From NCBI RefSeq assembly GCF_016907755.1, contig NZ_JAFBCN010000001.1:4278001-4342000 (forward strand): a DNA stretch of 64,000 nucleotides. Reading direction: 5' to 3'. Each line of letters opens with the position of its first letter. Position 1 is the stretch's first letter. The stretch is from Cellulosimicrobium cellulans (GTDB lineage: Bacteria > Actinomycetota > Actinomycetes > Actinomycetales > Cellulomonadaceae). Positions 1 through 64,000 of this stretch are shown one piece after another. The position numbers and the translations under genes were made by a program. The notes under the pieces were generated by a model. That model was not told where the DNA came from and ran no database searches. It was given only the letters and a program-made list of their open reading frames with translations.

Positions 1-1242
1 CCGCCCGTCGTGCTGCACGGTGCCGGGGTCCGTCCCGGCCGTGCCCTCGTCCCCCGCCGCGTCGTGGGTCGTGCCCGACGGCGCGGCGTGCGCCTGCCCG
101 GTCGGCACGTCCGCCGCGGGGATCCGGAGCGTGAAGGTCGAGCCGCGTCCCGGCTCGGACCACATGGTGACCTCGCCACCGTGGTCGGCCGCGACGTGCT
201 TGACGATGCTCAGGCCGAGGCCCGTCCCGCCGGTGTCGCGCGAGCGCGCGGGGTCCACCCGGTAGAACCGCTCGAACACGCGAGCCTGCTCGTCGGCCGA
301 GATCCCGATGCCCTGGTCGACGACCGCGATCTCGACCAGGTCGTCCGCGAGCGAGACACCGACCCCGACGCGCGTGTTCTCGCCCGAGTAGGCGACCGCG
401 TTGTCGAGGAGGTTGCGCACCGCGGTGACGAGCAGGTTGTGGTCCCCGTACACGGCGGCGTCGAGCTCTCCCCCGGTCGTGAGCGTGATGCCCTTGCCCT
501 GCGCCGTCGTGCGCGCGCGGTCCACCGCCTCCTCGACCACGCCCCGCACCGGGACCACCGTGACCTCCTGGAGCGCGCCCGCGACCTGGAGCCGCGAGAG
601 CTCGATGATCTCCTGCACGAGCGCGGACAGGCGCGTCGCCTCCGACTGCATGCGCGCGGAGAACCGCCGCACGGCCACCGGGTCGTCGGCCGCGTCCTGC
701 ACGGTCTCGGCAAGCAGCGCGAGCGCCCCGACCGGCGTCTTCAGCTCGTGGGACACGTTCACGACGAAGTCGCGCCGGATCGCCTCGACGCGGCGCGCCT
801 CCGTCCGGTCCTCCGCGAGCACGAGCACGTGGTGCGGGCCCACCTGGGCGACCCGGACCTGGAGCATGACCGTGCCCCGGCCGACCGGACCCCGCGGGAG
901 CTCGAGCTCCTCGTCACGGATCACGCCATCCCGGCGCACGTCGTCGATCATGTCGCGGATCGCCGCGTGCGCGATCGCGTCGCCACGGACCACGCCGAGC
1001 GCGTACGCAGGCGGGCTGGCGCGCACGACCTCGGCCTCCTCGTCGAGCACGACCGCGGCGGAGCGCAGCACGGCGAGCACCCGGACCAGACCTTCGTCGA
1101 GCTCGGGCGCCGGCTCCGCCCGCGCGGCACGCTGCTGACGCTCGCTCACGCGGAACGCGATGGCCGCGATCACGCCGACGACGACGCCCACGACGCCGGC
1201 GGCCAGCACGGTCGCGCCCTCGATGAGACTCTCGGCTTGCAC
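1..1242 (-). CDS. senX3: Sensor histidine kinase SenX3 (C-terminus beyond window)
   Basis: Membrane sensor kinase of the SenX3-RegX3 (PhoR-PhoP type) phosphate-starvation system. The first 414 residues are inside; the 3' end and presumably regX3 lie left of the window. One membrane segment at about residues 11-30 is followed by a PAS-like region, then the phospho-acceptor box VNVSHELKTP with His165. Next come the N box (NLLDNAVAYS), the G1 box (DQGIGI) and the G2 box (GGTGLGLSIV), so the catalytic core is intact. The visible C-terminal tail is low-complexity Ala/Gly/Thr. The GTG start is chosen because an in-frame TAG lies only three codons upstream. It diverges from phoU across a region carrying a PHO-box-like repeat, which supports the assignment. 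Confidence 0.93.
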   Translation of the reverse strand, partial: MQAESLIEGATVLAAGVVGVVVGVIAAIAFRVSERQQRAARAEPAPELDEGLVRVLAVLRSAAVVLDEEAEVVRASPPAYALGVVRGDAIAHAAIRDMIDDVRRDGVIRDEELELPRGPVGRGTVMLQVRVAQVGPHHVLVLAEDRTEARRVEAIRRDFVVNVSHELKTPVGALALLAETVQDAADDPVAVRRFSARMQSEATRLSALVQEIIELSRLQVAGALQEVTVVPVRGVVEEAVDRARTTAQGKGITLTTGGELDAAVYGDHNLLVTAVRNLLDNAVAYSGENTRVGVGVSLADDLVEIAVVDQGIGISADEQARVFERFYRVDPARSRDTGGTGLGLSIVKHVAADHGGEVTMWSEPGRGSTFTLRIPAADVPTGQAHAAPSGTTHDAAGDEGTAGTDPGTVQHDGR

Positions 1243-1312
1243 ACGTCCAGCCTACGGTCGCGTGCACGCCCGACCGGTCGATCCGGTGCCCCGCGGGCGC
1301 GAGCCGCCAAGA

Positions 1313-1341
1313 GTTCACCTGGCGGCGCCCTGGAGTTCACC
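1313..1341 (+). promoter_or_regulatory. Putative PHO box (PhoP/RegX3 direct repeat)
   Basis: GTTCACC occurs at 1313-1319 and again at 1335-1341, 22 bp apart, which is two 11-bp direct-repeat units as in actinobacterial PHO boxes. The middle unit at 1324-1330 (GGCGCCC) is degenerate. It lies in the 218-bp gap between the divergent senX3 and phoU genes, where PhoP-type regulators bind in relatives. Binding is inferred. Confidence 0.65.
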
Positions 1342-1460
1342 GCCCGGTCGACCGCGCCTGCGAGCGTGACAGGAGCCGACGGCGTGCCCGGGCGCCGCAC
1401 GGCGCGCCGGGGCGCACGCCGTCACGGACCGGACGGACCGGTCACGACGAGAGGGAAGCG

Positions 1461-2144
1461 ATGCGGGAGATCTTCGAGGCCGAGCTGAAGCAGGTCGGCG
1501 ACGACCTGGCCGAGATGAGCCGGCTGGTGGAGTCGGCCGTCAACCGCGCGGGACAGGCGCTCCTCACGGCGGACCTGCAGCTCGCGCAGTCGGTCATCGG
1601 CGACGATCACACGATCGACGCCCTCGAGCGCGAGCTCGACGAGCGCTGCGTGCTCCTCCTCGCGCAGCAGCAGCCCGTCGCGACCGACCTGCGGGTCGTG
1701 GTGAGCGCGCTGCGCATGAGCGCCACCCTGGAGCGCATGGGCGACCTGGCGCGCCACATCGCGCAGGTCGCGCGCGGCCGGTACCCGGCCCGGGCGATCG
1801 AGCCGTCGCTGCACCGCACGTTCGAGCAGATGCACGACGCCGCCGTGCGTGTGGCCCGCCGCACGACGACGCTCCTCACGACGCGCGACCTCACCGTCGC
1901 CGCGAACATCGAGCGCGACGACGACCTGCTCGACAAGCTCCACCAGGACACCTTCACCGCGCTGCTCGACGGCACGTGGACCGGCACCCCCCAGGAGACG
2001 GTCGACGTCACCCTCGTGGGCCGCTACTACGAGCGCTTCGGCGACCACGGCGTCTCCATCGCCAAGCGCGTGACGTACCTCGTGACCGGCGACTTCGCCG
2101 ACGACCGCGGCACCCCCGCCGGCTCCGCCCGCGCCACCGCCTGA
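1461..2144 (+). CDS. phoU: Phosphate transport system regulator PhoU
   Basis: Cytoplasmic PhoU, which links the Pst transporter to the histidine kinase and lowers phosphate-regulon signalling when phosphate is plentiful. The 227-residue length is normal. The protein is two repeated three-helix PhoU units; the acidic metal-binding signatures appear around ERMGD (first unit) and ERFGDH (second unit). A purine-rich ribosome site (GAGAGGGAA) lies just before the ATG. It is divergent from senX3 with the PHO-box-like repeat between them, so control by the same system is likely. No pst genes are in the window. Confidence 0.93.
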   Translation: MREIFEAELKQVGDDLAEMSRLVESAVNRAGQALLTADLQLAQSVIGDDHTIDALERELDERCVLLLAQQQPVATDLRVVVSALRMSATLERMGDLARHIAQVARGRYPARAIEPSLHRTFEQMHDAAVRVARRTTTLLTTRDLTVAANIERDDDLLDKLHQDTFTALLDGTWTGTPQETVDVTLVGRYYERFGDHGVSIAKRVTYLVTGDFADDRGTPAGSARATA

Positions 2145-2164
2145 CGACCGGGCGGACCCTGGCC

Positions 2165-2237
2165 CGCGAGGTAGAACCTCCGGTCTCGAGGTAGAGGCCT
2201 GCGGGTTCTACCTCGAGACCGGAGGTTCTACCTCGCG
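2165..2237. repeat. Dispersed GAGGTAGA/TCTACCTC repeat, copy 1
   Basis: Two 31-base arms (2165-2195 and 2207-2237) are exact reverse complements around an 11-base loop. Each arm holds two units: CGAGGTAGA at 2167 and 2187, TCTACCTCG ending at 2215 and 2235, both 20 bp apart. The same unit pattern recurs at 8634-8713 and, as a half copy, at 42208-42244. It lies between the 3' ends of phoU and gpmA, next to but separate from the terminator. Confidence 0.85.
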
Positions 2238-2265
2238 CGACCGCGGTTGTACCGCGCGCACGCAG

Positions 2266-2311
2266 AGACGGCCGTGGCCCGTCCGGATGTCCGGACGGGC
2301 CACGGCCGTCT
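2266..2311. terminator. Bidirectional terminator between phoU and gpmA
   Basis: A perfect 22-bp stem (2266-2287 with 2290-2311) closes a 2-base gap, so the folded loop would be slightly larger. It sits between convergent gene ends and can serve both strands. No clear T-run follows, as is usual in such high-GC genomes. Confidence 0.75.
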
Positions 2312-2326
2312 GTGCGGGGTGGGCGG

Positions 2327-3064
2327 TCAGCGGCCCTGGTTGGCGACCGCGGCGGCGGCCTCGGCGGCGGCCTCGGGGTCGAGGTAGCGGCCGCCCTTGG
2401 TGATCGGCTTCAGGTCCTCGTCGAGCTCGTAGAGCAGCGGGATGCCGGTCGGGATGTTGAGCGCGGCGATGTCCTCGTCGGAGATGCCGTCGAGGTGCTT
2501 GACGATCGCGCGCAGCGAGTTGCCGTGCGCCGCGACGAGGACGGTCTTGCCCGCCTTCAGGTCCGGGACGACCTCGCCGTCCCAGTACGGCAGCGCGCGC
2601 TCGAGCACGTCCTTGAGGCACTCGGTGCGCACGACGGGGGCGTCGGCGTAGCGCGGGTCCGCGTCCTGGGAGAACTCGGAGCCGAGCTCGATCTCCGGCG
2701 GCGGGACATCGTACGAGCGGCGCCAGAGCATGAACTGCTCCTCGCCGAACTCGTCGAGCGTCTGCTTCTTGTTCTTGCCCTGCAGCGCGCCGTAGTGGCG
2801 CTCGTTGAGGCGCCACGACCGCTTCACGGGGATCCAGTGACGGTCCGCGGCGTCGAGCGACAGGTTCGCCGTCGTGATGGCCCGACGCAGGAGCGAGGTG
2901 TGCACGACGTCGGGCAGGACGCCGGCCTCGGTGAGGAGCTGACCGCCGCGCTTCGCCTCCTCGGTCCCCTTCTCCGACAGGGCGACGTCCACCCAGCCGG
3001 TGAACAGGTTCTTGGCGTTCCATTCGCTCTCGCCGTGGCGGAGCAGCACGAGGGTGTAGGTCAT
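2327..3064 (-). CDS. gpmA: 2,3-bisphosphoglycerate-dependent phosphoglycerate mutase
   Basis: Glycolytic enzyme interconverting 3- and 2-phosphoglycerate through a phosphohistidine. The protein has 245 residues, normal for the dimeric cofactor-dependent class. The catalytic histidine is in [10 protein letters not shown] (His10); the second active-site histidine is in [10 protein letters not shown] near residue 180; the ERHYGALQG substrate loop is present. The ATG at 3064 is preferred over another in-frame ATG at 3073 because AGGA lies eight bases upstream. The C-terminus ends in an Ala/Glu-rich tail. Convergent with phoU. Confidence 0.95.
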
Positions 3065-3187
3065 GGGTTCCATCCTGCCGCACGGCCCGGCGCACGGGCA
3101 CCCGCGTCCCACGTGGTGGTGACCGTCGCCGTCGGGCGTGGGACGAAGGTCCGGGAATCCGACGGGCGGCGCGCACGTTGCCCGGAC

Positions 3188-3634
3188 ATGCCGATCGACG
3201 GAGAGTACGCCCCCAGCCCGAGCGCCTGGTCCCGCAAGCAGGCCGAGTCCTACGAGTCGTCCGGAGGGACGCGCAGCACGACCCTGAACGGGATGCCGGT
3301 GGTCGTGCTCACCACCCTCGGGCGCCGCAGCGGGAAGGTCCGCAAGACGCCGCTCATGCGGGTCGAGCACGACGGCGCGTACGCCGTCGTGGCGTCGCTC
3401 GGCGGCGCGCCGCAGCACCCGGTCTGGTACCACAACGTCCTCGCGCACCCGCAGGTCGAGCTCCAGGACGAGGCCGAGCGCCACGACTACGTGGCGCGCG
3501 AGGTCCACGGCGAGGAGAAGGCGCTCTGGTGGGAGCGCGCCGTCGCCGCCTACCCGCCGTACGCGGACTACCAGCAGAAGACGTCGCGCGAGATCCCCGT
3601 CCTGGTCCTGGAGCGCTCCGCGCCGGACGCCTGA
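3188..3634 (+). CDS. Deazaflavin (F420)-dependent nitroreductase family protein
   Basis: A 148-residue protein of the Ddn/DUF385 split-barrel family, which uses reduced F420 to reduce quinones, nitro compounds or other substrates. Family traits seen are the [18 protein letters not shown] segment (cofactor phosphate contact), the central [17 protein letters not shown] block and a C-terminal [12 protein letters not shown] segment. The physiological substrate cannot be read from sequence. It stands alone, convergent with mshA, 25 bp from that gene's stop codon. The F420 genes fbiA and fbiD lie some 50 kb away, so the cofactor is plausibly made by this organism. Confidence 0.85.
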
Positions 3635-3659
3635 GCGGCGACGGAGGTCGCGCGGGGCG

Positions 3660-4982
3660 TCAGCGCGCCGCGCGGACCTTGCGCGCCTGCGCGTAGACGT
3701 CGAGCATGCGCAGCGCGGCGGTGTCCCAGCCGAACCGTTCGCCCGCACGCCGGGCGCCGTCGCCGAGCGCGGCGAGGCGCGCGTCGTCGGCGAGCAGGTC
3801 CCGGAGCACGCGCGCCCACGTCTCCGGGTCGTGGTCGGGCACGAGGACGCCGGAGACCTGGTCCTCGACCACCGTCCGCAGCCCGCCGACGGCGGCCGCG
3901 ACGACGGGCGTGCCGCTCGCCTCGGCCTCGGCCGCGACGAGCCCGAACGACTCGTTGTGCGACGGCACGGCGACGACGTCCGCCGCGCGGTACCACCGCG
4001 CGAGCTCGTCGCGCGGGACCGGCGGGCGCACGACGAGCCGGTCGCTCACCCCGACCTGGTAGGCGAGCGCCTCGAGCTCGCGCACCGCCGTCGGGCGCCC
4101 GCTCGGGCCGCCCAGCACGACGAGCGTCGGCACCGGCTCCCCGCGCTCGGCGAGGACGCCGAGCGCCCGGACGAGCACGTCCGGACCCTTGAGCGGCTGC
4201 ACCCGCCCCGCGAAGAGGACGAGGCCGCCGTCGGTGGGCAGCCCCAGCCCGGCGCGCAGCGTCCGGCGCCGCTCCCGCCGCGCGGCGCCGTCGCCCGCCG
4301 ACGCGCCGCCGGGGTCCGGGGAGAACAGGTCGAGGTCGACGCCCGGCGGCACGACGTGCACGCGCGCGGGGTCGGCCGCGTAGTCGCGCACGAGGTCGTC
4401 CGCCTCGGCGTCCGTGCTCGCGACGAGCGCGTCCGCCTCGGCGACGACCTGCTCCTCCCCGATGATCCGGCCCAGCGGCTCGGGCGCGTCCCCCGGGGCG
4501 AGCGCGGCGTTCTTCACGCGCGCGAGCGTGTGCATGGTGTGCACGAGCGGCACGTCCCAGCGGTCGGCCGCGAGCCAGCCCACCTGCCCGGAGAGCCAGT
4601 AGTGGGTGTGGACGACGTCGTACCAGCCCTCGTGGTGCCGCGCCTCCGCGCGCAGCACCCCCGCCGTGAAGGCGCAGAGCTGGCCGGGCAGGTCGTTCTT
4701 GTCGAGCCCCTCGAAGGGCCCGGCGACGACGTGGCGCACCGTCACGCCGTCGGACACCTCGACCTTGCGGGGCTGGCTCGACGCCGTGGCGCGCGTGAAG
4801 ATCTCGACCTGCGTGCCGCGACGCGCGAGCGCGTGCGCGAGCTCCGTGACGTACACGTTCATGCCGCCCGCGTCGCCCGTGCCCGGCTGGTCGAGGGGCG
4901 ACGTGTGCACCGAGAGCATCGCGACCCGCAGCGGGGTCGCCGGGTCCGGGGAGACGCCTTCGGGCAGCTCGAGCGCGGTCAC
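3660..4982 (-). CDS. mshA: D-inositol-3-phosphate glycosyltransferase (mycothiol synthesis)
   Basis: First enzyme of mycothiol synthesis: transfers N-acetylglucosamine from UDP-GlcNAc to 1L-myo-inositol 1-phosphate. The protein has 440 residues and the GT-B/GT4 fold. The N-terminal domain shows the acceptor loop [10 protein letters not shown] (about 36-45) and [11 protein letters not shown]. The C-terminal domain shows [15 protein letters not shown] and the UDP-binding [13 protein letters not shown] stretch. Its start lies 6 bp after the lactonase stop, so the two are probably co-transcribed. Last gene of the long minus-strand run. Confidence 0.94.
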
Positions 4983-4988
4983 GGCGGG

Positions 4989-6182
4989 TCAGGCCTCCAC
5001 GACGCACGCCGGGGCGGGCAGCGCGAGCACGTCGAGCACGTGGGCGGCGCCGTCCGAGCGGCGCACGCGCAGGAGCGCGAGGTTCGACGTCGGCTCCTCC
5101 CCCGCGGGGGCGTCCGGCCGCTCGATCAACGGGTCGTCGTTCTGGTTCGCGACGACGACGAGGTCGTGCAGGGTCTCCTCGGGGGTGGCCGGAGCGTCCA
5201 GGACGGCGAAGTGGCGCGGCCAGGCGCCGCCCACCGGGGAGTCGGCGAGGTGGCGCAGGCCGGGGACACCGCCGTCGGGGGTCGGCTCCACCGCGTGCAC
5301 GGCGAGCACGTCGGCGCCGCGCACCGCGGCGAGGACGCGCGTGCCGTCCGCCGAGACCGCCACGTGCGAGGGGTAGTTCCCGCCGCCCGCGGGGGCCGCG
5401 GCGTGCGTGACGTCGTAGCGCGCGGCCACGTCGTAGGTGCGCGCGCCGTCGGGGCCGCCGACCGGGGCGAGGACGAACAGGGCCGGGTCGAGCTCGCCGA
5501 CCACGACGAGGTGCCCGGACGGCAGCGCGGCGAGGTGGCGCGGACCGGTCCCCGGAGGGAAGGTCGCGACGACGCGCGGGGCCGATCCGTCCGCGGCAGC
5601 GGGGTCGTGCCGGCGCAGCTCGTCGGTCCCCAGGTCCACGACGAGCACGTCGCCGCTGCCGTCGTCGGCGGAGCCGAGGTGGGCGAGCGGGGCGACGAAG
5701 TGGGCGTGCGGCCCCTCCTGGCGGTCGGCGACCGGCCCCGTGCCCGCGTGCCCCTGGTGACGCACGGCGGCGCCGGGCTGGTCGTCCGCCACCGCGGCGA
5801 GCGAGCCGTCCGCCGCGGTCGCGACGGCCGTGAGGACGCCGTCACCGTAGTTCGCGACGAGCACGTCACCGCTCACGACGACGTGGCAGGGGTACGCCCC
5901 GCCGGTGGCGACGGGCCTGCCCCGGGGTGCGAGGCCGCCGTCGGCCCCGACGGCGAACGCCGACACCGAGCCGACCTCTGTCTCCCCCACCGCGTAGAGC
6001 GTGTCACCGTCGAGGGCGAGGAACGACGGCGACGGTGTCTCGGCGACCAGCGCGCCGCCCACGAACGACCCGGTCCCCGCCACGGCGTCGACGTCGAGCC
6101 CGACGCGCCACACGCCCTCCGCGCCGCCGTTCGCCGGGTGCGGGTAGGTGCCGATCCAGAGGGCGCGGGTCGCGGAGGTCAT
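4989..6182 (-). CDS. Lactonase family beta-propeller protein
   Basis: A 397-residue protein of the YbhE/Pgl-like family (seven-bladed propeller, family PF10282), whose known members hydrolyse 6-phosphogluconolactone. N-terminal LWIGTYPHPANGGAEGVW matches the first blade of the family. The GPHAHF and GTGPRHLA segments and the late WPRHFA segment correspond to conserved loops around the active site. No signal peptide is visible. It is immediately upstream of mshA and shares its transcription unit. The exact lactone substrate is unknown, so it is not named pgl. Confidence 0.8.
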   Translation of the reverse strand: MTSATRALWIGTYPHPANGGAEGVWRVGLDVDAVAGTGSFVGGALVAETPSPSFLALDGDTLYAVGETEVGSVSAFAVGADGGLAPRGRPVATGGAYPCHVVVSGDVLVANYGDGVLTAVATAADGSLAAVADDQPGAAVRHQGHAGTGPVADRQEGPHAHFVAPLAHLGSADDGSGDVLVVDLGTDELRRHDPAAADGSAPRVVATFPPGTGPRHLAALPSGHLVVVGELDPALFVLAPVGGPDGARTYDVAARYDVTHAAAPAGGGNYPSHVAVSADGTRVLAAVRGADVLAVHAVEPTPDGGVPGLRHLADSPVGGAWPRHFAVLDAPATPEETLHDLVVVANQNDDPLIERPDAPAGEEPTSNLALLRVRRSDGAAHVLDVLALPAPACVVEA

Positions 6183-6280
6183 GACCCGAGCCTAGTTCTC
6201 CGGACGGGTGCCTCCGGCCCCGGGGAGACACCGGGCTGGCCCACGACGCGGACGCTGCCGCCCGCCCGGTGCGACGACGA

Positions 6281-6317
6281 GGGCGCCCTGCCGACGGTGC
6301 TGGTCGGCAGGGCGCCC
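6281..6317 (-). terminator. Terminator downstream of lsr2
   Basis: A 15-bp perfect stem (6281-6295 with 6303-6317) and 7-base loop lie just past the lsr2 stop codon on the minus strand, within the 157-bp gap before the lactonase. This suggests lsr2 is at least partly insulated from the lactonase-mshA pair. Confidence 0.7.
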
Positions 6318-6339
6318 CGGTGCTCGGTGCGACGTCGCG

Positions 6340-6675
6340 TCAGTGCGCCGCGTCGTACGCGGCCTGGATCTCCTGGGAGATCCGGCCACGGTCGTTGACC
6401 GTGTAGCCGTTGGAACGCGCCCACTCGCGGACCTCGGTCGCGCGGGCCGAGCCGGAGGCCCGGCTGCTGCGGCGCGCGGGGCGGGCCGTGCTCGTGCGGG
6501 ACGAGACCTTGCGCGCGTTGCCGACCCACGACGCGAAGGCGTCGCGCAGCTCCTGCGCATTCTTGGTGCTGAGGTCGATCTCGTAGGAGACGCCGTCGAG
6601 TGCGAACGTGACGGTCTCGTCGGCCGCGCCCCCGTCGAGGTCGTCGACGAGAATTACCTGGACTTTCTGGGCCAC
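6340..6675 (-). CDS. lsr2: Nucleoid-associated protein Lsr2
   Basis: Small DNA-bridging, H-NS-like protein that silences AT-rich, often foreign, DNA in actinobacteria. It has 111 residues. The N-terminal oligomerisation domain reads MAQKVQVILVDDLDGG, and the C-terminal DNA-binding domain carries the minor-groove RGR motif in VNDRGRISQEI. The GTG start at 6675 fits the family and has GAGGAAA upstream; an in-frame GTG at 6696 would add seven residues. The linker is rich in Arg/Ser/Ala. The 183 bp upstream of the gene is visibly less GC-rich than its surroundings, as expected for a region holding promoters. Confidence 0.94.
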   Translation of the reverse strand: MAQKVQVILVDDLDGGAADETVTFALDGVSYEIDLSTKNAQELRDAFASWVGNARKVSSRTSTARPARRSSRASGSARATEVREWARSNGYTVNDRGRISQEIQAAYDAAH

Positions 6676-6858
6676 TGTGGTTTCCTCACGCTTCACAGGA
6701 ATGATTGTCCTCGTCAGGATGCCACCGAGAAGACGAGGGCGTCAATTACCCACGCCGTTGACCGCTGCACGACGATCTGCGCGCCGTAACGCATTCCTGG
6801 ACGCGAGTCCATCATTCCGCCCGGCAATTGACGCACCGTATCGGGCACGGGAGCGGGC

Positions 6859-7038
6859 TCAGGAGTCGCGCGCGGGCGCGGCATTCCCGTCGGCCGCCGA
6901 TTCCTGTTCCGCGTCGAGTCGCGCGAGCGCGGCGCGCTCGTTGCGGTCCGCGCGCACGATGGCGCGCATCGCGAAGTAGAAGAGCACGCCGACACCGATC
7001 GAGGGGATCAGTGCCGAGACGGTGGGCCAGATGTCCAT
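6859..7038 (-). CDS. Small single-pass membrane protein
   Basis: A 59-residue protein not recognised by family. The N-terminal half, IWPTVSALIPSIGVGVLFYF, is one hydrophobic segment; the C-terminal half is charged (RADRNERAALARLDAEQE), probably a short cytoplasmic helix. The ATG has GAGGACC about 5-10 bases upstream. It begins 27 bp after the lysS stop on the same strand, so co-transcription with lysS is likely. Similar short proteins occur in this position in related actinobacteria, as far as I recall; no function is known to me. Confidence 0.75.
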   Translation of the reverse strand: MDIWPTVSALIPSIGVGVLFYFAMRAIVRADRNERAALARLDAEQESAADGNAAPARDS

Positions 7039-7064
7039 GGTGTCGGTCCTCGTTCTCTGGGGCG

Positions 7065-8603
7065 CTACTGCTGCGCGGGCTTCACGAGCGGGAAGAGGAT
7101 GGTCTCGCGGATGCCGAGGCCGGTGAGCGCCATGAGCAGGCGGTCGATGCCCAGGCCCATGCCGCCCGACGGGGGCATCGCGTACTCCATCGCGGTGAGG
7201 AAGTCCTCGTCGATGCGCATCGCCTCCTCGTCGCCGGCGGCCGCGAGCAGCGCCTGCGCCTCGAAGCGCTGGCGCTGGACCACCGGGTCCACCAGCTCGG
7301 AGTACGCCGTCGCGAGCTCCACGCCGCGCACGTAGAGGTCCCACTTCTCGACCTGGCCGCGCACGGCCCGGTGGTCGCGCGTGAGCGGGGAGGTCTCGAC
7401 GGGGAAGTCGCGCACGAACGTCGGCGCGACGAGGTGGTCGCCGACCAGGTGCTCCCACAGGCCCTCGACGAGCTTTCCGTGGTTGACGTTCTTCGGGTCG
7501 AAGGTGAGCTCGAACTTGTCCGCGTACGCCAGCAACGTCTCGACCGGCGTCTCGGGCGTGATCGCCTCGCCCAGCGCGTCCGAGAGCGAGTCGTACATCT
7601 TGAGCTGCGTCCATTCGCCGCCGAGGTCGTATTCCGTGCCGTCGGCGAGCGTGACCAGGGTCTTCCCGAGCGCGTCCTGCGCGGCCCGCTGCACCAGGTT
7701 CTGGGTGAGCGCCGCCATCGTGTCGTAGTCGCCGTAGGCCTCGTACGCCTCGAGCATCGCGAATTCCGGCGAGTGCGTGGAGTCCACGCCCTCGTTGCGG
7801 AAGTTGCGGTTGATCTCGAACACCTTCTCGACGCCACCGACCGCCGCGCGCTTGAGGAACAGCTCGGGCGCGATGCGCAGGAACAGGTCGATGTCGAACG
7901 CATTCATGTGCGTCTCGAACTGGCGCGCCGCCGCGCCTTCCGGACGCGTCTGCAGCATCGGCGTCTCGACCTCGACGAAGCCGCGCTCCCAGAAGTTCTC
8001 GCGGATCGAGCGCACCACGGCGGCGCGCAGGCGCACCGTGTCCCGAGCGGCCGGGCGCGCGATGAGGTCCACGTAGCGCTGGCGCACGCGCGCCTCCTCC
8101 GAGAGCTCCTTGTGGAGCACCGGGAGGGGACGCAGCGCCTTCGCGGCGATCTGCCACGCGTCGGCGAACACGCTCAGCTCGCCGCGGCGCGAGCTGATGA
8201 CGCGGCCGTGCGCGAAGAGGTGGTCGCCCAGGTCGACGTCCGCCTTGAACGACGCGAGCGACTCCTCGCCCACGACGGCCTGGCTCAGCATGACCTGCAG
8301 GCGGTTGCCCTCGCCGTCCTGGAGCGTGGCGAAGCACAGCTTCCCGGTGTTGCGCAGGAACACGACGCGGCCGGCGACGCCGACCTCGTCCTGCGTCTCC
8401 TCGCCGGTCTCCAGGTGCGCGTACGCGGCCCGGACGTCGGCGATCGTCGTCGTGCGCGGGACGGACACGGGGTACGGCTGGTCGCCGCGCGCGAGGATCC
8501 GCTCGCGCTTCTCGCGGCGGACCTGCATCTGCTCCGGCACGTCGTCGACGTGCTCCTCGGGCTCGCGCGCGTCAGGAGAGGGGGTTCCGGCGGGGGAGGT
8601 CAC
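7065..8603 (-). CDS. lysS: Lysine--tRNA ligase (class II)
   Basis: Charges tRNA-Lys with lysine in the cytoplasm. The 512-residue protein has an N-terminal OB-fold anticodon-binding domain (about 60-180, [20 protein letters not shown]) and a class II catalytic domain. Motif 2 is [17 protein letters not shown] and motif 3 is [15 protein letters not shown]. The first 30 residues are an acidic, disordered extension. Its start region borders repeat copy 2 and nadC upstream. Followed on the same strand by a small membrane protein and lsr2. Confidence 0.96.
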
Positions 8604-8633
8604 CCGAGGATTCTACCGACGCCCGCACGTCGT

Positions 8634-8713
8634 CGAGGTAGAGGCGTGGTGCCGCGAGGTCGAGGCGCGGTCATGACCAGGGCTCTACCTCGCGCTACCA
8701 GGGCTCTACCTCG
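8634..8713. repeat. Dispersed GAGGTAGA/TCTACCTC repeat, copy 2
   Basis: Two reverse units (CGAGGTAGAGG at 8634, CGAGGTCGAGG at 8655) and two forward units (CCAGGGCTCTACCTCG at 8677-8692 and 8698-8713) are each spaced 21 bp. The order, two reverse then two forward, equals copy 1. The last unit supplies the TAG stop codon of nadC (8706-8708). It fills the nadC-lysS gap. Confidence 0.85.
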
Positions 8714-9683
8714 GCGGGAGGGTGGGCAGGAGGTCGAGGGCGAGGTCGAGGATCGGGGCCGAGTGGGTGAGCGCGCCGACCGAGAGGTAGTCGACGCCCG
8801 TGCCCGCGACCTCGCGCGCGCGGTCCAGCGTGAGGTTGCCCGTCGCCTCGAGCTCGACCTTCGCCGGCACGCCGTCCCTCCCCTCGCGCGCCCGGACGGC
8901 CGCGACCGTCTCGGCGAGGACCGGGGTCGGCATGTTGTCGAGCAGCAGGAAGTCCGCGCCCGCCGAGACGGCCTCGAGCGCCTGCGCGGTCGTGTCCGCC
9001 TCGACCTGGACGAGCACGTCCGGGAACGTGCGGCGGATCGCGTCGATCGCGGCGCTCACCGACCCGGCGGCCACCACGTGGTTGTCCTTGACCATCGCGA
9101 CGTCGTAGAGCCCCATGCGCTTGTTCGTCCCGCCCCCGGCGCGCACGGCGTACTTCTCGAGCGCGCGCAGGCCGGGCGTCGTCTTGCGGGTGTCCAGCAC
9201 CTGCGCGCCCGTGCCGGCGAGCTCGCGCGCCCACGCGCGCGTCGCCGTCGCGACGCCGGAGGCGCGGCTCGCGAGGTTGAGCAGCGTGCGCTCGGCCGTG
9301 AGGAGGACCTGGACCGGCCCCGTGAGCGCGGCGAGGACGCGTCCGCGACCCACGGCCTCGCCGTCGGACGCGACGAACGTCACCTCGACGCGCGGGAGGC
9401 CGAACCGCTCCGCGACCTGCCGCGTCACCTCCTCGACGACGACGAGCCCCGCCACGACCCCGTCCGCGCGGGCCACGAGGTGCGCGGTCCCGGTGGCCGA
9501 CGGCGGCACGGTCGCCTGCGTCGTGACGTCGCGCCCTGGCGCGACGCCCAGGTCCTCGTCGAGCGCCCGCGAGACGGTCTCGGCGATCCACGCGGGGTCG
9601 AGCCCCGGCTCGACACGTGACGGGACGGGCGGCGCTCCGCCGTCGGACGGAGGGGCGGGCACGGGCTCGGCGGGGCTGCTCAC
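8706..9683 (-). CDS. nadC: Nicotinate-nucleotide diphosphorylase (quinolinate phosphoribosyltransferase)
   Basis: Converts quinolinate and PRPP to nicotinate mononucleotide in de novo NAD synthesis. The protein has 325 residues; about 30 N-terminal residues are a Pro-rich extension over the usual length of about 285. Family motifs are LDTRKTTPGLRALEKYAV (substrate-binding Arg and Lys), GGGTNKRMGLYDVAMVKDNH and the late VDYLSVGALTHS. It follows nadB after a 119-bp gap that holds a 35-bp palindrome, so it may be expressed partly on its own. Its stop codon lies inside repeat copy 2. nadA is not in the window. Confidence 0.94.
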   Translation of the reverse strand: MSSPAEPVPAPPSDGGAPPVPSRVEPGLDPAWIAETVSRALDEDLGVAPGRDVTTQATVPPSATGTAHLVARADGVVAGLVVVEEVTRQVAERFGLPRVEVTFVASDGEAVGRGRVLAALTGPVQVLLTAERTLLNLASRASGVATATRAWARELAGTGAQVLDTRKTTPGLRALEKYAVRAGGGTNKRMGLYDVAMVKDNHVVAAGSVSAAIDAIRRTFPDVLVQVEADTTAQALEAVSAGADFLLLDNMPTPVLAETVAAVRAREGRDGVPAKVELEATGNLTLDRAREVAGTGVDYLSVGALTHSAPILDLALDLLPTLPPR

Positions 9684-9745
9684 GCCCCCACGGTAGTCGG
9701 CCCCGCGCGACGCCGAGCACGACCCTGCGCGCCGTCGAGAACGAG

Positions 9746-9780
9746 GTTGCGGTCGTTATCCGGCGGATAACGACCGCAAC
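9746..9780. repeat. 35-bp palindrome between nadB and nadC
   Basis: Arms GTTGCGGTCGTTATCCG (9746-9762) and its exact complement (9764-9780) flank a single central G. The arms have more A/T than neighbouring DNA. It lies after the nadB stop and before the nadC start on the minus strand. It could be a regulator operator, an attenuating hairpin or a mobile palindrome; nothing in the sequence decides. Confidence 0.8.
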
Positions 9781-9802
9781 GTCGTGTTCGGCGGCGGACC
9801 GG

Positions 9803-11515
9803 TCAGCGGACGCGCAGCGTCCCGTCAGCGTCGAGGGAGACGAGGACGCGGCGCTCCCATGCCGGGTCCGTGTCCGGGAAGTCGGTGCGGAAGTGGCCGC
9901 CGCGGCTCTCCGTGCGCAGCGCCGCCGCCGCGGTGAGGGCGGTCGCGACCTGGTGGACGTTCGTGGTCTCCCACTCGGCCGCCTGCGGCTGCGCGACGAC
10001 GTCGCTCGCCTCGTGCGCGTCCGTGCGGACCGCGGCGAGCCGAGCCGCGGCGGCGGCGAGACCGTCGCCGTCGCGGATCACCCCGGGACCCGCCGAGGCG
10101 ATCGACTGGATGCGCGAGCGCGCCGCGGCCGCCACGAGCGCCGACGGCCCGGGGCGCCCGACGGGCTCGACCTGCTCGAGCTCGCCCGCCGCGACGCGCT
10201 CGGTGATCTGACGCGCCGCGCGGTGCGCGAACACGAGCCCCTCGAGCAGCGAGTTGGACGCGAGGCGGTTGGCGCCGTGCACGCCCGTGCACGCGACCTC
10301 GCCGATCGCGTAGAGACCGTCGAGCGTGGACCTCCCGTGCAGGTCCGTCACGACCCCGCCCGAGTGGTAGTGCTGGGCGGGCGCCACCGGGACCGGCTCC
10401 TCGGTCCAGTCGAGGCCGTTCTCCGCGAGGCGCTCCGTGATCGTGGGGAAGCGCGAGCGCAGGAAGTCGGCGCCGAGGTGGCGCGCGTCGAGCAGCACGT
10501 GGTCCGAGCCCGTGGCGGCCATCTGCCGCACGATCGCGTGGGCGACGACGTCGCGCGGCGCGAGCTCGGCCATGGGGTGCTGCGCGGGCATGAAGCGGTG
10601 GCCGTCGGTGTCGAGCAGGATGGCGCCCTCGCCGCGCACCGCCTCGGAGATGAGCGGGAGCTGGCCACGGGCGCCGAGCCCGAGCCACAGGACCGTGGGG
10701 TGGAACTGCACGAACTCGAGGTCGCCGAGCGTCGCGCCCGCGCGCAGCGCCGCGGCGATGCCGTCTCCGGTGGCCTGCGGCGGGTTGGTCGAGGAGCGGA
10801 ACACCTGCCCCACTCCCCCGGTCGCGAGCACGACCGCGCGCGCGAGCACCGCGCCGACGCCGTCCCGCGTGCCCTCGCCGCGCACGTGGAGCGTGACCCC
10901 GCAGGCGCGCGGGGCGCTGCCCGGGTCCTGGCCCGGGACCGGTCCCGTGAGGACGTCGAGCACGAGCGCGTTCTCGATCACCTCGATGCCCGGGTCGGCA
11001 CGGACCGCGTCGAGCTGCGCGACGAGCGCGCGCGAGATCTCGGCGCCGGTCGCGTCGCCGCCCGCGTGCGCGATGCGGTCCGCGTGGTGGCCGCCCTCGC
11101 GCGTCAGGGCGATGTCGCCGTTCTCGGCCCGGTCGAAGTTCGCGCCGCGCGCCACGAGCTCGCGCACGCGCGCCGGGCCCTCGGTGACGAGCACCTCGAC
11201 CGCCGCCGGGTCGCACACGCCCCCGCCCGCGACGAGCGTGTCCGCGAGGTGCGCCTCGGGCGAGTCCTCGGGGTCGAGCGCCGCGGCGATGCCGCCCTGC
11301 GCCCACACCGTCGAGCCCGACGACAGCTCGCCCTTGGTCACGAGCAGGACGCGCGGCACGCGCGTGCGCAGCTCCAGCGCAGCCGTGAGGCCCGCGATGC
11401 CGGAGCCGACGACGACGACGTCCGCCGTCGTCGTCCAGCCGGGTGCCGGGGCGGCCAGGGTGCGGGCGAGCGTCCGGGCGAGCTCAGGCGCCGGGGACAC
11501 GCCGCGTCCGCTCAC
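9803..11515 (-). CDS. nadB: L-aspartate oxidase
   Basis: FAD enzyme oxidising L-aspartate to iminoaspartate, the first step of bacterial NAD synthesis. 570 residues. The N-terminal Rossmann motif is [29 protein letters not shown] and [16 protein letters not shown] are typical of the family, as is EFVQFHPT; the C-terminal helical domain is present. The GTG start at 11515 overlaps the panD stop by 4 bases (GTGA), so translation is probably coupled; no strong ribosome site is seen for it. Confidence 0.93.
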
Positions 11516-12033
11516 GCGGGGCGCACCACGGACGCGTCGCCGTCGGCACCCGCTCCGCCCCCGCCGCGGAACGGGGCGAACGGCAGGCCGCTCGCCTCGA
11601 GGCCGTGGCCCGCCGGGACGAGGCCGGGCTCGTCGGACAGCTCGACGATCCGGTTCTGCTCGTCCACGAAGACGACGTTCGGCAGGTAGGTGCGCGCGTC
11701 GGCGTCGTCGAGCATGCCGTAGGCGATGAGGATGACGACGTCGCCCGGCTTCACGAGGTGCGCGGCGGCGCCGTTGATGCACACCTGCCCGGCGCCGCGC
11801 TCGCCCGGGATGACGTACGTCGTCAGCCGTGCGCCGTTGGTGACGTCCACGACGTCGACCTGCTGGCCCGGGTAGAGGTCCGCGGCGTCGAGCAGGTCGG
11901 CGTCCACGGTGATCGATCCGACGTAGTGCAGATCGGCCTGCGTCACCGTCGCGCGATGGATCTTGCCGATCATCATGGGGCGCTGCAGGGACGCCGGACG
12001 ACGGTGCGGGCTCGGCGGGGTCGGCGCGGTCAC
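11512..12033 (-). CDS. panD: Aspartate 1-decarboxylase proenzyme
   Basis: Pyruvoyl enzyme making beta-alanine from aspartate for pantothenate. 173 residues. The self-cleavage site is Gly39-Ser40 in [13 protein letters not shown]. The GTG start at 12033 has a strong GGAGGT five bases upstream and overlaps the panC stop by 4 bases; an internal ATG at 11976 matches the usual family N-terminus but lacks a ribosome site. The C-terminus carries a Gly/Ala-rich extension of about 35 residues beyond the usual length. Confidence 0.93.
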
Positions 12034-13058
12034 GCGGTACCTCCAGGTGCGGGGGCACGGCCGGCGGGGTCGGCGGCCCGGGTCGCGGGCGGCGCGATCT
12101 CGACGGCCGCGTTGTCGATGAGACGGGTGGTGCCCACGCGTGCCGCGACCAGGAGGAGCCCGGGGCCGACGGCGCCGGGCGCCAGGTCCTCCACGGTAGC
12201 GGGATCGACGAGCGCCACGTAATCGACCTCAACGCCGTCCGCCCCGTCGAGGATTCCCCGGGCGGCGGCGAGCACCGCGGCGGCGCCCGCCCCGGAGGCG
12301 GCGGTGTCCGAGCCCGCGCGCAGCGCCCGGCTCAGCGCGAGCGCACGGTCCCGCTCGGCGGGCGACAGGTACGCGTTGCGCGACGACCGGGCGAGCCCGT
12401 CCGCCTCCCGCACCGTGGGCACGCCGACGATCTCGACGTCCAGGTCGAGGTCCGCCACCAGACGCCGGACGGCGAGGAGCTGCTGCGCGTCCTTGGCGCC
12501 GAACACGGCGACGTCCGGACGCACGAGGTGGAGCAGCTTGAGCACGACCGTGAGGACGCCGTCGAAGTGCCCGGGCCGCGACGCGCCCTCCAGCACGGTG
12601 CCGATCCGGCCCGAGGTGACGCGGACGATCGGCCCGGTTCCTCCCGCCGCCGGCCCGAGGTCCGGGTACAGCTCCTCGACGGCGGGCGCGAACACGAGGT
12701 CCACGGCGACGTCGGCGCCGGCGGCCGCGAGGAGCGCGACGTCCGCCGCGACGTCGCGCGGGTAGCGCTCGTAGTCCTCGCCCGGGCCGAACTGCAGCGG
12801 GTTGACGAAGTCCGTGACGACGACCTGCCCGCCCGGGCCGACCTCCGCGCGAGCGCGGCGCACGAGCTCGAGGTGCCCGGCGTGCAGCGCGCCCATCGTC
12901 ATGACGACGGCGCGGCGCTCCCCCGGGTGGGCAACGGTCCACGCGTCGGTCGCCGCGCGCAGGTCGGCGCGCGTCGTCAGGACGCGCGAGGCGTCGCGCG
13001 CGTCGTCGGTCCGGCCGTCGGGGGCGTCCGCGGCGGACGGGCGGGGCGTGGTGGTCAT
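12030..13058 (-). CDS. panC: Pantoate--beta-alanine ligase
   Basis: Joins pantoate and beta-alanine with ATP to give pantothenate. 342 residues, with about 40 extra N-terminal residues. The nucleotidyl-transferase HxGH motif appears as [15 protein letters not shown]-site residues follow in [10 protein letters not shown] and in [16 protein letters not shown]. The ATG overlaps the stop of the upstream DUF2520 gene (ATGA), and its stop overlaps panD (GTGA), so the three genes form a tightly coupled unit. Confidence 0.95.
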
Positions 13059-14101
13059 GCCGTTCCTTCGTCGTCGTGCTGGTCGCGCTCGTCGTGGGAC
13101 GCGATGTGCTCAGGGAGTCCCGGGCGCTCGGCGCGGGGACGCTCGTGGCCGACGTCGGCGCCCTCGTCGAGCGCGTCGAGGACCGCGCGCGCGGTCCGCT
13201 CGTCGAGGCGTCCGCCCGCGAGCGCCCGGTGGGTCGCGGCGCGGCTCAGCGCCCGGTACGACGGCGGCACGTCGGCCGCGTCGCTCGTCGCCGCGAGCGC
13301 GTCGAGGGCCGCGAGGTGCTCGCGGACCGTGCCGACGTCGCCGCGCACCACGGGCCCGGTGAGGCCCAGGAGCGCGCCCGCTCCTGCGCCGGTGCCCGAC
13401 TCGGCGCCCGCGTCGGCGCCGCGGGTCGCCCCGTCGAGCGCGGCGGCGAGCAGCGGCGCGAGCGCACGACCTGGCTGGTCGACGCCCGCGGCCTCGAGCG
13501 CCTGCGCGGCCTGCGCCACGAGCACGACGAGGTGGTTCGCGCCGTGCGCGAGGGCCGCGTGGTAGAGCCCGCGGGACTCCTCCGCCACGACGACGGGCTC
13601 CCCGCCGAGCTCGACGACGAGCGCCTGCCCGATCGGCAGGACCGGCCCCGGCGCGGTGACGGCGAACGTCGTGCCCTCGAGCCGTGCGAGGTCGAGCGAC
13701 GTGCCCGTGAAGGTCATGGCGGGGTGCAGCGCGAGCGGGATCGCGCCCGCGGCGCGGGCCGGGTCGAGCACGGCGGTGCCGTAGCGACCGGACGTGTGCA
13801 CGACGATCTGGCCCGGCTGCCAGGCCCCCACGTCGGCGAGGCCGCGGACCAGGTCGCCCAGCGCGTCGTCGGGCACGGCGAGGAGCACGAGCTCCGCGCG
13901 CTCCACGACCTGCGGGACCTCCAGGACCGGCACGCCGGGCAGGAGCGTCTCGATGCGGTCGCGCGACGCGTCGGACACGCCGCTCGCGCCGACGACGGCG
14001 TGCCCCGTGGCGCGCAGCGCGCTGCCCAGCACCGCGCCGACGCGGCCCGCACCGACGACGCCCACGCCGAGGCGCCCGGGCCGCGAGCCCGCCGCGCTCA
14101 T
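13055..14101 (-). CDS. Rossmann-like and DUF2520 domain protein
   Basis: A 348-residue protein with an N-terminal NAD(P)-binding Rossmann fold ([20 protein letters not shown], GxGxxG) and a C-terminal all-helical DUF2520 domain. It resembles pyrroline-5-carboxylate or ketopantoate reductases in layout. In many actinobacteria a gene of this kind sits directly before panC, and a ketopantoate reductase role has been considered for the position; that is inference only. The segment HPAMTFTG is conserved in the family. An Ala/Gly-rich linker interrupts the second domain, and the tail is Asp/Glu/His-rich. It overlaps both neighbours by 4 bases. Confidence 0.85.
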
Positions 14102-15780
14102 GATCGCTCCCCGTCCTCGGCCCGGCGGTCGACGGGTCCCTCACCCGGCGCGCGGCCGGGCACACGCCCGGGATCTGCCGCGGGCACGGGGTCGGGCTGC
14201 TCGCCGGCGGACCCCGGGGTGGGCTCGGGGGCGAGTGCCAGAGGCACGTCGTCGCGGCGCATCCACAGCTCCGGCCCCGCGTGCGCGCGGGCTTCGCGGG
14301 CGCGCTCCGCCTGGGTGTCGAGGAGGCGCGCGGCGTCGCCCGCGTCGAGGTGCCAGACCTTCGGCGAGACCGGGCCGGGCGTCGAGTGCACCGCGAACGT
14401 CGCGACGTCGAACCGGCGCTGGAGCGGGCCCTGCTCCAGCCCGAGCGACTGCGTCCGCTCGTGCGGCACGACCACGAGGCTGCGGAACACCCGCCCGCCG
14501 CGCAGCACGAGCGCGCGGTCGGTCACGGTGTAGCCGTTGCGCCGCCAGGACACGAGGTCGAGCAGGCGCGCGCGGCGCGGGGTCACCGTGAAGTGCTCGC
14601 CGGCGTCGAGGCCGGACAGGCCCTCGTCGAGGAGGGCGCGCGGGTCGGACGTGCCGAGGTCGGGCAGCACGAGCCACAGCGCCGCGAGCGCCTCGTCGCG
14701 CGTCCCGACGGGCAGGAGCACGCTCGTCGTGTCCGACCCGTCGGAGCTCACCCCGTAGCCCGCGACGTTGACGTCGACGCGCCACCAGTCCGGCCCGCGC
14801 CAGAACGGGCCCTGCCGCAGCCGCACCGCCTGGACGCGGCCGGGCGGGATGGTCTGCGAGCGGGTCTCCAGGAGGCCGTGCCGCAGCCGGATGCCGTCCG
14901 GCGAGATCGCCGAGCGGAACCCGAACTCGCCCGAGAACCGGGAGAAGAGGAAGCCGCCGAACCCGAGGACCGCGGGCAGCGCGCTGAACAGCACCCCGAT
15001 CTCGCGCGTGCCGATGACGACCCCGGCGATCCCCAGGACACCGAGGACGAGGCCGACCGTCGCGCCCGACCGGACGAGCGAGGCGACGAGCCGCCCCGGT
15101 CCGACCGCGGTGACCGGCTGCTCGGGCGCCTCGGGGGCGACCAGCACCTCGTCGCCGGCGGGCGCTCCGCCGATCGGCCGCACCGTCGACAGGGCGCCCG
15201 GGTCGGCCGCCGGGGACGTGGCGCCGGCACCCGCCGTGCTCCCCTCCCCGACCGCCGGCGGGGCGCCGACCGGGCGCTCCCGCGCGACCCGCAGCCCGGC
15301 GGCGCGCGCCAGGAGGTCGTTGCGCAGCCGATTGGCCTCCACCTCCTTGAGGAAGCCGAGCTTCACGCCCGAGTCCGCGCCCCCGGCGACCTCGAGCTTG
15401 AGCTCCGCGAGGCCGAAGAAGCGCGCGAGCAGCGGCTGCACGACGTCGACCGCCTGCAACCGGTCCAGCCGTGCCTTGCGCTGCTGCCGGAACAGCACGC
15501 CCGTGCGCAGGTGGACCGACTCGTCGTCGACGGCGTAGCTCGTCATGCGCCACGCGAGCGCCGAGTACCCCAGTCCCACGAGCCCCACCGCGAGGATGCC
15601 GAGCAGGATCATCCACCAGCGGTTCCCCTCGAGGAGGTTCTGACCCTCGGGCAACCCGTTGAGCGTCTGCTGCCCGACGACGACGAGCAGCACCGCGATG
15701 ACCGTCCAGCCGCGCACGAGCGGGGTGACCGGGTGCACCCGGTGCCACACGAGGTCCTCGGTGGCCGGTGCTTCGCTCAC
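14098..15780 (-). CDS. PH-domain membrane protein (YdbT-like)
   Basis: A 560-residue membrane protein with two or three bacterial PH-like (bPH2) domains, family of YdbT/YdbS. Hydrophobic pairs lie at about residues 24-75 (WTVIAVLLVVVG, MILLGILAVGLVGLGY) and mid-protein (TVGLVLGVLGIAGVVIG). bPH2 hallmarks are RQQRKARLDRLQAVDVVQP and TQSLGLEQGPLQRRF. A Pro/Ala-rich linker of about 60 residues separates the domains, and the C-terminal tail is disordered. The start is the GTG overlapping the stop of the smaller PH protein. Molecular role unknown. Confidence 0.85.
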   Translation of the reverse strand: MSEAPATEDLVWHRVHPVTPLVRGWTVIAVLLVVVGQQTLNGLPEGQNLLEGNRWWMILLGILAVGLVGLGYSALAWRMTSYAVDDESVHLRTGVLFRQQRKARLDRLQAVDVVQPLLARFFGLAELKLEVAGGADSGVKLGFLKEVEANRLRNDLLARAAGLRVARERPVGAPPAVGEGSTAGAGATSPAADPGALSTVRPIGGAPAGDEVLVAPEAPEQPVTAVGPGRLVASLVRSGATVGLVLGVLGIAGVVIGTREIGVLFSALPAVLGFGGFLFSRFSGEFGFRSAISPDGIRLRHGLLETRSQTIPPGRVQAVRLRQGPFWRGPDWWRVDVNVAGYGVSSDGSDTTSVLLPVGTRDEALAALWLVLPDLGTSDPRALLDEGLSGLDAGEHFTVTPRRARLLDLVSWRRNGYTVTDRALVLRGGRVFRSLVVVPHERTQSLGLEQGPLQRRFDVATFAVHSTPGPVSPKVWHLDAGDAARLLDTQAERAREARAHAGPELWMRRDDVPLALAPEPTPGSAGEQPDPVPAADPGRVPGRAPGEGPVDRRAEDGERS

Positions 15781-16295
15781 AGGCCCGCCAGCCTCGCCTC
15801 GCCGCGCGACGCGAGCCGGTCGCGCAGGCGCTCCGCCTCGGCGGGCTCGAGACCGTCGATCGTCGCGTCGGTGGACGCCGACGCCGTGTGGAGCTGCACC
15901 TGCGCGATGCCGAGCTTGCGGGCGAGCGGACCCGCCTGCACGTCGACGTACTGCATGCGGCCGTAGGGCACGACGACGAGGGTGCGGAACATGATCCCGT
16001 GCCGGATGAGCAGGTCGTCGTCGCGCTCGGCGTACCCGATCGCGCGCACCTGGCGCGGGACGAGCACGAGGGCCCACAGCCCGAGGAGCACGAGCACCCC
16101 GAGCACGAGCCACTGCCACCAGTGCGGGAAGAGGATCGCCAGCACGATCGCCGCGACGGCCGGTACCGCGAGCGTGATGCCCACCGACAGCAGGCGGGCG
16201 GTGATCAGCCGCGGCGAGACGCGCGTCCACTCGATGCCGGGCGGGTCGAAGGGGCCGGTGCCGCGGGCGTCCAGGTCCCGTGCAGGGTCGGTCAT
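15777..16295 (-). CDS. PH-domain membrane protein (YdbS-like)
   Basis: A 172-residue partner of the larger PH-domain protein. Two hydrophobic segments (VGITLAVPAVAAIVLAILF and WLVLGVLVLLGLWALVLV) precede one bPH2 domain with the conserved VVPYGRMQYVDVQAGPLARK stretch. The YdbS/YdbT gene pair order is common in Gram-positive bacteria. Its GTGA stop/start overlap with the next gene suggests the proteins are made together and may form one membrane complex. A 121-bp gap upstream may hold a promoter, though none is clear. Confidence 0.85.
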   Translation of the reverse strand: MTDPARDLDARGTGPFDPPGIEWTRVSPRLITARLLSVGITLAVPAVAAIVLAILFPHWWQWLVLGVLVLLGLWALVLVPRQVRAIGYAERDDDLLIRHGIMFRTLVVVPYGRMQYVDVQAGPLARKLGIAQVQLHTASASTDATIDGLEPAEAERLRDRLASRGEARLAGL

Positions 16296-16416
16296 GCCTC
16301 GATTCTCCCATCCCGTCCCGGTGCGCCCGGGGCCGCGTGTCGCGCGTCACGCACGGGGCGGGACGCTGCCCGGCGCCACCGGGTCGCGGTGCGCGGCCAC
16401 GCCACGGAGCGGAGCG

Positions 16417-16926
16417 TCAGGCGGGCGTGCTCGCGCCCGGCGTCTCCGGGTCCTCGCGCGTCGTCGAACCCTCGCGACCCTCGCCGCGGTCGTCGGGCGG
16501 GAGCTGGCAGAACCGCTCGGCCACGAGCCCGACGACGGCCAGCAGCACCGCGCACACGACCGCGACCCCGGCCGCCACCGCGCGGTCCCGCTGCGCCTCG
16601 ATCGAGAGGTCGGGCAGGGCCACGAGCACCTGCGCGCCGTACCAGCCCGCGAGCAGGGCGCCCGTGAGCGCGGCGGCCTTGGCGAGCACGAACGTCCGGG
16701 CCGCGCGGATCGCGTCGAGCGAGGGTCGCTTGCCGCGCTGGTAGGCGCGGACGGTCCAGCCTGCCCAGAACACCGCCGCGGCGAGCGCGACGACCGCCAC
16801 GTCCACGAGCCACGGCACCGCCGGCAGGTGCGTGCCGCGGCCCTGGAGGAGCCGCACGACGAACCAGCCCACGACCGCCGTGGCGACCGCCACGAGCAGG
16901 AGGGTGCGGACCGAGGTGCGCCGCAT
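16417..16926 (-). CDS. DUF3180 family membrane protein
   Basis: A 169-residue integral membrane protein with four predicted membrane segments (LLLVAVATAVVGWFVVRLL, VDVAVVALAAAVFWAGW, ALTGALLAGWYGAQVLV and VAVVCAVLLAVVGLV) and a short acidic C-terminal tail. DUF3180 proteins are typical of actinobacteria and usually sit next to folK, as here. Function unknown. The ATG shares a base with the stop of folB-folK (TGATG), so translation is probably coupled; longer in-frame starts would run into that gene. Confidence 0.85.
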   Translation of the reverse strand: MRRTSVRTLLLVAVATAVVGWFVVRLLQGRGTHLPAVPWLVDVAVVALAAAVFWAGWTVRAYQRGKRPSLDAIRAARTFVLAKAAALTGALLAGWYGAQVLVALPDLSIEAQRDRAVAAGVAVVCAVLLAVVGLVAERFCQLPPDDRGEGREGSTTREDPETPGASTPA

Positions 16927-19667
16927 CAGCGCTGGGCGTCGTGCGCGCCGCCCGAGACCGGCCCGAAGGGAGGCCACGGGTCGGTCGTCGGGTGCAGCGA
17001 GGCGTCAGCGAGCGGCCCCGGTGCCGACGCCTGCGTGGACGGGAGGGCCGAGGGCTGGGACGCTGCCTGCGCCGGCCCCGCCACCGGGGCGAACGGCACC
17101 GACCGGATGATGCCGTCCTCGATCGCGGTCGCCGGGTCGGCGGGTGCCTGCGCGTGCGGCCTGCCGACCGTCGGCGCGGGGACGGGCGGGGCGCCGACCG
17201 GCGGTGCCGCGACCGGCCGCTCTGCCGGGTGGACCGGTGCGAAGGCGGGGAACGCCGGGGCGCCGTGCTCCGCGGGCTCCACGACGTCCTGCGCCGGCGG
17301 CTCCGGGTCGGGCAGCACCGACGGGCGGTGCGAGGGGCCGGGGAAGGGCGCGACGCTCGGCAGACCAGCGCCGTCGTGCACCCCGAACGCGCCGTCCGGG
17401 ACGACGCTGGGCGACCCCTCGGACGCGGGCGCCGGGCCCTCGGACACCGGGGCGAAGACGGGCCGGGCCAGGCCGGGCTCCGCCGGGGACGCCTGCGGAG
17501 TCACGACCGCCTGCGGCGGGATCGCCGCCTGGGGCGGGGCGACGGGGAGCTCCGCGCCGGAGGCCGGGAGGCCCTGGGGCGGGACCGGCTGCGCGGGCGA
17601 CGGCTGCTGCGGGACCGGGGGTCGCTGGGGCAGCGTCGGGTGCGGTGCCTGCTGCGGGACGGGCGGATGCTGGGGCGCGACCGGCGCGGGGACGTCGTCC
17701 CGGACCACCTGCGCACCGACGGGAGTCGGCCCCGACGTCGACGGTGCGTCGTGCGGCCCGGGTGCTGCGTCCGTCGGCGGCTGCCGGTACGGGTCGTCGA
17801 CGACCACGTGCTCTGCCGGTGCGGGGGCGGGAGCGGGGGCCGCGTCGGAGCCCTCGGCCGCGACCGGGACCGCGCCCGTGGGCTCGGGCGCGGCGTCGGT
17901 CAGCCAGTCGAGCGCGAGCCACCGGATCCCGCCCCGGTCGGGTGCGGTCGCCGCGAGCGCGGCGACCGGCCCCCCGCCGAGGCCGGGCAGCACGGCGTCC
18001 GGGTCGATCTGCGACCACGGCTCGAGCACGAACGCCCGCTCGTGGGCGCGCGGGTGCGGCAGCTCCAGGTCGTCGGCGACGGCCGTGAGCGTGCCGTACA
18101 CGATGAGGTCCACGTCGAGCGTGCGCGGCCCCCAGCGCTCGTCGCGCACCCGGCCGTGCGCGTGCTCGACGGACTGGCACGCGTGCAGCAGGTCGCGGGC
18201 CGAGAGACGCGTGCGCGCGAGCAGGACCGTGTTGAGGAAGTCGGGCTGGTCGGGGCCGCCCACCGCGGCCGTCCGCGCGAGGGGCGAGACCTCGGTGATC
18301 TCGAGCCCGGAGATCCGGTCGAGGTCGGTGATCGCGTCGCGCAGCGTCTGCTGGGCGTCGCCGAGGTTCGCGCCGAGAGCGAGCACCACCTCGACGAACC
18401 CGGCGGGCACGTCGTCCATGCGGTCGTGCTCGGCCGGCGGCGTGGGAGTCGCCTCGTCCTCGGCACTCCGTGCAGCAGGCTCCCCGGACGGGGCGGCCGG
18501 GACGCCGGCGTCGTGCGACGGCGCCGTGACCGGCGCGGGGGCGTCGACGGACGACTCGGTCGGCCCGGCGAACGGCACGGGCTCGTCGTGCGGCACCGTT
18601 TCCGGCGCAGGGCCGGGCTCCGGGTCCCGCGCCGCCAGAGGCGCGGCCGCGGCACCGGCGGCAGGGCCGGCGCCCGGGTGCCCGGGTGCGAGAGGCTCGG
18701 CCGGGGTCGGCTCCGGTGCGGCGGACGCGCCCGGCAGCGCCTCCGGTGCGGGCGCCTCCGGTGCGGGCGCCTCCGGAGCCGCGGGCGTCGCTGCCTCGAG
18801 CAGCGCGTCGTACGGCGCCGGGCTCGGCTCCTCGGCGGGCGGGGCGGCGGAGGTCGGCTCCTCGAGGGCGGGCACGACGGGCGTGGCGGACACCGGATCG
18901 CCGTGGACCGGCGCGGTCGGCTCGGCCACCACGGGAGCCTCGCGGGTCGCGTCGGACGCGTCGTCGAGGAGCGGGCCGGCGCCCACCGCCTCGTGCGCGG
19001 TCTCGTACGCAGGCTCGTGCAGGTTCTCGTCCACGGGCGGCAGGGCGTCGGCGGTGACGGCCGTCGTGCCCGGGGGGATGCTCGGCGGCATGACGTCGGG
19101 CGCGGGGGCCAGCTCCACGCGCTCCTCGGGGACCGGGGAGTCCCCGACGCCGTGGATGAGCGCCGGGGCGACCGAGCCCACGGGGATCGGCGCGACGGGC
19201 GGCGCGTCCCGCAGGCCGTGCTGCTCGGACCGCCGGGCGAGCGGCCCGACGACCGGCACGACGACGCGGTCGCGGCGGATGACGACCTCGACGTCCTCGA
19301 ACGGGACGGTGATCGGCGCCTGGGGCTTGTGCACGGCGACGTCGACCGCGACGACCTCGTCGTGGGTGAGGATCGTCGCGGCGATGCGCTCGGCCACCGT
19401 CTCGACGAGGTCGGCGGGCGAGCCCGCGAGCACGGCCACGACGTCCTCGGCGACGCCCGCGTAGCTGACGGTCTGGGCCAGGTCGTCCCCGCTCGCCGCG
19501 GCGCGCGTGTCCAGGTGGAGCACGACGTCGGCGCGGAAGAGCTGGCCCTCCACCTTCTCGTGGTCGAAGACGCCGTGGTGCCCCGTGGCGCTCAGGCCCG
19601 TGAGCCGGATCCGGTCGAACGGCCGTCCGTCCGCGTCGAGGACCGCTCCTGCGAACGCTGTGGTCAC
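16926..19667 (-). CDS. folK: FolB-FolK bifunctional folate enzyme with long disordered regions
   Basis: 913-residue fusion of dihydroneopterin aldolase (residues about 15-135: IRLTGLSATGHHGVFDHEK, then TILTHDEVVAVDVAVHKP) and HPPK pyrophosphokinase (about 430-590: VEVVLALGANLGDAQQTL, RWGPRTLDVDLIVYG, PHPRAHERAFVLEPW). The two act in successive steps to 6-hydroxymethyl-dihydropterin diphosphate. Between them is a Pro/Ala/Glu-rich stretch of about 290 residues, including PEAPAPEAPAPEA; after HPPK comes a Pro/Gln/Ala-rich tail of about 320 residues. Both look intrinsically disordered and are far longer than in usual fusions. The GTG start has GGGAG six bases upstream. Confidence 0.9.
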   Translation of the reverse strand: MTTAFAGAVLDADGRPFDRIRLTGLSATGHHGVFDHEKVEGQLFRADVVLHLDTRAAASGDDLAQTVSYAGVAEDVVAVLAGSPADLVETVAERIAATILTHDEVVAVDVAVHKPQAPITVPFEDVEVVIRRDRVVVPVVGPLARRSEQHGLRDAPPVAPIPVGSVAPALIHGVGDSPVPEERVELAPAPDVMPPSIPPGTTAVTADALPPVDENLHEPAYETAHEAVGAGPLLDDASDATREAPVVAEPTAPVHGDPVSATPVVPALEEPTSAAPPAEEPSPAPYDALLEAATPAAPEAPAPEAPAPEALPGASAAPEPTPAEPLAPGHPGAGPAAGAAAAPLAARDPEPGPAPETVPHDEPVPFAGPTESSVDAPAPVTAPSHDAGVPAAPSGEPAARSAEDEATPTPPAEHDRMDDVPAGFVEVVLALGANLGDAQQTLRDAITDLDRISGLEITEVSPLARTAAVGGPDQPDFLNTVLLARTRLSARDLLHACQSVEHAHGRVRDERWGPRTLDVDLIVYGTLTAVADDLELPHPRAHERAFVLEPWSQIDPDAVLPGLGGGPVAALAATAPDRGGIRWLALDWLTDAAPEPTGAVPVAAEGSDAAPAPAPAPAEHVVVDDPYRQPPTDAAPGPHDAPSTSGPTPVGAQVVRDDVPAPVAPQHPPVPQQAPHPTLPQRPPVPQQPSPAQPVPPQGLPASGAELPVAPPQAAIPPQAVVTPQASPAEPGLARPVFAPVSEGPAPASEGSPSVVPDGAFGVHDGAGLPSVAPFPGPSHRPSVLPDPEPPAQDVVEPAEHGAPAFPAFAPVHPAERPVAAPPVGAPPVPAPTVGRPHAQAPADPATAIEDGIIRSVPFAPVAGPAQAASQPSALPSTQASAPGPLADASLHPTTDPWPPFGPVSGGAHDAQR

Positions 19668-19795
19668 GTCGTGCTCCCGTCCGGTGCTCCGTCGCCGCCC
19701 GCCGGTCGGGCGGACGGACCTCTCGGCACCGTGTCTCGTTGCGTGTGTCGTGCTGCGCCGGGCCGGCCGCGCCGCGGGGCCCGTCGCCCATCCTG

Positions 19796-20740
19796 CTAGG
19801 TCGTGGGCCGCGCCGTCGAGTCGCTTCCGGTCCTCGGTCGGTCGGTCGTGCCCACGCTCCCGTCCTGCCGGCCCGACCCCGCCGCTCCGGCACGGGACCA
19901 GGCGGCGGCGACCCGCACGGCGTCGGCCGACGCGCGGACGGCGTGGACCCGCACGCACCACGCGCCCGCGGCGGCGGCCAGCGTCGTGATCGCGGCGGTC
20001 GCGTCGTCGCGCAGCAGGGGCGGCACGGGCTGCCCGTCGGACCGCGCGAGGAGGTGCCCCAGGAACCGCTTGCGGGACGCGCCGACGAGCACCGGCAGTC
20101 CCAGCTCCTCGAGCTCGCCGAGCCGGGCGAGCAGGGGCCAGTTGGACGACCCGGCCTTCGAGAACCCGAGGCCCGGGTCGAGGACGACCTGGTCGCGCCG
20201 CACCCCGGCCGCCATGAGCGTCTCGACGCGTGCCGCGAGCTCGTCGCGCACGTCCGTGACGACGTCGTCGTAGTCCTCGAGGTCGTCCATGACGTCGGCG
20301 TGACCGCGCCAGTGCATGCACACGTACGCGACCCCGGTGCGCGCGACGACGTCGGCCATCGCCGGGTCCGCGAGCCCGCCCGAGACGTCGTTGACGATCC
20401 GGGCGCCCGCCGCGACCGCCCGCTCGGCGACCACGGCGCGCGTCGTGTCGACGCTGACGACCGCGCCCTCCGCGGCGAGCGCGGAGATCACGGGCAGCAC
20501 ACGGGCGAGCTCCGCCTCGACCGGGACGCGGCCCGCGCCGGGCCGGGTCGACTCGCCGCCAACGTCGAGGACGTCCGCGCCCTCGCCCAGCAGCTCGCGC
20601 CCGTGCGCGACCGCAGCGGCGGGCTCGTACCACTCGCCGCCGTCGGAGAACGAGTCCGGCGTGACGTTGACGACGCCCATGACGAGCGTCCGGCCGACGT
20701 CGGCCAGGTCCTCGAGCCCGGCGACCACGAAGCGGTCCAC
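19796..20740 (-). CDS. folP: Dihydropteroate synthase
   Basis: Joins hydroxymethyl-dihydropterin diphosphate with p-aminobenzoate; the target of sulfonamides. 314 residues. Conserved segments: MGVVNVTPDSFSDGG (pterin/phosphate loop), DVGGESTRPGA, the barrel strand IVNDVSGGLADP, and LVGASRKRFLG. The C-terminal 40 residues are a basic, disordered extension. It begins 4 bp after folE and ends 128 bp before folB-folK, so the folate genes are in pathway-linked order folE-folP-folB/K. Confidence 0.95.
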   Translation of the reverse strand: MDRFVVAGLEDLADVGRTLVMGVVNVTPDSFSDGGEWYEPAAAVAHGRELLGEGADVLDVGGESTRPGAGRVPVEAELARVLPVISALAAEGAVVSVDTTRAVVAERAVAAGARIVNDVSGGLADPAMADVVARTGVAYVCMHWRGHADVMDDLEDYDDVVTDVRDELAARVETLMAAGVRRDQVVLDPGLGFSKAGSSNWPLLARLGELEELGLPVLVGASRKRFLGHLLARSDGQPVPPLLRDDATAAITTLAAAAGAWCVRVHAVRASADAVRVAAAWSRAGAAGSGRQDGSVGTTDRPRTGSDSTARPTT

Positions 20741-20744
20741 GGGA

Positions 20745-21397
20745 CTAGCGCCCCAGGATGAGGCTCATCGCCTCGGCGCGCGTCGCGCCGTCGCGCATCT
20801 GGCCGCGCACCGCCGACGTCACCGTGCGCGACCCCGGCTTGCGCACGCCGCGCATCGACATGCACAGGTGCTCGCACTCGACGACGACGATCGCTCCGCG
20901 CGGCTGGAGGTGCTCCACGAGCGCGTCGGCGATCTGCGACGTGAGGCGCTCCTGGACCTGCGGACGGCGCGCGTAGACCTCGACGAGGCGCGCGAGCTTC
21001 GACAGGCCGGTGATGCGCCCGTCGACGTTGGGGATGTAGCCGATGTGCGCGACGCCGTGGAACGGCACCAGGTGGTGCTCGCACGTCGAGTACACCTCGA
21101 TGTCCTTGACGAGCACCATCTCCTCGTGGCCGAGGTCGAAGGTCGTCGTGAGGACGTCCGCCGCCTCCTGCCGCAGGCCCGCGAAGATCTCGCGGTAGGC
21201 GCGCGCCACGCGGGCCGGCGTCTCGCGCAGCCCCTCGCGGTCCGGGTCCTCCCCCACCGCGAGCAGCAGCTCGCGGACGGCGGCCTCGGCACGCTCCTGG
21301 TCGTACGGCGGCACGTCCGCGGGGGCGCGCAGGTCCTCCGCCGAGCGGGCGCGCGTGATCGCGCCCTGAGCTCCGTCCGTGCCGGCGGGGCTGCCCA

Positions 21398-21398
<1 letters not shown>
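20745..21398 (-). CDS. folE: GTP cyclohydrolase I
   Basis: Opens GTP to 7,8-dihydroneopterin triphosphate, the entry to folate. 217 residues. Zinc and active-site residues are visible in [14 protein letters not shown] (Cys, His) and in [13 protein letters not shown] (second Cys); the [19 protein letters not shown] helix is typical. The ATG shares a base with the ftsH stop (TGATG), so folate synthesis genes are translated directly behind ftsH. Confidence 0.96.
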
Positions 21399-23503
<2,105 letters not shown>

Positions 23504-23704
23504 CGGCGACGGGGCGTGCGCCCCGGATCCCTCCGCTCGCGCAAGTGTTCGGGCTCGAAACTACACTCTGGACCTTGACGCCTGCTGGGGATCACGCCTC
23601 TGTTCGCCCAGGGCGTGGCCCACGTCGCCTGGGCGTGGGCGGCACGCCGCCCGGGCGCGGGCGGTCTCGCGCCCCCGGTGACCGGGGGTGCGCCCGCCTC
23701 CCGC

Positions 23705-24259
23705 TCAGCTCGAGTACACGTGCGGCGCGAGCGTCCCGACGAACGGCAGGTTGCGGTACTTCTCCGCGTAGTCGAGGCCGTAGCCGACGACGAACTCGTT
23801 CGGGATGTCGAACCCGACGTACCGGACGTCGACGTCGGTCTTCGCGGCGTCGGGCTTGCGCAGCATCGCCGCGATCTCGACCGACGCCGGCCCGCGCGAG
23901 CGCAGGTTCGACAGGAGCCACGAGAGCGTGAGGCCCGAGTCGATGATGTCCTCGACGATCAGCACGTTGCGGCCCGTGAGGTCCGCGTCGAGGTCCTTGA
24001 GGATGCGCACGACGCCCGAGGACTTGGTGCCCGACCCGTACGACGAGACGGCCATCCAGTCCATCTCGACATGGCTGTGCAGGCGCCGCGCGAGGTCCGC
24101 CATGACCATGACGGCGCCCTTGAGGACGCCGACGAGCAGGAGGTCCTTGCCCGCGTAGTCGCGGTCGATCTGCGCCGCGATCTCGTCGAGCCGCGCTCCG
24201 AGCTGCTCCTCGGTGAGCAGGATGTTCTCGAGGTCGCCTGCGACGTCCGATGCTTCCAC
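23705..24259 (-). CDS. hpt: Hypoxanthine phosphoribosyltransferase
   Basis: Salvages hypoxanthine (and guanine) to nucleotides using PRPP. 184 residues. The PRPP-binding loop is [15 protein letters not shown]; the flexible loop is in [29 protein letters not shown] is the C-terminal purine-binding segment. The GTG start at 24259 has AGGAG eight bases upstream, and this ribosome site overlaps the last codons of tilS, five bases earlier. Position between tilS and ftsH is the classic order in Gram-positive bacteria. Confidence 0.95.
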
Positions 24260-24264
24260 GGGGG

Positions 24265-25413
24265 TCACTCCTGAGGTCTGGGGGTGGTGAGGGTGGTGAG
24301 GGTGCTGAGAGCCTGCGGGGGGATGCTTCGCCGGGGCGTCGTCTCGCGGCCCAGGGAAAGCCTGCCACACGCGCGCGCGGCCCTCAGGTCGCCGGGCAGG
24401 TGCACGGGCCCCTGGCCCCGCCACGCCGTGACGAGCGCGTCGAGCGCGTCGACGTGGACGGCGAACAGGTCGCTCGCGGGGCAGCCCGCGCGCAGCGCCG
24501 CGGCCCGCAGGGCACGACGGCGCAGGGCCGGGTGCACGGACGCGAGCACCTCGGCGTCGAGCACCACGCTCTCGGCACCCGACGCCGCGGGCCCGCCGAC
24601 CGGGCCACGCCCGCCGTCGTCCGAGGACTCCACGAGGGCCGTCGCGAGGGTGTCCGCGGCGAGCGCGTCGAGCAGGTCGGCGTCGTCGCGGAGCAGGTCC
24701 GCGGTCCGCGCGAGCGCCGGCACCGCCCCGGGCCCGAGCACGTCGACGAGCGCGGGCACGACGCGCGCGCGCACCTGCGAGCGCAGGGGCAGCGCCGCAG
24801 CGCCGGGCGGCCCCGGGGCGTCACCCGACGGCGCCGGTCCGTTCGTGGGGTCGTCCCACCACGCGAGCCCGAGCGTCCGGCACACGGCCTCGGTGTCCGC
24901 GCGCCGCAGCGCGAGGAACGGGCGCCGGTGGAAGCCGCGACGGGGCGCCATCCCGGCGAGCGAGCGGGCACCGGCCCCGCGGGCGAGCCCGAGCAGCACC
25001 GTCTCCGCCTGGTCGTCGAGCGTGTGCCCCAGGAGCACCGCGGCCGCACCGTGCTCGACCGCCACCGCGTCCAGCGCGGCGTACCGGGCCGTGCGCGCCG
25101 AAGCCTCCGGGCCGTCGCCCGACGCCGGCACGACGACGCGACGCACCTCGACCGGGTCGAGCCCCAGCCCGCGGCAGCGCTCCGCGGCGTCCGCCGCGAC
25201 GCCCGCGCTGCCCGCCTGGAGACCGTGGTCCACGACGACGGCGCCCGCGCGCAGCCCGAGCCGGGGCGCGACGAACGCCGTGGCGGCCGCGAGCGCCGTC
25301 GAGTCGGCGCCACCCGAGCACGCCACGAGCACGAGGGACCCGGGGTCCAGGTCCTCGAGCGCGCCGCGCACGCCCCGGCGGACGGCGGCGACGACGGGTG
25401 CCGGCCCGCCCAC
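24265..25413 (-). CDS. tilS: tRNA(Ile)-lysidine synthetase
   Basis: Modifies cytidine 34 of tRNA-Ile(CAU) to lysidine so it reads AUA; essential. About 382 residues. The N-type ATP pyrophosphatase P-loop is [14 protein letters not shown]; the family segments [20 protein letters not shown] and [16 protein letters not shown] follow, with WWDDPTN. The shorter actinobacterial form is seen, with a reduced C-terminal domain. The GTG at 25413 is the first start after the metalloprotease stop (25418-25420); the exact start is moderately certain. Confidence 0.92.
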
Positions 25414-25417
25414 CGGC

Positions 25418-26617
25418 TCAGCCGTGGACGCGGCGCACCCAGGCGCGCGCGTCGGCGATCTCGCGGGCGGTCGGCAGGTTCTCGGGCGCCGCCCACACGG
25501 CGTTGAACCCGTCGCGCCCGACCTCCTTCTCGACCGCGCGCACGAACGCCGCGCCGTCGCGGTACTGCGCGATCTTGGCGTCCATGCCGAGCACCCGACG
25601 GAGCACGACGTCGAACCCGGAGCGCCCCTCGCCGTCGCGCCGGGCCTCGAACTTGCGACGGATGCTGCGCACCGTGCGCACGGTGCGCGGCCCGACGGCG
25701 TCCATCGCCACGTCGGCGTGCCCCTCCAGCAGGGCCATGACGGCCGTGACGTCGGCGAGGCGGTCCTGCTCCTCGGGCGTGAGGAGGCCGTCGACGAAGG
25801 TCCCGTCCTCGCCACGCACGGCGTGGAGGACCGCGCGCCCCACGGTGGCGAGCTTCTCGCGCAGCCGCGCCTCGGCGAGCCGGCGCGACGACGCGGAGAG
25901 CTCGGTGAGCAGCGCGCTCGCCCGCGCGCGCAGGTGGTCCGCGAGCCACGGCGCGGCGGCGAACTGGAGCGCGTGGGTCTGCTCGTGCAGGCAGACCCAG
26001 AGGCGGAAGTCGGCCGGCTTGAGGTCCAGGGCGCGCTCGACCTGCAGGACGTTCGGCGCCACCAGCACGAGCCGCCCGGGCGAGCCGGTGGCCGCGGGCG
26101 CCGGACCGCCGTCGGGCACGACGCCGGTCGCGGCCGCAGGCGCGGTGCCGCCCAGCCCGCTGTACGGGTCGAACTGCCCCAGGACGCGGCTGGAGAGGAC
26201 CGCGAGGACGGACCCGACCTGGGCGGCCCCGACGAGCGCCGTCGCCTGCGGGACGCGCCCGCGCTCGCCGACGAGCGCGTCGGCCACGCCGTCGGTGAGC
26301 GACGCCATGATCTCGGTGTTGGCGCGCGCCCAGCGCGCGCGGTCCACCACGTACACCGTGCCCAGTCCGGTCGTCGGCCCGGTCGACGGACCGCCCGCGG
26401 CGGGACTCATGCGCGTCACGTCGAGCACGTGGGGCACGGCGGCCTCCGCCGCGGTGCGCAGCCCCTCGACGAGGTCGGCGAGCTCGTCGCGCGACGCCTG
26501 CGGGCCCGGGCGCGCGAGCCGCCCGGCGATCTGCGCGGCGGCCGACCAGTCGACGATCGACGCGTCGCCGCGTGACGGGTCGCTGCCCGAACGGCCGTCC
26601 TGCTCGACGAGTGTCAC
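25418..26617 (-). CDS. Zinc-dependent metalloprotease (DUF2342, F420-associated family)
   Basis: A 399-residue protein of the DUF2342 family, described as a putative zinc metallopeptidase often found in F420-making actinobacteria. The zinc motif HExxH is seen in [16 protein letters not shown], with a later [13 protein letters not shown] that could supply the third ligand. No signal peptide or membrane segment. Substrate unknown. It directly precedes tilS (4 bp after its stop) in an order shared with many actinobacteria. The GTG start at 26617 was chosen from the N-terminal end of family similarity; upstream in-frame sequence is antisense to vapB. Confidence 0.85.
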
Positions 26618-26659
26618 CGTCTCACCGTATCCCGGGACCGGGAGTCGCGTGAGGGGCAG

Positions 26660-26680
26660 GGATATACTTCTGGGATATAC
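26660..26680 (+). promoter_or_regulatory. Putative vapBC promoter/operator direct repeat
   Basis: GGATATAC occurs twice, at 26660-26667 and 26673-26680, 13 bp apart, in an otherwise GC-rich region. The first copy also contains a -10-like TATACT (26663-26668). It lies about 20 bp before the vapB start, with GGAGGAGG as the ribosome site. Autoregulatory binding by VapB/VapBC is inferred from family behaviour. Confidence 0.6.
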
Positions 26681-26698
26681 GCACGGAGGAGGGGCCTG

Positions 26699-26932
26699 AT
26701 GGTTCGCACGACGGTGTTCCGCAGCAACCGGACGCAGGCGGTCCGTCTGCCCAAGGCGGTCGCGCTGCCCGACGACGTCCGGGAGGTGGAGGTCCGGGCC
26801 GTCGGCAGGTCCCGAGTGATCACCCCGGCAGGATCCGGGTGGGACGAGTGGTTCGACCACGGTCTCCGCACCACCGCTCACTTCCTCCCCGACCGTGACC
26901 AGGGGACCGCCGAGGAGCGCGACGCGCTGTGA
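26699..26932 (+). CDS. vapB: VapB-type antitoxin (AbrB/SpoVT fold)
   Basis: A 77-residue antitoxin. The N-terminal swapped-hairpin DNA-binding domain (about 1-45: TVFRSNRTQAVRLPKAVALP, then VEVRAVGRSRVI) is typical of VapB. The C-terminal part (WDEWFDHGLRT and after) is expected to wrap the toxin. A strong ribosome site precedes the ATG. The stop overlaps the vapC start by 4 bases. The pair reads opposite to the flanking minus-strand genes. Confidence 0.88.
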   Translation: MVRTTVFRSNRTQAVRLPKAVALPDDVREVEVRAVGRSRVITPAGSGWDEWFDHGLRTTAHFLPDRDQGTAEERDAL

Positions 26933-27351
26933 GCACGCTCTACCTCCTGGACACCAACGTCCTCGTGGCGCTGCTCCGCGGGAACGGCTCGTCGGCGCGC
27001 CCCAGGCTGCGGGAGGCGGAGGGGCGCGTCGCGGTCTCGACGGTGAGCGAGATGGAGCTCGAGTACGGCATCGAGAGGTCTAGCGACCCGCATCGCAACC
27101 GTCAGGCCGTCGACGAGCTGCTGTCTCTCGTGGACGTGCTCCCCTTCGACGGTCTCGCGGCGATGCACGCCGGACGCGTCCGCGCCCTCCTCGCCGCCCG
27201 CGGCACGCCCATCGGGCCCTACGACGCCCTCCTCGCCGGGCACGCCCGGTCGCTCGGTCTCGTCATGGTGACGAACAACGTCCGCGAGTTCTCCCGCGTC
27301 CCCGGTCTCGAGGTCGAGGACTGGCTCACGGGAGCATCAGACGAACCGTGA
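26929..27351 (+). CDS. vapC: VapC-type PIN-domain ribonuclease toxin
   Basis: A 140-residue PIN-domain toxin, expected to be a Mg-dependent ribonuclease (often cutting tRNA or rRNA) that is neutralised by VapB. Acidic site residues are visible: Asp in YLLDTNVLVAL, Glu in VSEMELEYGI, and Asp in IGPYDALLAGHA; the usual late Asp is replaced by Asn in VTNNVREFSRV, a frequent variant. The GTG start overlaps vapB. The stop lies only 10 bp from the convergent dacB stop. Confidence 0.9.
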   Translation: MSTLYLLDTNVLVALLRGNGSSARPRLREAEGRVAVSTVSEMELEYGIERSSDPHRNRQAVDELLSLVDVLPFDGLAAMHAGRVRALLAARGTPIGPYDALLAGHARSLGLVMVTNNVREFSRVPGLEVEDWLTGASDEP

Positions 27352-27361
27352 GCGACACCGT

Positions 27362-28837
27362 TCAGGCGGTGCAGCCGCACTCCGCGAGCGACGCGACGAA
27401 GTCGTCGAAGATGAGGCGCGCGCCGTACGTGCCGCCGACGGGGACGGCGTCGGCCATGAGGGAGAACACGAGGAGGCGGTCGTCGGCCGTGACGACCGTG
27501 CCCGCGAGGGAGGTGACGTTCGGGAGGCTGCCGGTCTTGGCGCGCACGACGCCGCGGCCCGCGTTCTCGAGGTAGCGCTCGCCGAGCGTCCCGGACAGCC
27601 CCGCGACCGGCAGCCCGACCGCGCCGGGCCGCAGCGAGGGGTGCGCCGGGTCCGCGAGCAGGCCGACGACCTCGTCGAGCTGCGCGGGCGTGACGACCGA
27701 GCCGTCGCCGAGGCCCGAGAGGTCGGCGAGGGACGCGCCCGTGAGGTCCACCCCGAGCCCTTCGACGGCCGACCGGACGGCCTGCGTCGCGCCCGCTCCG
27801 GAGCCGGGCAGCCCCGCGTCGATCGCGACGACGCGGCCCACGACCTCCGTGATGGTGTTGTCGGAGTGCTGCAGCAGGTACGCGACGACCTCGCTCAGCG
27901 GCGCGGACTCCACCGCGCCGACCGTGCGGCCGTCGACGGGTGCCGGTGCGCGCACCACGTCGCCCGCCACCGTGACCCCCTGCTCGGCGAGCGCGGCGAC
28001 GAACGCGTCGGCGGCGGCCATCGCCGGGTCCTCGGCGCGCGGCGCGTACTCCTCGTCCGCGAGCCGCGCGATGTCGACGGCGAGCGCCGCGACGGGCGCG
28101 ACGTAGCCGTTGCGCACGCTCGCCGGGTCGACCGTGGGCGCGACGGCGGCGCCCGTGAAGAGCGTGTCGTCGAGGCGGAGCGCGACCGTCGTGCGGCCCG
28201 TCAGACGGAGCTCGCCCGCGACCTGCGCGGCGAGGTCGCCGAGGCCCGCCCGGCCGTTGACCGCCGTCGGGTCCCCGGCGCCCGCGGCGAGCATCATGTC
28301 GCCGCCGCCCACGAGGTACACGGTCTCCTGACCCTCGAGGACGGCGCGGGTCGGGAGGGTCGCGTGCGCGCCGGGCGACGTGAGGGCGGCCGCCGCGGTG
28401 AGGGTCTTGAGGGTCGACGCCGGGACGTGACCCACGGTGTCGCCGCTCGCCCCGAGCACGTCGCCCGTGGCGGCGTCGGTCACGAGGACGCCGACGCGCG
28501 GGCCGAGCCGCGTGTCGGCCGCGAGCGCGTCCGCGAGGTCCTGCACGCTCGCCGTGGCCGGGACCGGGGCCGCGGCGTCGAGGGGCGGCAGCCCGACCTC
28601 GAGCGGGGGCGCCGCGACGGCGCCCGGCGCGTCGGGGAACGGGTTCGGCTCCGGGTACGGCGCCGCGGTGGTGAGCACGCCGGGCACGGCGTCGTACGCG
28701 TCCGCCACGACGTACCCGCCCGCGAGGACGAGCACGACACCGACGGCCACGCCCGCCCGCGCGCCCCAGCCCATGCGTCTCCCCCGGATCCGTCCGTCCG
28801 CCGCGTCCGCGCGCGCCTGCTCGGCACCGGCGGGCAC
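27362..28837 (-). CDS. dacB: D-alanyl-D-alanine carboxypeptidase/endopeptidase (PBP4 type)
   Basis: Periplasm-facing peptidoglycan hydrolase of family S13. The three penicillin-binding motifs are all present: SxxK (ASTLKTL), SxN (QHSDNTITE) and KTG (RAKTGSLP). A membrane anchor or uncleaved signal (AGVAVGVVLVLAGGYVVA) is near the N-terminus, then a Pro-rich stretch. The start is uncertain: GTG 28837 has GGAGG five bases upstream and is used here; GTG 28870 and ATG 28774 are alternatives. In relatives dacB runs straight into the metalloprotease-tilS cluster; here vapBC separates them. Confidence 0.9.
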   Translation of the reverse strand: MPAGAEQARADAADGRIRGRRMGWGARAGVAVGVVLVLAGGYVVADAYDAVPGVLTTAAPYPEPNPFPDAPGAVAAPPLEVGLPPLDAAAPVPATASVQDLADALAADTRLGPRVGVLVTDAATGDVLGASGDTVGHVPASTLKTLTAAAALTSPGAHATLPTRAVLEGQETVYLVGGGDMMLAAGAGDPTAVNGRAGLGDLAAQVAGELRLTGRTTVALRLDDTLFTGAAVAPTVDPASVRNGYVAPVAALAVDIARLADEEYAPRAEDPAMAAADAFVAALAEQGVTVAGDVVRAPAPVDGRTVGAVESAPLSEVVAYLLQHSDNTITEVVGRVVAIDAGLPGSGAGATQAVRSAVEGLGVDLTGASLADLSGLGDGSVVTPAQLDEVVGLLADPAHPSLRPGAVGLPVAGLSGTLGERYLENAGRGVVRAKTGSLPNVTSLAGTVVTADDRLLVFSLMADAVPVGGTYGARLIFDDFVASLAECGCTA

Positions 28838-29029
28838 CGGCGCCTCCACCGGGACGTCGGGTGCGGGCACGTGCGCATTATCACTCAGCCCGGGCGACCG
28901 TGAGGCCTGTGGAAACCCTCCCGCGCGGACCGCACGTGTCACACTAGTTCCCGCACGACGGCGTGGTCCGTCGTCCACAGACCCAGCCACCGCCCGAGCG
29001 TCGCGGTGCCGGTACGACTGGAGGAAGCA

Positions 29030-29533
29030 GTGGAGTTCGACGTCACGATCGAGATCCCCAAGGGGCAGCGCAACAAGTACGAGGTGGACCACGCGACCGG
29101 TCGCATCCGCCTCGACCGCATGCTCTTCACCTCGACGCGTTACCCCGACGACTACGGGTTCATCGAGGGGACGCTCGGCGAGGACGGCGACCCGCTAGAC
29201 GCGCTCGTCCTGCTCGAGGAGCCCACGTTCCCCGGCTGCCTGATCCGCTGCCGTGCGCTCGGCATGTTCCGCATGCGCGACGAGGCCGGCGGCGACGACA
29301 AGGTCCTGTGCGTCCCGACGGGCGACCAGCGCGCCGCGTGGCGCCAGGACATCGACGACGTCTCCGACTTCCACCGCCTGGAGATCCAGCACTTCTTCGA
29401 GGTCTACAAGGACCTCGAGCCGGGCAAGTCCGTCGAGGGCGCCCACTGGGTCGGCCGCACGGACGCCGAGGCCGAGATCGAGCGCTCGCTGCAGCGCGCC
29501 ATCGACTCCGGGTACCACACGCCGGGCCACTGA
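29030..29533 (+). CDS. ppa: Inorganic pyrophosphatase
   Basis: Soluble family I pyrophosphatase that removes PPi from biosynthesis. 167 residues. Active-site segments are [28 protein letters not shown] (three metal-binding Asp) and, later, DDVSDF and [13 protein letters not shown]. The GTG start has GGAGG five bases upstream; a longer ATG start at 29006 is less likely. It diverges from dacB across 190 bp, a conserved actinobacterial arrangement. Confidence 0.96.
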
Positions 29534-29555
29534 CGCCCGGTCGCAGGACCCAGCA

Positions 29556-29599
29556 CGACGACGGCCGCCCACCTCGCACGAGGTGGGCGGCCGTCGTCG
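29556..29599. terminator. Bidirectional terminator after ppa
   Basis: A perfect 21-bp stem (29556-29576 with 29579-29599) lies between the convergent ends of ppa and the cell-wall-binding protein gene. Only two bases separate the arms, so the real loop is a few bases larger. Confidence 0.75.
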
Positions 29600-29603
29600 T
29601 CGG

Positions 29604-31622
29604 TCACGGGCAGGGGAGGAGCGCCGCTACCCCAGGCCCGAGGAGCGACTCGTCGCCGTGCAACCGGAGCACGCCCCCGTCGCCCAGCGTCTCGTAGGCG
29701 GAGGCCAGACGACGAGGGACGCAGTCGGAGGGCAGGACGACGACGCTCGCGCCCAGATGCATGCCCGCGGTCAGGGCGGGCAGCGCGTCCGCCGACGCGG
29801 TCGGCACCCCGATGATGTCTCCCAGGTGCGGCTCCACCGCGGTCAACGAGGTCTCGTGGACGTCCCGACCTGTGATCCGGCGCTCGACGGTGGCACTGGT
29901 GCGCGCCGTGAGGTCGTCGAGGAAGGCCTGCCCGATCGCCTCCTCGTCGCCGACGACGACGATCGAGCGCGTGGTGGCCGTGCGCAGACGATCGACGAGC
30001 TCCCCGCGCGCGGTCCGTGCGGACCCGTCGACCAGGATCACCGGGACCGACCAAGAGCGGGCTCGGCCCTCGATCCCGGCGAGGGCAGAGGCCACCAGAG
30101 CGTCGCCCGGCGCGTCGACCGACGCGAGGACCACCCGATCGGAGAGCCCCACCGAGCTGGCCACCGCGAGAGACGCAGCCTCCGGGTCCGGCCCTGACAC
30201 ACGCCGCGCGCCCCAGACGAGCGCTCGAAGCTCGTTCAGCACGGCGTCGGAGACCTCGTCCGTCCCGCCCACGACGACGACGTGCGACGCGCCGAGCCGC
30301 ACGATCTCGTCCCGGACGACCGCGGGGAGGGAGTCGCGCGGGACGGCGAAGAGCGGGCCCGGGTACGCCGAGGCAGCCGCCGGCGCGCTGAGAGCGGCCG
30401 CGGTCGGTCGCTCTCCGACCACGTGGACGACGCGGGCGCCGTGGGGGAAGTACCTACGGGAGACCGCGACGGCGTCGGAGTAGCGGTCGCCGAGGGAGTA
30501 GCGCTCCACGATCGTGGGGATCCGGGGCGACGGGACGGCACCCGCACGAGGATCGAGGACCGCTCGCCCGCTCCCGCACTGCTCGAGGCGCTCGACGGGA
30601 GGCCCGAGCGCGCCCTTCCCGCCGAGCAGTGTGAGCCGTGACGTGCCGAGCGTCCGTAGGGACCCGACGACCGGACCGCTCAGGCACGTAGGCGGCGTGA
30701 CGAGGAGGGGCGCGTCGGCGGCCCCGGCGTGCACCGCGCCGCTCAGCGCGTCGGCGAACTCCGTGCCGGTCGCGACGAAGGCGCGCGGGGCCTCGGCAAA
30801 GCCCCACGTGCCGAGCAGGGCTGAGGTCTCGTAGCGGTTCTTGCCCCCGACCCTACCAACGGCCCCGTAGCGCTTCAGCAAGAGCTCGTCCTCGATCGCC
30901 TGGCTCAGCACCCCGGTGCCCCCCACCAGGACGACCCTGGTCACGTGGTTGCCGACGAGCACGCCCTCTGCGGCGTCGGTCAGGGGCGCCTCACCGTCCA
31001 CGAGGAGCACGAACCCGCCGTTCGCCCCTGCGACCGCAGCGGCAGAGAGCGCGTCCGCGAACCCTCGCCCCGTCGCGAGGAACGCGACGCGGGAGTAGCC
31101 AGGATCGGAGATCGCCGCCCCGAAGGCGTCGAAGACGACGGCTCGAGACGTCTCGTAGCGATCCCGGCCGGACACCCGGTCGATCGGCGCGATCCCGTCG
31201 AGCTGCAGCTGGACGCGCTGCGTCACGGCGCCGTACCCCCCCACGATGACGATCCGTCCTGGGCGAAGCCGGCGCACCTCCTCCACGACGCTGCCGGGCG
31301 CCTGCCCAGGAGGTGTCAGCAGCAGCGGGCCGCCTCGGTAGGCCGCGGCCGGCGCCGCGCTGAGCGCGTCGGCATACGACAGGCCGCTCGCCACGTAGAC
31401 GACCGGCACGCCCGGGGCGTGCTGCTGCGAGACGCGCAGAGCCGTCTCGTAGCGGTCAGCACCTGCCAGCCGGTCGACCGCGACGGTCGCGGGCTGCTGG
31501 GCCGCGACCGCCGGGGGGACCGGCGTCGTGCCCGTCGACGGCGCAGCGAGCAGCGACACGAGAAGCGCCGTCACGGTGAGCACCGCACCCATCCGCCATG
31601 GGCCGGACCGACGGCCGCTCAC
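29604..31622 (-). CDS. Secreted protein of six putative cell-wall-binding type 2 repeats
   Basis: 672 residues. A signal peptide (LTVTALLVSLLAAPS, about 14-30) leads to six CWB2-like repeats (PF04122 type), arranged as two sets of three. The first set has clean signatures: VDRLAGADRYETALRVS, VVYVASGLSYADALSAAP, IVIVGGYGAVT. The second set is more diverged. The third repeat of each set carries two cysteines (PPTC...LEQC and PSDC...LLPC). In clostridia, triplets of this domain anchor proteins to wall polymers. No enzymatic domain is present, so it may be a pure scaffold or adhesin. The GTG start overlaps the stop of the upstream RCC1 gene by 4 bases. Confidence 0.85.
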   Translation of the reverse strand: MSGRRSGPWRMGAVLTVTALLVSLLAAPSTGTTPVPPAVAAQQPATVAVDRLAGADRYETALRVSQQHAPGVPVVYVASGLSYADALSAAPAAAYRGGPLLLTPPGQAPGSVVEEVRRLRPGRIVIVGGYGAVTQRVQLQLDGIAPIDRVSGRDRYETSRAVVFDAFGAAISDPGYSRVAFLATGRGFADALSAAAVAGANGGFVLLVDGEAPLTDAAEGVLVGNHVTRVVLVGGTGVLSQAIEDELLLKRYGAVGRVGGKNRYETSALLGTWGFAEAPRAFVATGTEFADALSGAVHAGAADAPLLVTPPTCLSGPVVGSLRTLGTSRLTLLGGKGALGPPVERLEQCGSGRAVLDPRAGAVPSPRIPTIVERYSLGDRYSDAVAVSRRYFPHGARVVHVVGERPTAAALSAPAAASAYPGPLFAVPRDSLPAVVRDEIVRLGASHVVVVGGTDEVSDAVLNELRALVWGARRVSGPDPEAASLAVASSVGLSDRVVLASVDAPGDALVASALAGIEGRARSWSVPVILVDGSARTARGELVDRLRTATTRSIVVVGDEEAIGQAFLDDLTARTSATVERRITGRDVHETSLTAVEPHLGDIIGVPTASADALPALTAGMHLGASVVVLPSDCVPRRLASAYETLGDGGVLRLHGDESLLGPGVAALLPCP

Positions 31623-34600
31623 GCGCACGGCTCCAGCGCGGCCACGGCGGGCGACAGCACGCCCGTCCCGCCGAGCAGGCGCACGAGCGGCACCTCGGTG
31701 TCGCGGAGGGCGTCCAGCGTCCTGCCCGGCACGCAGGCGGAGGGCACGACGTACAGCGGCTCGCGCCGGAGACCGGCCGCCGCCGCGCCGGCGAGGGCGT
31801 CGGGGAAGTCGGAGCCCGTCGCGAGATTGGCGGCCGGGGGCGACCAGACACGCTGGTCGTGCCAGCCGCCGAAGTACGCGTCGTTGATCGCCACCGCCGT
31901 CGAGTAGCGATCCGGTCCGCCCAGGCGCTCCGTCCCGACGACTCCGGGAACCTGGCGGAGGGCTCGCTCCAGCGACGGGCTCACGGCACCCGAGCCGCCG
32001 ACGACGGTCACTCCCCGGACACCGTGCGTCTGGAGCGCCTGCCCGACCAGGGGGTCGAGGGTCGTCGCGTTCCCCGAGACGAGGATCACCGGGACCCCCG
32101 CCGCTCCGGCCGCCGCCCCGGCCGCCAGCGCGTCGGGGAACGACCTCCCGTCCGCGACGACCACACCACCGACCTGCGTCCCGAACGCGTGCTCGGCAAC
32201 CCGTAGCGACGTCTGGTACCGGTCCCGTCCCGAGGACCGCCAGACGACGGGCGCGAGCGTCCTCGCCCGAGTCTCGACCGCCTCGGACACGGCCCCGGTC
32301 CCGCCGACGATCATGATCCGCCGCGGCGCAAGCCTCCGGATCTCCGCCTCGACCTCGGCGGGGATCCCGTCACGACGCGTCAGCAAGAGCGCGCCGCCGC
32401 CCGCCGCGGCAGCCGGCGCGGCGGAGAGGGCGTCGGCGAACGTCTCCCCGGACGCGAGGTACAGCACGGGGATGTCCGGGTCGAGCCCGCTCGTCGCCGC
32501 GACCGCCGTCGCGTAGCGATCCTTGCCCTGCAGGCGGTCGACCGAGGAGCTCGACGCGGTGGTCGACGGCGACGTCGACCGCGCCCCGACGGCGACGTCG
32601 GCTGTCACCGAGAGCGGCGCGACCCCGGGCGCCCCGAGATAGACGGCCTGCACGGAGCGTCCCTGCGCCTCGGGCGCCACCGGCCAGGCTCGCACGACGG
32701 CGGTCCCGTCACGCAGCGGCACGACGGCGACGGTCCGGCCGTCGACGACGAACGCCACGTCGCCCTCCGCAGCCGCACCGCCCGTGCGCACGTCCGCGGC
32801 CAGCGGGATCGCGTCGCCCGCCGGCCAGCGCGAGGGAGCCGACAGCTCGACGTCCGCGCGCTCCCCGACGACGGCGGCCGTGGTGTCCCCGCCCGCGGAC
32901 ACCGCAGAGAACGGAGTGCCCGCTGGCACGCCCTCGAGCGAGGCCTGGCCCGAGTCGTCACGGCCCCAGGCGACGACCGAGCCGTCGGAGACGAGGGCGA
33001 CGGCGTGGTCGCGCCCGGCGTCGACGGCGACGAACCGCTCCCCCGACGGTGGCGCGGGGGGCGTGGCCTGCCCGTAGGTGTTCCTGCCCCAGCCCACGAT
33101 CGTCCCGTCCGACAGCAGCGCGAGGGAGAACCCGTCGCCCGCGGCGACCCGGACGAACTTCTGGCCCGTCGGCGGCGCTTGCGCAGCAGTGGCGCCGTCC
33201 GCCGGGTCTCCCCACCCGGCCACCGTCCCGTCGGCCCGCGCCAGGAGCGCGTGCCGGGCGCCGAGCGACACGTCGACGGTGGGCACCCGGTCCGGCTGCT
33301 CCGGGAGCGGTAGCCACGAGGACGCCGACGGGCCGTGGACGAATACGGCTCCCTTGTCCGTCGCCCCCTCGCTCGACAGCAGCAGCGAGACGCCGTCTCC
33401 GGCCTCGACCTTGGTGTCGCCGATCGACAGAGGGTTGTTGCCGCGGACATTCTGGACGGAGAGATACGTCGTCGCGGCGTGGCCGGCGGCCTCCGTGACG
33501 TAGGCGGCGTGCGTCTCGCCTGCCGATATCTCGGTGACTCGGCCTCCTCGCCACGGTTTGATGCTGCTTCCGCCCGCCTTGTCGTCCCCGTAGCCCGTGG
33601 CGCCGCCGTCCGACCGAGCGAGTACGACCTGGCGCGAGCTGACGCTGACGTCGGTGTAGCGCACGCCGGGCGGCAACGGCCTCGGCAGCTCACCACCGGG
33701 TTGCTCGCCCCAGACGTAGACACCTGCCTCGCCCTGACTGAGAGGGACGCTGGGGACGCGCTCACGCGTCGCGGGGAGGTGAGGTGCGACGAGTCCGGCG
33801 ATGAACGACGGGATCGCCCAGTCGAGCGGGGGCACGGCTGCTGCCACGTAAAAGTGGTCCGCCGGTGGGAGCACGGATGGCGTCTCGGCGGGGGCTAGAG
33901 CGCCCCACTGTGCGAGGGTGCCATCCTCGAGCACGGCGACGGCTCGATCCTGCCCCACTGCCAACGACGTAGCGGTCGGGCCGGCCGGCGGTGCAGAGAT
34001 GAGATCCGAGCACGCGCGGACCACGAGCTCGCCGTCCGCGCGGAGTGCGACCGTCGCGTCCCACCCGGCGGCCAGCTCGACGTAGGGCGCATCGACCGGC
34101 GCGACCGGCAGGTCGAGCTCACCGCACGCCCCGCTGCCCCAACCGACGACCCGTCCGTCGGACCGCAGCGCGACGTTGTGGAAGTAGCCTGCCTTGGCGT
34201 CCACGTAGCGAACACCCTCGGGAAGCGCCGGGACGTCGACCCGCGCGGCCGCACCCCAGGCGACGACGGCACCATCGCTGCGAAGAGCAACCGAGCCCAC
34301 TCCGTGCGCGTCGATCTGCGTGTACCAGACCCCGGCTGGCAGCGGCGGGATCTCGACGTCCGCAGGGTACTTCCCGGAACCGACGAGGTTGCCGTCCGAT
34401 CGGAGGAAGAGAGACCAGTTCGCTCCCGCGGCGACGTCGACGTAGCGCAGCCCCTCCGGAAGCGCGGGGATGTCCCGCACGCCTTCGTCGCGTCCCCACG
34501 CTACGGCTTGCCCGTCGCTGCGCAGCGCCAGGACGAACTGGCCTCCGGCATCGACGTCGACGTAGTCGAGCCCTTCGGGTAGCGGTGGAACGTCGAGCTC

Positions 34601-34828
34601 CCCGTGCTCGAGCTTCGTCGGGTCGCCCGTCACCACGATCTTCCCGCCAGAGATCTGAGGTACCCCCAGGACCTCGGCGAGCGCAGGAACGGCGACGGCC
34701 GTCGCGGGCATGGGCACCCCCGCGACAAGGAGTGCGACTCCGAGTCCGACTGCGACCAGTCGGCGTCTCCGTACGGAAGTCCTCTTTGTTGCGACGCTGT
34801 CGTCAGGTTCTCGAGCAGCAGCGCTCAC
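31619..34828 (-). CDS. Secreted RCC1-like propeller protein with cell-wall-binding type 2 module
   Basis: 1,069 residues. A basic N-terminus and hydrophobic core (LVAVGLGVALLVAGVPM, about 24-40) form a signal peptide. Next come many RCC1-like repeats of the form VALRSDGRVVGWG (about 85-290 and 490-640), likely one or two beta-propellers. An Ig-like stretch (about 645-730, VDGRTVAVVPLRDGTA) leads to one triplet of CWB2 repeats (SSVDRLQGKDRYATAVA onward) whose third repeat has the PSAC...LEPC cysteine pair. A wall-displayed binding platform is the best reading; the ligand is unknown. Codon use has more A/T-ending codons than in the neighbouring housekeeping genes. Confidence 0.87.
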   Translation of the reverse strand: MSAAAREPDDSVATKRTSVRRRRLVAVGLGVALLVAGVPMPATAVAVPALAEVLGVPQISGGKIVVTGDPTKLEHGELDVPPLPEGLDYVDVDAGGQFVLALRSDGQAVAWGRDEGVRDIPALPEGLRYVDVAAGANWSLFLRSDGNLVGSGKYPADVEIPPLPAGVWYTQIDAHGVGSVALRSDGAVVAWGAAARVDVPALPEGVRYVDAKAGYFHNVALRSDGRVVGWGSGACGELDLPVAPVDAPYVELAAGWDATVALRADGELVVRACSDLISAPPAGPTATSLAVGQDRAVAVLEDGTLAQWGALAPAETPSVLPPADHFYVAAAVPPLDWAIPSFIAGLVAPHLPATRERVPSVPLSQGEAGVYVWGEQPGGELPRPLPPGVRYTDVSVSSRQVVLARSDGGATGYGDDKAGGSSIKPWRGGRVTEISAGETHAAYVTEAAGHAATTYLSVQNVRGNNPLSIGDTKVEAGDGVSLLLSSEGATDKGAVFVHGPSASSWLPLPEQPDRVPTVDVSLGARHALLARADGTVAGWGDPADGATAAQAPPTGQKFVRVAAGDGFSLALLSDGTIVGWGRNTYGQATPPAPPSGERFVAVDAGRDHAVALVSDGSVVAWGRDDSGQASLEGVPAGTPFSAVSAGGDTTAAVVGERADVELSAPSRWPAGDAIPLAADVRTGGAAAEGDVAFVVDGRTVAVVPLRDGTAVVRAWPVAPEAQGRSVQAVYLGAPGVAPLSVTADVAVGARSTSPSTTASSSSVDRLQGKDRYATAVAATSGLDPDIPVLYLASGETFADALSAAPAAAAGGGALLLTRRDGIPAEVEAEIRRLAPRRIMIVGGTGAVSEAVETRARTLAPVVWRSSGRDRYQTSLRVAEHAFGTQVGGVVVADGRSFPDALAAGAAAGAAGVPVILVSGNATTLDPLVGQALQTHGVRGVTVVGGSGAVSPSLERALRQVPGVVGTERLGGPDRYSTAVAINDAYFGGWHDQRVWSPPAANLATGSDFPDALAGAAAAGLRREPLYVVPSACVPGRTLDALRDTEVPLVRLLGGTGVLSPAVAALEPCA

Positions 34829-34901
34829 GAGGCCCCCGTTCTGTGTAGGTGAGGGAAATCTAGGGGAACGCGCCGGGATCAGACAATCCGATCGTTCCTC
34901 G

Positions 34902-36323
34902 TCAGGGACGACCCGCGTAGGGCATGGCGTCGGCCCAGCGCATCGCGACCTCGTGCACGGGGCTGCCGGGCTGGCGAGCCTCGATCATCATGCCGTTGCC
35001 GGTGTACATCGCGACGTGGCGGATGGTCGACGGGTTCGAGGTGTCGTTCGCGTAGAAGACGAGGTCACCCGGCCGGAGCTGGTCGTAGGAGATCTTCTGC
35101 ACGCGCTGGTACTGCGACCGCGACGTCCGCGTGATGTCGACGCCCGCAGCGGCCCAGGCGCGCGACGTGAGGCCCGAGCAGTCGTAGCCCGGCCCGGTGC
35201 CGCCGAACACGTACGGGGCGCCGATCTTGGTGCGCGCCCACGCGACCGCGGCCTGGCCCTGCGCCGCGCTGCCGACGCCGGTCCCCGGGGGCGGCGTGAC
35301 GACCGGCGGCGGGTCGGGGGGCGGCGCGGGCGTCGGTGCGGGTGCCGGGTTCGGTGCAGGTGCGGGATCCGGGGCCGGGGGCGGCGCGGGTGCAGGGTCG
35401 GGCGCCGGGTTCGCGGGTGCGGGGCTGCTCGTCGGGGGCGCCGCGGGCGTGCCCGACGGCGTCCCCGTCGCCGGGGCCTCGACGCGCGCCCGGGCGGCGG
35501 TCTCGCGCTCGCTCGCGGCCTGGGCGTCGAGGGCGTCCTGGCGCTGACGCTCGACGTCGACGCTCGTGGCCCGCGCGCGGGCGAGCTCGGCGAGGAGCGC
35601 CTCGCGGCGGGTCGCGGACTCCTGCACGGCATCGGCGAGCGCGTCGGACGAGACCTGGGCGGCGGCGAGCGCGTCCCGCGCGCGGTCCTCGACCTCGCCC
35701 TGGTGCGCGAGCGCCGCGTCGGCCCGGGCGCGGGCGGTGTCGGCCACGGCGCGCGCCGTCGCGTGTGCGTCGACCGCGCGACCGGCGGTTCGGCCGGCGA
35801 CACGCTCGGCGTTCTCCCGCTCGACGACCTGGCCCACGCCGTCCGCGTCCAGGACCGCGCGGAGCGCGTCGAGGTCGGTGGAGCCCTGCCGGGACGCGCG
35901 GAAGAGCGCACCCACGGCGGCACGGGCGTCCGCCTCGCCCGTCCGGGCGGTCGTGAGCGCCTCCTGCGCGTCGCGGACCTCCGCGTCGGCCGCGGCGAGC
36001 GCGTCCTGCGCGGCCGCGTACTCCTCCGCCGCGGTCTCGACTGCCGCCTCGGCGGTGGACTGCCGGTCCCGCAGCGACGCGAGCTCGCCCTCGACCGTCG
36101 CGACGTCCCGGGCCGCGCCGTCCGCGGCCTCGCGCGCGGCGCGGACGTCGTCGTCCGACGGCGGGTCGGACCACGCGGAGGGTGCGAGACCGACACCGAG
36201 CACGAGCGCGAGCAGGCCCGCCGCGGTCGCGGAGGCGAGTCGGCGGGGCCGGGTGGCCGGCCGACGCCGCGCTCCTCCGAGGAACGGCGACGGGCCAGCA
36301 GGCGCCGACGTCACGTCGTCCAT
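34902..36323 (-). CDS. NlpC/P60 family peptidoglycan endopeptidase
   Basis: 473-residue secreted hydrolase (RipA/Cgl-like layout). A signal peptide is at about 28-52 (ASATAAGLLALVLGVGL...AWS). An Ala-rich coiled coil spans about 60-290. A Pro/Ala linker (PAPNPAPAPTPAPP) follows. The C-terminal NlpC/P60 domain (about 360-473) has the catalytic Cys in YDCSGLTSRAW, His in STIRHVAMYTG and a polar third residue after GNGMMIEA. It probably cleaves stem peptides during division or growth. GAGGAGGTG precedes the ATG. It is read in the same direction as the cell-wall-binding genes downstream. Confidence 0.92.
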   Translation of the reverse strand: MDDVTSAPAGPSPFLGGARRRPATRPRRLASATAAGLLALVLGVGLAPSAWSDPPSDDDVRAAREAADGAARDVATVEGELASLRDRQSTAEAAVETAAEEYAAAQDALAAADAEVRDAQEALTTARTGEADARAAVGALFRASRQGSTDLDALRAVLDADGVGQVVERENAERVAGRTAGRAVDAHATARAVADTARARADAALAHQGEVEDRARDALAAAQVSSDALADAVQESATRREALLAELARARATSVDVERQRQDALDAQAASERETAARARVEAPATGTPSGTPAAPPTSSPAPANPAPDPAPAPPPAPDPAPAPNPAPAPTPAPPPDPPPVVTPPPGTGVGSAAQGQAAVAWARTKIGAPYVFGGTGPGYDCSGLTSRAWAAAGVDITRTSRSQYQRVQKISYDQLRPGDLVFYANDTSNPSTIRHVAMYTGNGMMIEARQPGSPVHEVAMRWADAMPYAGRP

Positions 36324-36699
36324 CGCACCTCCTCGACAGCTTGCTCGGCGTGTCCCGTTGACAGCACCCGCACGAGTCTGCCCAGAAGGTCCGCGATGCG
36401 CCATCGGAGCACCGCCAGTCTTCTCAGGATGTGGTCTCGCATCGCGAGACGCCCCTGTCGGGCGGCGCGGAACGCGCCTAGCCTCACGAGCATGTCCCGT
36501 CGAATGTGTCGCTGACCCTCGCACACGTTCGCCTGCCCGCGAGCCGTCGTCGACGACGTCCTCGCCGTGGCGATCCCGTCCCGTGTGCGCCCCTCGCCGC
36601 GGTCGACGGCCGGCCTCCCGCCCTCTCGTCCCCCACGGCACCCGCCCGCCCGGCGCGCCGTGCGCCGTCGTCCACCCCCACCACCCGCAGGAGAGCACC
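36324..36699. promoter_or_regulatory. nlpC-metY divergent intergenic region with hairpin and tiny ORFs
   Basis: 376 bp between divergent genes. It contains a hairpin GTCTCGC-ATC-GCGAGAC (36434-36450) that could be an operator or leader stem, and a short + strand frame ending MSRRMCR (36492-36515) lacking a good ribosome site. I looked for SAM-type riboswitch cores ahead of metY and c-di-AMP riboswitch cores ahead of nlpC and saw neither. No convincing longer gene is present. Confidence 0.45.
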
Positions 36700-38037
36700 A
36701 TGAGCACCGAGAACGCCCCCGCCTGGTCCTTCGAGACGCGCCAGGTCCACGCCGGCCAGACCGCCGACCCGACGACCGGCGCCCGCGCGCTGCCGATCTA
36801 CCAGACGACGTCGTTCGTCTTCCCCGACGCGTCGGTCGCGGCCGACCGCTTCGCGCTCAAGGACCTCGGCCCCATCTACACGCGCATCGGCAACCCGACC
36901 CAGGAGGTCGTGGAGAACCGCATCGCGTCGCTCGAGGGCGGCGTCGGCGCGCTCCTCCTCGCGTCCGGGCAGGCCGCGACGACGTTCGCGATCCTCAACG
37001 TCGCCGAGGCGGGCGACCACGTCGTCGCCTCCCCGAGCCTCTACGGCGGCACCTACAACCTGCTGCAGTACTCGCTCGCCAAGCTCGGCGTCGAGACGAC
37101 GTTCGTCTCCGACCCGCACGACCCGCAGGCCTGGCGCGACGCGGTGCGCCCGAACACGAAGCTGTTCTTCGGCGAGACGATCCCCAACCCGCAGGCCGAC
37201 GTCCTCGACATCGAGTCCATCGCGGCGGTCGCGCACGAGGTGGGTGTCCCGCTGATCGTCGACAACACGGTCGCCACCCCCTACCTGCTGCGCCCGCTCG
37301 AGCACGGGGCGGACGTCGTCGTGCACTCCGCGACGAAGTACCTGGGCGGGCACGGCTCGGCGATCGGCGGCGTGATCGTCGACGGCGGCACGTTCGACTA
37401 CGCGGCCCACCCCGAGCGTTTCCCGAACTACAACACGCCCGACCCGTCGTACAACGGCCTCGTCTACGCCCGCGACCTCGGCGTGGACGGCATCCTCGGG
37501 GCGAACCTCGCGTACGTGCTCAAGGCGCGGGTCCAGCTCCTGCGCGACCTGGGCTCCGCGATCTCGCCGTTCAACGCGTTCCTCATCGCGCAGGGCATCG
37601 AGACGCTGTCGCTGCGCGTCGAGCGCCACGTCGCCAACGCGCAGAAGGTCGCGGAGTGGCTCGAGGCCCGCGACGACGTCCGCACCGTGCACTACGCGGG
37701 CCTGCCGTCGAGCCCGTGGCACGAGCGGGCACAGAAGTACCTGCCGCGCGGCGCGGGTGCGGTGCTCGCGTTCGAGCTCGACGGCGGCAGCGAGGCGGGG
37801 CAGGCGTTCGTCTCCGCGCTGCAGCTCCACTCGAACGTCGCCAACATCGGCGACGTCCGCTCGCTCGTCATCCACCCCGCGTCGACGACGCACAGCCAGC
37901 TCACGCCCGAGGAGCAGGCGCAGTCCGGCGTCACGCCCGGCCTCGTCCGCCTCTCCGTCGGCATCGAGCACGTCGACGACATCCTCGCCGACCTCGAGCT
38001 CGGGTTCACGGCTGCCAAGTCGTCGCTGGGCGCCTGA
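36700..38037 (+). CDS. metY: O-acetylhomoserine sulfhydrylase
   Basis: PLP enzyme making homocysteine directly from O-acetylhomoserine and sulfide. 445 residues, Cys/Met metabolism fold type I. The PLP lysine is in VVHSATKYLGGHGSA; the N-terminal QTTSFVF and IYTRIGNPTQEVVENRIA and the aspartate in VPLIVDNTVATPYL are family features. The length and insertions fit MetY rather than the shorter MetB/MetC. GGAGAG lies before the ATG. metX follows 44 bp downstream, so the pair supplies and uses the same intermediate. Confidence 0.94.
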   Translation: MSTENAPAWSFETRQVHAGQTADPTTGARALPIYQTTSFVFPDASVAADRFALKDLGPIYTRIGNPTQEVVENRIASLEGGVGALLLASGQAATTFAILNVAEAGDHVVASPSLYGGTYNLLQYSLAKLGVETTFVSDPHDPQAWRDAVRPNTKLFFGETIPNPQADVLDIESIAAVAHEVGVPLIVDNTVATPYLLRPLEHGADVVVHSATKYLGGHGSAIGGVIVDGGTFDYAAHPERFPNYNTPDPSYNGLVYARDLGVDGILGANLAYVLKARVQLLRDLGSAISPFNAFLIAQGIETLSLRVERHVANAQKVAEWLEARDDVRTVHYAGLPSSPWHERAQKYLPRGAGAVLAFELDGGSEAGQAFVSALQLHSNVANIGDVRSLVIHPASTTHSQLTPEEQAQSGVTPGLVRLSVGIEHVDDILADLELGFTAAKSSLGA

Positions 38038-38081
38038 GCGACGACGCCCGCTCGCACGGCAGAACCACGACGAGGACAGCG

Positions 38082-39398
38082 ATGACGGATCTGGACAGCC
38101 GGGGCGCCCTGCGCGCCCCGGCCGTACAGTGGCCGACGGTGAGCCCTGTGAACGACGACCTCCTCTCCCCCGCCCCCGACGCCCGCCGCGGCCCCCGCGC
38201 GGACGCCGCGGCGGGGCGCGGCGTCGCACCGTCGCGCGCCCGGGTGAAGGCTCCGGTCCCGGCGACGGGCGCGTGGCGCGAGGGCGACCCGGCCGGCCGA
38301 CGGCGGTTCGCCGACGTCGGCACGTTCGACCTCGAGTCCGGCGCCCGCCTGCCCGACGTGCGCGTCGCGTACGAGACGTGGGGCACGCTCGCACCGGACG
38401 GGTCGAACGCCGTCCTCGTCCTGCACGCCCTGACCGGCGACTCCCACGTCAGCGGCCCGGCGGGCGACGGCCACGTCACCGCGGGCTGGTGGGAGTCGCT
38501 CGTCGGCCCCGGCGCGCCGATCGACACCGACCGCTGGTTCGTCGTCGCGCCCAACGTGCTCGGCGGGTGCCAGGGCACCACGGGCCCGGCGTCCACCGCA
38601 CCCGACGGACTCCCCTGGGGCAGCCGCTTCCCACGCGTCACGACCCGCGACCAGGTCGCGGTCGAGATCGAGCTCGCGCGGTCCCTCGGCATCGCGTCGT
38701 GGGCGTTCGTCGTCGGCGCCTCGATGGGCGGGCACCGCGTCCTCGAGTGGGCCCTCCTCGGCCCCGAGGCGGGGATCGACGTCGTCTCCCTCGCCGCGAT
38801 CGCCACGACCGCACAGACCACTGGCGACCAGATCGCGTGGGCGCACCCCCAGCTCGGGGCCGTCCGGGCCGACCCGGGCTTCCGGGGCGGCGACTACTAC
38901 GACGCGGCGGACGGCGACGGCCCGCACGTCGGCCTCGGCATCGCCCGGCAGATCGCGCACGCCACGTACCGGTCCGCGCGCGAGCTCGACGACCGGTTCG
39001 GGCGCCTCCCGCAGGGGGGCGAGGACCCCTTCACCGACGGGCGCTACGCCGTGCAGTCGTACCTCGACCACCACGGCGACAAGCTCGCGCGGCGCTTCGA
39101 CGCCAACTCGTACGTCGTGCTCACGGAATCGATGCTCACGCACGACCTGGGGCGGGACCGCGGCGGCGTCGAGGCGGCGCTCGCGCAGGTCACGGCGCAC
39201 GCGCTCGTCGTCGCGGTCGACACGGACCGGCTCTTCCTGCCCGCGGACTGCGCGCGCATCGCGGCCGGGATCCCGGGGGCCGAGCCGCTGCGGACGCTCA
39301 CGAGCGACTTCGGGCACGACGGGTTCCTCATCGAGTTCGACCAGCTCGGCCCGATCGTCGCGGACTTCCTCGGGGAACGCGCCGGCGTCCGCGACTGA
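38082..39398 (+). CDS. metX: Homoserine O-acetyltransferase
   Basis: Acetylates homoserine with acetyl-CoA, giving the substrate for metY. 438 residues, alpha/beta-hydrolase fold. The catalytic triad is visible: Ser in VVGASMGGHRVLEW, Asp in VVAVDTDRLFLP and His in DFGHDGFLIEF. The first 55 residues are a variable extension; the ATG at 38082 has GAGGA five bases upstream. Co-directional and probably co-transcribed with metY. Confidence 0.94.
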   Translation: MTDLDSRGALRAPAVQWPTVSPVNDDLLSPAPDARRGPRADAAAGRGVAPSRARVKAPVPATGAWREGDPAGRRRFADVGTFDLESGARLPDVRVAYETWGTLAPDGSNAVLVLHALTGDSHVSGPAGDGHVTAGWWESLVGPGAPIDTDRWFVVAPNVLGGCQGTTGPASTAPDGLPWGSRFPRVTTRDQVAVEIELARSLGIASWAFVVGASMGGHRVLEWALLGPEAGIDVVSLAAIATTAQTTGDQIAWAHPQLGAVRADPGFRGGDYYDAADGDGPHVGLGIARQIAHATYRSARELDDRFGRLPQGGEDPFTDGRYAVQSYLDHHGDKLARRFDANSYVVLTESMLTHDLGRDRGGVEAALAQVTAHALVVAVDTDRLFLPADCARIAAGIPGAEPLRTLTSDFGHDGFLIEFDQLGPIVADFLGERAGVRD

Positions 39399-39459
39399 GA
39401 CCTGTCCACGGGATGGTGCCGTGGCGGGCGTGCCCACGCCGTCCTGGCACGATGAGGAG

Positions 39460-40170
39460 ATGGACAGCGACGTGACCGAGGCAGCCCAGCACCTGCGCGC
39501 CCAGTGGGACCGGCTCGACCGGTGGCTGCGCGACCTCGGTGACGAGCTCGACCGTGACGCCGGGCGTCCCAGCGTGCTCGACGGGTGGACCGTGGGCGAG
39601 CTGGTCTCCCACCTCGGCCGCGTCATGGAGACCCTCGCGCTCTGCGGACCCGTGCCGGCCGGAACCGTCCCCCTCACGCTCGCGGAGTACCTCGGCACGT
39701 ACCCGGAGCGCGCGGAGGAGATCGAGCACGCGACGCGCGCCCTCGACGAGCAGATCGCCGCCGACCGCCTCGGGAACGTCGAGGAGTTCGCCGCCGCGGG
39801 CCTCGCGCGCCTCGACGAGCTCGCCGACGAGCGCGTCGTGCAGGCGCGACGCGGACCGATCACGCTCCTCGACATGGTGCGCTCGCGCGTCCTCGAGCTC
39901 GTGGTGCACGCCGACGACCTCGCCCGCACGTTCCCGGGAGTCCACGCCGACCCCGTGGACCGTGCCGCTCTCGACGCCGTCGCGGCCGAGCTGCTGCGCG
40001 TCGTCGTCACGCGCGGTGGCTGGGCGCTCGAGGTGCGCGACGCCCGCCTCTGGCTGCGTCTCGCGTGCGGCCGCGTCCCCTACGACGTGGACGATCTCGC
40101 GCGCGCCCTGGAGCCCGTGCACACGTCCGAGGCCGTCCCGGACCTCGGTCGCATGCTGCCGATCCTCTGA
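39460..40170 (+). CDS. Mycothiol-dependent maleylpyruvate isomerase-like protein
   Basis: 236 residues, DinB-like four-helix fold with the MDMPI N-terminal domain. Metal-ligand signatures are visible: WTVGELVSHLGRVME (His) and ELVVHADDLARTF (His and Asp). The C-terminal SCP2-like half is present in part (GGWALEVRDARLWLRL). Members use mycothiol or act as thiol transferases; the substrate here is not known. The start is uncertain between ATG 39460 and GTG 39421. It stands between metX and a reductase, with spacing that allows its own promoter. Confidence 0.75.
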   Translation: MDSDVTEAAQHLRAQWDRLDRWLRDLGDELDRDAGRPSVLDGWTVGELVSHLGRVMETLALCGPVPAGTVPLTLAEYLGTYPERAEEIEHATRALDEQIAADRLGNVEEFAAAGLARLDELADERVVQARRGPITLLDMVRSRVLELVVHADDLARTFPGVHADPVDRAALDAVAAELLRVVVTRGGWALEVRDARLWLRLACGRVPYDVDDLARALEPVHTSEAVPDLGRMLPIL

Positions 40171-40247
40171 CCGCTCTCCCGGCGGGGTGACGCGCGGCAC
40201 GCGAGTCTCCCGTGGTTGCGGCGCGGGCCGGACCGTAGGTTGGGGGC

Positions 40248-41207
40248 ATGCTCGCCGCCTACGCCGACCACCTCGACCCCGACGACCCCCTCGCCGGGCT
40301 GGTCGTCGGGGACCGCCCCGAACCCGAAGCCCGCGAGCACTGGACGACCGTGGACGTGCGCGCCGCGTCCCTCAACCACCACGACCTCTGGTCGCTGCGC
40401 GGCGTCGGGCTGCCTGCCGACCGGCTCCCCATGATCCTCGGGACGGACGCCGCGGGCGTCGCGCCGGACGGCACCGAGGTCGTCGTGCACGCGGTGGTCG
40501 GCGCGGACGGGCACGGCGTCGGGCCGGCCGAACGGCGGTCGCTCCTCTCCGAGCGCTACCCCGGCACGCTCGCCGAGCGCGTCGCCGTCCCGACCCACAA
40601 CCTCGTCCCCAAGCCGCCCGAGCTGACCTTCGTCGAGGCCGCGTGCGTGCCCACGGCCTGGCTCACCGCGTACCGGATGCTCTTCACCGCCGGCGGTGCC
40701 GCCCCCGGCGACCGCGTCCTCGTCCAGGGCGCGGGCGGTGGGGTCGCGACGGCGGCGGTCGCCCTCGGCGCGGCCGCCGGGCTCGAGATGTGGGTGACCT
40801 CCCGCTCCGCCGGCAAGCGTGCCGCGGCAGCCCGGCTCGGGGCCGCCGCGACCTTCGAGCACGGCACCCGGCTGCCCGCGCCGGTCGACGTCGTCGTCGA
40901 GACCGTCGGCCAGGCGACCTGGCGACACTCGCTGCGGTCGGTCCGTCCGGGCGGGACCGTCGTCGTCGCCGGGGCGACCAGCGGCGACGCGTCGCCCGCG
41001 GAGCTCTCGCGCGTCTTCTTCCACGAGATCCGCGTCCAGGGCGTCACTATGGGCTCGCGCGACGACCTCGCCGCGCTGCTGCGGTTCCTCGCCCGGAGCA
41101 AGGTCCGGCCCGTCGTCGACCAGGTGCTGCCCCTGACGCAGGCACGCGACGGACTCGCGCGCCTCGCGGACGGCGACCACTTCGGCAAGGTGGTGCTCAC
41201 GCCGTGA
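40248..41207 (+). CDS. Medium-chain NADP-dependent reductase/quinone oxidoreductase family
   Basis: 319 residues of the MDR superfamily. The N-terminal GroES-like domain starts around VDVRAASLNHHDLWSLRG; the nucleotide-binding motif is VLVQGAGGGVATAAVALG. The residues normally binding catalytic zinc are not evident, which points to the zinc-free quinone oxidoreductase-like branch despite common annotation as zinc-binding dehydrogenase. The stop overlaps the next gene's GTG by 4 bases, so the reductase and hydrolase are probably made together. Substrate unknown. Confidence 0.85.
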   Translation: MLAAYADHLDPDDPLAGLVVGDRPEPEAREHWTTVDVRAASLNHHDLWSLRGVGLPADRLPMILGTDAAGVAPDGTEVVVHAVVGADGHGVGPAERRSLLSERYPGTLAERVAVPTHNLVPKPPELTFVEAACVPTAWLTAYRMLFTAGGAAPGDRVLVQGAGGGVATAAVALGAAAGLEMWVTSRSAGKRAAAARLGAAATFEHGTRLPAPVDVVVETVGQATWRHSLRSVRPGGTVVVAGATSGDASPAELSRVFFHEIRVQGVTMGSRDDLAALLRFLARSKVRPVVDQVLPLTQARDGLARLADGDHFGKVVLTP

Positions 41208-42175
41208 CGGCGACCGCCTGGCGACCGGACGTCCTCGGGGCCGGGTACGAGCAGCGCACGGTCGAGCTGGAGCCCGACGACGAGGGCGACGTCGTGGTCA
41301 CCGTCGTGCGGTACGCCCCCGACACCGAGGAACCGATCCGACCAGCACGAGCCGTGCTGTACGTCCACGGCTGGAGCGACTACTTCTTCCAGACCGAGCT
41401 CGCCGAGACCTGGCACGGGCTGGGCGCCGCGTTCTACGCCCTGGACCTGCGCAAGTACGGGCGCAGCCTCCGGCCGCACCAGACACCCGGGTACGTCGAG
41501 CATCTCGTCGACTACGACCCGGACATCGCAGCCGCGCTCGACGTCGTCCGCGAGGACCTCGGCGCGCACGTCGCGATCATGCTCATGGGTCACTCCACCG
41601 GAGGCCTCGTCGCCGCGCTCTGGGCGCACCGGCACCCGGGGGTCGTGCGCGGCCTGGTGCTCAACAGCCCGTGGCTCGAGCTGCAGGGGTCGTCGGTCGC
41701 GCGGACCGTCTCCGGACCCGCGATCCGGCAGCTCGCCCGCTTCCAGCCCCGCGCGCCGCTGCCGAACGTGGACCCGGGTTACTACGCGCGGACGCTACGC
41801 GACCGTGACGACGGCTCCTGGGTGATCGACGACGCCTGGCGACCCGTCCCGTCGTTCCCCGTCCGCGCCGGCTGGCTCCGAGCCATCATCTCGGGCCACG
41901 CCCGCGTCGCGGCCGGCCTCGCCGTCGACAGCCCCGTGCTCGTGCTCCTCGCCGAGAGGTCGCTCTTCAGCACCCGCTGGTCCGAGGACATGCGCTCCGC
42001 CGACATCGTGCTCGACGTCGAGCCGCTCGCGCGCCGCGCCGCGCACCTGGGACGGGTCGTCACCATCGTCCGGATCCCTGGCGGGATGCATGACCTCTCC
42101 CTCTCCGCGCCGGAGCCGCGGGCGCGCTTCTTCGCCGAGATCGTGCGCTGGTCGGCGGCCTACGGCTGGGCCTGA
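41204..42175 (+). CDS. Alpha/beta hydrolase (lysophospholipase-like)
   Basis: 323 residues. The oxyanion-hole region is AVLYVHGWSDYFFQ, the nucleophile elbow GHSTGG, a likely acid residue follows in the C-terminal half, and the histidine is in IPGGMHDLSLS. The pattern fits the serine aminopeptidase S33/Hydrolase_4 group that includes monoglyceride lipases and lysophospholipases. No signal peptide. Translation appears coupled to the upstream reductase (GTGA). It is the last protein gene before the rRNA operon, which is convergent. Confidence 0.85.
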   Translation: MTATAWRPDVLGAGYEQRTVELEPDDEGDVVVTVVRYAPDTEEPIRPARAVLYVHGWSDYFFQTELAETWHGLGAAFYALDLRKYGRSLRPHQTPGYVEHLVDYDPDIAAALDVVREDLGAHVAIMLMGHSTGGLVAALWAHRHPGVVRGLVLNSPWLELQGSSVARTVSGPAIRQLARFQPRAPLPNVDPGYYARTLRDRDDGSWVIDDAWRPVPSFPVRAGWLRAIISGHARVAAGLAVDSPVLVLLAERSLFSTRWSEDMRSADIVLDVEPLARRAAHLGRVVTIVRIPGGMHDLSLSAPEPRARFFAEIVRWSAAYGWA

Positions 42176-42207
42176 CGTCGACGACCACGCGCCGTCCAGC
42201 CCAAGAA

Positions 42208-42244
42208 CCCTGGCTCTCCCTCGCGTGACCAGGGCTCTACCTCG
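42208..42244. repeat. Dispersed GAGGTAGA/TCTACCTC repeat, half copy 3
   Basis: A degenerate unit ending CTCTCCCTCG at 42223 and a good unit CCAGGGCTCTACCTCG at 42229-42244 are 21 bp apart, in forward orientation, like the right half of copy 2. It lies between the hydrolase stop and the rRNA terminator. Confidence 0.75.
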
Positions 42245-42281
42245 GCGTCAGGAGGTGTCTGGGTGAGGGTATGGGGAAATG

Positions 42282-42315
42282 CCGAAGGCCCACCCCGTGT
42301 GGGGTGGGCCTTCGG
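42282..42315 (-). terminator. rRNA operon terminator
   Basis: A 15-bp perfect stem (42282-42296 with 42301-42315) and 4-base loop lie just past the 5S gene on the minus strand, followed by a short T-containing stretch. It also faces the convergent hydrolase gene. Confidence 0.85.
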
Positions 42316-42325
42316 TGAAGGGTTG

Positions 42326-42442
42326 TCCGGCGGCGTCCTACTCTCCCACCCCGTCTCCAGGGCAGTACCATCGGCGCTGAAGGGCTTAGCTTCCGGGTTC
42401 GGTATGGGACCGGGCGTTTCCCCTTCGCTGTGACCGCCGTAA
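42326..42442 (-). rRNA. rrf: 5S ribosomal RNA
   Basis: About 117 bases. The minus strand begins TTACGGCGGTCACAGCGAAG and contains the conserved CCGAACCCGGAAGCTAAG loop and GGTGGGAGAGTAGG, ending GCCGCCGGAC. Ends are set by pairing of the terminal stem and may be off by one or two bases. Third gene of the 16S-23S-5S operon. Confidence 0.95.
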
Positions 42443-42501
42443 CTCTGTGAACCTCCTCAACACTGGGCACCCCGGAAGGGGGTGTGGTGTTGGTGGTTCG
42501 G

Positions 42502-42520
42502 GAACCGCACAGTGGACGCG
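42502..42520 (-). other. 23S rRNA processing stem, 3' strand
   Basis: In the 23S-5S spacer, the RNA-sense sequence CGCGTCCACTGTGCGGTTC can pair over 19 bp (one G-U) with the spacer segment upstream of 23S (45731-45749). This is the expected long stem closing the 23S precursor, cut by RNase III. Confidence 0.75.
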
Positions 42521-42540
42521 TAGCAAAGTGTGTTGGTGTT

Positions 42541-47667
<5,127 letters not shown>

Positions 47668-47881
47668 GAACAACGCCCACCACCAGGCAAACCCAGCAGT
47701 GAACAATCCATACGAAGCGAACCCCAACAGGGTTCACAAAACTGGCATCAACACGAAAGATGACATCATCTTCCGAAATCAACCAAAGGAATCCCAGACA
47801 CAACCAACCACCCCACCCGACGGGCAGGAACGATCAGCCATGCCACAGGGACAAATAATTGGCATTGACTAACAAGCACAC

Positions 47882-47902
47882 TGTTGAGTTCTCAAACAAC
47901 CG
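47882..47902 (-). promoter_or_regulatory. rrn leader boxA-like/processing element
   Basis: RNA sense: CGGTTGTTTGAGAACTCAAC, about 215 bases before 16S. The TTGTTTGAGAACTC core recurs in the 16S-23S spacer and resembles the leader element of mycobacterial rRNA operons, thought to serve antitermination or processing. Confidence 0.6.
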
Positions 47903-48200
47903 ACACACACCGCCTCCGACCTCGTTCCCGAGGCCCTTGCGCGGGGCGTTTCCTTCGTTCTGAATCCTACCAGACCCGGCCGTTCGTCCCGGACCGGTGA
48001 AAACCGGATTTCCGTTCAGAAATGTACCTGATCCAGACACCCTCACCTTACTCGCGGCGCAGCACTGTGCTCCGAGAATCTGGTGGGAGTTTCACCCGGG
48101 GGACCAGCCACTTCGCATCTGCTCCGAGGAGCTGTGCCGTGGTGTCTGTTCCTCCCTGCCGGGCGACCTCGAGAACATTACGGGGTCCGGAGGCAGGAGG
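47903..48200 (-). other. rRNA operon upstream region
   Basis: About 300 bp between the rrn leader and the stop of the WYL regulator gene. It must hold the rRNA promoter(s). Candidate -10-like TAGGAT is visible in minus-strand sense near 47965, but I cannot match a good -35 to it. No gene is seen. Confidence 0.4.
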
Positions 48201-49295
48201 TCAACTCGCGCCGTCGTGACCCGGACCACTCCCCTTCGCGGCGTCCCTCCGCGGCGCGCGCATCCCCTCGCCCGGCGCCCTGCGCTGCGGCGGCCGGTCT
48301 GCCGCAGCGGGCGCGGCCGCTGCCGTCGCCCGCGCTGCGAGACGCGCCACCGCGGCCCGCAGGTCATCCGGTCCGACGACGGTGAACGGGGCGTCGAAGA
48401 TGCCGAACCACCCGGCGAGCCCGCCCCACGACCAGGACCCCGCGGTCAGACGGCACCGCCCCTCTCCGACGGCCTCCACGAGTGCGCCCGATCCAGCCCA
48501 TGCCGCCACGACGGCGGCGTCCAGCTCGAGCTCGACCGTCCCCCGGACGGGCAGCACGGGCTGCGTGAACCTCTCGGCGATGAAGGTCGCCACGTCCGGG
48601 GCGGGCAGCGCCCGACGCTCGAACCGTGCTCCGACACCCTCGCGCGGTGCCATCCGGTCGATCCGGAACGTTCTCCAGTCGTCCCGGTCGAGGTCCCACG
48701 CGACGAGGTACCACCGCCCGCCCCACGTGACGACGTGGTGCGGCTCCACACGACGCGGCGCGCGGAAGCCCTCCCCGGCCCCGCTCCCCGGCGCCCGGAG
48801 CACCTCGCCCGTCCCGCCGTCGTAGTCGAACCGGAGCACACGCCGTTCGCTGGCGGCGGTCCCCACGGCCACGAGCACGTCGGGCCGCACGGCCGGCAGC
48901 GACCGCTCCCGCCGCCCCGGGACCGCCGTGACCTCCAGGGCGTCGATGCGCGTGCGCAGGCGCGCGGGCATGACCTGACGGATCGTCGCGAGCGCGCGCG
49001 CCGCGGCGTCCTCCACGCCCGGGAGCGAGCCCGTGCGCAGGGCGATCGCGACCGCGACCGCCTGCTCGTCGTCGAAGAGGAGCGGTGGGACGTCCGCTCC
49101 GGCGTCGAGCCGGTACCCGCCGTCAGGCCCCTTCGTCGCGCGGACCGGGTAGCCCAGCTCGCGCAACCGGTCGACGTCGCGCCGCACGGTGCGCGGGCTC
49201 ACGTCGAGCCGCTCGGCGAGCGCGGGCCCCGGCCAGTCCCGGCGCGCCTGGAGCAGCGAGAGCAGCCGGAGCAGTCGTCCTGAGGTCTCGAGCAT
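48201..49295 (-). CDS. WYL-domain transcriptional regulator (DeoR-like)
   Basis: 364 residues. An N-terminal winged helix (about 1-60: LLRLLSLLQARRDWPGPALA, VSPRTVRRDVDRLRELGYPV) is followed by a WYL domain (about 140-210: VEPHHVVTWGGRWYLVAWD, with DWRTFRIDRM) and a C-terminal WCX-like extension. The tail is Ala/Pro/Arg-rich. WYL proteins sense small ligands or nucleic acids and often control neighbouring genes. It diverges from the ABC exporter pair across 94 bp containing a perfect inverted repeat, so it probably regulates that operon and itself. Confidence 0.9.
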   Translation of the reverse strand: MLETSGRLLRLLSLLQARRDWPGPALAERLDVSPRTVRRDVDRLRELGYPVRATKGPDGGYRLDAGADVPPLLFDDEQAVAVAIALRTGSLPGVEDAAARALATIRQVMPARLRTRIDALEVTAVPGRRERSLPAVRPDVLVAVGTAASERRVLRFDYDGGTGEVLRAPGSGAGEGFRAPRRVEPHHVVTWGGRWYLVAWDLDRDDWRTFRIDRMAPREGVGARFERRALPAPDVATFIAERFTQPVLPVRGTVELELDAAVVAAWAGSGALVEAVGEGRCRLTAGSWSWGGLAGWFGIFDAPFTVVGPDDLRAAVARLAARATAAAAPAAADRPPQRRAPGEGMRAPRRDAAKGSGPGHDGAS

Positions 49296-49311
49296 GTCCC
49301 CAGCCTCGCAC

Positions 49312-49342
49312 GGGGTAGAGGACTGGACCTGTCCTCTACCCC
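49312..49342. promoter_or_regulatory. Putative operator of the WYL regulator
   Basis: Perfect 12-bp arms GGGGTAGAGGAC (49312-49323) and GTCCTCTACCCC (49331-49342) around 7 bases, centred between the divergent WYL gene (start 49295) and ABC gene (start 49390). The size and place fit a dimeric regulator site. The GGTAGAG core recalls the dispersed repeat family, but the arrangement differs. Confidence 0.65.
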
Positions 49343-49389
49343 TGACACCGTGGGTTCTGACGCACGAAGCACACCCAGGAGGAGCCACC

Positions 49390-50478
49390 GTGATCCGCAC
49401 CAGAGCACTGACCAAGGACTTCCCCGTCGGGCGCGACGCGAGCGCCACGGTGCACGCCGTGCGCGGCATCGACCTCGACGTCGCACCCGGCGAGCTCGTC
49501 GCCGTCCTCGGCCCCAACGGGGCCGGCAAGACGACCACGCTCCGCATGCTCACCACGCTCATCCGCCCCACGTCGGGCACCGCCACGGTCGCGGGGCACG
49601 ACGTCGTCGCGGAGCCCGACGCCGTCCGGCACCGCATCGGCTACGTCGGGCAGGGCAACGGCGCCGGGCACGCGCAGCGCGCCGTCGACGAGCTCACCAG
49701 CCAGGGCCGCATCCACGGCCTCGACCGGCGCACCGCGCGACGCCGCGCCGACGAGCTCCTCGACTCCCTCGAGCTCGGGTCCTACGGCGCGCGCAAGGTG
49801 TCCGACCTCTCCGGCGGGCAGCGTCGCCGGCTCGACGTCGCGATGGGCCTCGTGCACGCGCCGTCGCTGCTGTTCCTCGACGAGCCGTCGACCGGGCTCG
49901 ACCCGCACAACCGGGCGAACCTGTGGGACCACGTGCTGCGCATGCGCGAGGACTCGCTCGCGGCCACGGGCGAGCCCATGACGATCGTCCTCACGACGCA
50001 CTACCTCGACGAGGCCGACACCATGGCCGAGCGCGTTGTCGTCGTCGACCACGGCCAGGTCATCGCCGACGACACCGCGGAGAACCTCAAGGCCGACCTC
50101 GCCGGGGACCGCGTCGTCGTCACGCTGGCGCCCCCGCAGGGTCCGGCGCACGACGACGCAGCACGGCTCGTCGCGCTCGCCCGCCGCGTCGAGGGCTTCC
50201 GCGAGGCGACCCGCACGCCCGACGGCGCCCCCGCCGTCGGGCACGACGCCGCGCCCACGCTCGAGGTGCGCGCCGAGCGCGGCGACGCCTACCTCCCCCG
50301 CCTGCTGCGCGCCGCCGACGCGGACGGCATCGCCGTCGAGACCGCGCAGGTGCACCGGCCCACGCTCGACGACGTCTTCCTCGCGCTCACCGGGCGCAGC
50401 CTGCGCGAGGCCGGCGCCGCGACCCCGACCGACGCCCCCGCCGAGGGCACCCGCCCCACCGAGAGGACCGCAGCATGA
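49390..50478 (+). CDS. ABC transporter ATP-binding protein (DrrA-like)
   Basis: 362-residue ATPase of the daunorubicin-resistance (DrrA) exporter type. Walker A GPNGAGKTT, signature LSGGQRRRLDV, Walker B LLFLDEPSTGLDP and the H-loop TTHYLDEAD are intact. The C-terminal domain beyond about residue 235 is the DUF4162-type extension of DrrA proteins. The GTG start has AGGAGGAG upstream. Its stop overlaps the permease start by 4 bases (ATGA). Exported substrate unknown; a drug or lipid is usual for the type. Confidence 0.92.
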   Translation: MIRTRALTKDFPVGRDASATVHAVRGIDLDVAPGELVAVLGPNGAGKTTTLRMLTTLIRPTSGTATVAGHDVVAEPDAVRHRIGYVGQGNGAGHAQRAVDELTSQGRIHGLDRRTARRRADELLDSLELGSYGARKVSDLSGGQRRRLDVAMGLVHAPSLLFLDEPSTGLDPHNRANLWDHVLRMREDSLAATGEPMTIVLTTHYLDEADTMAERVVVVDHGQVIADDTAENLKADLAGDRVVVTLAPPQGPAHDDAARLVALARRVEGFREATRTPDGAPAVGHDAAPTLEVRAERGDAYLPRLLRAADADGIAVETAQVHRPTLDDVFLALTGRSLREAGAATPTDAPAEGTRPTERTAA

Positions 50479-51329
50479 GCACCGTCGACATCGCCCCCAC
50501 CACCGTCGCCCCGCACCCGGCTCCCGCCCGTCCCCGCGCTCGCCGCGGGCTCGCCGCCTTCGCGCGCGACACCGGGATCGTGCTCGTCCGCGAGCTGCGG
50601 CCCGTGCTGCACGACCCGTTCTCCGTGATGTTCGGGCTCGTCCAGCCGATCGTCTTCCTCGCGCTGTTCGGTCCCCTGCTCGTCGGGTCGCTCGGCGGCA
50701 CGACGACCGGGCAGGAGGTCCTGGGCGGCAACGTCTGGCAGTGGTTCGTCCCGTCCATCCTCGTGATGACCACGCTCTTCGGGACCACCACGACCGGCGC
50801 GAACCTGCTCGTCGAGCTCCAGACGGGCGCGCACGAGCGCATGCTCGTCGCCCCGCTCTCACGGGCCTCGCTGCTCGTGGGCCGCGCCCTCAAGGAGATG
50901 GTCCCGATCGTCGCGCAGTCGGTCGTGGTCGTGCTCGTCATGCTCCCGTTCGGGTTCGAGCTCCACCCGGCCGGCGCCGTCGTCGGGCTCGCGCTGCTCG
51001 CCGTGTTCGGCGTCGGGATCGGGTCGCTCAGCTACGCGCTCGCGCTCGCGGTGCGCAAGCAGGACTGGATGTTCTGGGTCGTGCAGCAGACCCTGATCTT
51101 CCCGCTCATGATCCTGTCCGGCATGCTCCTGCCGCTCGAGACCGGGCCCCGCTGGATGCAGGTCGCGTCCGACGTCAACCCGCTCCGGTACGTCGTCGAC
51201 GCCGAGCGCGCGCTGTTCGCCGGCGACCTCACCGCCTCCGCCGTCGCGTGGGGCTGGGTCGCCGCCGTCGTGACGGCCGCCGTCGGCCTCGCCGTCGGGA
51301 TCCGCACCATGGTGCGCACCACCGACTGA
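50475..51329 (+). CDS. ABC transporter permease (ABC-2/DrrB type)
   Basis: 284-residue membrane partner of the ATPase. Six hydrophobic segments are visible, starting with VMFGLVQPIVFLALFGPLLV and ending with WVAAVVTAAVGLAVGI. The loop segments IFPLMILSGMLLPLE and MQVASDVNPLRYVVDAERAL match the ABC-2 family signature. The N-terminal 30 residues are a Pro/Arg-rich cytoplasmic tail. Translation is coupled to the ATPase; expression is probably controlled by the divergent WYL protein. Confidence 0.92.
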   Translation: MSTVDIAPTTVAPHPAPARPRARRGLAAFARDTGIVLVRELRPVLHDPFSVMFGLVQPIVFLALFGPLLVGSLGGTTTGQEVLGGNVWQWFVPSILVMTTLFGTTTTGANLLVELQTGAHERMLVAPLSRASLLVGRALKEMVPIVAQSVVVVLVMLPFGFELHPAGAVVGLALLAVFGVGIGSLSYALALAVRKQDWMFWVVQQTLIFPLMILSGMLLPLETGPRWMQVASDVNPLRYVVDAERALFAGDLTASAVAWGWVAAVVTAAVGLAVGIRTMVRTTD

Positions 51330-51343
51330 GCACGACCCTCGCG

Positions 51344-51982
51344 TCAGGCCCGGGCCAGTTCCACGGCCCGGGCCACCGCGCTGCCCGGGCTCGTCAGGAC
51401 GGGGACCCGAAGGTCGGCGAGCAACGCCGCCGCGGGCGCCATGCTGGCCTGCGCGAGCACGACGACGTCCGCGCCCCGCCGCCCGACGGCGTCCCGCGCC
51501 GCGTCCGCGACTCCGCGCCGGTACGCGCTGAGGTCCCCGGCCTCGAAGTCCGCCCACGCGTCCGCGCAGACGACCGGGTCGAGCTCGACGGTCGCCCCCG
51601 AGCGTCGGGCGGCGTCGGCGAGGAGCTCCGTCGTCGGGCCGAGCGTCGAGGCGAGCGCGACGACGACAGCGACCCGGCCGCCGTCGCGCACCGCCGCCTC
51701 GGCGAGCGGCCGGTCCACCCGCAGCACGGGCACCCCGGCCCCGCCGACCTCCTCCGCGACCGGCCCGAGCGTCGAGCACGTGCACACCACCACCGACGCC
51801 CCCGCCGCGACGAGCGCGTCGACGTGTGCCCGGACCCGCTCACCCGTCGGCGCACCCGCCCGCGCGTCGTCCAGGAGCGGCACGTCCACCCGGTGCACGT
51901 GCCCCTGCCCCGGCGCGACCTCGTCCACCAGCGCGCCGAAGGTCGCGACGTGCACGTCTGCCGTGTGCAGGAACCCGATCAC
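51344..51982 (-). CDS. Asp/Glu racemase superfamily protein with one catalytic cysteine
   Basis: 212 residues of the two-domain aspartate/glutamate/hydantoin racemase fold. The first active-site cysteine region is VVVCTCSTLGPV (about 69-80). The equivalent second position reads VVVLAQASMAPA, with Ala where racemases have Cys. One-cysteine members include arylmalonate decarboxylase and maleate isomerase-like enzymes, so racemisation by a two-base mechanism is doubtful. The start is GTG at 51982. It is convergent with the ABC permease gene. Confidence 0.8.
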   Translation of the reverse strand: MIGFLHTADVHVATFGALVDEVAPGQGHVHRVDVPLLDDARAGAPTGERVRAHVDALVAAGASVVVCTCSTLGPVAEEVGGAGVPVLRVDRPLAEAAVRDGGRVAVVVALASTLGPTTELLADAARRSGATVELDPVVCADAWADFEAGDLSAYRRGVADAARDAVGRRGADVVVLAQASMAPAAALLADLRVPVLTSPGSAVARAVELARA

Positions 51983-52021
51983 GTGCGCCTCCGGTCGTCG
52001 TGCCCCGAGCGACGACGCGAC

Positions 52022-53485
52022 TCAGGCGTGGTGCTCGCGGAAGGCGTCGGTGAGGGTGGGGCCGTCCTCGGCGCCGAGGCGCCAGACGCTCCACCCGTCG
52101 GCGGTGTGGGTGCCCGACACGGCGACGGCGGCGAGGTCCGGGTGGCGGAACCGGGCGCCGTCGGACAGCTCGATGAAGCCGTCGGGCTGGAGCACCGCCT
52201 CGAAGCGCTGGCCGCGGCGCGGCCGGGACCACACGAGCTCGCGGGGCGTGCCGAACGCGCGGGCGAGCGCGACGAGGTCGGGGTCGTCGTCGGGGCCGAG
52301 CGGCACGTCCACGGGGGGCGGGGGCGGCACCGGGACGACGTCCCGGCTCGCGGACGCGCGCGTGGGTGCCGGGTCGAGGTCGACCGGCGGGTGGTAGGAC
52401 AGCGGGTCGTACGGCTGCTCGCGCGACGGGCTGCGCTGCTCGCCGTACTCGTGGGTGAGGTACGACTCGCGCGTCCGGATCGACTCGCGGGTGCGGATGG
52501 ACTCGCGGGTAAGGATCGACGTGCGCGGGGTCGGCGTCTCGTCGCCGGGCTCGACGGGTCGGCGGTCGGCCCAGCCGGAGGACGCGGGCTCGGGCACGGT
52601 CCGTGCGGTGAGCGGGTCGTCGAGGGGCACGAAGTCCAGGACCGGCGGCTCGGCGCGCGACGGCTCCGACGGTGCGGTGACCGGGACCAGCGCGGCGAGC
52701 GGGCCGGTCTCGTCGGCCGCGGTGGGCGCGATCCCGGGGAGGGCGCGCGGCTCGAGCTCGGCGGCACGACGACGCTCGGCCCGGGACTGCGCGGCCTGCC
52801 GCGTCACCACGGGAAACTTGCCGGTCAGGGCTCGGCCCACGGCGACGCCGTCCGCGAAGTCGGATCCGGGGGCGACGGCGCGGCCCCGGCGGGGCTCGGG
52901 TGCCGCGGGCGGCGCGGAGTTGTCGCGCGTCATCGCGAGCGGGGACACGTCGACGAAGCGGCGGCCGTCGGCGCCCTGGACGACGCCGAGGCGCAGGACC
53001 GCGACCGGCGATCCGGGCTGACGGAGGAAGTCGAGCGCGTCCTGGATGCCGGGTGCGGCGCTCGAGCAGATGACGATGAGCCGGGCACCGGTCGCGCGGG
53101 CGGTCGCCTGCGAGCGCGTGAGGGGGACGTTGTCGTAGAACGCCGCGACGTCCTGCTGGAACCGCGAGGCGCCGCCGGTGTAGCGGGCGGCGAGCTCGGC
53201 GCGCGTGAGGCGCCCGGCCCGGCCGGCGTGGTTGAGCGCCGCGGTGAGGGCCTCCTCCGTGAGCTCCGCGGTGACCTCGATGACGACCGGGAGGCCGGCG
53301 GCGTCGAGCGCGAGGAGGTGGGGCTCGTCGTCGGACGTGCCCTGCGCGACGGGGAAGATCTGCTCGCCCAGCAGCCCCTCGATGTTGCCGTCCACGACGC
53401 GCTGCGCGTCCGTCCCGAAGGCACCTGCCGGCTGGGGCGGCTGGACCAGTACGGGACGCTCGGCGTCCACCTCGAAGAGGGGCAT
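52022..53485 (-). CDS. Putative nuclease-fold protein with C-terminal RAMA-like domain
   Basis: 487 residues. The N-terminal 130 residues (NIEGLLGEQIFPV, then PHLLALDAAGLPVVIEVTAE) recall the PD-(D/E)xK-type core of NucS/DUF91-like proteins, with Asp and Glu in place but Thr where Lys is expected. A disordered middle follows, with tandem TRESIR repeats (DNA units of 18 bp at 52464-52517). The C-terminal 65 residues (FEAVLQPDGFIELSDGARF, then GWSVWRL) resemble the RAMA domain found with restriction-modification and DNA-methylation genes. AGGAG is eight bases before the ATG. Domain calls come from motif reading and are tentative. Confidence 0.55.
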   Translation of the reverse strand: MPLFEVDAERPVLVQPPQPAGAFGTDAQRVVDGNIEGLLGEQIFPVAQGTSDDEPHLLALDAAGLPVVIEVTAELTEEALTAALNHAGRAGRLTRAELAARYTGGASRFQQDVAAFYDNVPLTRSQATARATGARLIVICSSAAPGIQDALDFLRQPGSPVAVLRLGVVQGADGRRFVDVSPLAMTRDNSAPPAAPEPRRGRAVAPGSDFADGVAVGRALTGKFPVVTRQAAQSRAERRRAAELEPRALPGIAPTAADETGPLAALVPVTAPSEPSRAEPPVLDFVPLDDPLTARTVPEPASSGWADRRPVEPGDETPTPRTSILTRESIRTRESIRTRESYLTHEYGEQRSPSREQPYDPLSYHPPVDLDPAPTRASASRDVVPVPPPPPVDVPLGPDDDPDLVALARAFGTPRELVWSRPRRGQRFEAVLQPDGFIELSDGARFRHPDLAAVAVSGTHTADGWSVWRLGAEDGPTLTDAFREHHA

Positions 53486-53600
53486 CGGTGGATCTCCTGC
53501 TGCAGCGGGACGCGACCTGGGCGGGGGCGTTTGCGCCATAGCCTACGTCGCCGGTCAAGTCCCTCGAACCGGTCGAACCACCCGCGCGCGACCCCGCAGG

Positions 53601-53921
53601 TCAGGCGTGCCCGGTCTCCTCCGACTCGACCGCGAGCCGCTCCTCGACCCGCTCGACCTTCCCGGTGAGCTCCCCGGTGCGTCCCGGGCGGATGTCGGCC
53701 TTGATGACGAGCGAGACCCGGTGACCGCCGGCGCCGACGGCCTCGGTGGCGCGCTGGATCACCGGCATGACGACGTGCCAGTCGCCCTCGATCTCGGTGA
53801 ACATCGCGGTGGTGCGGTTGGGCAGGCCCGACTCGCGGACGATGCGGACGGCCTCGGCGACGGAGTCCGCGACGGACTCGCCGGCACCGAGCGGGGCGAC
53901 GGAGAAGGCGAAGACGGCCAT
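53601..53921 (-). CDS. MTH1187 family thiamine-binding protein
   Basis: 106 residues, DUF77/YkoF-like ferredoxin fold that binds thiamine or hydroxymethylpyrimidine. It begins [20 protein letters not shown]; the [19 protein letters not shown] segment is typical. The ATG at 53921 was chosen by family start; longer frames would run into the fbiA promoter. It diverges from fbiA by 56 bp. Its biological role is not settled for the family. Confidence 0.85.
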
Positions 53922-53977
53922 GGGCCCATGGTGGCACGGCGGCGGACCACGAACCGCCCCGACGTAGGCTCGTCGTC

Positions 53978-54931
53978 GTGACAGCAGAACACCGCACCGA
54001 CCGCGTGACCGTGCTCGCGGGCGGGGTCGGCGGGGCACGCCTCGCGCACGGCCTGGACCTCGCCGGGGCCGACCTCACGGTCGTCGTCAACGTGGCGGAC
54101 GACGTCGAGCTGCACGGCCTGTGGATCTCCCCCGACCTGGACACCGTGACGTACACGCTCGCCGGGCTCGCGGACGAGGAGCGCGGCTGGGGCGTCGTCG
54201 GCGAGACGTACGCGGCGCTGGACGCGATGGGCCGGCTCGGCGAGGACACGTGGTTCACGCTCGGGGACCGCGACCTCGCGACGCACGTGGTCCGGACGGC
54301 CGGCCTGCGCGCGGGGGCGTCCCTGACCGAGGTGACCGCGCGGCTCACGACGGCGCTCGGCGTCCGGGCGCGCGTGCTGCCCGTGACCGACGACCGCGTC
54401 GCGACGCTCGTCGACACGCCCGCGGGCCGCCTCGGGTTCCAGGAGTACTTCGTGGGGCGCCGGCACGCGGACGACGTGCTGGGACTCGTCTACGACGGCA
54501 TCGAGGCGGCGCGCCCGGCGCCCGGCGTGCTCGACGCGGTGACCGGCGCCGACGTCGTCGTGGTCGCGCCGTCGAACCCGTTCCTGTCGGTCGAGCCGGT
54601 GCTGGGCGTCGCCGGGGTGCGGGACGCGCTCGGCGGGACGTCCGCGCGCCGCGTCGCGGTGAGCCCGATCGTCGGCGGGCGGGCGATCAAGGGGCCTGCG
54701 GCGCAGATCCTCACGACGCTCGGGCACGAGGTCTCGGCGCTCGGCGTCGCGCGCCTGTACGTCGGGCTCGTCGACGTCATGGTGATCGACGACCACGACG
54801 CGCACCTCGCCGACGACGTGCGGGCGCTCGGGATGGACGTCGTCGTGACGGACACCGTCATGGGCGGCGCCGCGGGTCGCGAGCGCCTCGCGCGCACGCT
54901 CCTCGCGTCGGCGGGTGACGCTCGTGGGTGA
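53978..54931 (+). CDS. fbiA: 2-phospho-L-lactate transferase (F420 synthesis)
   Basis: CofD/FbiA joins the activated phospho-intermediate (phosphoenolpyruvyl or lactyl-2-diphospho-5'-guanosine) to the deazaflavin Fo. 317 residues. Substrate-binding segments are [17 protein letters not shown] at the N-terminus, [20 protein letters not shown], and [16 protein letters not shown] with [13 protein letters not shown]. The GTG start is the one nearest the family N-terminus. It overlaps the fbiD start by 17 bases. fbiB/cofE and fbiC are not in this window. Confidence 0.93.
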
Positions 54932-55784
54932 CCTCGTGGTGCCCGACGGCGCCGCTCGCCCGGGTGGGCCCGCCCGCCCGGGGCGCGTGGTCGCCGTCGT
55001 GCCGCTGCGTGACGGGTCGTCGGGGAAGTCGCGGCTCGCGCACGTCCTGGACCCCGCGTCGCGCAGCCGGCTGATCGCCGTGCTCGCGCGGCACGTCGTG
55101 GGGACGCTGCTCGCGAGCGACGGCGTGGAGCGCGTGGTCGTGGTGACGTCGGACCCGCGGTTCACGTGGCGCGCGCTGCGCGACGTCGTGGTGGACGAGT
55201 CCACCGCCGCGGCGGACGCCGCCGGTACCGACGGGCTCCCCCTCCTGACCGACGACGCGGACCGGCTCCGCATCGTCCTGCAGCCCGCGGACCGGCCGGG
55301 CCTGAACGCAGCGGTCGACGTCGGCCGGGAGATCGCAGCCGAGGGCGCGTCGACCGAGGGCCCGGTGCGGCTCCTCGTGGCGCACGCCGACCTCCCCGCG
55401 CTCACGCCCGCGGACGTGGCGGCGCTCCTCGCCGAGGACGCGCCCGTCGTCGTCGCGACGGACCGCCGGGGCGCGGGCACGAACCTCCTCGCCCTCGACC
55501 CTCCGGCTTCCGCGCCGTCGAGCACGGGGTTGCTGTCGGAAAGCGGCCCAGAACGACAGGAACCTCGTGCTCGGCCGGTGGCACGGTTTCGGTTTCGGTT
55601 CGGGGTCGGGAGCCGTGCCGCCCATGTTGCCGAGGCCGAGCGGCTCGGGCTGCGGGCCGTCGTCGTGCAGCGGCCCGGCACCGCGGTCGACCTCGACACC
55701 GTCGAGGACTGGGGCGAGCTGCCCGCGGACGCGCGGGCCGTCGTCGGGCTGCACGTCCCGGCGCTGCGCGACCGCGACGCCTGA
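54915..55784 (+). CDS. fbiD: Phosphoenolpyruvate/phospholactate guanylyltransferase (F420 synthesis) with insertion
   Basis: CofC/FbiD activates phosphoenolpyruvate or phospholactate with GTP for the FbiA step. 289 residues, longer than usual (about 215-230). Nucleotidyl-transferase segments: VVAVVPLRDGSSGKSRLAHV and LLVAHADLPALTPADVAALL. The C-terminal RFGVGSRAAHVAEAERLGL is intact. Before it, about residues 198-226 are an extra, Ser/Arg/Pro-rich segment encoded by a hairpin-forming stretch (55519-55573). The frame is kept, so the protein may still work. The GTG start overlaps fbiA by 17 bases. Confidence 0.9.
   Translation: MTLVGDLVVPDGAARPGGPARPGRVVAVVPLRDGSSGKSRLAHVLDPASRSRLIAVLARHVVGTLLASDGVERVVVVTSDPRFTWRALRDVVVDESTAAADAAGTDGLPLLTDDADRLRIVLQPADRPGLNAAVDVGREIAAEGASTEGPVRLLVAHADLPALTPADVAALLAEDAPVVVATDRRGAGTNLLALDPPASAPSSTGLLSESGPERQEPRARPVARFRFRFGVGSRAAHVAEAERLGLRAVVVQRPGTAVDLDTVEDWGELPADARAVVGLHVPALRDRDA
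55519..55573. repeat. Hairpin-forming insertion inside fbiD
   Basis: Arms 55519-55538 (CGAGCACGGGGTTGCTGTCG) and 55554-55573 pair at 18 of 20 positions around a 15-base loop. The segment falls in the place where family members lack sequence, and is read in frame with fbiD. It looks like a small palindromic (REP/MITE-like) insert; no second copy is in this window. Confidence 0.65.
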
Positions 55785-55796
55785 CCGGCGCGCCGG

Positions 55797-56552
55797 CTAC
55801 GAGGGCCAGGCGCCGAGCTCTTCCACGGGGCCGACGAGGCCGACGCGCACGTCGGCGAGGAGCTGCTGCCACGCGCCGTCGTCGAGCGAGCCCGCGCAGT
55901 CGAGCGCGAGCACGACGGACTGGGTCGACGCGCCGCCGTCGAACGTGGGCACGCTCGCGACGCGCGCAGCACCCCGCACCTGCACCGGGCCTCGCGGGGT
56001 GTCGACGTCCCAGTCCTGCACCACCGCGTTCATGCCCTGGATCGCCACGCCGTCGGAGGTGAGCGGGAGCAGGACGTCGCGCGTGGCCGCCGCGTCGCCG
56101 CCGTCCGCGTCGACCATCTCCGCGAGCAGCGCCGCGGACACCTCGCGGGCGCCCGCGGCCGGAGCCGCGGCGTCGCTCGCGCCGCGCCACGAGAGCACGC
56201 ACGCACCGGCAGACCCGACCACCTGCCACCCCGCGCGCGCGACGAGCGGCGCCGCAGTCCGTGCCCCCGACAGGCTCATGACCTCGGGGGCGTCGCCGAC
56301 CGAGGCTGGGCCGGGGTCCGAGCCGGTCGCCTCGTCCTGCTCGCCCGGAGACGTCCCGGATCCTGGTCCAGCGTCCGGGGCGGAGGCCGAACCGTCGTTC
56401 GCGCCCGGACCAGGGACGCTGCCCGGCGAGCTCGTCGTGGTCGCGACGTCGGTCGGGTCGGGCGCCGGTCCCCCGGTGCACGCACTCACGACGGCCACGG
56501 CCAGCACGACCCCGGCCGCGAGCGCCCTGCCCCGACGCGGCCCGCGCGTCAC
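55797..56552 (-). CDS. Predicted lipoprotein of unknown function
   Basis: 251 residues, not recognised. A type II signal peptide (RALAAGVVLAVAVVSACTGG) has a lipobox VSAC with the lipidated Cys near residue 23. A Pro/Ser/Gly-rich linker follows, then a mixed alpha/beta region from about residue 90 (VVGSAGACVLSWRGASD, MNAVVQDWDVDTPRGPVQV). Two further cysteines (ACVL and LDCAG) may form a disulfide outside the membrane. The GTG start overlaps the nitroreductase stop by 4 bases, so the two are probably co-expressed. Convergent with fbiD, 12 bp apart. Confidence 0.75.
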   Translation of the reverse strand: MTRGPRRGRALAAGVVLAVAVVSACTGGPAPDPTDVATTTSSPGSVPGPGANDGSASAPDAGPGSGTSPGEQDEATGSDPGPASVGDAPEVMSLSGARTAAPLVARAGWQVVGSAGACVLSWRGASDAAAPAAGAREVSAALLAEMVDADGGDAAATRDVLLPLTSDGVAIQGMNAVVQDWDVDTPRGPVQVRGAARVASVPTFDGGASTQSVVLALDCAGSLDDGAWQQLLADVRVGLVGPVEELGAWPS

Positions 56553-57166
56553 GGCCGGGCTCCCCACCGGCCGCGGTGCACGACGTCGTCGAGCGGCTTG
56601 CGCTCGCGACGTCGCGGCGAGCCCGTGGTCGCCCGGTCGGCGGGGTGCCCGACGGCGACGACCCCGGTCGGGGCGTACGTGTCGGGGATGTCGAACGCCG
56701 CGCGCAGCCGCGCGACCTCGCCCGGCGCGACGCCGAAGAAGCACGCGCCGAGCCCCTCGTCGACGGCGGTCTGCAGCATGAGCAGCGCGGCCATCCCCGC
56801 GTCGACGTGCCAGTACGGCACGGCCCAGCGGTTCTCGTCGCGGTCGGCCCAGCCCTTGTCGTCCTCGGCGTACCGGTCGAGGTAGACGTCCTTCGACGTG
56901 AGGACCACGACCAGCACGGGTGCGGTGCGCATCCCCGCGAGCCACGCGCTCATGCTCCGCTCGGGCTGCTCGGGCGAGGTCGCGGACCAGAAGCGCGCGA
57001 CGTCGTCGGGCTCGGTGAGCACGAGGAACGACCACCCCTGCGCGAACCCCGCGCTCGGGGCGCGGACCGCGTTGCGCACGAGGCGGTCTACCGCGTCGGG
57101 GTCGACCGGCTCGGCGGTGAACCGGCGCACCATGCGGCGGCGTCGGACGACGTCCTGGAACTCCAC
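56549..57166 (-). CDS. Nitroreductase family protein
   Basis: 205-residue FMN-dependent nitroreductase-like protein. Conserved segments are the N-terminal VVRRRRMVRRFTAEPVDPDA (flavin phosphate contact), VRAPSAGFAQGWSFLVLTE and GLGACFFGVAPGEVARLRAAF. It resembles the C-terminal half of FbiB-type proteins as well as free nitroreductases; its closeness to fbiA-fbiD hints at an F420 role, but this is inference. The GTG start at 57166 follows a purine-rich GAGGGGG. Overlaps the lipoprotein gene downstream. Confidence 0.85.
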   Translation of the reverse strand: MEFQDVVRRRRMVRRFTAEPVDPDAVDRLVRNAVRAPSAGFAQGWSFLVLTEPDDVARFWSATSPEQPERSMSAWLAGMRTAPVLVVVLTSKDVYLDRYAEDDKGWADRDENRWAVPYWHVDAGMAALLMLQTAVDEGLGACFFGVAPGEVARLRAAFDIPDTYAPTGVVAVGHPADRATTGSPRRRERKPLDDVVHRGRWGARP

Positions 57167-57223
57167 GTGGCCCCCTCGGCACGGTCCGGCAGCAGGTCCC
57201 CGCACCCTACCCGCCGGGACGCC

Positions 57224-57269
57224 GTGTCCCGCTCGGCCCGACGTCGTGGCGTCGGGCCGAGCGGGACAC
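57224..57269 (-). terminator. Terminator after the aldo/keto reductase gene
   Basis: A perfect 20-bp stem (57224-57243 with 57250-57269) and 6-base loop lie 6 bp past the reductase stop, before the nitroreductase start. It separates the two minus-strand units. Confidence 0.8.
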
Positions 57270-57275
57270 GTGGGC

Positions 57276-58259
57276 TCAGGCGGCGTCGAGGCGGGCGCGC
57301 AGCTCCGGGTCGAGCTCGAGGTCGGCCGCGCCGAGGAGCTCGTCGAGCTGCTCGATCGTGCTCGGCCCGATGATCGGGACGACCGGGTGCTCGCCCCCGA
57401 GGAGCCATGCGAGCACGACCTGGTTGGGCGTCGCGCCGAGCTCGCCCGCGACCTCGTGGAGGAGGCGGATGCGCTCGCGCGTGGTCGGGTGGTCGAACCC
57501 GTCCCACAGCGGCTTGTCGCGGCGCACGTACGCCCCTTGGAGGATCGGCGAGTAGGCGGTGACGGCGAGCGGTGGGCGGCCGTCGACGCCGGTGGACGCC
57601 GCGTAGTCGAGCAGCTCGTACGACGCCCAGTTGTGCCGACCGACCTCGGGCGTCGGGTAGGCGTAGGTGTAGTTCTGCTGGACGAGCCCGTAGGGCGCGA
57701 CGCCCTGGCGCAGCGCCTCCTCGCGCGCCTCGACGACGCGCCACAGCGCGACGTTCGAGATGCCCGTGATGCCGACGACGCCCTCGGCCTGGAGCTTGCC
57801 GAACGCGCCGACGGTCTCGGCGATCGCCGTGCCGTGGTCGTCGACGTGCCCGTACAGCACGTCCACGTGGTCGACGCCGAGGTGGCGCAGGCTCTCGTGC
57901 GCCTCGTACCCGACGACGTCGGCGCCGAGGCCCTGGAAGTTCGTGGGCTCGACGTTCTGCAGCGGCAGGGCCGGGTCCTTCTTCGCCGCGCCGAGCTTGG
58001 TCGCGATGCGCACCTCGTCGCGCACGCCGCGGCTCGCGAGCCAGCGGCCGAGGAGGTCCTCGCTGTCGCGGCCGTGGCCGCCGGCCCAGAAGCTGTAGTT
58101 GTTCGCCGTGTCGAGGAACGTGCCGCCCGCCTCGCGGTAGCGGTCGAGGATCGCGAACGACGTGTCCTCGTCGACGAGCGTGCCCATGTTCATCGTGCCG
58201 AGGCAGAGGGTCGACACGTCGAAGGAGGTGCGCCCGTCGCCGATGGTGCGGTACCGCAT
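57276..58259 (-). CDS. Aldo/keto reductase
   Basis: 327-residue NADPH-dependent (beta/alpha)8 barrel oxidoreductase. The catalytic Asp and Tyr are in GTFLDTANNYSFWAGG, Lys in VRIATKLGAAKK and His in VDVLYGHVDDHG. The cofactor-site segment VPIIGPSTIEQLDELLGA is near the C-terminus. Physiological substrate unknown. It diverges from a MocR-type regulator across 100 bp, so control by that protein is likely. Confidence 0.9.
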   Translation of the reverse strand: MRYRTIGDGRTSFDVSTLCLGTMNMGTLVDEDTSFAILDRYREAGGTFLDTANNYSFWAGGHGRDSEDLLGRWLASRGVRDEVRIATKLGAAKKDPALPLQNVEPTNFQGLGADVVGYEAHESLRHLGVDHVDVLYGHVDDHGTAIAETVGAFGKLQAEGVVGITGISNVALWRVVEAREEALRQGVAPYGLVQQNYTYAYPTPEVGRHNWASYELLDYAASTGVDGRPPLAVTAYSPILQGAYVRRDKPLWDGFDHPTTRERIRLLHEVAGELGATPNQVVLAWLLGGEHPVVPIIGPSTIEQLDELLGAADLELDPELRARLDAA

Positions 58260-58359
58260 GGTGGTCTCCCGAAGCTCGTGGTGGTCCGTGGTGGACCCGT
58301 GGTCCTGATGACGTGCTCCACGCTACGGAGGGATCGGCACGGGTGTACGGTCCGATTCC

Positions 58360-59892
58360 ATGGCCACAGACCAGACCAATTCCGAGCCACGGCCGGGCAC
58401 GACGGCGGAGCTCGCCTGGGAGGCCCTGCTCGACCTGGGGACAGGGCCGGGCTCGCGCGTCGAGCGGCTCGAGCGCGCGATCCGCGACGCCGTGCACACC
58501 GGGCGCGTCCCGGTCGGGGCGGCGCTGCCGCCGAGCCGTCAGCTCGCCGAGTCGCTCGGGGTCTCGCGGTGGGTCGTCACGGAGGCCTACGGCCAGCTCG
58601 TCGCCGAGGGTTTCCTCGAGGCGCGGACCGGCGCCGCGACCCGCGTCTCCGCCGCGGCCGGTGCTCGGCCGACGAGCCCCGGAGGAGCGCGGTCGGGCGG
58701 ACGACCGGCGATCGCCCGCGTGGGCGAGGTCCCGCCGTTGCCCGGCCGTGCCCGGTTCGACCTCGCGCCGGGCGTGCCCGACCTGCGGCACGTCCCGCGC
58801 GACGCGTGGCTGCGGGCCGCTCGCGAGGCCCTCGCCGCGTCGTCGAACGACGATCTCGGCCAGCCCGCGCCCGCCGGACACCCGCACGCGCGGGCCGTCG
58901 TCGCCGACCACCTGCGCCGGGCACGCGTCGTCGCCGGGCCGGACGACGCCGTCGTGCTCACGCGCGGCGCGACCGACGGGATGGCGCGCGTCGCCGCGGC
59001 GCTCGTCGAGGCGGGCCACACGCACCTGCTCGTCGAGGACCCGAGCTGGTCGGTGCTGCGCGACGTCGCCGGCCGCGTCGGTCTCACCACCGTCCCCGTC
59101 CCCGTGGACCACGCGGGCGCGGACGTGGACGCGCTCGTCGCGGCGTCGCGACGGACCGGGGCGCGCGCAGCGCTGCTGACGCCCGCCCACCAGTTCCCCA
59201 CCGGCGCCGCGCTCGCACCCGAGCGGCGCGAGGCCGTGCTCGCGTGGGCCCGCGCCGTCGACGGCCTCGTGGTCGAGGACGACTACGACGCCGAGTTCCG
59301 GTACGACCGCCGGCCCGTCGCCGCGCTCCAGCAGCTCGACCCCGACCGCGTGGTCCTGCTGGGGTCGGTGAGCAAGACGATGAGCCCGGCGTTCGGCGTC
59401 GGGTGGATGGTCGTGCCCGCCCGCTGGCGCGAGTCCGTGATGCGCGCGGCCGCCACGACGCACGGCACGACGGCGGCGCCGTCCACGGTCGACCAGCTCA
59501 CGTTCGCCCGCCTCGTCGCCTCAGGCGGGTACGACCGGCACCTGCGCGCCGCGCGGGGGCGGTACCGCCGCCGTCGCGACGCCGTGCTCGACGCGCTCTC
59601 GCGCGAGCTGCCCGGCGCCGCGGTGCGCGGCATCGCGGCGGGGATGCACGCGCTGCTCACCCTGCCCGGCTCACCCGACGACCCGGCGCCCGACGCCGCG
59701 CACGTCGTGCGCGAGGCCGCGCGGCGCGAGGTCACCGTCGTCGACCTGCGCCGCTACCAGGTGCGCCCCGCCGACCGGTCCACGACCCTCGTGCTCGGGT
59801 ACGGCAACCTCGCCGACGCCCGCGTCGGCGAGGCCGTCGCCCGCCTCGCCGACGCGGTCCGTGCCGCTACTCGTCGTGGGACAGGAGGCTGA
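58360..59892 (+). CDS. MocR/PdxR-like regulator (GntR helix-turn-helix plus aminotransferase fold)
   Basis: 510 residues. The N-terminal winged helix (about 25-95: VERLERAIRDAVHTGRVPVG, LPPSRQLAESLGVSRWVVTE) is GntR type. The rest is a fold-type I aminotransferase-like domain with the PLP lysine in LGSVSKTMSPAFGVGW and the pyridine-contact Asp in VVEDDYDAEFRYDRRP. Some relatives sense PLP and control vitamin B6 genes; others control nearby metabolic genes. Divergent from the aldo/keto reductase, its probable target. Its 3' end overlaps the oleate hydratase end by 26 bp on the other strand. Confidence 0.9.
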   Translation: MATDQTNSEPRPGTTAELAWEALLDLGTGPGSRVERLERAIRDAVHTGRVPVGAALPPSRQLAESLGVSRWVVTEAYGQLVAEGFLEARTGAATRVSAAAGARPTSPGGARSGGRPAIARVGEVPPLPGRARFDLAPGVPDLRHVPRDAWLRAAREALAASSNDDLGQPAPAGHPHARAVVADHLRRARVVAGPDDAVVLTRGATDGMARVAAALVEAGHTHLLVEDPSWSVLRDVAGRVGLTTVPVPVDHAGADVDALVAASRRTGARAALLTPAHQFPTGAALAPERREAVLAWARAVDGLVVEDDYDAEFRYDRRPVAALQQLDPDRVVLLGSVSKTMSPAFGVGWMVVPARWRESVMRAAATTHGTTAAPSTVDQLTFARLVASGGYDRHLRAARGRYRRRRDAVLDALSRELPGAAVRGIAAGMHALLTLPGSPDDPAPDAAHVVREAARREVTVVDLRRYQVRPADRSTTLVLGYGNLADARVGEAVARLADAVRAATRRGTGG

Positions 59893-61666
59893 ACTCGGCG
59901 AGCAGCTCGCCGATCTCGGTGGCGTCGACCTTCTTCTGGAGGCGGTCGCGCAGGATCCGCGGCCCGGGGATGTCGAGCTCCTCGCCGTCGCGCAGGGCGC
60001 TCACCGCGGCGAGCAGCTTGCGGACGTCGTAGGTGCTGTTGAAGACCTCGGGGACGCCGCGCTCCAGGTCGAGGAGCTGGTAGGCCGCCTCCATGCCGGT
60101 GCGCACGGAGTACTCGGTGGTGAAGATCGTGTCCCGCGTCGTCTCGGCGAACTGGCCGATGAACGCGAAGTTCTTCGCGCCGTCGGGCACGACCTGCGGC
60201 CGGTCGCCCGCGTGCCGGGGCATGAAGAACGCCGTGACGTACGGCATCATCACGGGCACGCAGCTCGCGGCCTCGGCGGCGAGGGTCGGGATGTCGGCCT
60301 CGGGCACACCGAGGTGGTAGAGCCACTCCTGCGTGATCTCCTCGCCCGTGCACTCCTGGAGGGGCTTCTTCACGTAGTCGCCGGGCGTGTCCACGAACAG
60401 CCCGTAGACCCACACGACGATCTCGTCCGGCGACTGCGCCTTGAAGTGCGGCTGCCGGTTGACGGTCCAGCTCATGAGCCAGGACGAGTCGCGCGCGGTG
60501 ACGATGCCGCCCGTGACGACCTTGCCGCTGAACGGGTCGCGCTTGCAGATGCGCTCGATGTACTCCGGGATGCGCCGGTCGAGCGTCGTGACGGTGGCGG
60601 ACTGCCACTTGGTGCGCGGGATGTCGGTGCTGAACACGTCGGGTCGCCCGAACGCCGGGTCCTTGGCGGCGACGCGCCGCCACAGGTCCCACGCGGGCGC
60701 CGGTCCCGTGTCCAGGCGGGCGGGGGTGTGCTGGTCGCCGTTGTCGGAGTTCTCCGTGAGCGACCCGATGGTCGCGATGACGAGGTCGTCCTCGCCGAGG
60801 TCGACCGTCTGCTCGACAGCGCCCCCGCCGGTCTCGTGGCCTGCCCCGTGGTCGAGCAGGTGCAGCCGCGTCGCGACCTTGCGGTCCGGCGCGAGCTCGA
60901 AGTCGACGTCGGTGACCTCGACGTGGAACCGGAACGTCACGCCCTGGTCCATGAGCCAGCGCGTCAGCGGCAGCACCATCGACTCGTACTGGTTGTACTT
61001 GGTGAACTTCAGCGCCGAGAGGTCGGGCAGGCCGCCGACGTGGTGGATGAACCGGTGCAGGTACAGCTTGAACTCGAGCGCGCTGTGCCACTCCTGGAAC
61101 GCGAACATCGTGCGCCAGTACAGCCAGAACTGGCTGTCGAGGAAGTGCTTCGACATCACCTCCTCGATCGACTTCCCCTCCATGTCCTCGCGCCGCGCGA
61201 GGAAGATCTTGGTGATCTCCTTCTGCGCCTTCTCGTCGAGGCGGAACAGGTTGTCGAACCGCGCGTCCTTGCCGCGGTCCTCCGTGACGCGCTGGAGAGA
61301 GAAGTTCGGGTCGTCCTTGTTGAGCCAGTAGAACTCGTCGAGGACCGAGACCCCCTCGGTCTCGATCGACGGCACGGAGCGGAACAGGTCCCACAGGCAC
61401 TCCATGTGGTCCTCGAGCTCGCGCCCGCCGCGGATGACGAACCCGCGCCGCGGCTCCTTGATGCCGTCGAGCGCACCACCGGGGAGCTTGAGCCGCTCGT
61501 AGACGGTGATCTTCTCCCCGGGGACCTGCCCGTCACGGACGAGGAAGCCCGCCGCCGAGAGCGAGGCGAGCCCCGCCCCCACGAGATGGACGGACCCGAT
61601 CCGGTCCGTCCGCTCGGGCCTGCGCGGCCGCGCGAACGCCTCGTAGTTGCCGCTCGAGTAGTACAT
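59867..61666 (-). CDS. ohyA: Oleate hydratase
   Basis: 599-residue FAD-dependent fatty-acid hydratase (10-linoleic acid hydratase/MCRA family) that adds water to cis-9 unsaturated fatty acids, often as detoxification. The FAD motif is HLVGAGLASLSAAGFLVRDG; other family segments are PGGALDGIKEPRRGFVIRGG, FAFQEWHSALEFKLYLHRF, TGGIVTARDSSWLMSWTVNR and FAETTRDTIFTTEYSVRTGM. The ATG (MYYSSGNYEAFA) fits the family start and has GAGGGAGTGG upstream. Not in an operon. Confidence 0.95.
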   Translation of the reverse strand: MYYSSGNYEAFARPRRPERTDRIGSVHLVGAGLASLSAAGFLVRDGQVPGEKITVYERLKLPGGALDGIKEPRRGFVIRGGRELEDHMECLWDLFRSVPSIETEGVSVLDEFYWLNKDDPNFSLQRVTEDRGKDARFDNLFRLDEKAQKEITKIFLARREDMEGKSIEEVMSKHFLDSQFWLYWRTMFAFQEWHSALEFKLYLHRFIHHVGGLPDLSALKFTKYNQYESMVLPLTRWLMDQGVTFRFHVEVTDVDFELAPDRKVATRLHLLDHGAGHETGGGAVEQTVDLGEDDLVIATIGSLTENSDNGDQHTPARLDTGPAPAWDLWRRVAAKDPAFGRPDVFSTDIPRTKWQSATVTTLDRRIPEYIERICKRDPFSGKVVTGGIVTARDSSWLMSWTVNRQPHFKAQSPDEIVVWVYGLFVDTPGDYVKKPLQECTGEEITQEWLYHLGVPEADIPTLAAEAASCVPVMMPYVTAFFMPRHAGDRPQVVPDGAKNFAFIGQFAETTRDTIFTTEYSVRTGMEAAYQLLDLERGVPEVFNSTYDVRKLLAAVSALRDGEELDIPGPRILRDRLQKKVDATEIGELLAEFSLLSHDE

Positions 61667-61818
61667 GCCACTCCCTCTCACCGCCGACGACAGGAAAGGA
61701 GCGCCGCCCACGGTGGCGCTCCCCTGCCATGCTCACGCCGGGCACGAGCGACCGCACCTCGGTGCACGAACGTGCAGCGCACGGGCAAGGCCGGGGCGGG
61801 TCGGGACACGAGCAGGGC

Positions 61819-62316
61819 ATGGAGACGACGTCGCCCCGCCGCCCGCGCCCGTCCCGGACGACGGCGGTGTTCGCCCTGGCCGGCCTGCTCGCCGTCTCGA
61901 CGGGGGCGGCCGCGTGCGCGCCCGCGGGCGTGGCGTCGCCGGTCGCCGGGCTGTCGGACGCGCGGGACCGGTGGGCGGCGGCGGGGTACGACGACTACGC
62001 GTTCACGCTCACGTCGTCGTGCGGCGAGCGGAACCTCATCGGGGACTTCGACGTCGAGGTCGTGGGCGGCGAGGTGGTCGCGGTCTCGGCGAGCCTCGCG
62101 CACCTGGAGACGACCCCGGAGTCGTACGTCGAGAGCGGTGGCCGCACGATCGACGGGTTCCTCGACCTCGTCGACGAGCGCCACGACGACGTCACCGACG
62201 TCGCGTTCGACGGCGAGCTGGGCTACCCGACGTCGCTCACGCTCGACCCGATGCCGCGCGCGATCGACGACGAGGAGTGCTACGCGATCACGGACGTGCA
62301 CCCCGCGCGCGGCTGA
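61819..62316 (+). CDS. DUF6174-like predicted lipoprotein
   Basis: 165 residues. An N-terminal signal (TTAVFALAGLLAVSTGAAAC) ends in Cys near residue 33 with Ala at -3 to -1, a weak but possible lipobox. The mature part has the pattern of DUF6174 proteins: WAAAGYDDYAFTLTSSCGER, VEVVGGEVVAVS, GFLDLVDERHDDVTDVAFD and LGYPTSLTLDP. Function unknown. It diverges from ohyA and is convergent with the FAD/Fe-S gene. The ATG with GAGCAGGG upstream was chosen over a longer start at 61729. Confidence 0.75.
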   Translation: METTSPRRPRPSRTTAVFALAGLLAVSTGAAACAPAGVASPVAGLSDARDRWAAAGYDDYAFTLTSSCGERNLIGDFDVEVVGGEVVAVSASLAHLETTPESYVESGGRTIDGFLDLVDERHDDVTDVAFDGELGYPTSLTLDPMPRAIDDEECYAITDVHPARG

Positions 62317-62328
62317 CGGCCGCCCACC

Positions 62329-62365
62329 CGGGCGACCGCGCGCCGTCGGGCACGCCGGTCGCCCG
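62329..62365. terminator. Putative bidirectional terminator
   Basis: Arms CGGGCGACCG (62329-62338) and CGGTCGCCCG (62356-62365) pair perfectly around 17 bases, between the convergent DUF6174-like and FAD/Fe-S genes. The loop is long for a terminator. Confidence 0.5.
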
Positions 62366-62371
62366 CGACGA

Positions 62372-64000
62372 TCAGAGCCGCTCGGCGAGCAGCTCGACGA
62401 GAGCCTTGCCCTGCACGCCGGCGAGGTCGTCGGCCTGGGTGCGGCACGAGAACCCGTCCGCGAGGTAGACGTCGCCCGGGGCGGCGTCGCGCAGCGCGGG
62501 CAGCAGCGCGTTCTCCGCGACCGCGACCGACGTCTCGTAGTGGCCCTTCTGCATGCCGAAGTTGCCCGCGAGCCCGCAGCAGCCGGCGAGGACCTTGATC
62601 GTCGCGCCCGCGTCGCGCAGCAGCCGCTCGTCCGCGGCGAAGCCCATCACCGAGTGCTGGTGGCAGTGCGGCTGCACGACGGCGGTCACGTCCGACAGGT
62701 CGGGCACGCGCCACCCGGACTCGCGGCCGGGCGCGGTGTCGACCGACGTGAGGAGCTCGGCGAGCGTCCGCGTCGCGGCGGACACGGCCTGGGCGCGCGG
62801 GTCGTCGGGGAACAGGTCCACGAGGTCGGAGCGCAGCACGGCCGTGCACGACGGCTCGAGCCCCATGATCGGGATGCCGTTCACGGCGTACGGGCCGAGC
62901 ACGGACAGCAGGTTCTCCAGGCGCTTGCGCGCGCCGTCGAGCTGGCCCGTGCTGATCCACGTGAGGCCGCAGCACGCCTGCTCGTCGGGCACGACGACGT
63001 CGTACCCCGCCGCGGTGAGCACCTTCACGGCGGCCTGCGGCACGCCCGGCGACATGTTGTCGCTGAACGAGTCCGTCCACAGCACGACCTTGGGGCGCTC
63101 GTCGCGCACGGGGTGGCCGGGCCGCTCGCCGATGTGCAGCCCGGGGACGCCCTGGGTCGCGCCGCCGCGCTTCCACCACGTGCGGAAGGGCACCTCGGCG
63201 AACGTGGTCATCGAGCGGCGCGTGTCCATGCCGCCCGCCCAGAGGACCGTCTTCGCCAGCGGCCGGAACCCGAGCAGCTTGTTGGCCAGGCGGGGCATCC
63301 CCGTCGCGAGCCGCGCCCAGACCGGCAGCCAGCCGAGCGAGTAGTGGTCGACGGGTCGCAGCTTGCCGCGGTACGTACGGTAGAGGACCTCGGACTTGTA
63401 CTGCGCCATGTCGACGCCCGCGGGGCAGTCGCTCGAGCACGCCTTGCAGGACAGGCACAGGTCGAGCGAGTCGCGCACCTCCGGCGCCGCGAGGCCGCCC
63501 ACGAGCGTGCCGTTCACGGCCTCCTGGAGCACGCGGGCGCGGGCGCGCGTGACGTCCTTCTCGTCCTTGGTCGCCTGGTACGACGGGCACATGAACCCGC
63601 CCGCGGCGGTGTTGTCCGCGCGGCACTTGCCGACGCCGACGCAGCGGTGCACGGCCTGCGTCATGTCGCCGTGGTCGTGCGCGAACGAGAAGCCCTGGTA
63701 GCCGGCGCGGCGCGAGATCTTCGTGACCTTCGCGGGCGCTGCCGTGCTCGTCCCGGGCGTGCCCGGCGCGCCGACCTTCGACAGCAGCGGGTGCGCGTGC
63801 GGGCGCCGCAGGTCGTCGTCGACCGCGCTCGGGCGCACGACGACACCCGGGTTCATGACGTCCTGCGGGTCGAACAGCGCCTTGAAGCGCTCCATGAGCG
63901 CGATCGCCTCGGGGCTGTACATGACCGGGAGCAGCTCCGAGCGCGCGCGCCCGTCGCCGTGCTCGCCCGAGAGCGAGCCGCCGTACTTCGCGACGAGCTC
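62372..64000 (-). CDS. FAD-linked oxidase/(Fe-S) fusion, D-lactate/D-2-hydroxyacid dehydrogenase type (5' end beyond window)
   Basis: Only the last 542 residues are inside; the gene continues past the right edge. The visible start of the fragment, YGGSLSGEHGDGRARSELLP, is the C-terminal part of a GlcD-like FAD domain. A GlcF-like part follows: iron-sulfur motifs RCVGVGKC...MCP and DLCLSCKACSSDCPAG (two 4Fe-4S clusters), then CCG domains with ACCGLTWISTGQ, VVQPHCHQHSV and AGCCGLAGNFGM. Such one-chain proteins oxidise D-lactate or D-2-hydroxyglutarate and pass electrons to quinones or electron-transfer flavoprotein. Substrate not readable from sequence. Confidence 0.9.
   Translation of the reverse strand, partial: ELVAKYGGSLSGEHGDGRARSELLPVMYSPEAIALMERFKALFDPQDVMNPGVVVRPSAVDDDLRRPHAHPLLSKVGAPGTPGTSTAAPAKVTKISRRAGYQGFSFAHDHGDMTQAVHRCVGVGKCRADNTAAGGFMCPSYQATKDEKDVTRARARVLQEAVNGTLVGGLAAPEVRDSLDLCLSCKACSSDCPAGVDMAQYKSEVLYRTYRGKLRPVDHYSLGWLPVWARLATGMPRLANKLLGFRPLAKTVLWAGGMDTRRSMTTFAEVPFRTWWKRGGATQGVPGLHIGERPGHPVRDERPKVVLWTDSFSDNMSPGVPQAAVKVLTAAGYDVVVPDEQACCGLTWISTGQLDGARKRLENLLSVLGPYAVNGIPIMGLEPSCTAVLRSDLVDLFPDDPRAQAVSAATRTLAELLTSVDTAPGRESGWRVPDLSDVTAVVQPHCHQHSVMGFAADERLLRDAGATIKVLAGCCGLAGNFGMQKGHYETSVAVAENALLPALRDAAPGDVYLADGFSCRTQADDLAGVQGKALVELLAERL

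Follow-up and report, generated by a model that had tools for sequence, protein, structure and literature searches.

A dispersed 20- or 21-bp repeat with REP/BIME-like features at gene 3' ends in Cellulosimicrobium

We find that the short arrays of a 20- or 21-bp unit at three loci of a 64,000-nucleotide stretch of the Cellulosimicrobium cellulans genome (the window) belong to a repeat that is dispersed through the genome and concentrated just past stop codons. We interpret these units as a new REP/BIME-like, non-autonomous intergenic family that lacks a detectable RAYT, is nearly restricted to one genus, and whose unit is probably both a recognition site and the target of an IS110-family element; we give this reading a probability of roughly 0.6. 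It would make the repeat an actinobacterial counterpart of REP/BIME in which no RAYT is found and related species hold from 0 to 223 exact pairs, so that how such repeats spread, and whether their 3'-end placement is useful, could be tested by species comparison and by deletion. No repeat of this kind is described in the titles and abstract openings that we found on REP, RAYT, Actinobacteria, Cellulosimicrobium and Cellulomonas repeats.

The first-pass annotation had proposed a repeat dispersed over three loci, and this is borne out. All three copies are in place. The window contains 13 copies of CTACCTCG, where 1.6 would be expected (13 or more in 0 of 100 shuffles), and 3 box pairs with a gap of 10-14 nt, where 0.00 would be expected. 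Across the genome, the TCTACCTCG box is found 344 times (176 + 168) against 30 (11 + 19) for a reversed control, and paired boxes with start-to-start distances of 17-25 bp are found 59 times (34 + 25) against 0. A hand count of the steps in these 59 listed pairs gives 17 of 20 bp, 41 of 21 bp, one of 22 bp and none of any other length. Together, the window shuffles and the genome counts against the reversed control rule out a chance origin. A coding origin is likewise rejected: exact single boxes are common within genes (34 of 55 in an 864-kb sample), where we read them as chance codon matches, yet the pairs are largely intergenic.

The first locus in the window (2165..2237) is a class A array, with four outward-facing boxes (<<>>) at 2167-, 2187-, 2207+ and 2227+ in 20-bp steps around a divergent centre of 20 bp. 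It contains a 31-bp perfect inverted repeat with 100% complementary arms and 11 nt between them, and as RNA it folds at -72.1 kcal/mol (z -10.6). Its first box lies 22 nt after the stop codon of a PhoU-domain gene (1461..2144, plus strand), and a separate, strong terminator-like hairpin follows at 2261..2316; in the relatives G002 and G010 the array is absent and this hairpin is kept, directly after the stop. The second locus (8634..8713) is a class B array with boxes at 8634-, 8655- (one mismatch), 8684+ and 8705+ in 21-bp steps, a divergent centre of 29 bp around GGTCATGACC (8669-8678), and an RNA fold with z -5.2. The plan first described for both copies, two reverse and then two forward units, is indeed common to them, but their geometry differs in both centre and step. 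The outermost box of the second array supplies the TAG stop codon (8706..8708, minus strand) of nadC (quinolinate phosphoribosyltransferase; 8706..9683, minus strand), the 3' end of which overlaps the array. The earlier description of a gene 3'-end location and of a stop codon supplied to nadC is therefore correct, with the addition that a class II (D/K/N-type) tRNA synthetase gene (7065..8603, minus strand) follows, its start 30 nt downstream of this copy. The third locus (42215..42244, plus strand) is a class B half array of two forward boxes 21 bp apart (42215+ and 42236+), as had been proposed, except that the first box has one mismatch and starts at 42215 rather than 42208. The stop codon of an alpha/beta-hydrolase gene (41204..42175, plus strand) lies 39 nt before it; a terminator-like hairpin (42281..42315) separates it from a convergent rrn operon (5S at 42325-42441, minus strand) and is kept in several relatives that have no array here.

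This placement past the ends of genes holds for most arrays. Using genes called by a home-made caller, 44 of 49 arrays lie outside called ORFs and five inside. The neighbourhood of 42 arrays is convergent in 21, codirectional in 18 and divergent in 3, against a baseline (bases in gaps of at least 40 nt) of 18.6%, 51.2% and 30.2%, and 28 of the 42 lie at most 30 nt past a stop codon against 18.6% of random placements; these arrays are not all independent, because the two halves of a composite (described below) were scored separately and core sites were chosen deliberately for retrieval. A box supplies the TAG stop itself in 5 of the 39 arrays that have a stop-side neighbour.

The unit reads approximately ACCNNGGY-TCTACCTCG-SS-NNN; units follow one another in tandem, and arrays are often inverted with the units facing outward. 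Units were collected by way of the box, so the conservation of the box itself cannot be judged from them; the ACC..GG flank, which played no part in the search, shows a per-position conservation of 0.57-0.86 across 21 units, and the NNN positions are unconserved. In the scan used, 15 of 49 arrays carry both orientations and 34 only one, some of the latter being halves of composites or having degenerate partners. Palindromy is a property of the inverted arrays and is absent from the single 21-bp unit, which is no REP-type palindrome and is self-complementary only in ACCNNGGT. The GTAG lies inside the GAGGTAGA box and is followed by a stem of at most 3 bp in class B, whereas class A arms pair with the distant arm. 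Such class A arms pair at 214 of 286 positions, where exchanging arms at random among the elements gives 167.5 (sd 6.9); in 8 of 26 class A elements the outer spacer pairs at only 3 to 7 of 11 positions.

It is possible to read the palindromic arrays as acting in RNA, as terminators at transcript 3' ends or as protection of mRNA 3' ends, and the two palindromic folds in the window, the covariation of class A arms and the position after stop codons all point in this direction. However, the half array at 42215..42244 does not fold significantly (z -0.7 and -1.4), and most arrays have their boxes in a single orientation. Conversion between inverted repeats in DNA would preserve arm complementarity equally well. 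At the first and third loci, the array stands between a stop codon and a separate hairpin that persists in relatives lacking the array, and for that reason we reject the array as the intrinsic terminator of the upstream gene there. Membership in a known structured RNA family is rejected too: at gathering score, Rfam 15 gives three rRNA matches in the window, none at the arrays, and 0 matches at five array, core and IS loci. We consider a role in the transcript unlikely.

Now we consider how the repeat is distributed among relatives. Of 221 family genomes, 23 have the pair (the reversed control gives 0 in the genomes listed), including 16 of the 17 genomes of what we infer to be Cellulosimicrobium, with 1-223 pairs each; two more genomes outside the genus hold many copies. 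Exact-box pairs thus span 0 to 223 within the genus, a range that includes two genomes only 75 and 83% complete, and in which counts are lowered by drift of the box from one species to another (it reads GAGGTAGTACC at a locus of G012 and GGGGAGTACC at loci of G015). Between close relatives or species, arrays differ by whole units and at matching loci can also be absent. The genomes G011 and G016 differ by whole-unit changes in arrays, and at their 8 shared array loci (179 aligned kb) no whole array has been gained or lost, so array movement was not caught in this comparison.

These data bear on a second alternative, that a single DNA-binding protein (a nucleoid, topology or segregation factor) has its sites in the arrays all over the chromosome, and that these are selected in place and are not mobile. 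Adjacent boxes (292 pairs) are mostly 20-22, 29-30, 40-42 or 63 bp apart, with a few pairs at 18, 19, 24, 38, 46, 50, 51 and 9 bp. Steps near multiples of 10 bp, a conserved flank beside unconserved NNN positions and enrichment between convergent genes would all suit such a protein, but the wide span of exact-pair counts in a single genus, the same locus without an array in close species and the drift of the box argue against it, and we hold it to be improbable. The first-pass suggestion of a helically phased protein-binding array is compatible with the spacing of the 292 pairs; the spacing does not decide for it, because an identical pattern could arise from tandem duplication and common descent by themselves.

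Some arrays border a larger repeat with a hairpin core, present in 17 of 17 genus genomes at copy numbers that are lower bounds because about 40 candidates per genome were scored. An array lies on at least one side in 45 of 62 fetched core copies and on both sides in 24, a count that leaves out short, duplicate or locus-end-near core matches. The arrays might be the multi-site ends of a new composite non-autonomous element, in which 21-bp arrays face outward from a hairpin core of constant tip and freely varying complementary stems; a non-HUH enzyme would move this element in trans to sites next to stop codons. We see this as a slim prospect. Among the core loci listed, no autonomous copy with a gene between the arrays is present, IS110 insertions aside, and at 50 palindromic arrays there is no target-site duplication signal beyond the box letters themselves. 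Carriage by phages or plasmids is judged unlikely: a 751-bp composite has no match in plasmid or phage collections, and the 24 viral stretches that match a loose pair pattern do so once each.

Returning to the REP/BIME-like reading, the repeat has high copy number, is dispersed and mostly extragenic, is enriched at 3' ends and depleted from divergent gaps, and forms alternating-orientation mosaics in 15 of 49 arrays. It shares with the GTAG-tagged REP/BIME of proteobacteria many intergenic 3'-end copies, inverted mosaics, a narrow range, the supply of TAG stops and use as an IS landing site. This much of the annotated REP/BIME likeness stands; what does not carry over is the single unit, which here is a strict 20/21-bp tandem unit rather than an imperfect palindrome of 20-40 bp, the RAYT, which is not found in the genus, and the larger hairpin-core repeat that some arrays border. 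No RAYT-like transposase appeared in the genus: Pfam Y1_Tnp, the one HUH family searched (positive control, 5 of 14 genomes), is found in none of the 17 genus genomes and in 2 of 221 family genomes (G482 and G515), neither of which has the repeat pair. As in REPIN-RAYT systems, a short conserved sequence is dispersed in inverted pairs within one species group, but a cognate Y1 transposase is found in none of the 17 genomes, and this search yields no mobilising enzyme for the arrays. That these are RAYT-spread REPs proper is accordingly very unlikely, even though the unit's GTAG, 3' location, TAG supply and BIME-like mosaics match GTAG REPs, whose termini are reported to supply TAG stops (PMC3733652; further background in PMC11208160, PMC2817692 and PMC11187229).

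Minisatellite or MIRU-type VNTRs also change copy number by whole units between strains, as do the arrays here (G011 against G016, and between species), whereas these arrays are inverted, have a fixed box and are dispersed at gene 3' ends; local slippage without dispersal is largely refuted because the unit occurs at dozens of unrelated loci and the core is shared by 17 of 17 genus genomes, and we hold it to be very unlikely.

Under the REP/BIME-like reading, some factor other than RAYT that binds or mobilises DNA would recognise the unit, and this would account for spacings close to multiples of 10 bp. Whole-unit changes may result when units slip or recombine with one another, and arrays or composites may have spread by being moved in trans. 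Gene 3' ends would be sites that tolerate, or benefit from, DNA of this kind, along the lines put forward for REP (supercoil relief, mRNA 3' ends), and the repeat would then offer IS110 elements a place to insert safely.

REPs are reported to serve as IS targets (PMC1525189). In G011, all five IS110-family copies, whose transposase has PF01548 and PF02371, are inserted at one fixed base of the 21-bp unit. The five corresponding sites of G016 are all empty, seamless in 2 and with a different unit number or spacer in 3. Insertion at one base of one sequence, with matching sites otherwise intact, is the IS110 pattern, and five insertions beside five empty sites amount to a natural experiment on RNA-guided target choice. 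As with IS621 and other REP-targeting IS110/IS1111 elements, insertion into a chromosomal repeat is at a fixed base, and 13 nt of the element's noncoding region match the target (CGAGGTAGAGCCG), here in a putative guide RNA; in contrast, the target is a 21-bp unit, and a 9-nt match (CCGTGGTCG), the putative second guide half, is in target sense like the first, which does not seem to fit the published opposite-strand layout.

We find that the three window loci, at 2165-2237 behind phoU (copy 1), 8634-8713 at nadC (copy 2) and 42215-42244 at an alpha/beta-hydrolase gene (copy 3), carry the repeat sequences that the first-pass annotation described there. The window holds 13 copies of CTACCTCG against 1.6 expected, a number reached in 0 of 100 shuffles, and three close tandem pairs of the box (the short conserved sequence inside each repeat unit) against 0.00 expected. 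The genome-wide excess that the annotation proposed to look for is present in the 4.79 Mb of this genome (G000, where the window is 4278001-4342000): TCTACCTCG occurs 344 times, compared with 30 for the reversed control, and forms 59 box pairs, compared with 0. By hand count, with steps of 17-25 bp allowed, these pairs fall at 20 bp (17), 21 bp (41) and 22 bp (1). Pairs are scarce in contig 1 between about 2.28 and 3.83 Mb (5/59) relative to 0.43-2.28 Mb (36/59). Of the 55 exact boxes in 864 kb sampled from the genome (the window and 40 stretches of 20 kb at even spacing), 34 are genic and 21 intergenic; thus the isolated genic boxes look like chance, and the repeat family looks mainly intergenic and paired.

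The arrays are built to two plans. In class A, four boxes oriented <<>> span 69 bp, with every step 20 bp; copy 1 is of this class and forms a perfect 31-bp inverted repeat (RNA fold z -10.6). In 26 class A elements of distinct sequence, the outer spacer of one arm (11 nt) pairs with that of the other at 214/286 positions in all, whereas exchanging arms between elements gives 167.5 (sd 6.9, maximum 194, 1000 trials), an agreement that is partial in that 8 of the 26 pair at just 3 to 7 of 11. The spacer in Oerskovia record L095 is wholly different and still pairs at 11/11. Class B, to which copies 2 and 3 belong, uses 21-bp steps and a unit of about ACCNNGGY-TCTACCTCG-SS-NNN, a consensus of 21 units located by their box, so that only its flanking letters are independent evidence. 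In its palindromic arrays the central, divergent step measures 29-30 bp and encloses GGTCRTGACC; copy 2 folds with z -5.2, and copy 3 gives no fold. The fetched non-viral loci give 292 sequence-distinct adjacent pairs of exact boxes. Their tandem steps (n=243) are 20-22 bp in 220, 42 in 13 and 63 in 3, and divergent steps (n=47) are 20 bp in 22, 29-30 in 9 and 40-41 in 10. This spacing fits boxes on one helix face, but tandem duplication of one unit with common descent would also give it.

To place the arrays relative to genes, we use 49 found by a scored scan of fetched G000 DNA, a partial census (coordinate-listed pattern matches, an even sample and core sites) in which composite halves count twice: 42 are intergenic, with a called gene on each side, 5 fall within a called ORF and 2 are at a locus edge. 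Neighbours of the 42 are convergent in 21 cases, codirectional in 18 and divergent in 3, against 18.6%, 51.2% and 30.2% of bases in intergenic gaps of at least 40 nt. In 28/42 the array starts no more than 30 nt from a stop codon, compared with 18.6% of random placements. In 31 of 39 arrays the stop-proximal unit, read in the sense of the mRNA, is GAGGTAGA, partly a consequence of the <<>> plan; in 5/39 the unit supplies the TAG stop.

All three genes are present in 17/17 genomes of the genus. At nadC the number of 21-bp units varies among relatives; with the first box mutated in G002 and G005, the frame there continues to the TAG of the next unit, G003 and G015 keep degenerate units at most, and across the 17 genomes no clear array follows the gene in G008, G009, G012, G013 or G014. 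Behind phoU, a class A array precedes a hairpin in G000, G011, G016, G007 and G005 (decayed in G009); G001, G004 and G006 have a class B array followed by other sequence, and in G002 and G010 a similar hairpin directly follows the stop, without an array. The copy 3 array likewise precedes a hairpin, which is retained without a recognisable array in G001, G002, G009, G010, G015 and others. Because the hairpin persists in array-less relatives, the array is not the terminator at either locus. In L197 (G012), a different tandem repeat with a 14-bp step stands behind the hydrolase gene, at the site of the 21-bp array in other species. G011 and G016, 98.4-99.3% identical over long blocks, differ at two arrays, in each case by a single 21-bp unit; the 179 kb aligned between them include 8 shared array loci, none of which differs by a whole array.

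In some cases two half arrays form the ends of a composite ordered as < array, about 30 nt, hairpin core, variable stretch and > array. The core occurs in 17/17 genus genomes, with at least 11 to at least 42 matches each; among 62 distinct copies with sufficient flank, arrays stand on both sides in 24, left only in 14, right only in 7 and neither in 17. Its tip is constant (CTACCATCC...TCGT.CCTCG...TCCCGCCAG...CACGAC). In 54/60 copies, 22-24 of the 24 positions in the outer stem are paired; since pairing is kept across 21 distinct arm sequences, covariation is strong. Few genomes outside the genus have the exact tip pattern (6/396 genomes of the order, this one included), and neither arrays nor core matched Rfam or the plasmid and phage collections. 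Copies of the hairpin core on its own also exist: of 6 loci checked, 4 place it within a called gene, and no exact box is close by (all G000: L127:13698-13748, L130:5588-5639, L294:1501-1553, L298:1489-1537). These stand-alone cores have very different arm sequences with pairing retained, and we read them as a family of palindromic elements whose tip is constant and whose stems vary freely.

The suggestion of a REP/BIME-like element stands in part. Placement, mosaic build, stop-codon supply and targeting by insertion sequences are common to both; REP, however, is defined by a palindromic single unit and a RAYT transposase, and the array family shows neither. The RAYT-like enzyme that the annotation proposed to seek is absent as Y1_Tnp from G000 and 17/17 genus genomes (2/221 family genomes have it; 5/14 controls were positive), and no target-site duplication was found at 50 palindromic arrays. 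We therefore file the family as a new variant related to REP/BIME, not as REP itself.

The insertion sequence in question is an IS110-family element (PF01548, PF02371) with five copies in G011, four open and one broken, on contig 1 near 277374, 315933, 755617, 4012450 and 4592654; its closest matches in the 16 other genomes are 39% (G014) and 30% (G009) identical. The insertion base is identical in 5/5 copies, CGAGGTAGAGC|IS|CGTGGTYG; the edges are taken as limits of shared sequence, which does not pin down the core dinucleotide. All five corresponding G016 sites are unoccupied arrays, two seamless to the base and three differing in unit number or adjacent spacer. Upstream of the transposase, noncoding sequence contains two matches to the target: CGAGGTAGAGCCG, identical over 13 nt, and CCGTGGTCG, identical to the other half of the target over 9 nt. 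According to PMC11208160 and PMC11187229, the two halves of published IS110 guides pair with opposite strands, whereas both matches here are in target sense; hence only CGAGGTAGAGCCG makes a good guide candidate. Insertion sequences that target REPs are already known (PMC1525189), and IS621 is one according to a reference in PMC11187229.

The 20/21-bp pair is found in 23 of the 221 genomes of the family. Within the genus, 16 of 17 have it, at 1 to 223 pairs each; beyond it, the pair is present in G522 (64), G026 (27) and five others (1-2 each). Exact four-box patterns in named records give 14 stretches (12 Cellulosimicrobium, 1 Oerskovia, 1 labelled Sphaerisporangium), and from these we infer that the repeat-bearing genus is Cellulosimicrobium. 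The class A element in record L090 (labelled Sphaerisporangium cinnabarinum) otherwise occurs in records of Cellulosimicrobium and Oerskovia, and the label of L090 may be wrong. G522 (genus g21) has 64 unit pairs and the other listed genomes of g21 have 0, which may reflect recent gain or transfer. Some loci of low-copy genomes keep the 21-bp step while the box has drifted, for example to GAGGTAGTACC (L256, G012) or GGGGAGTACC (L244, G015), a species-wise drift that REP families likewise show.
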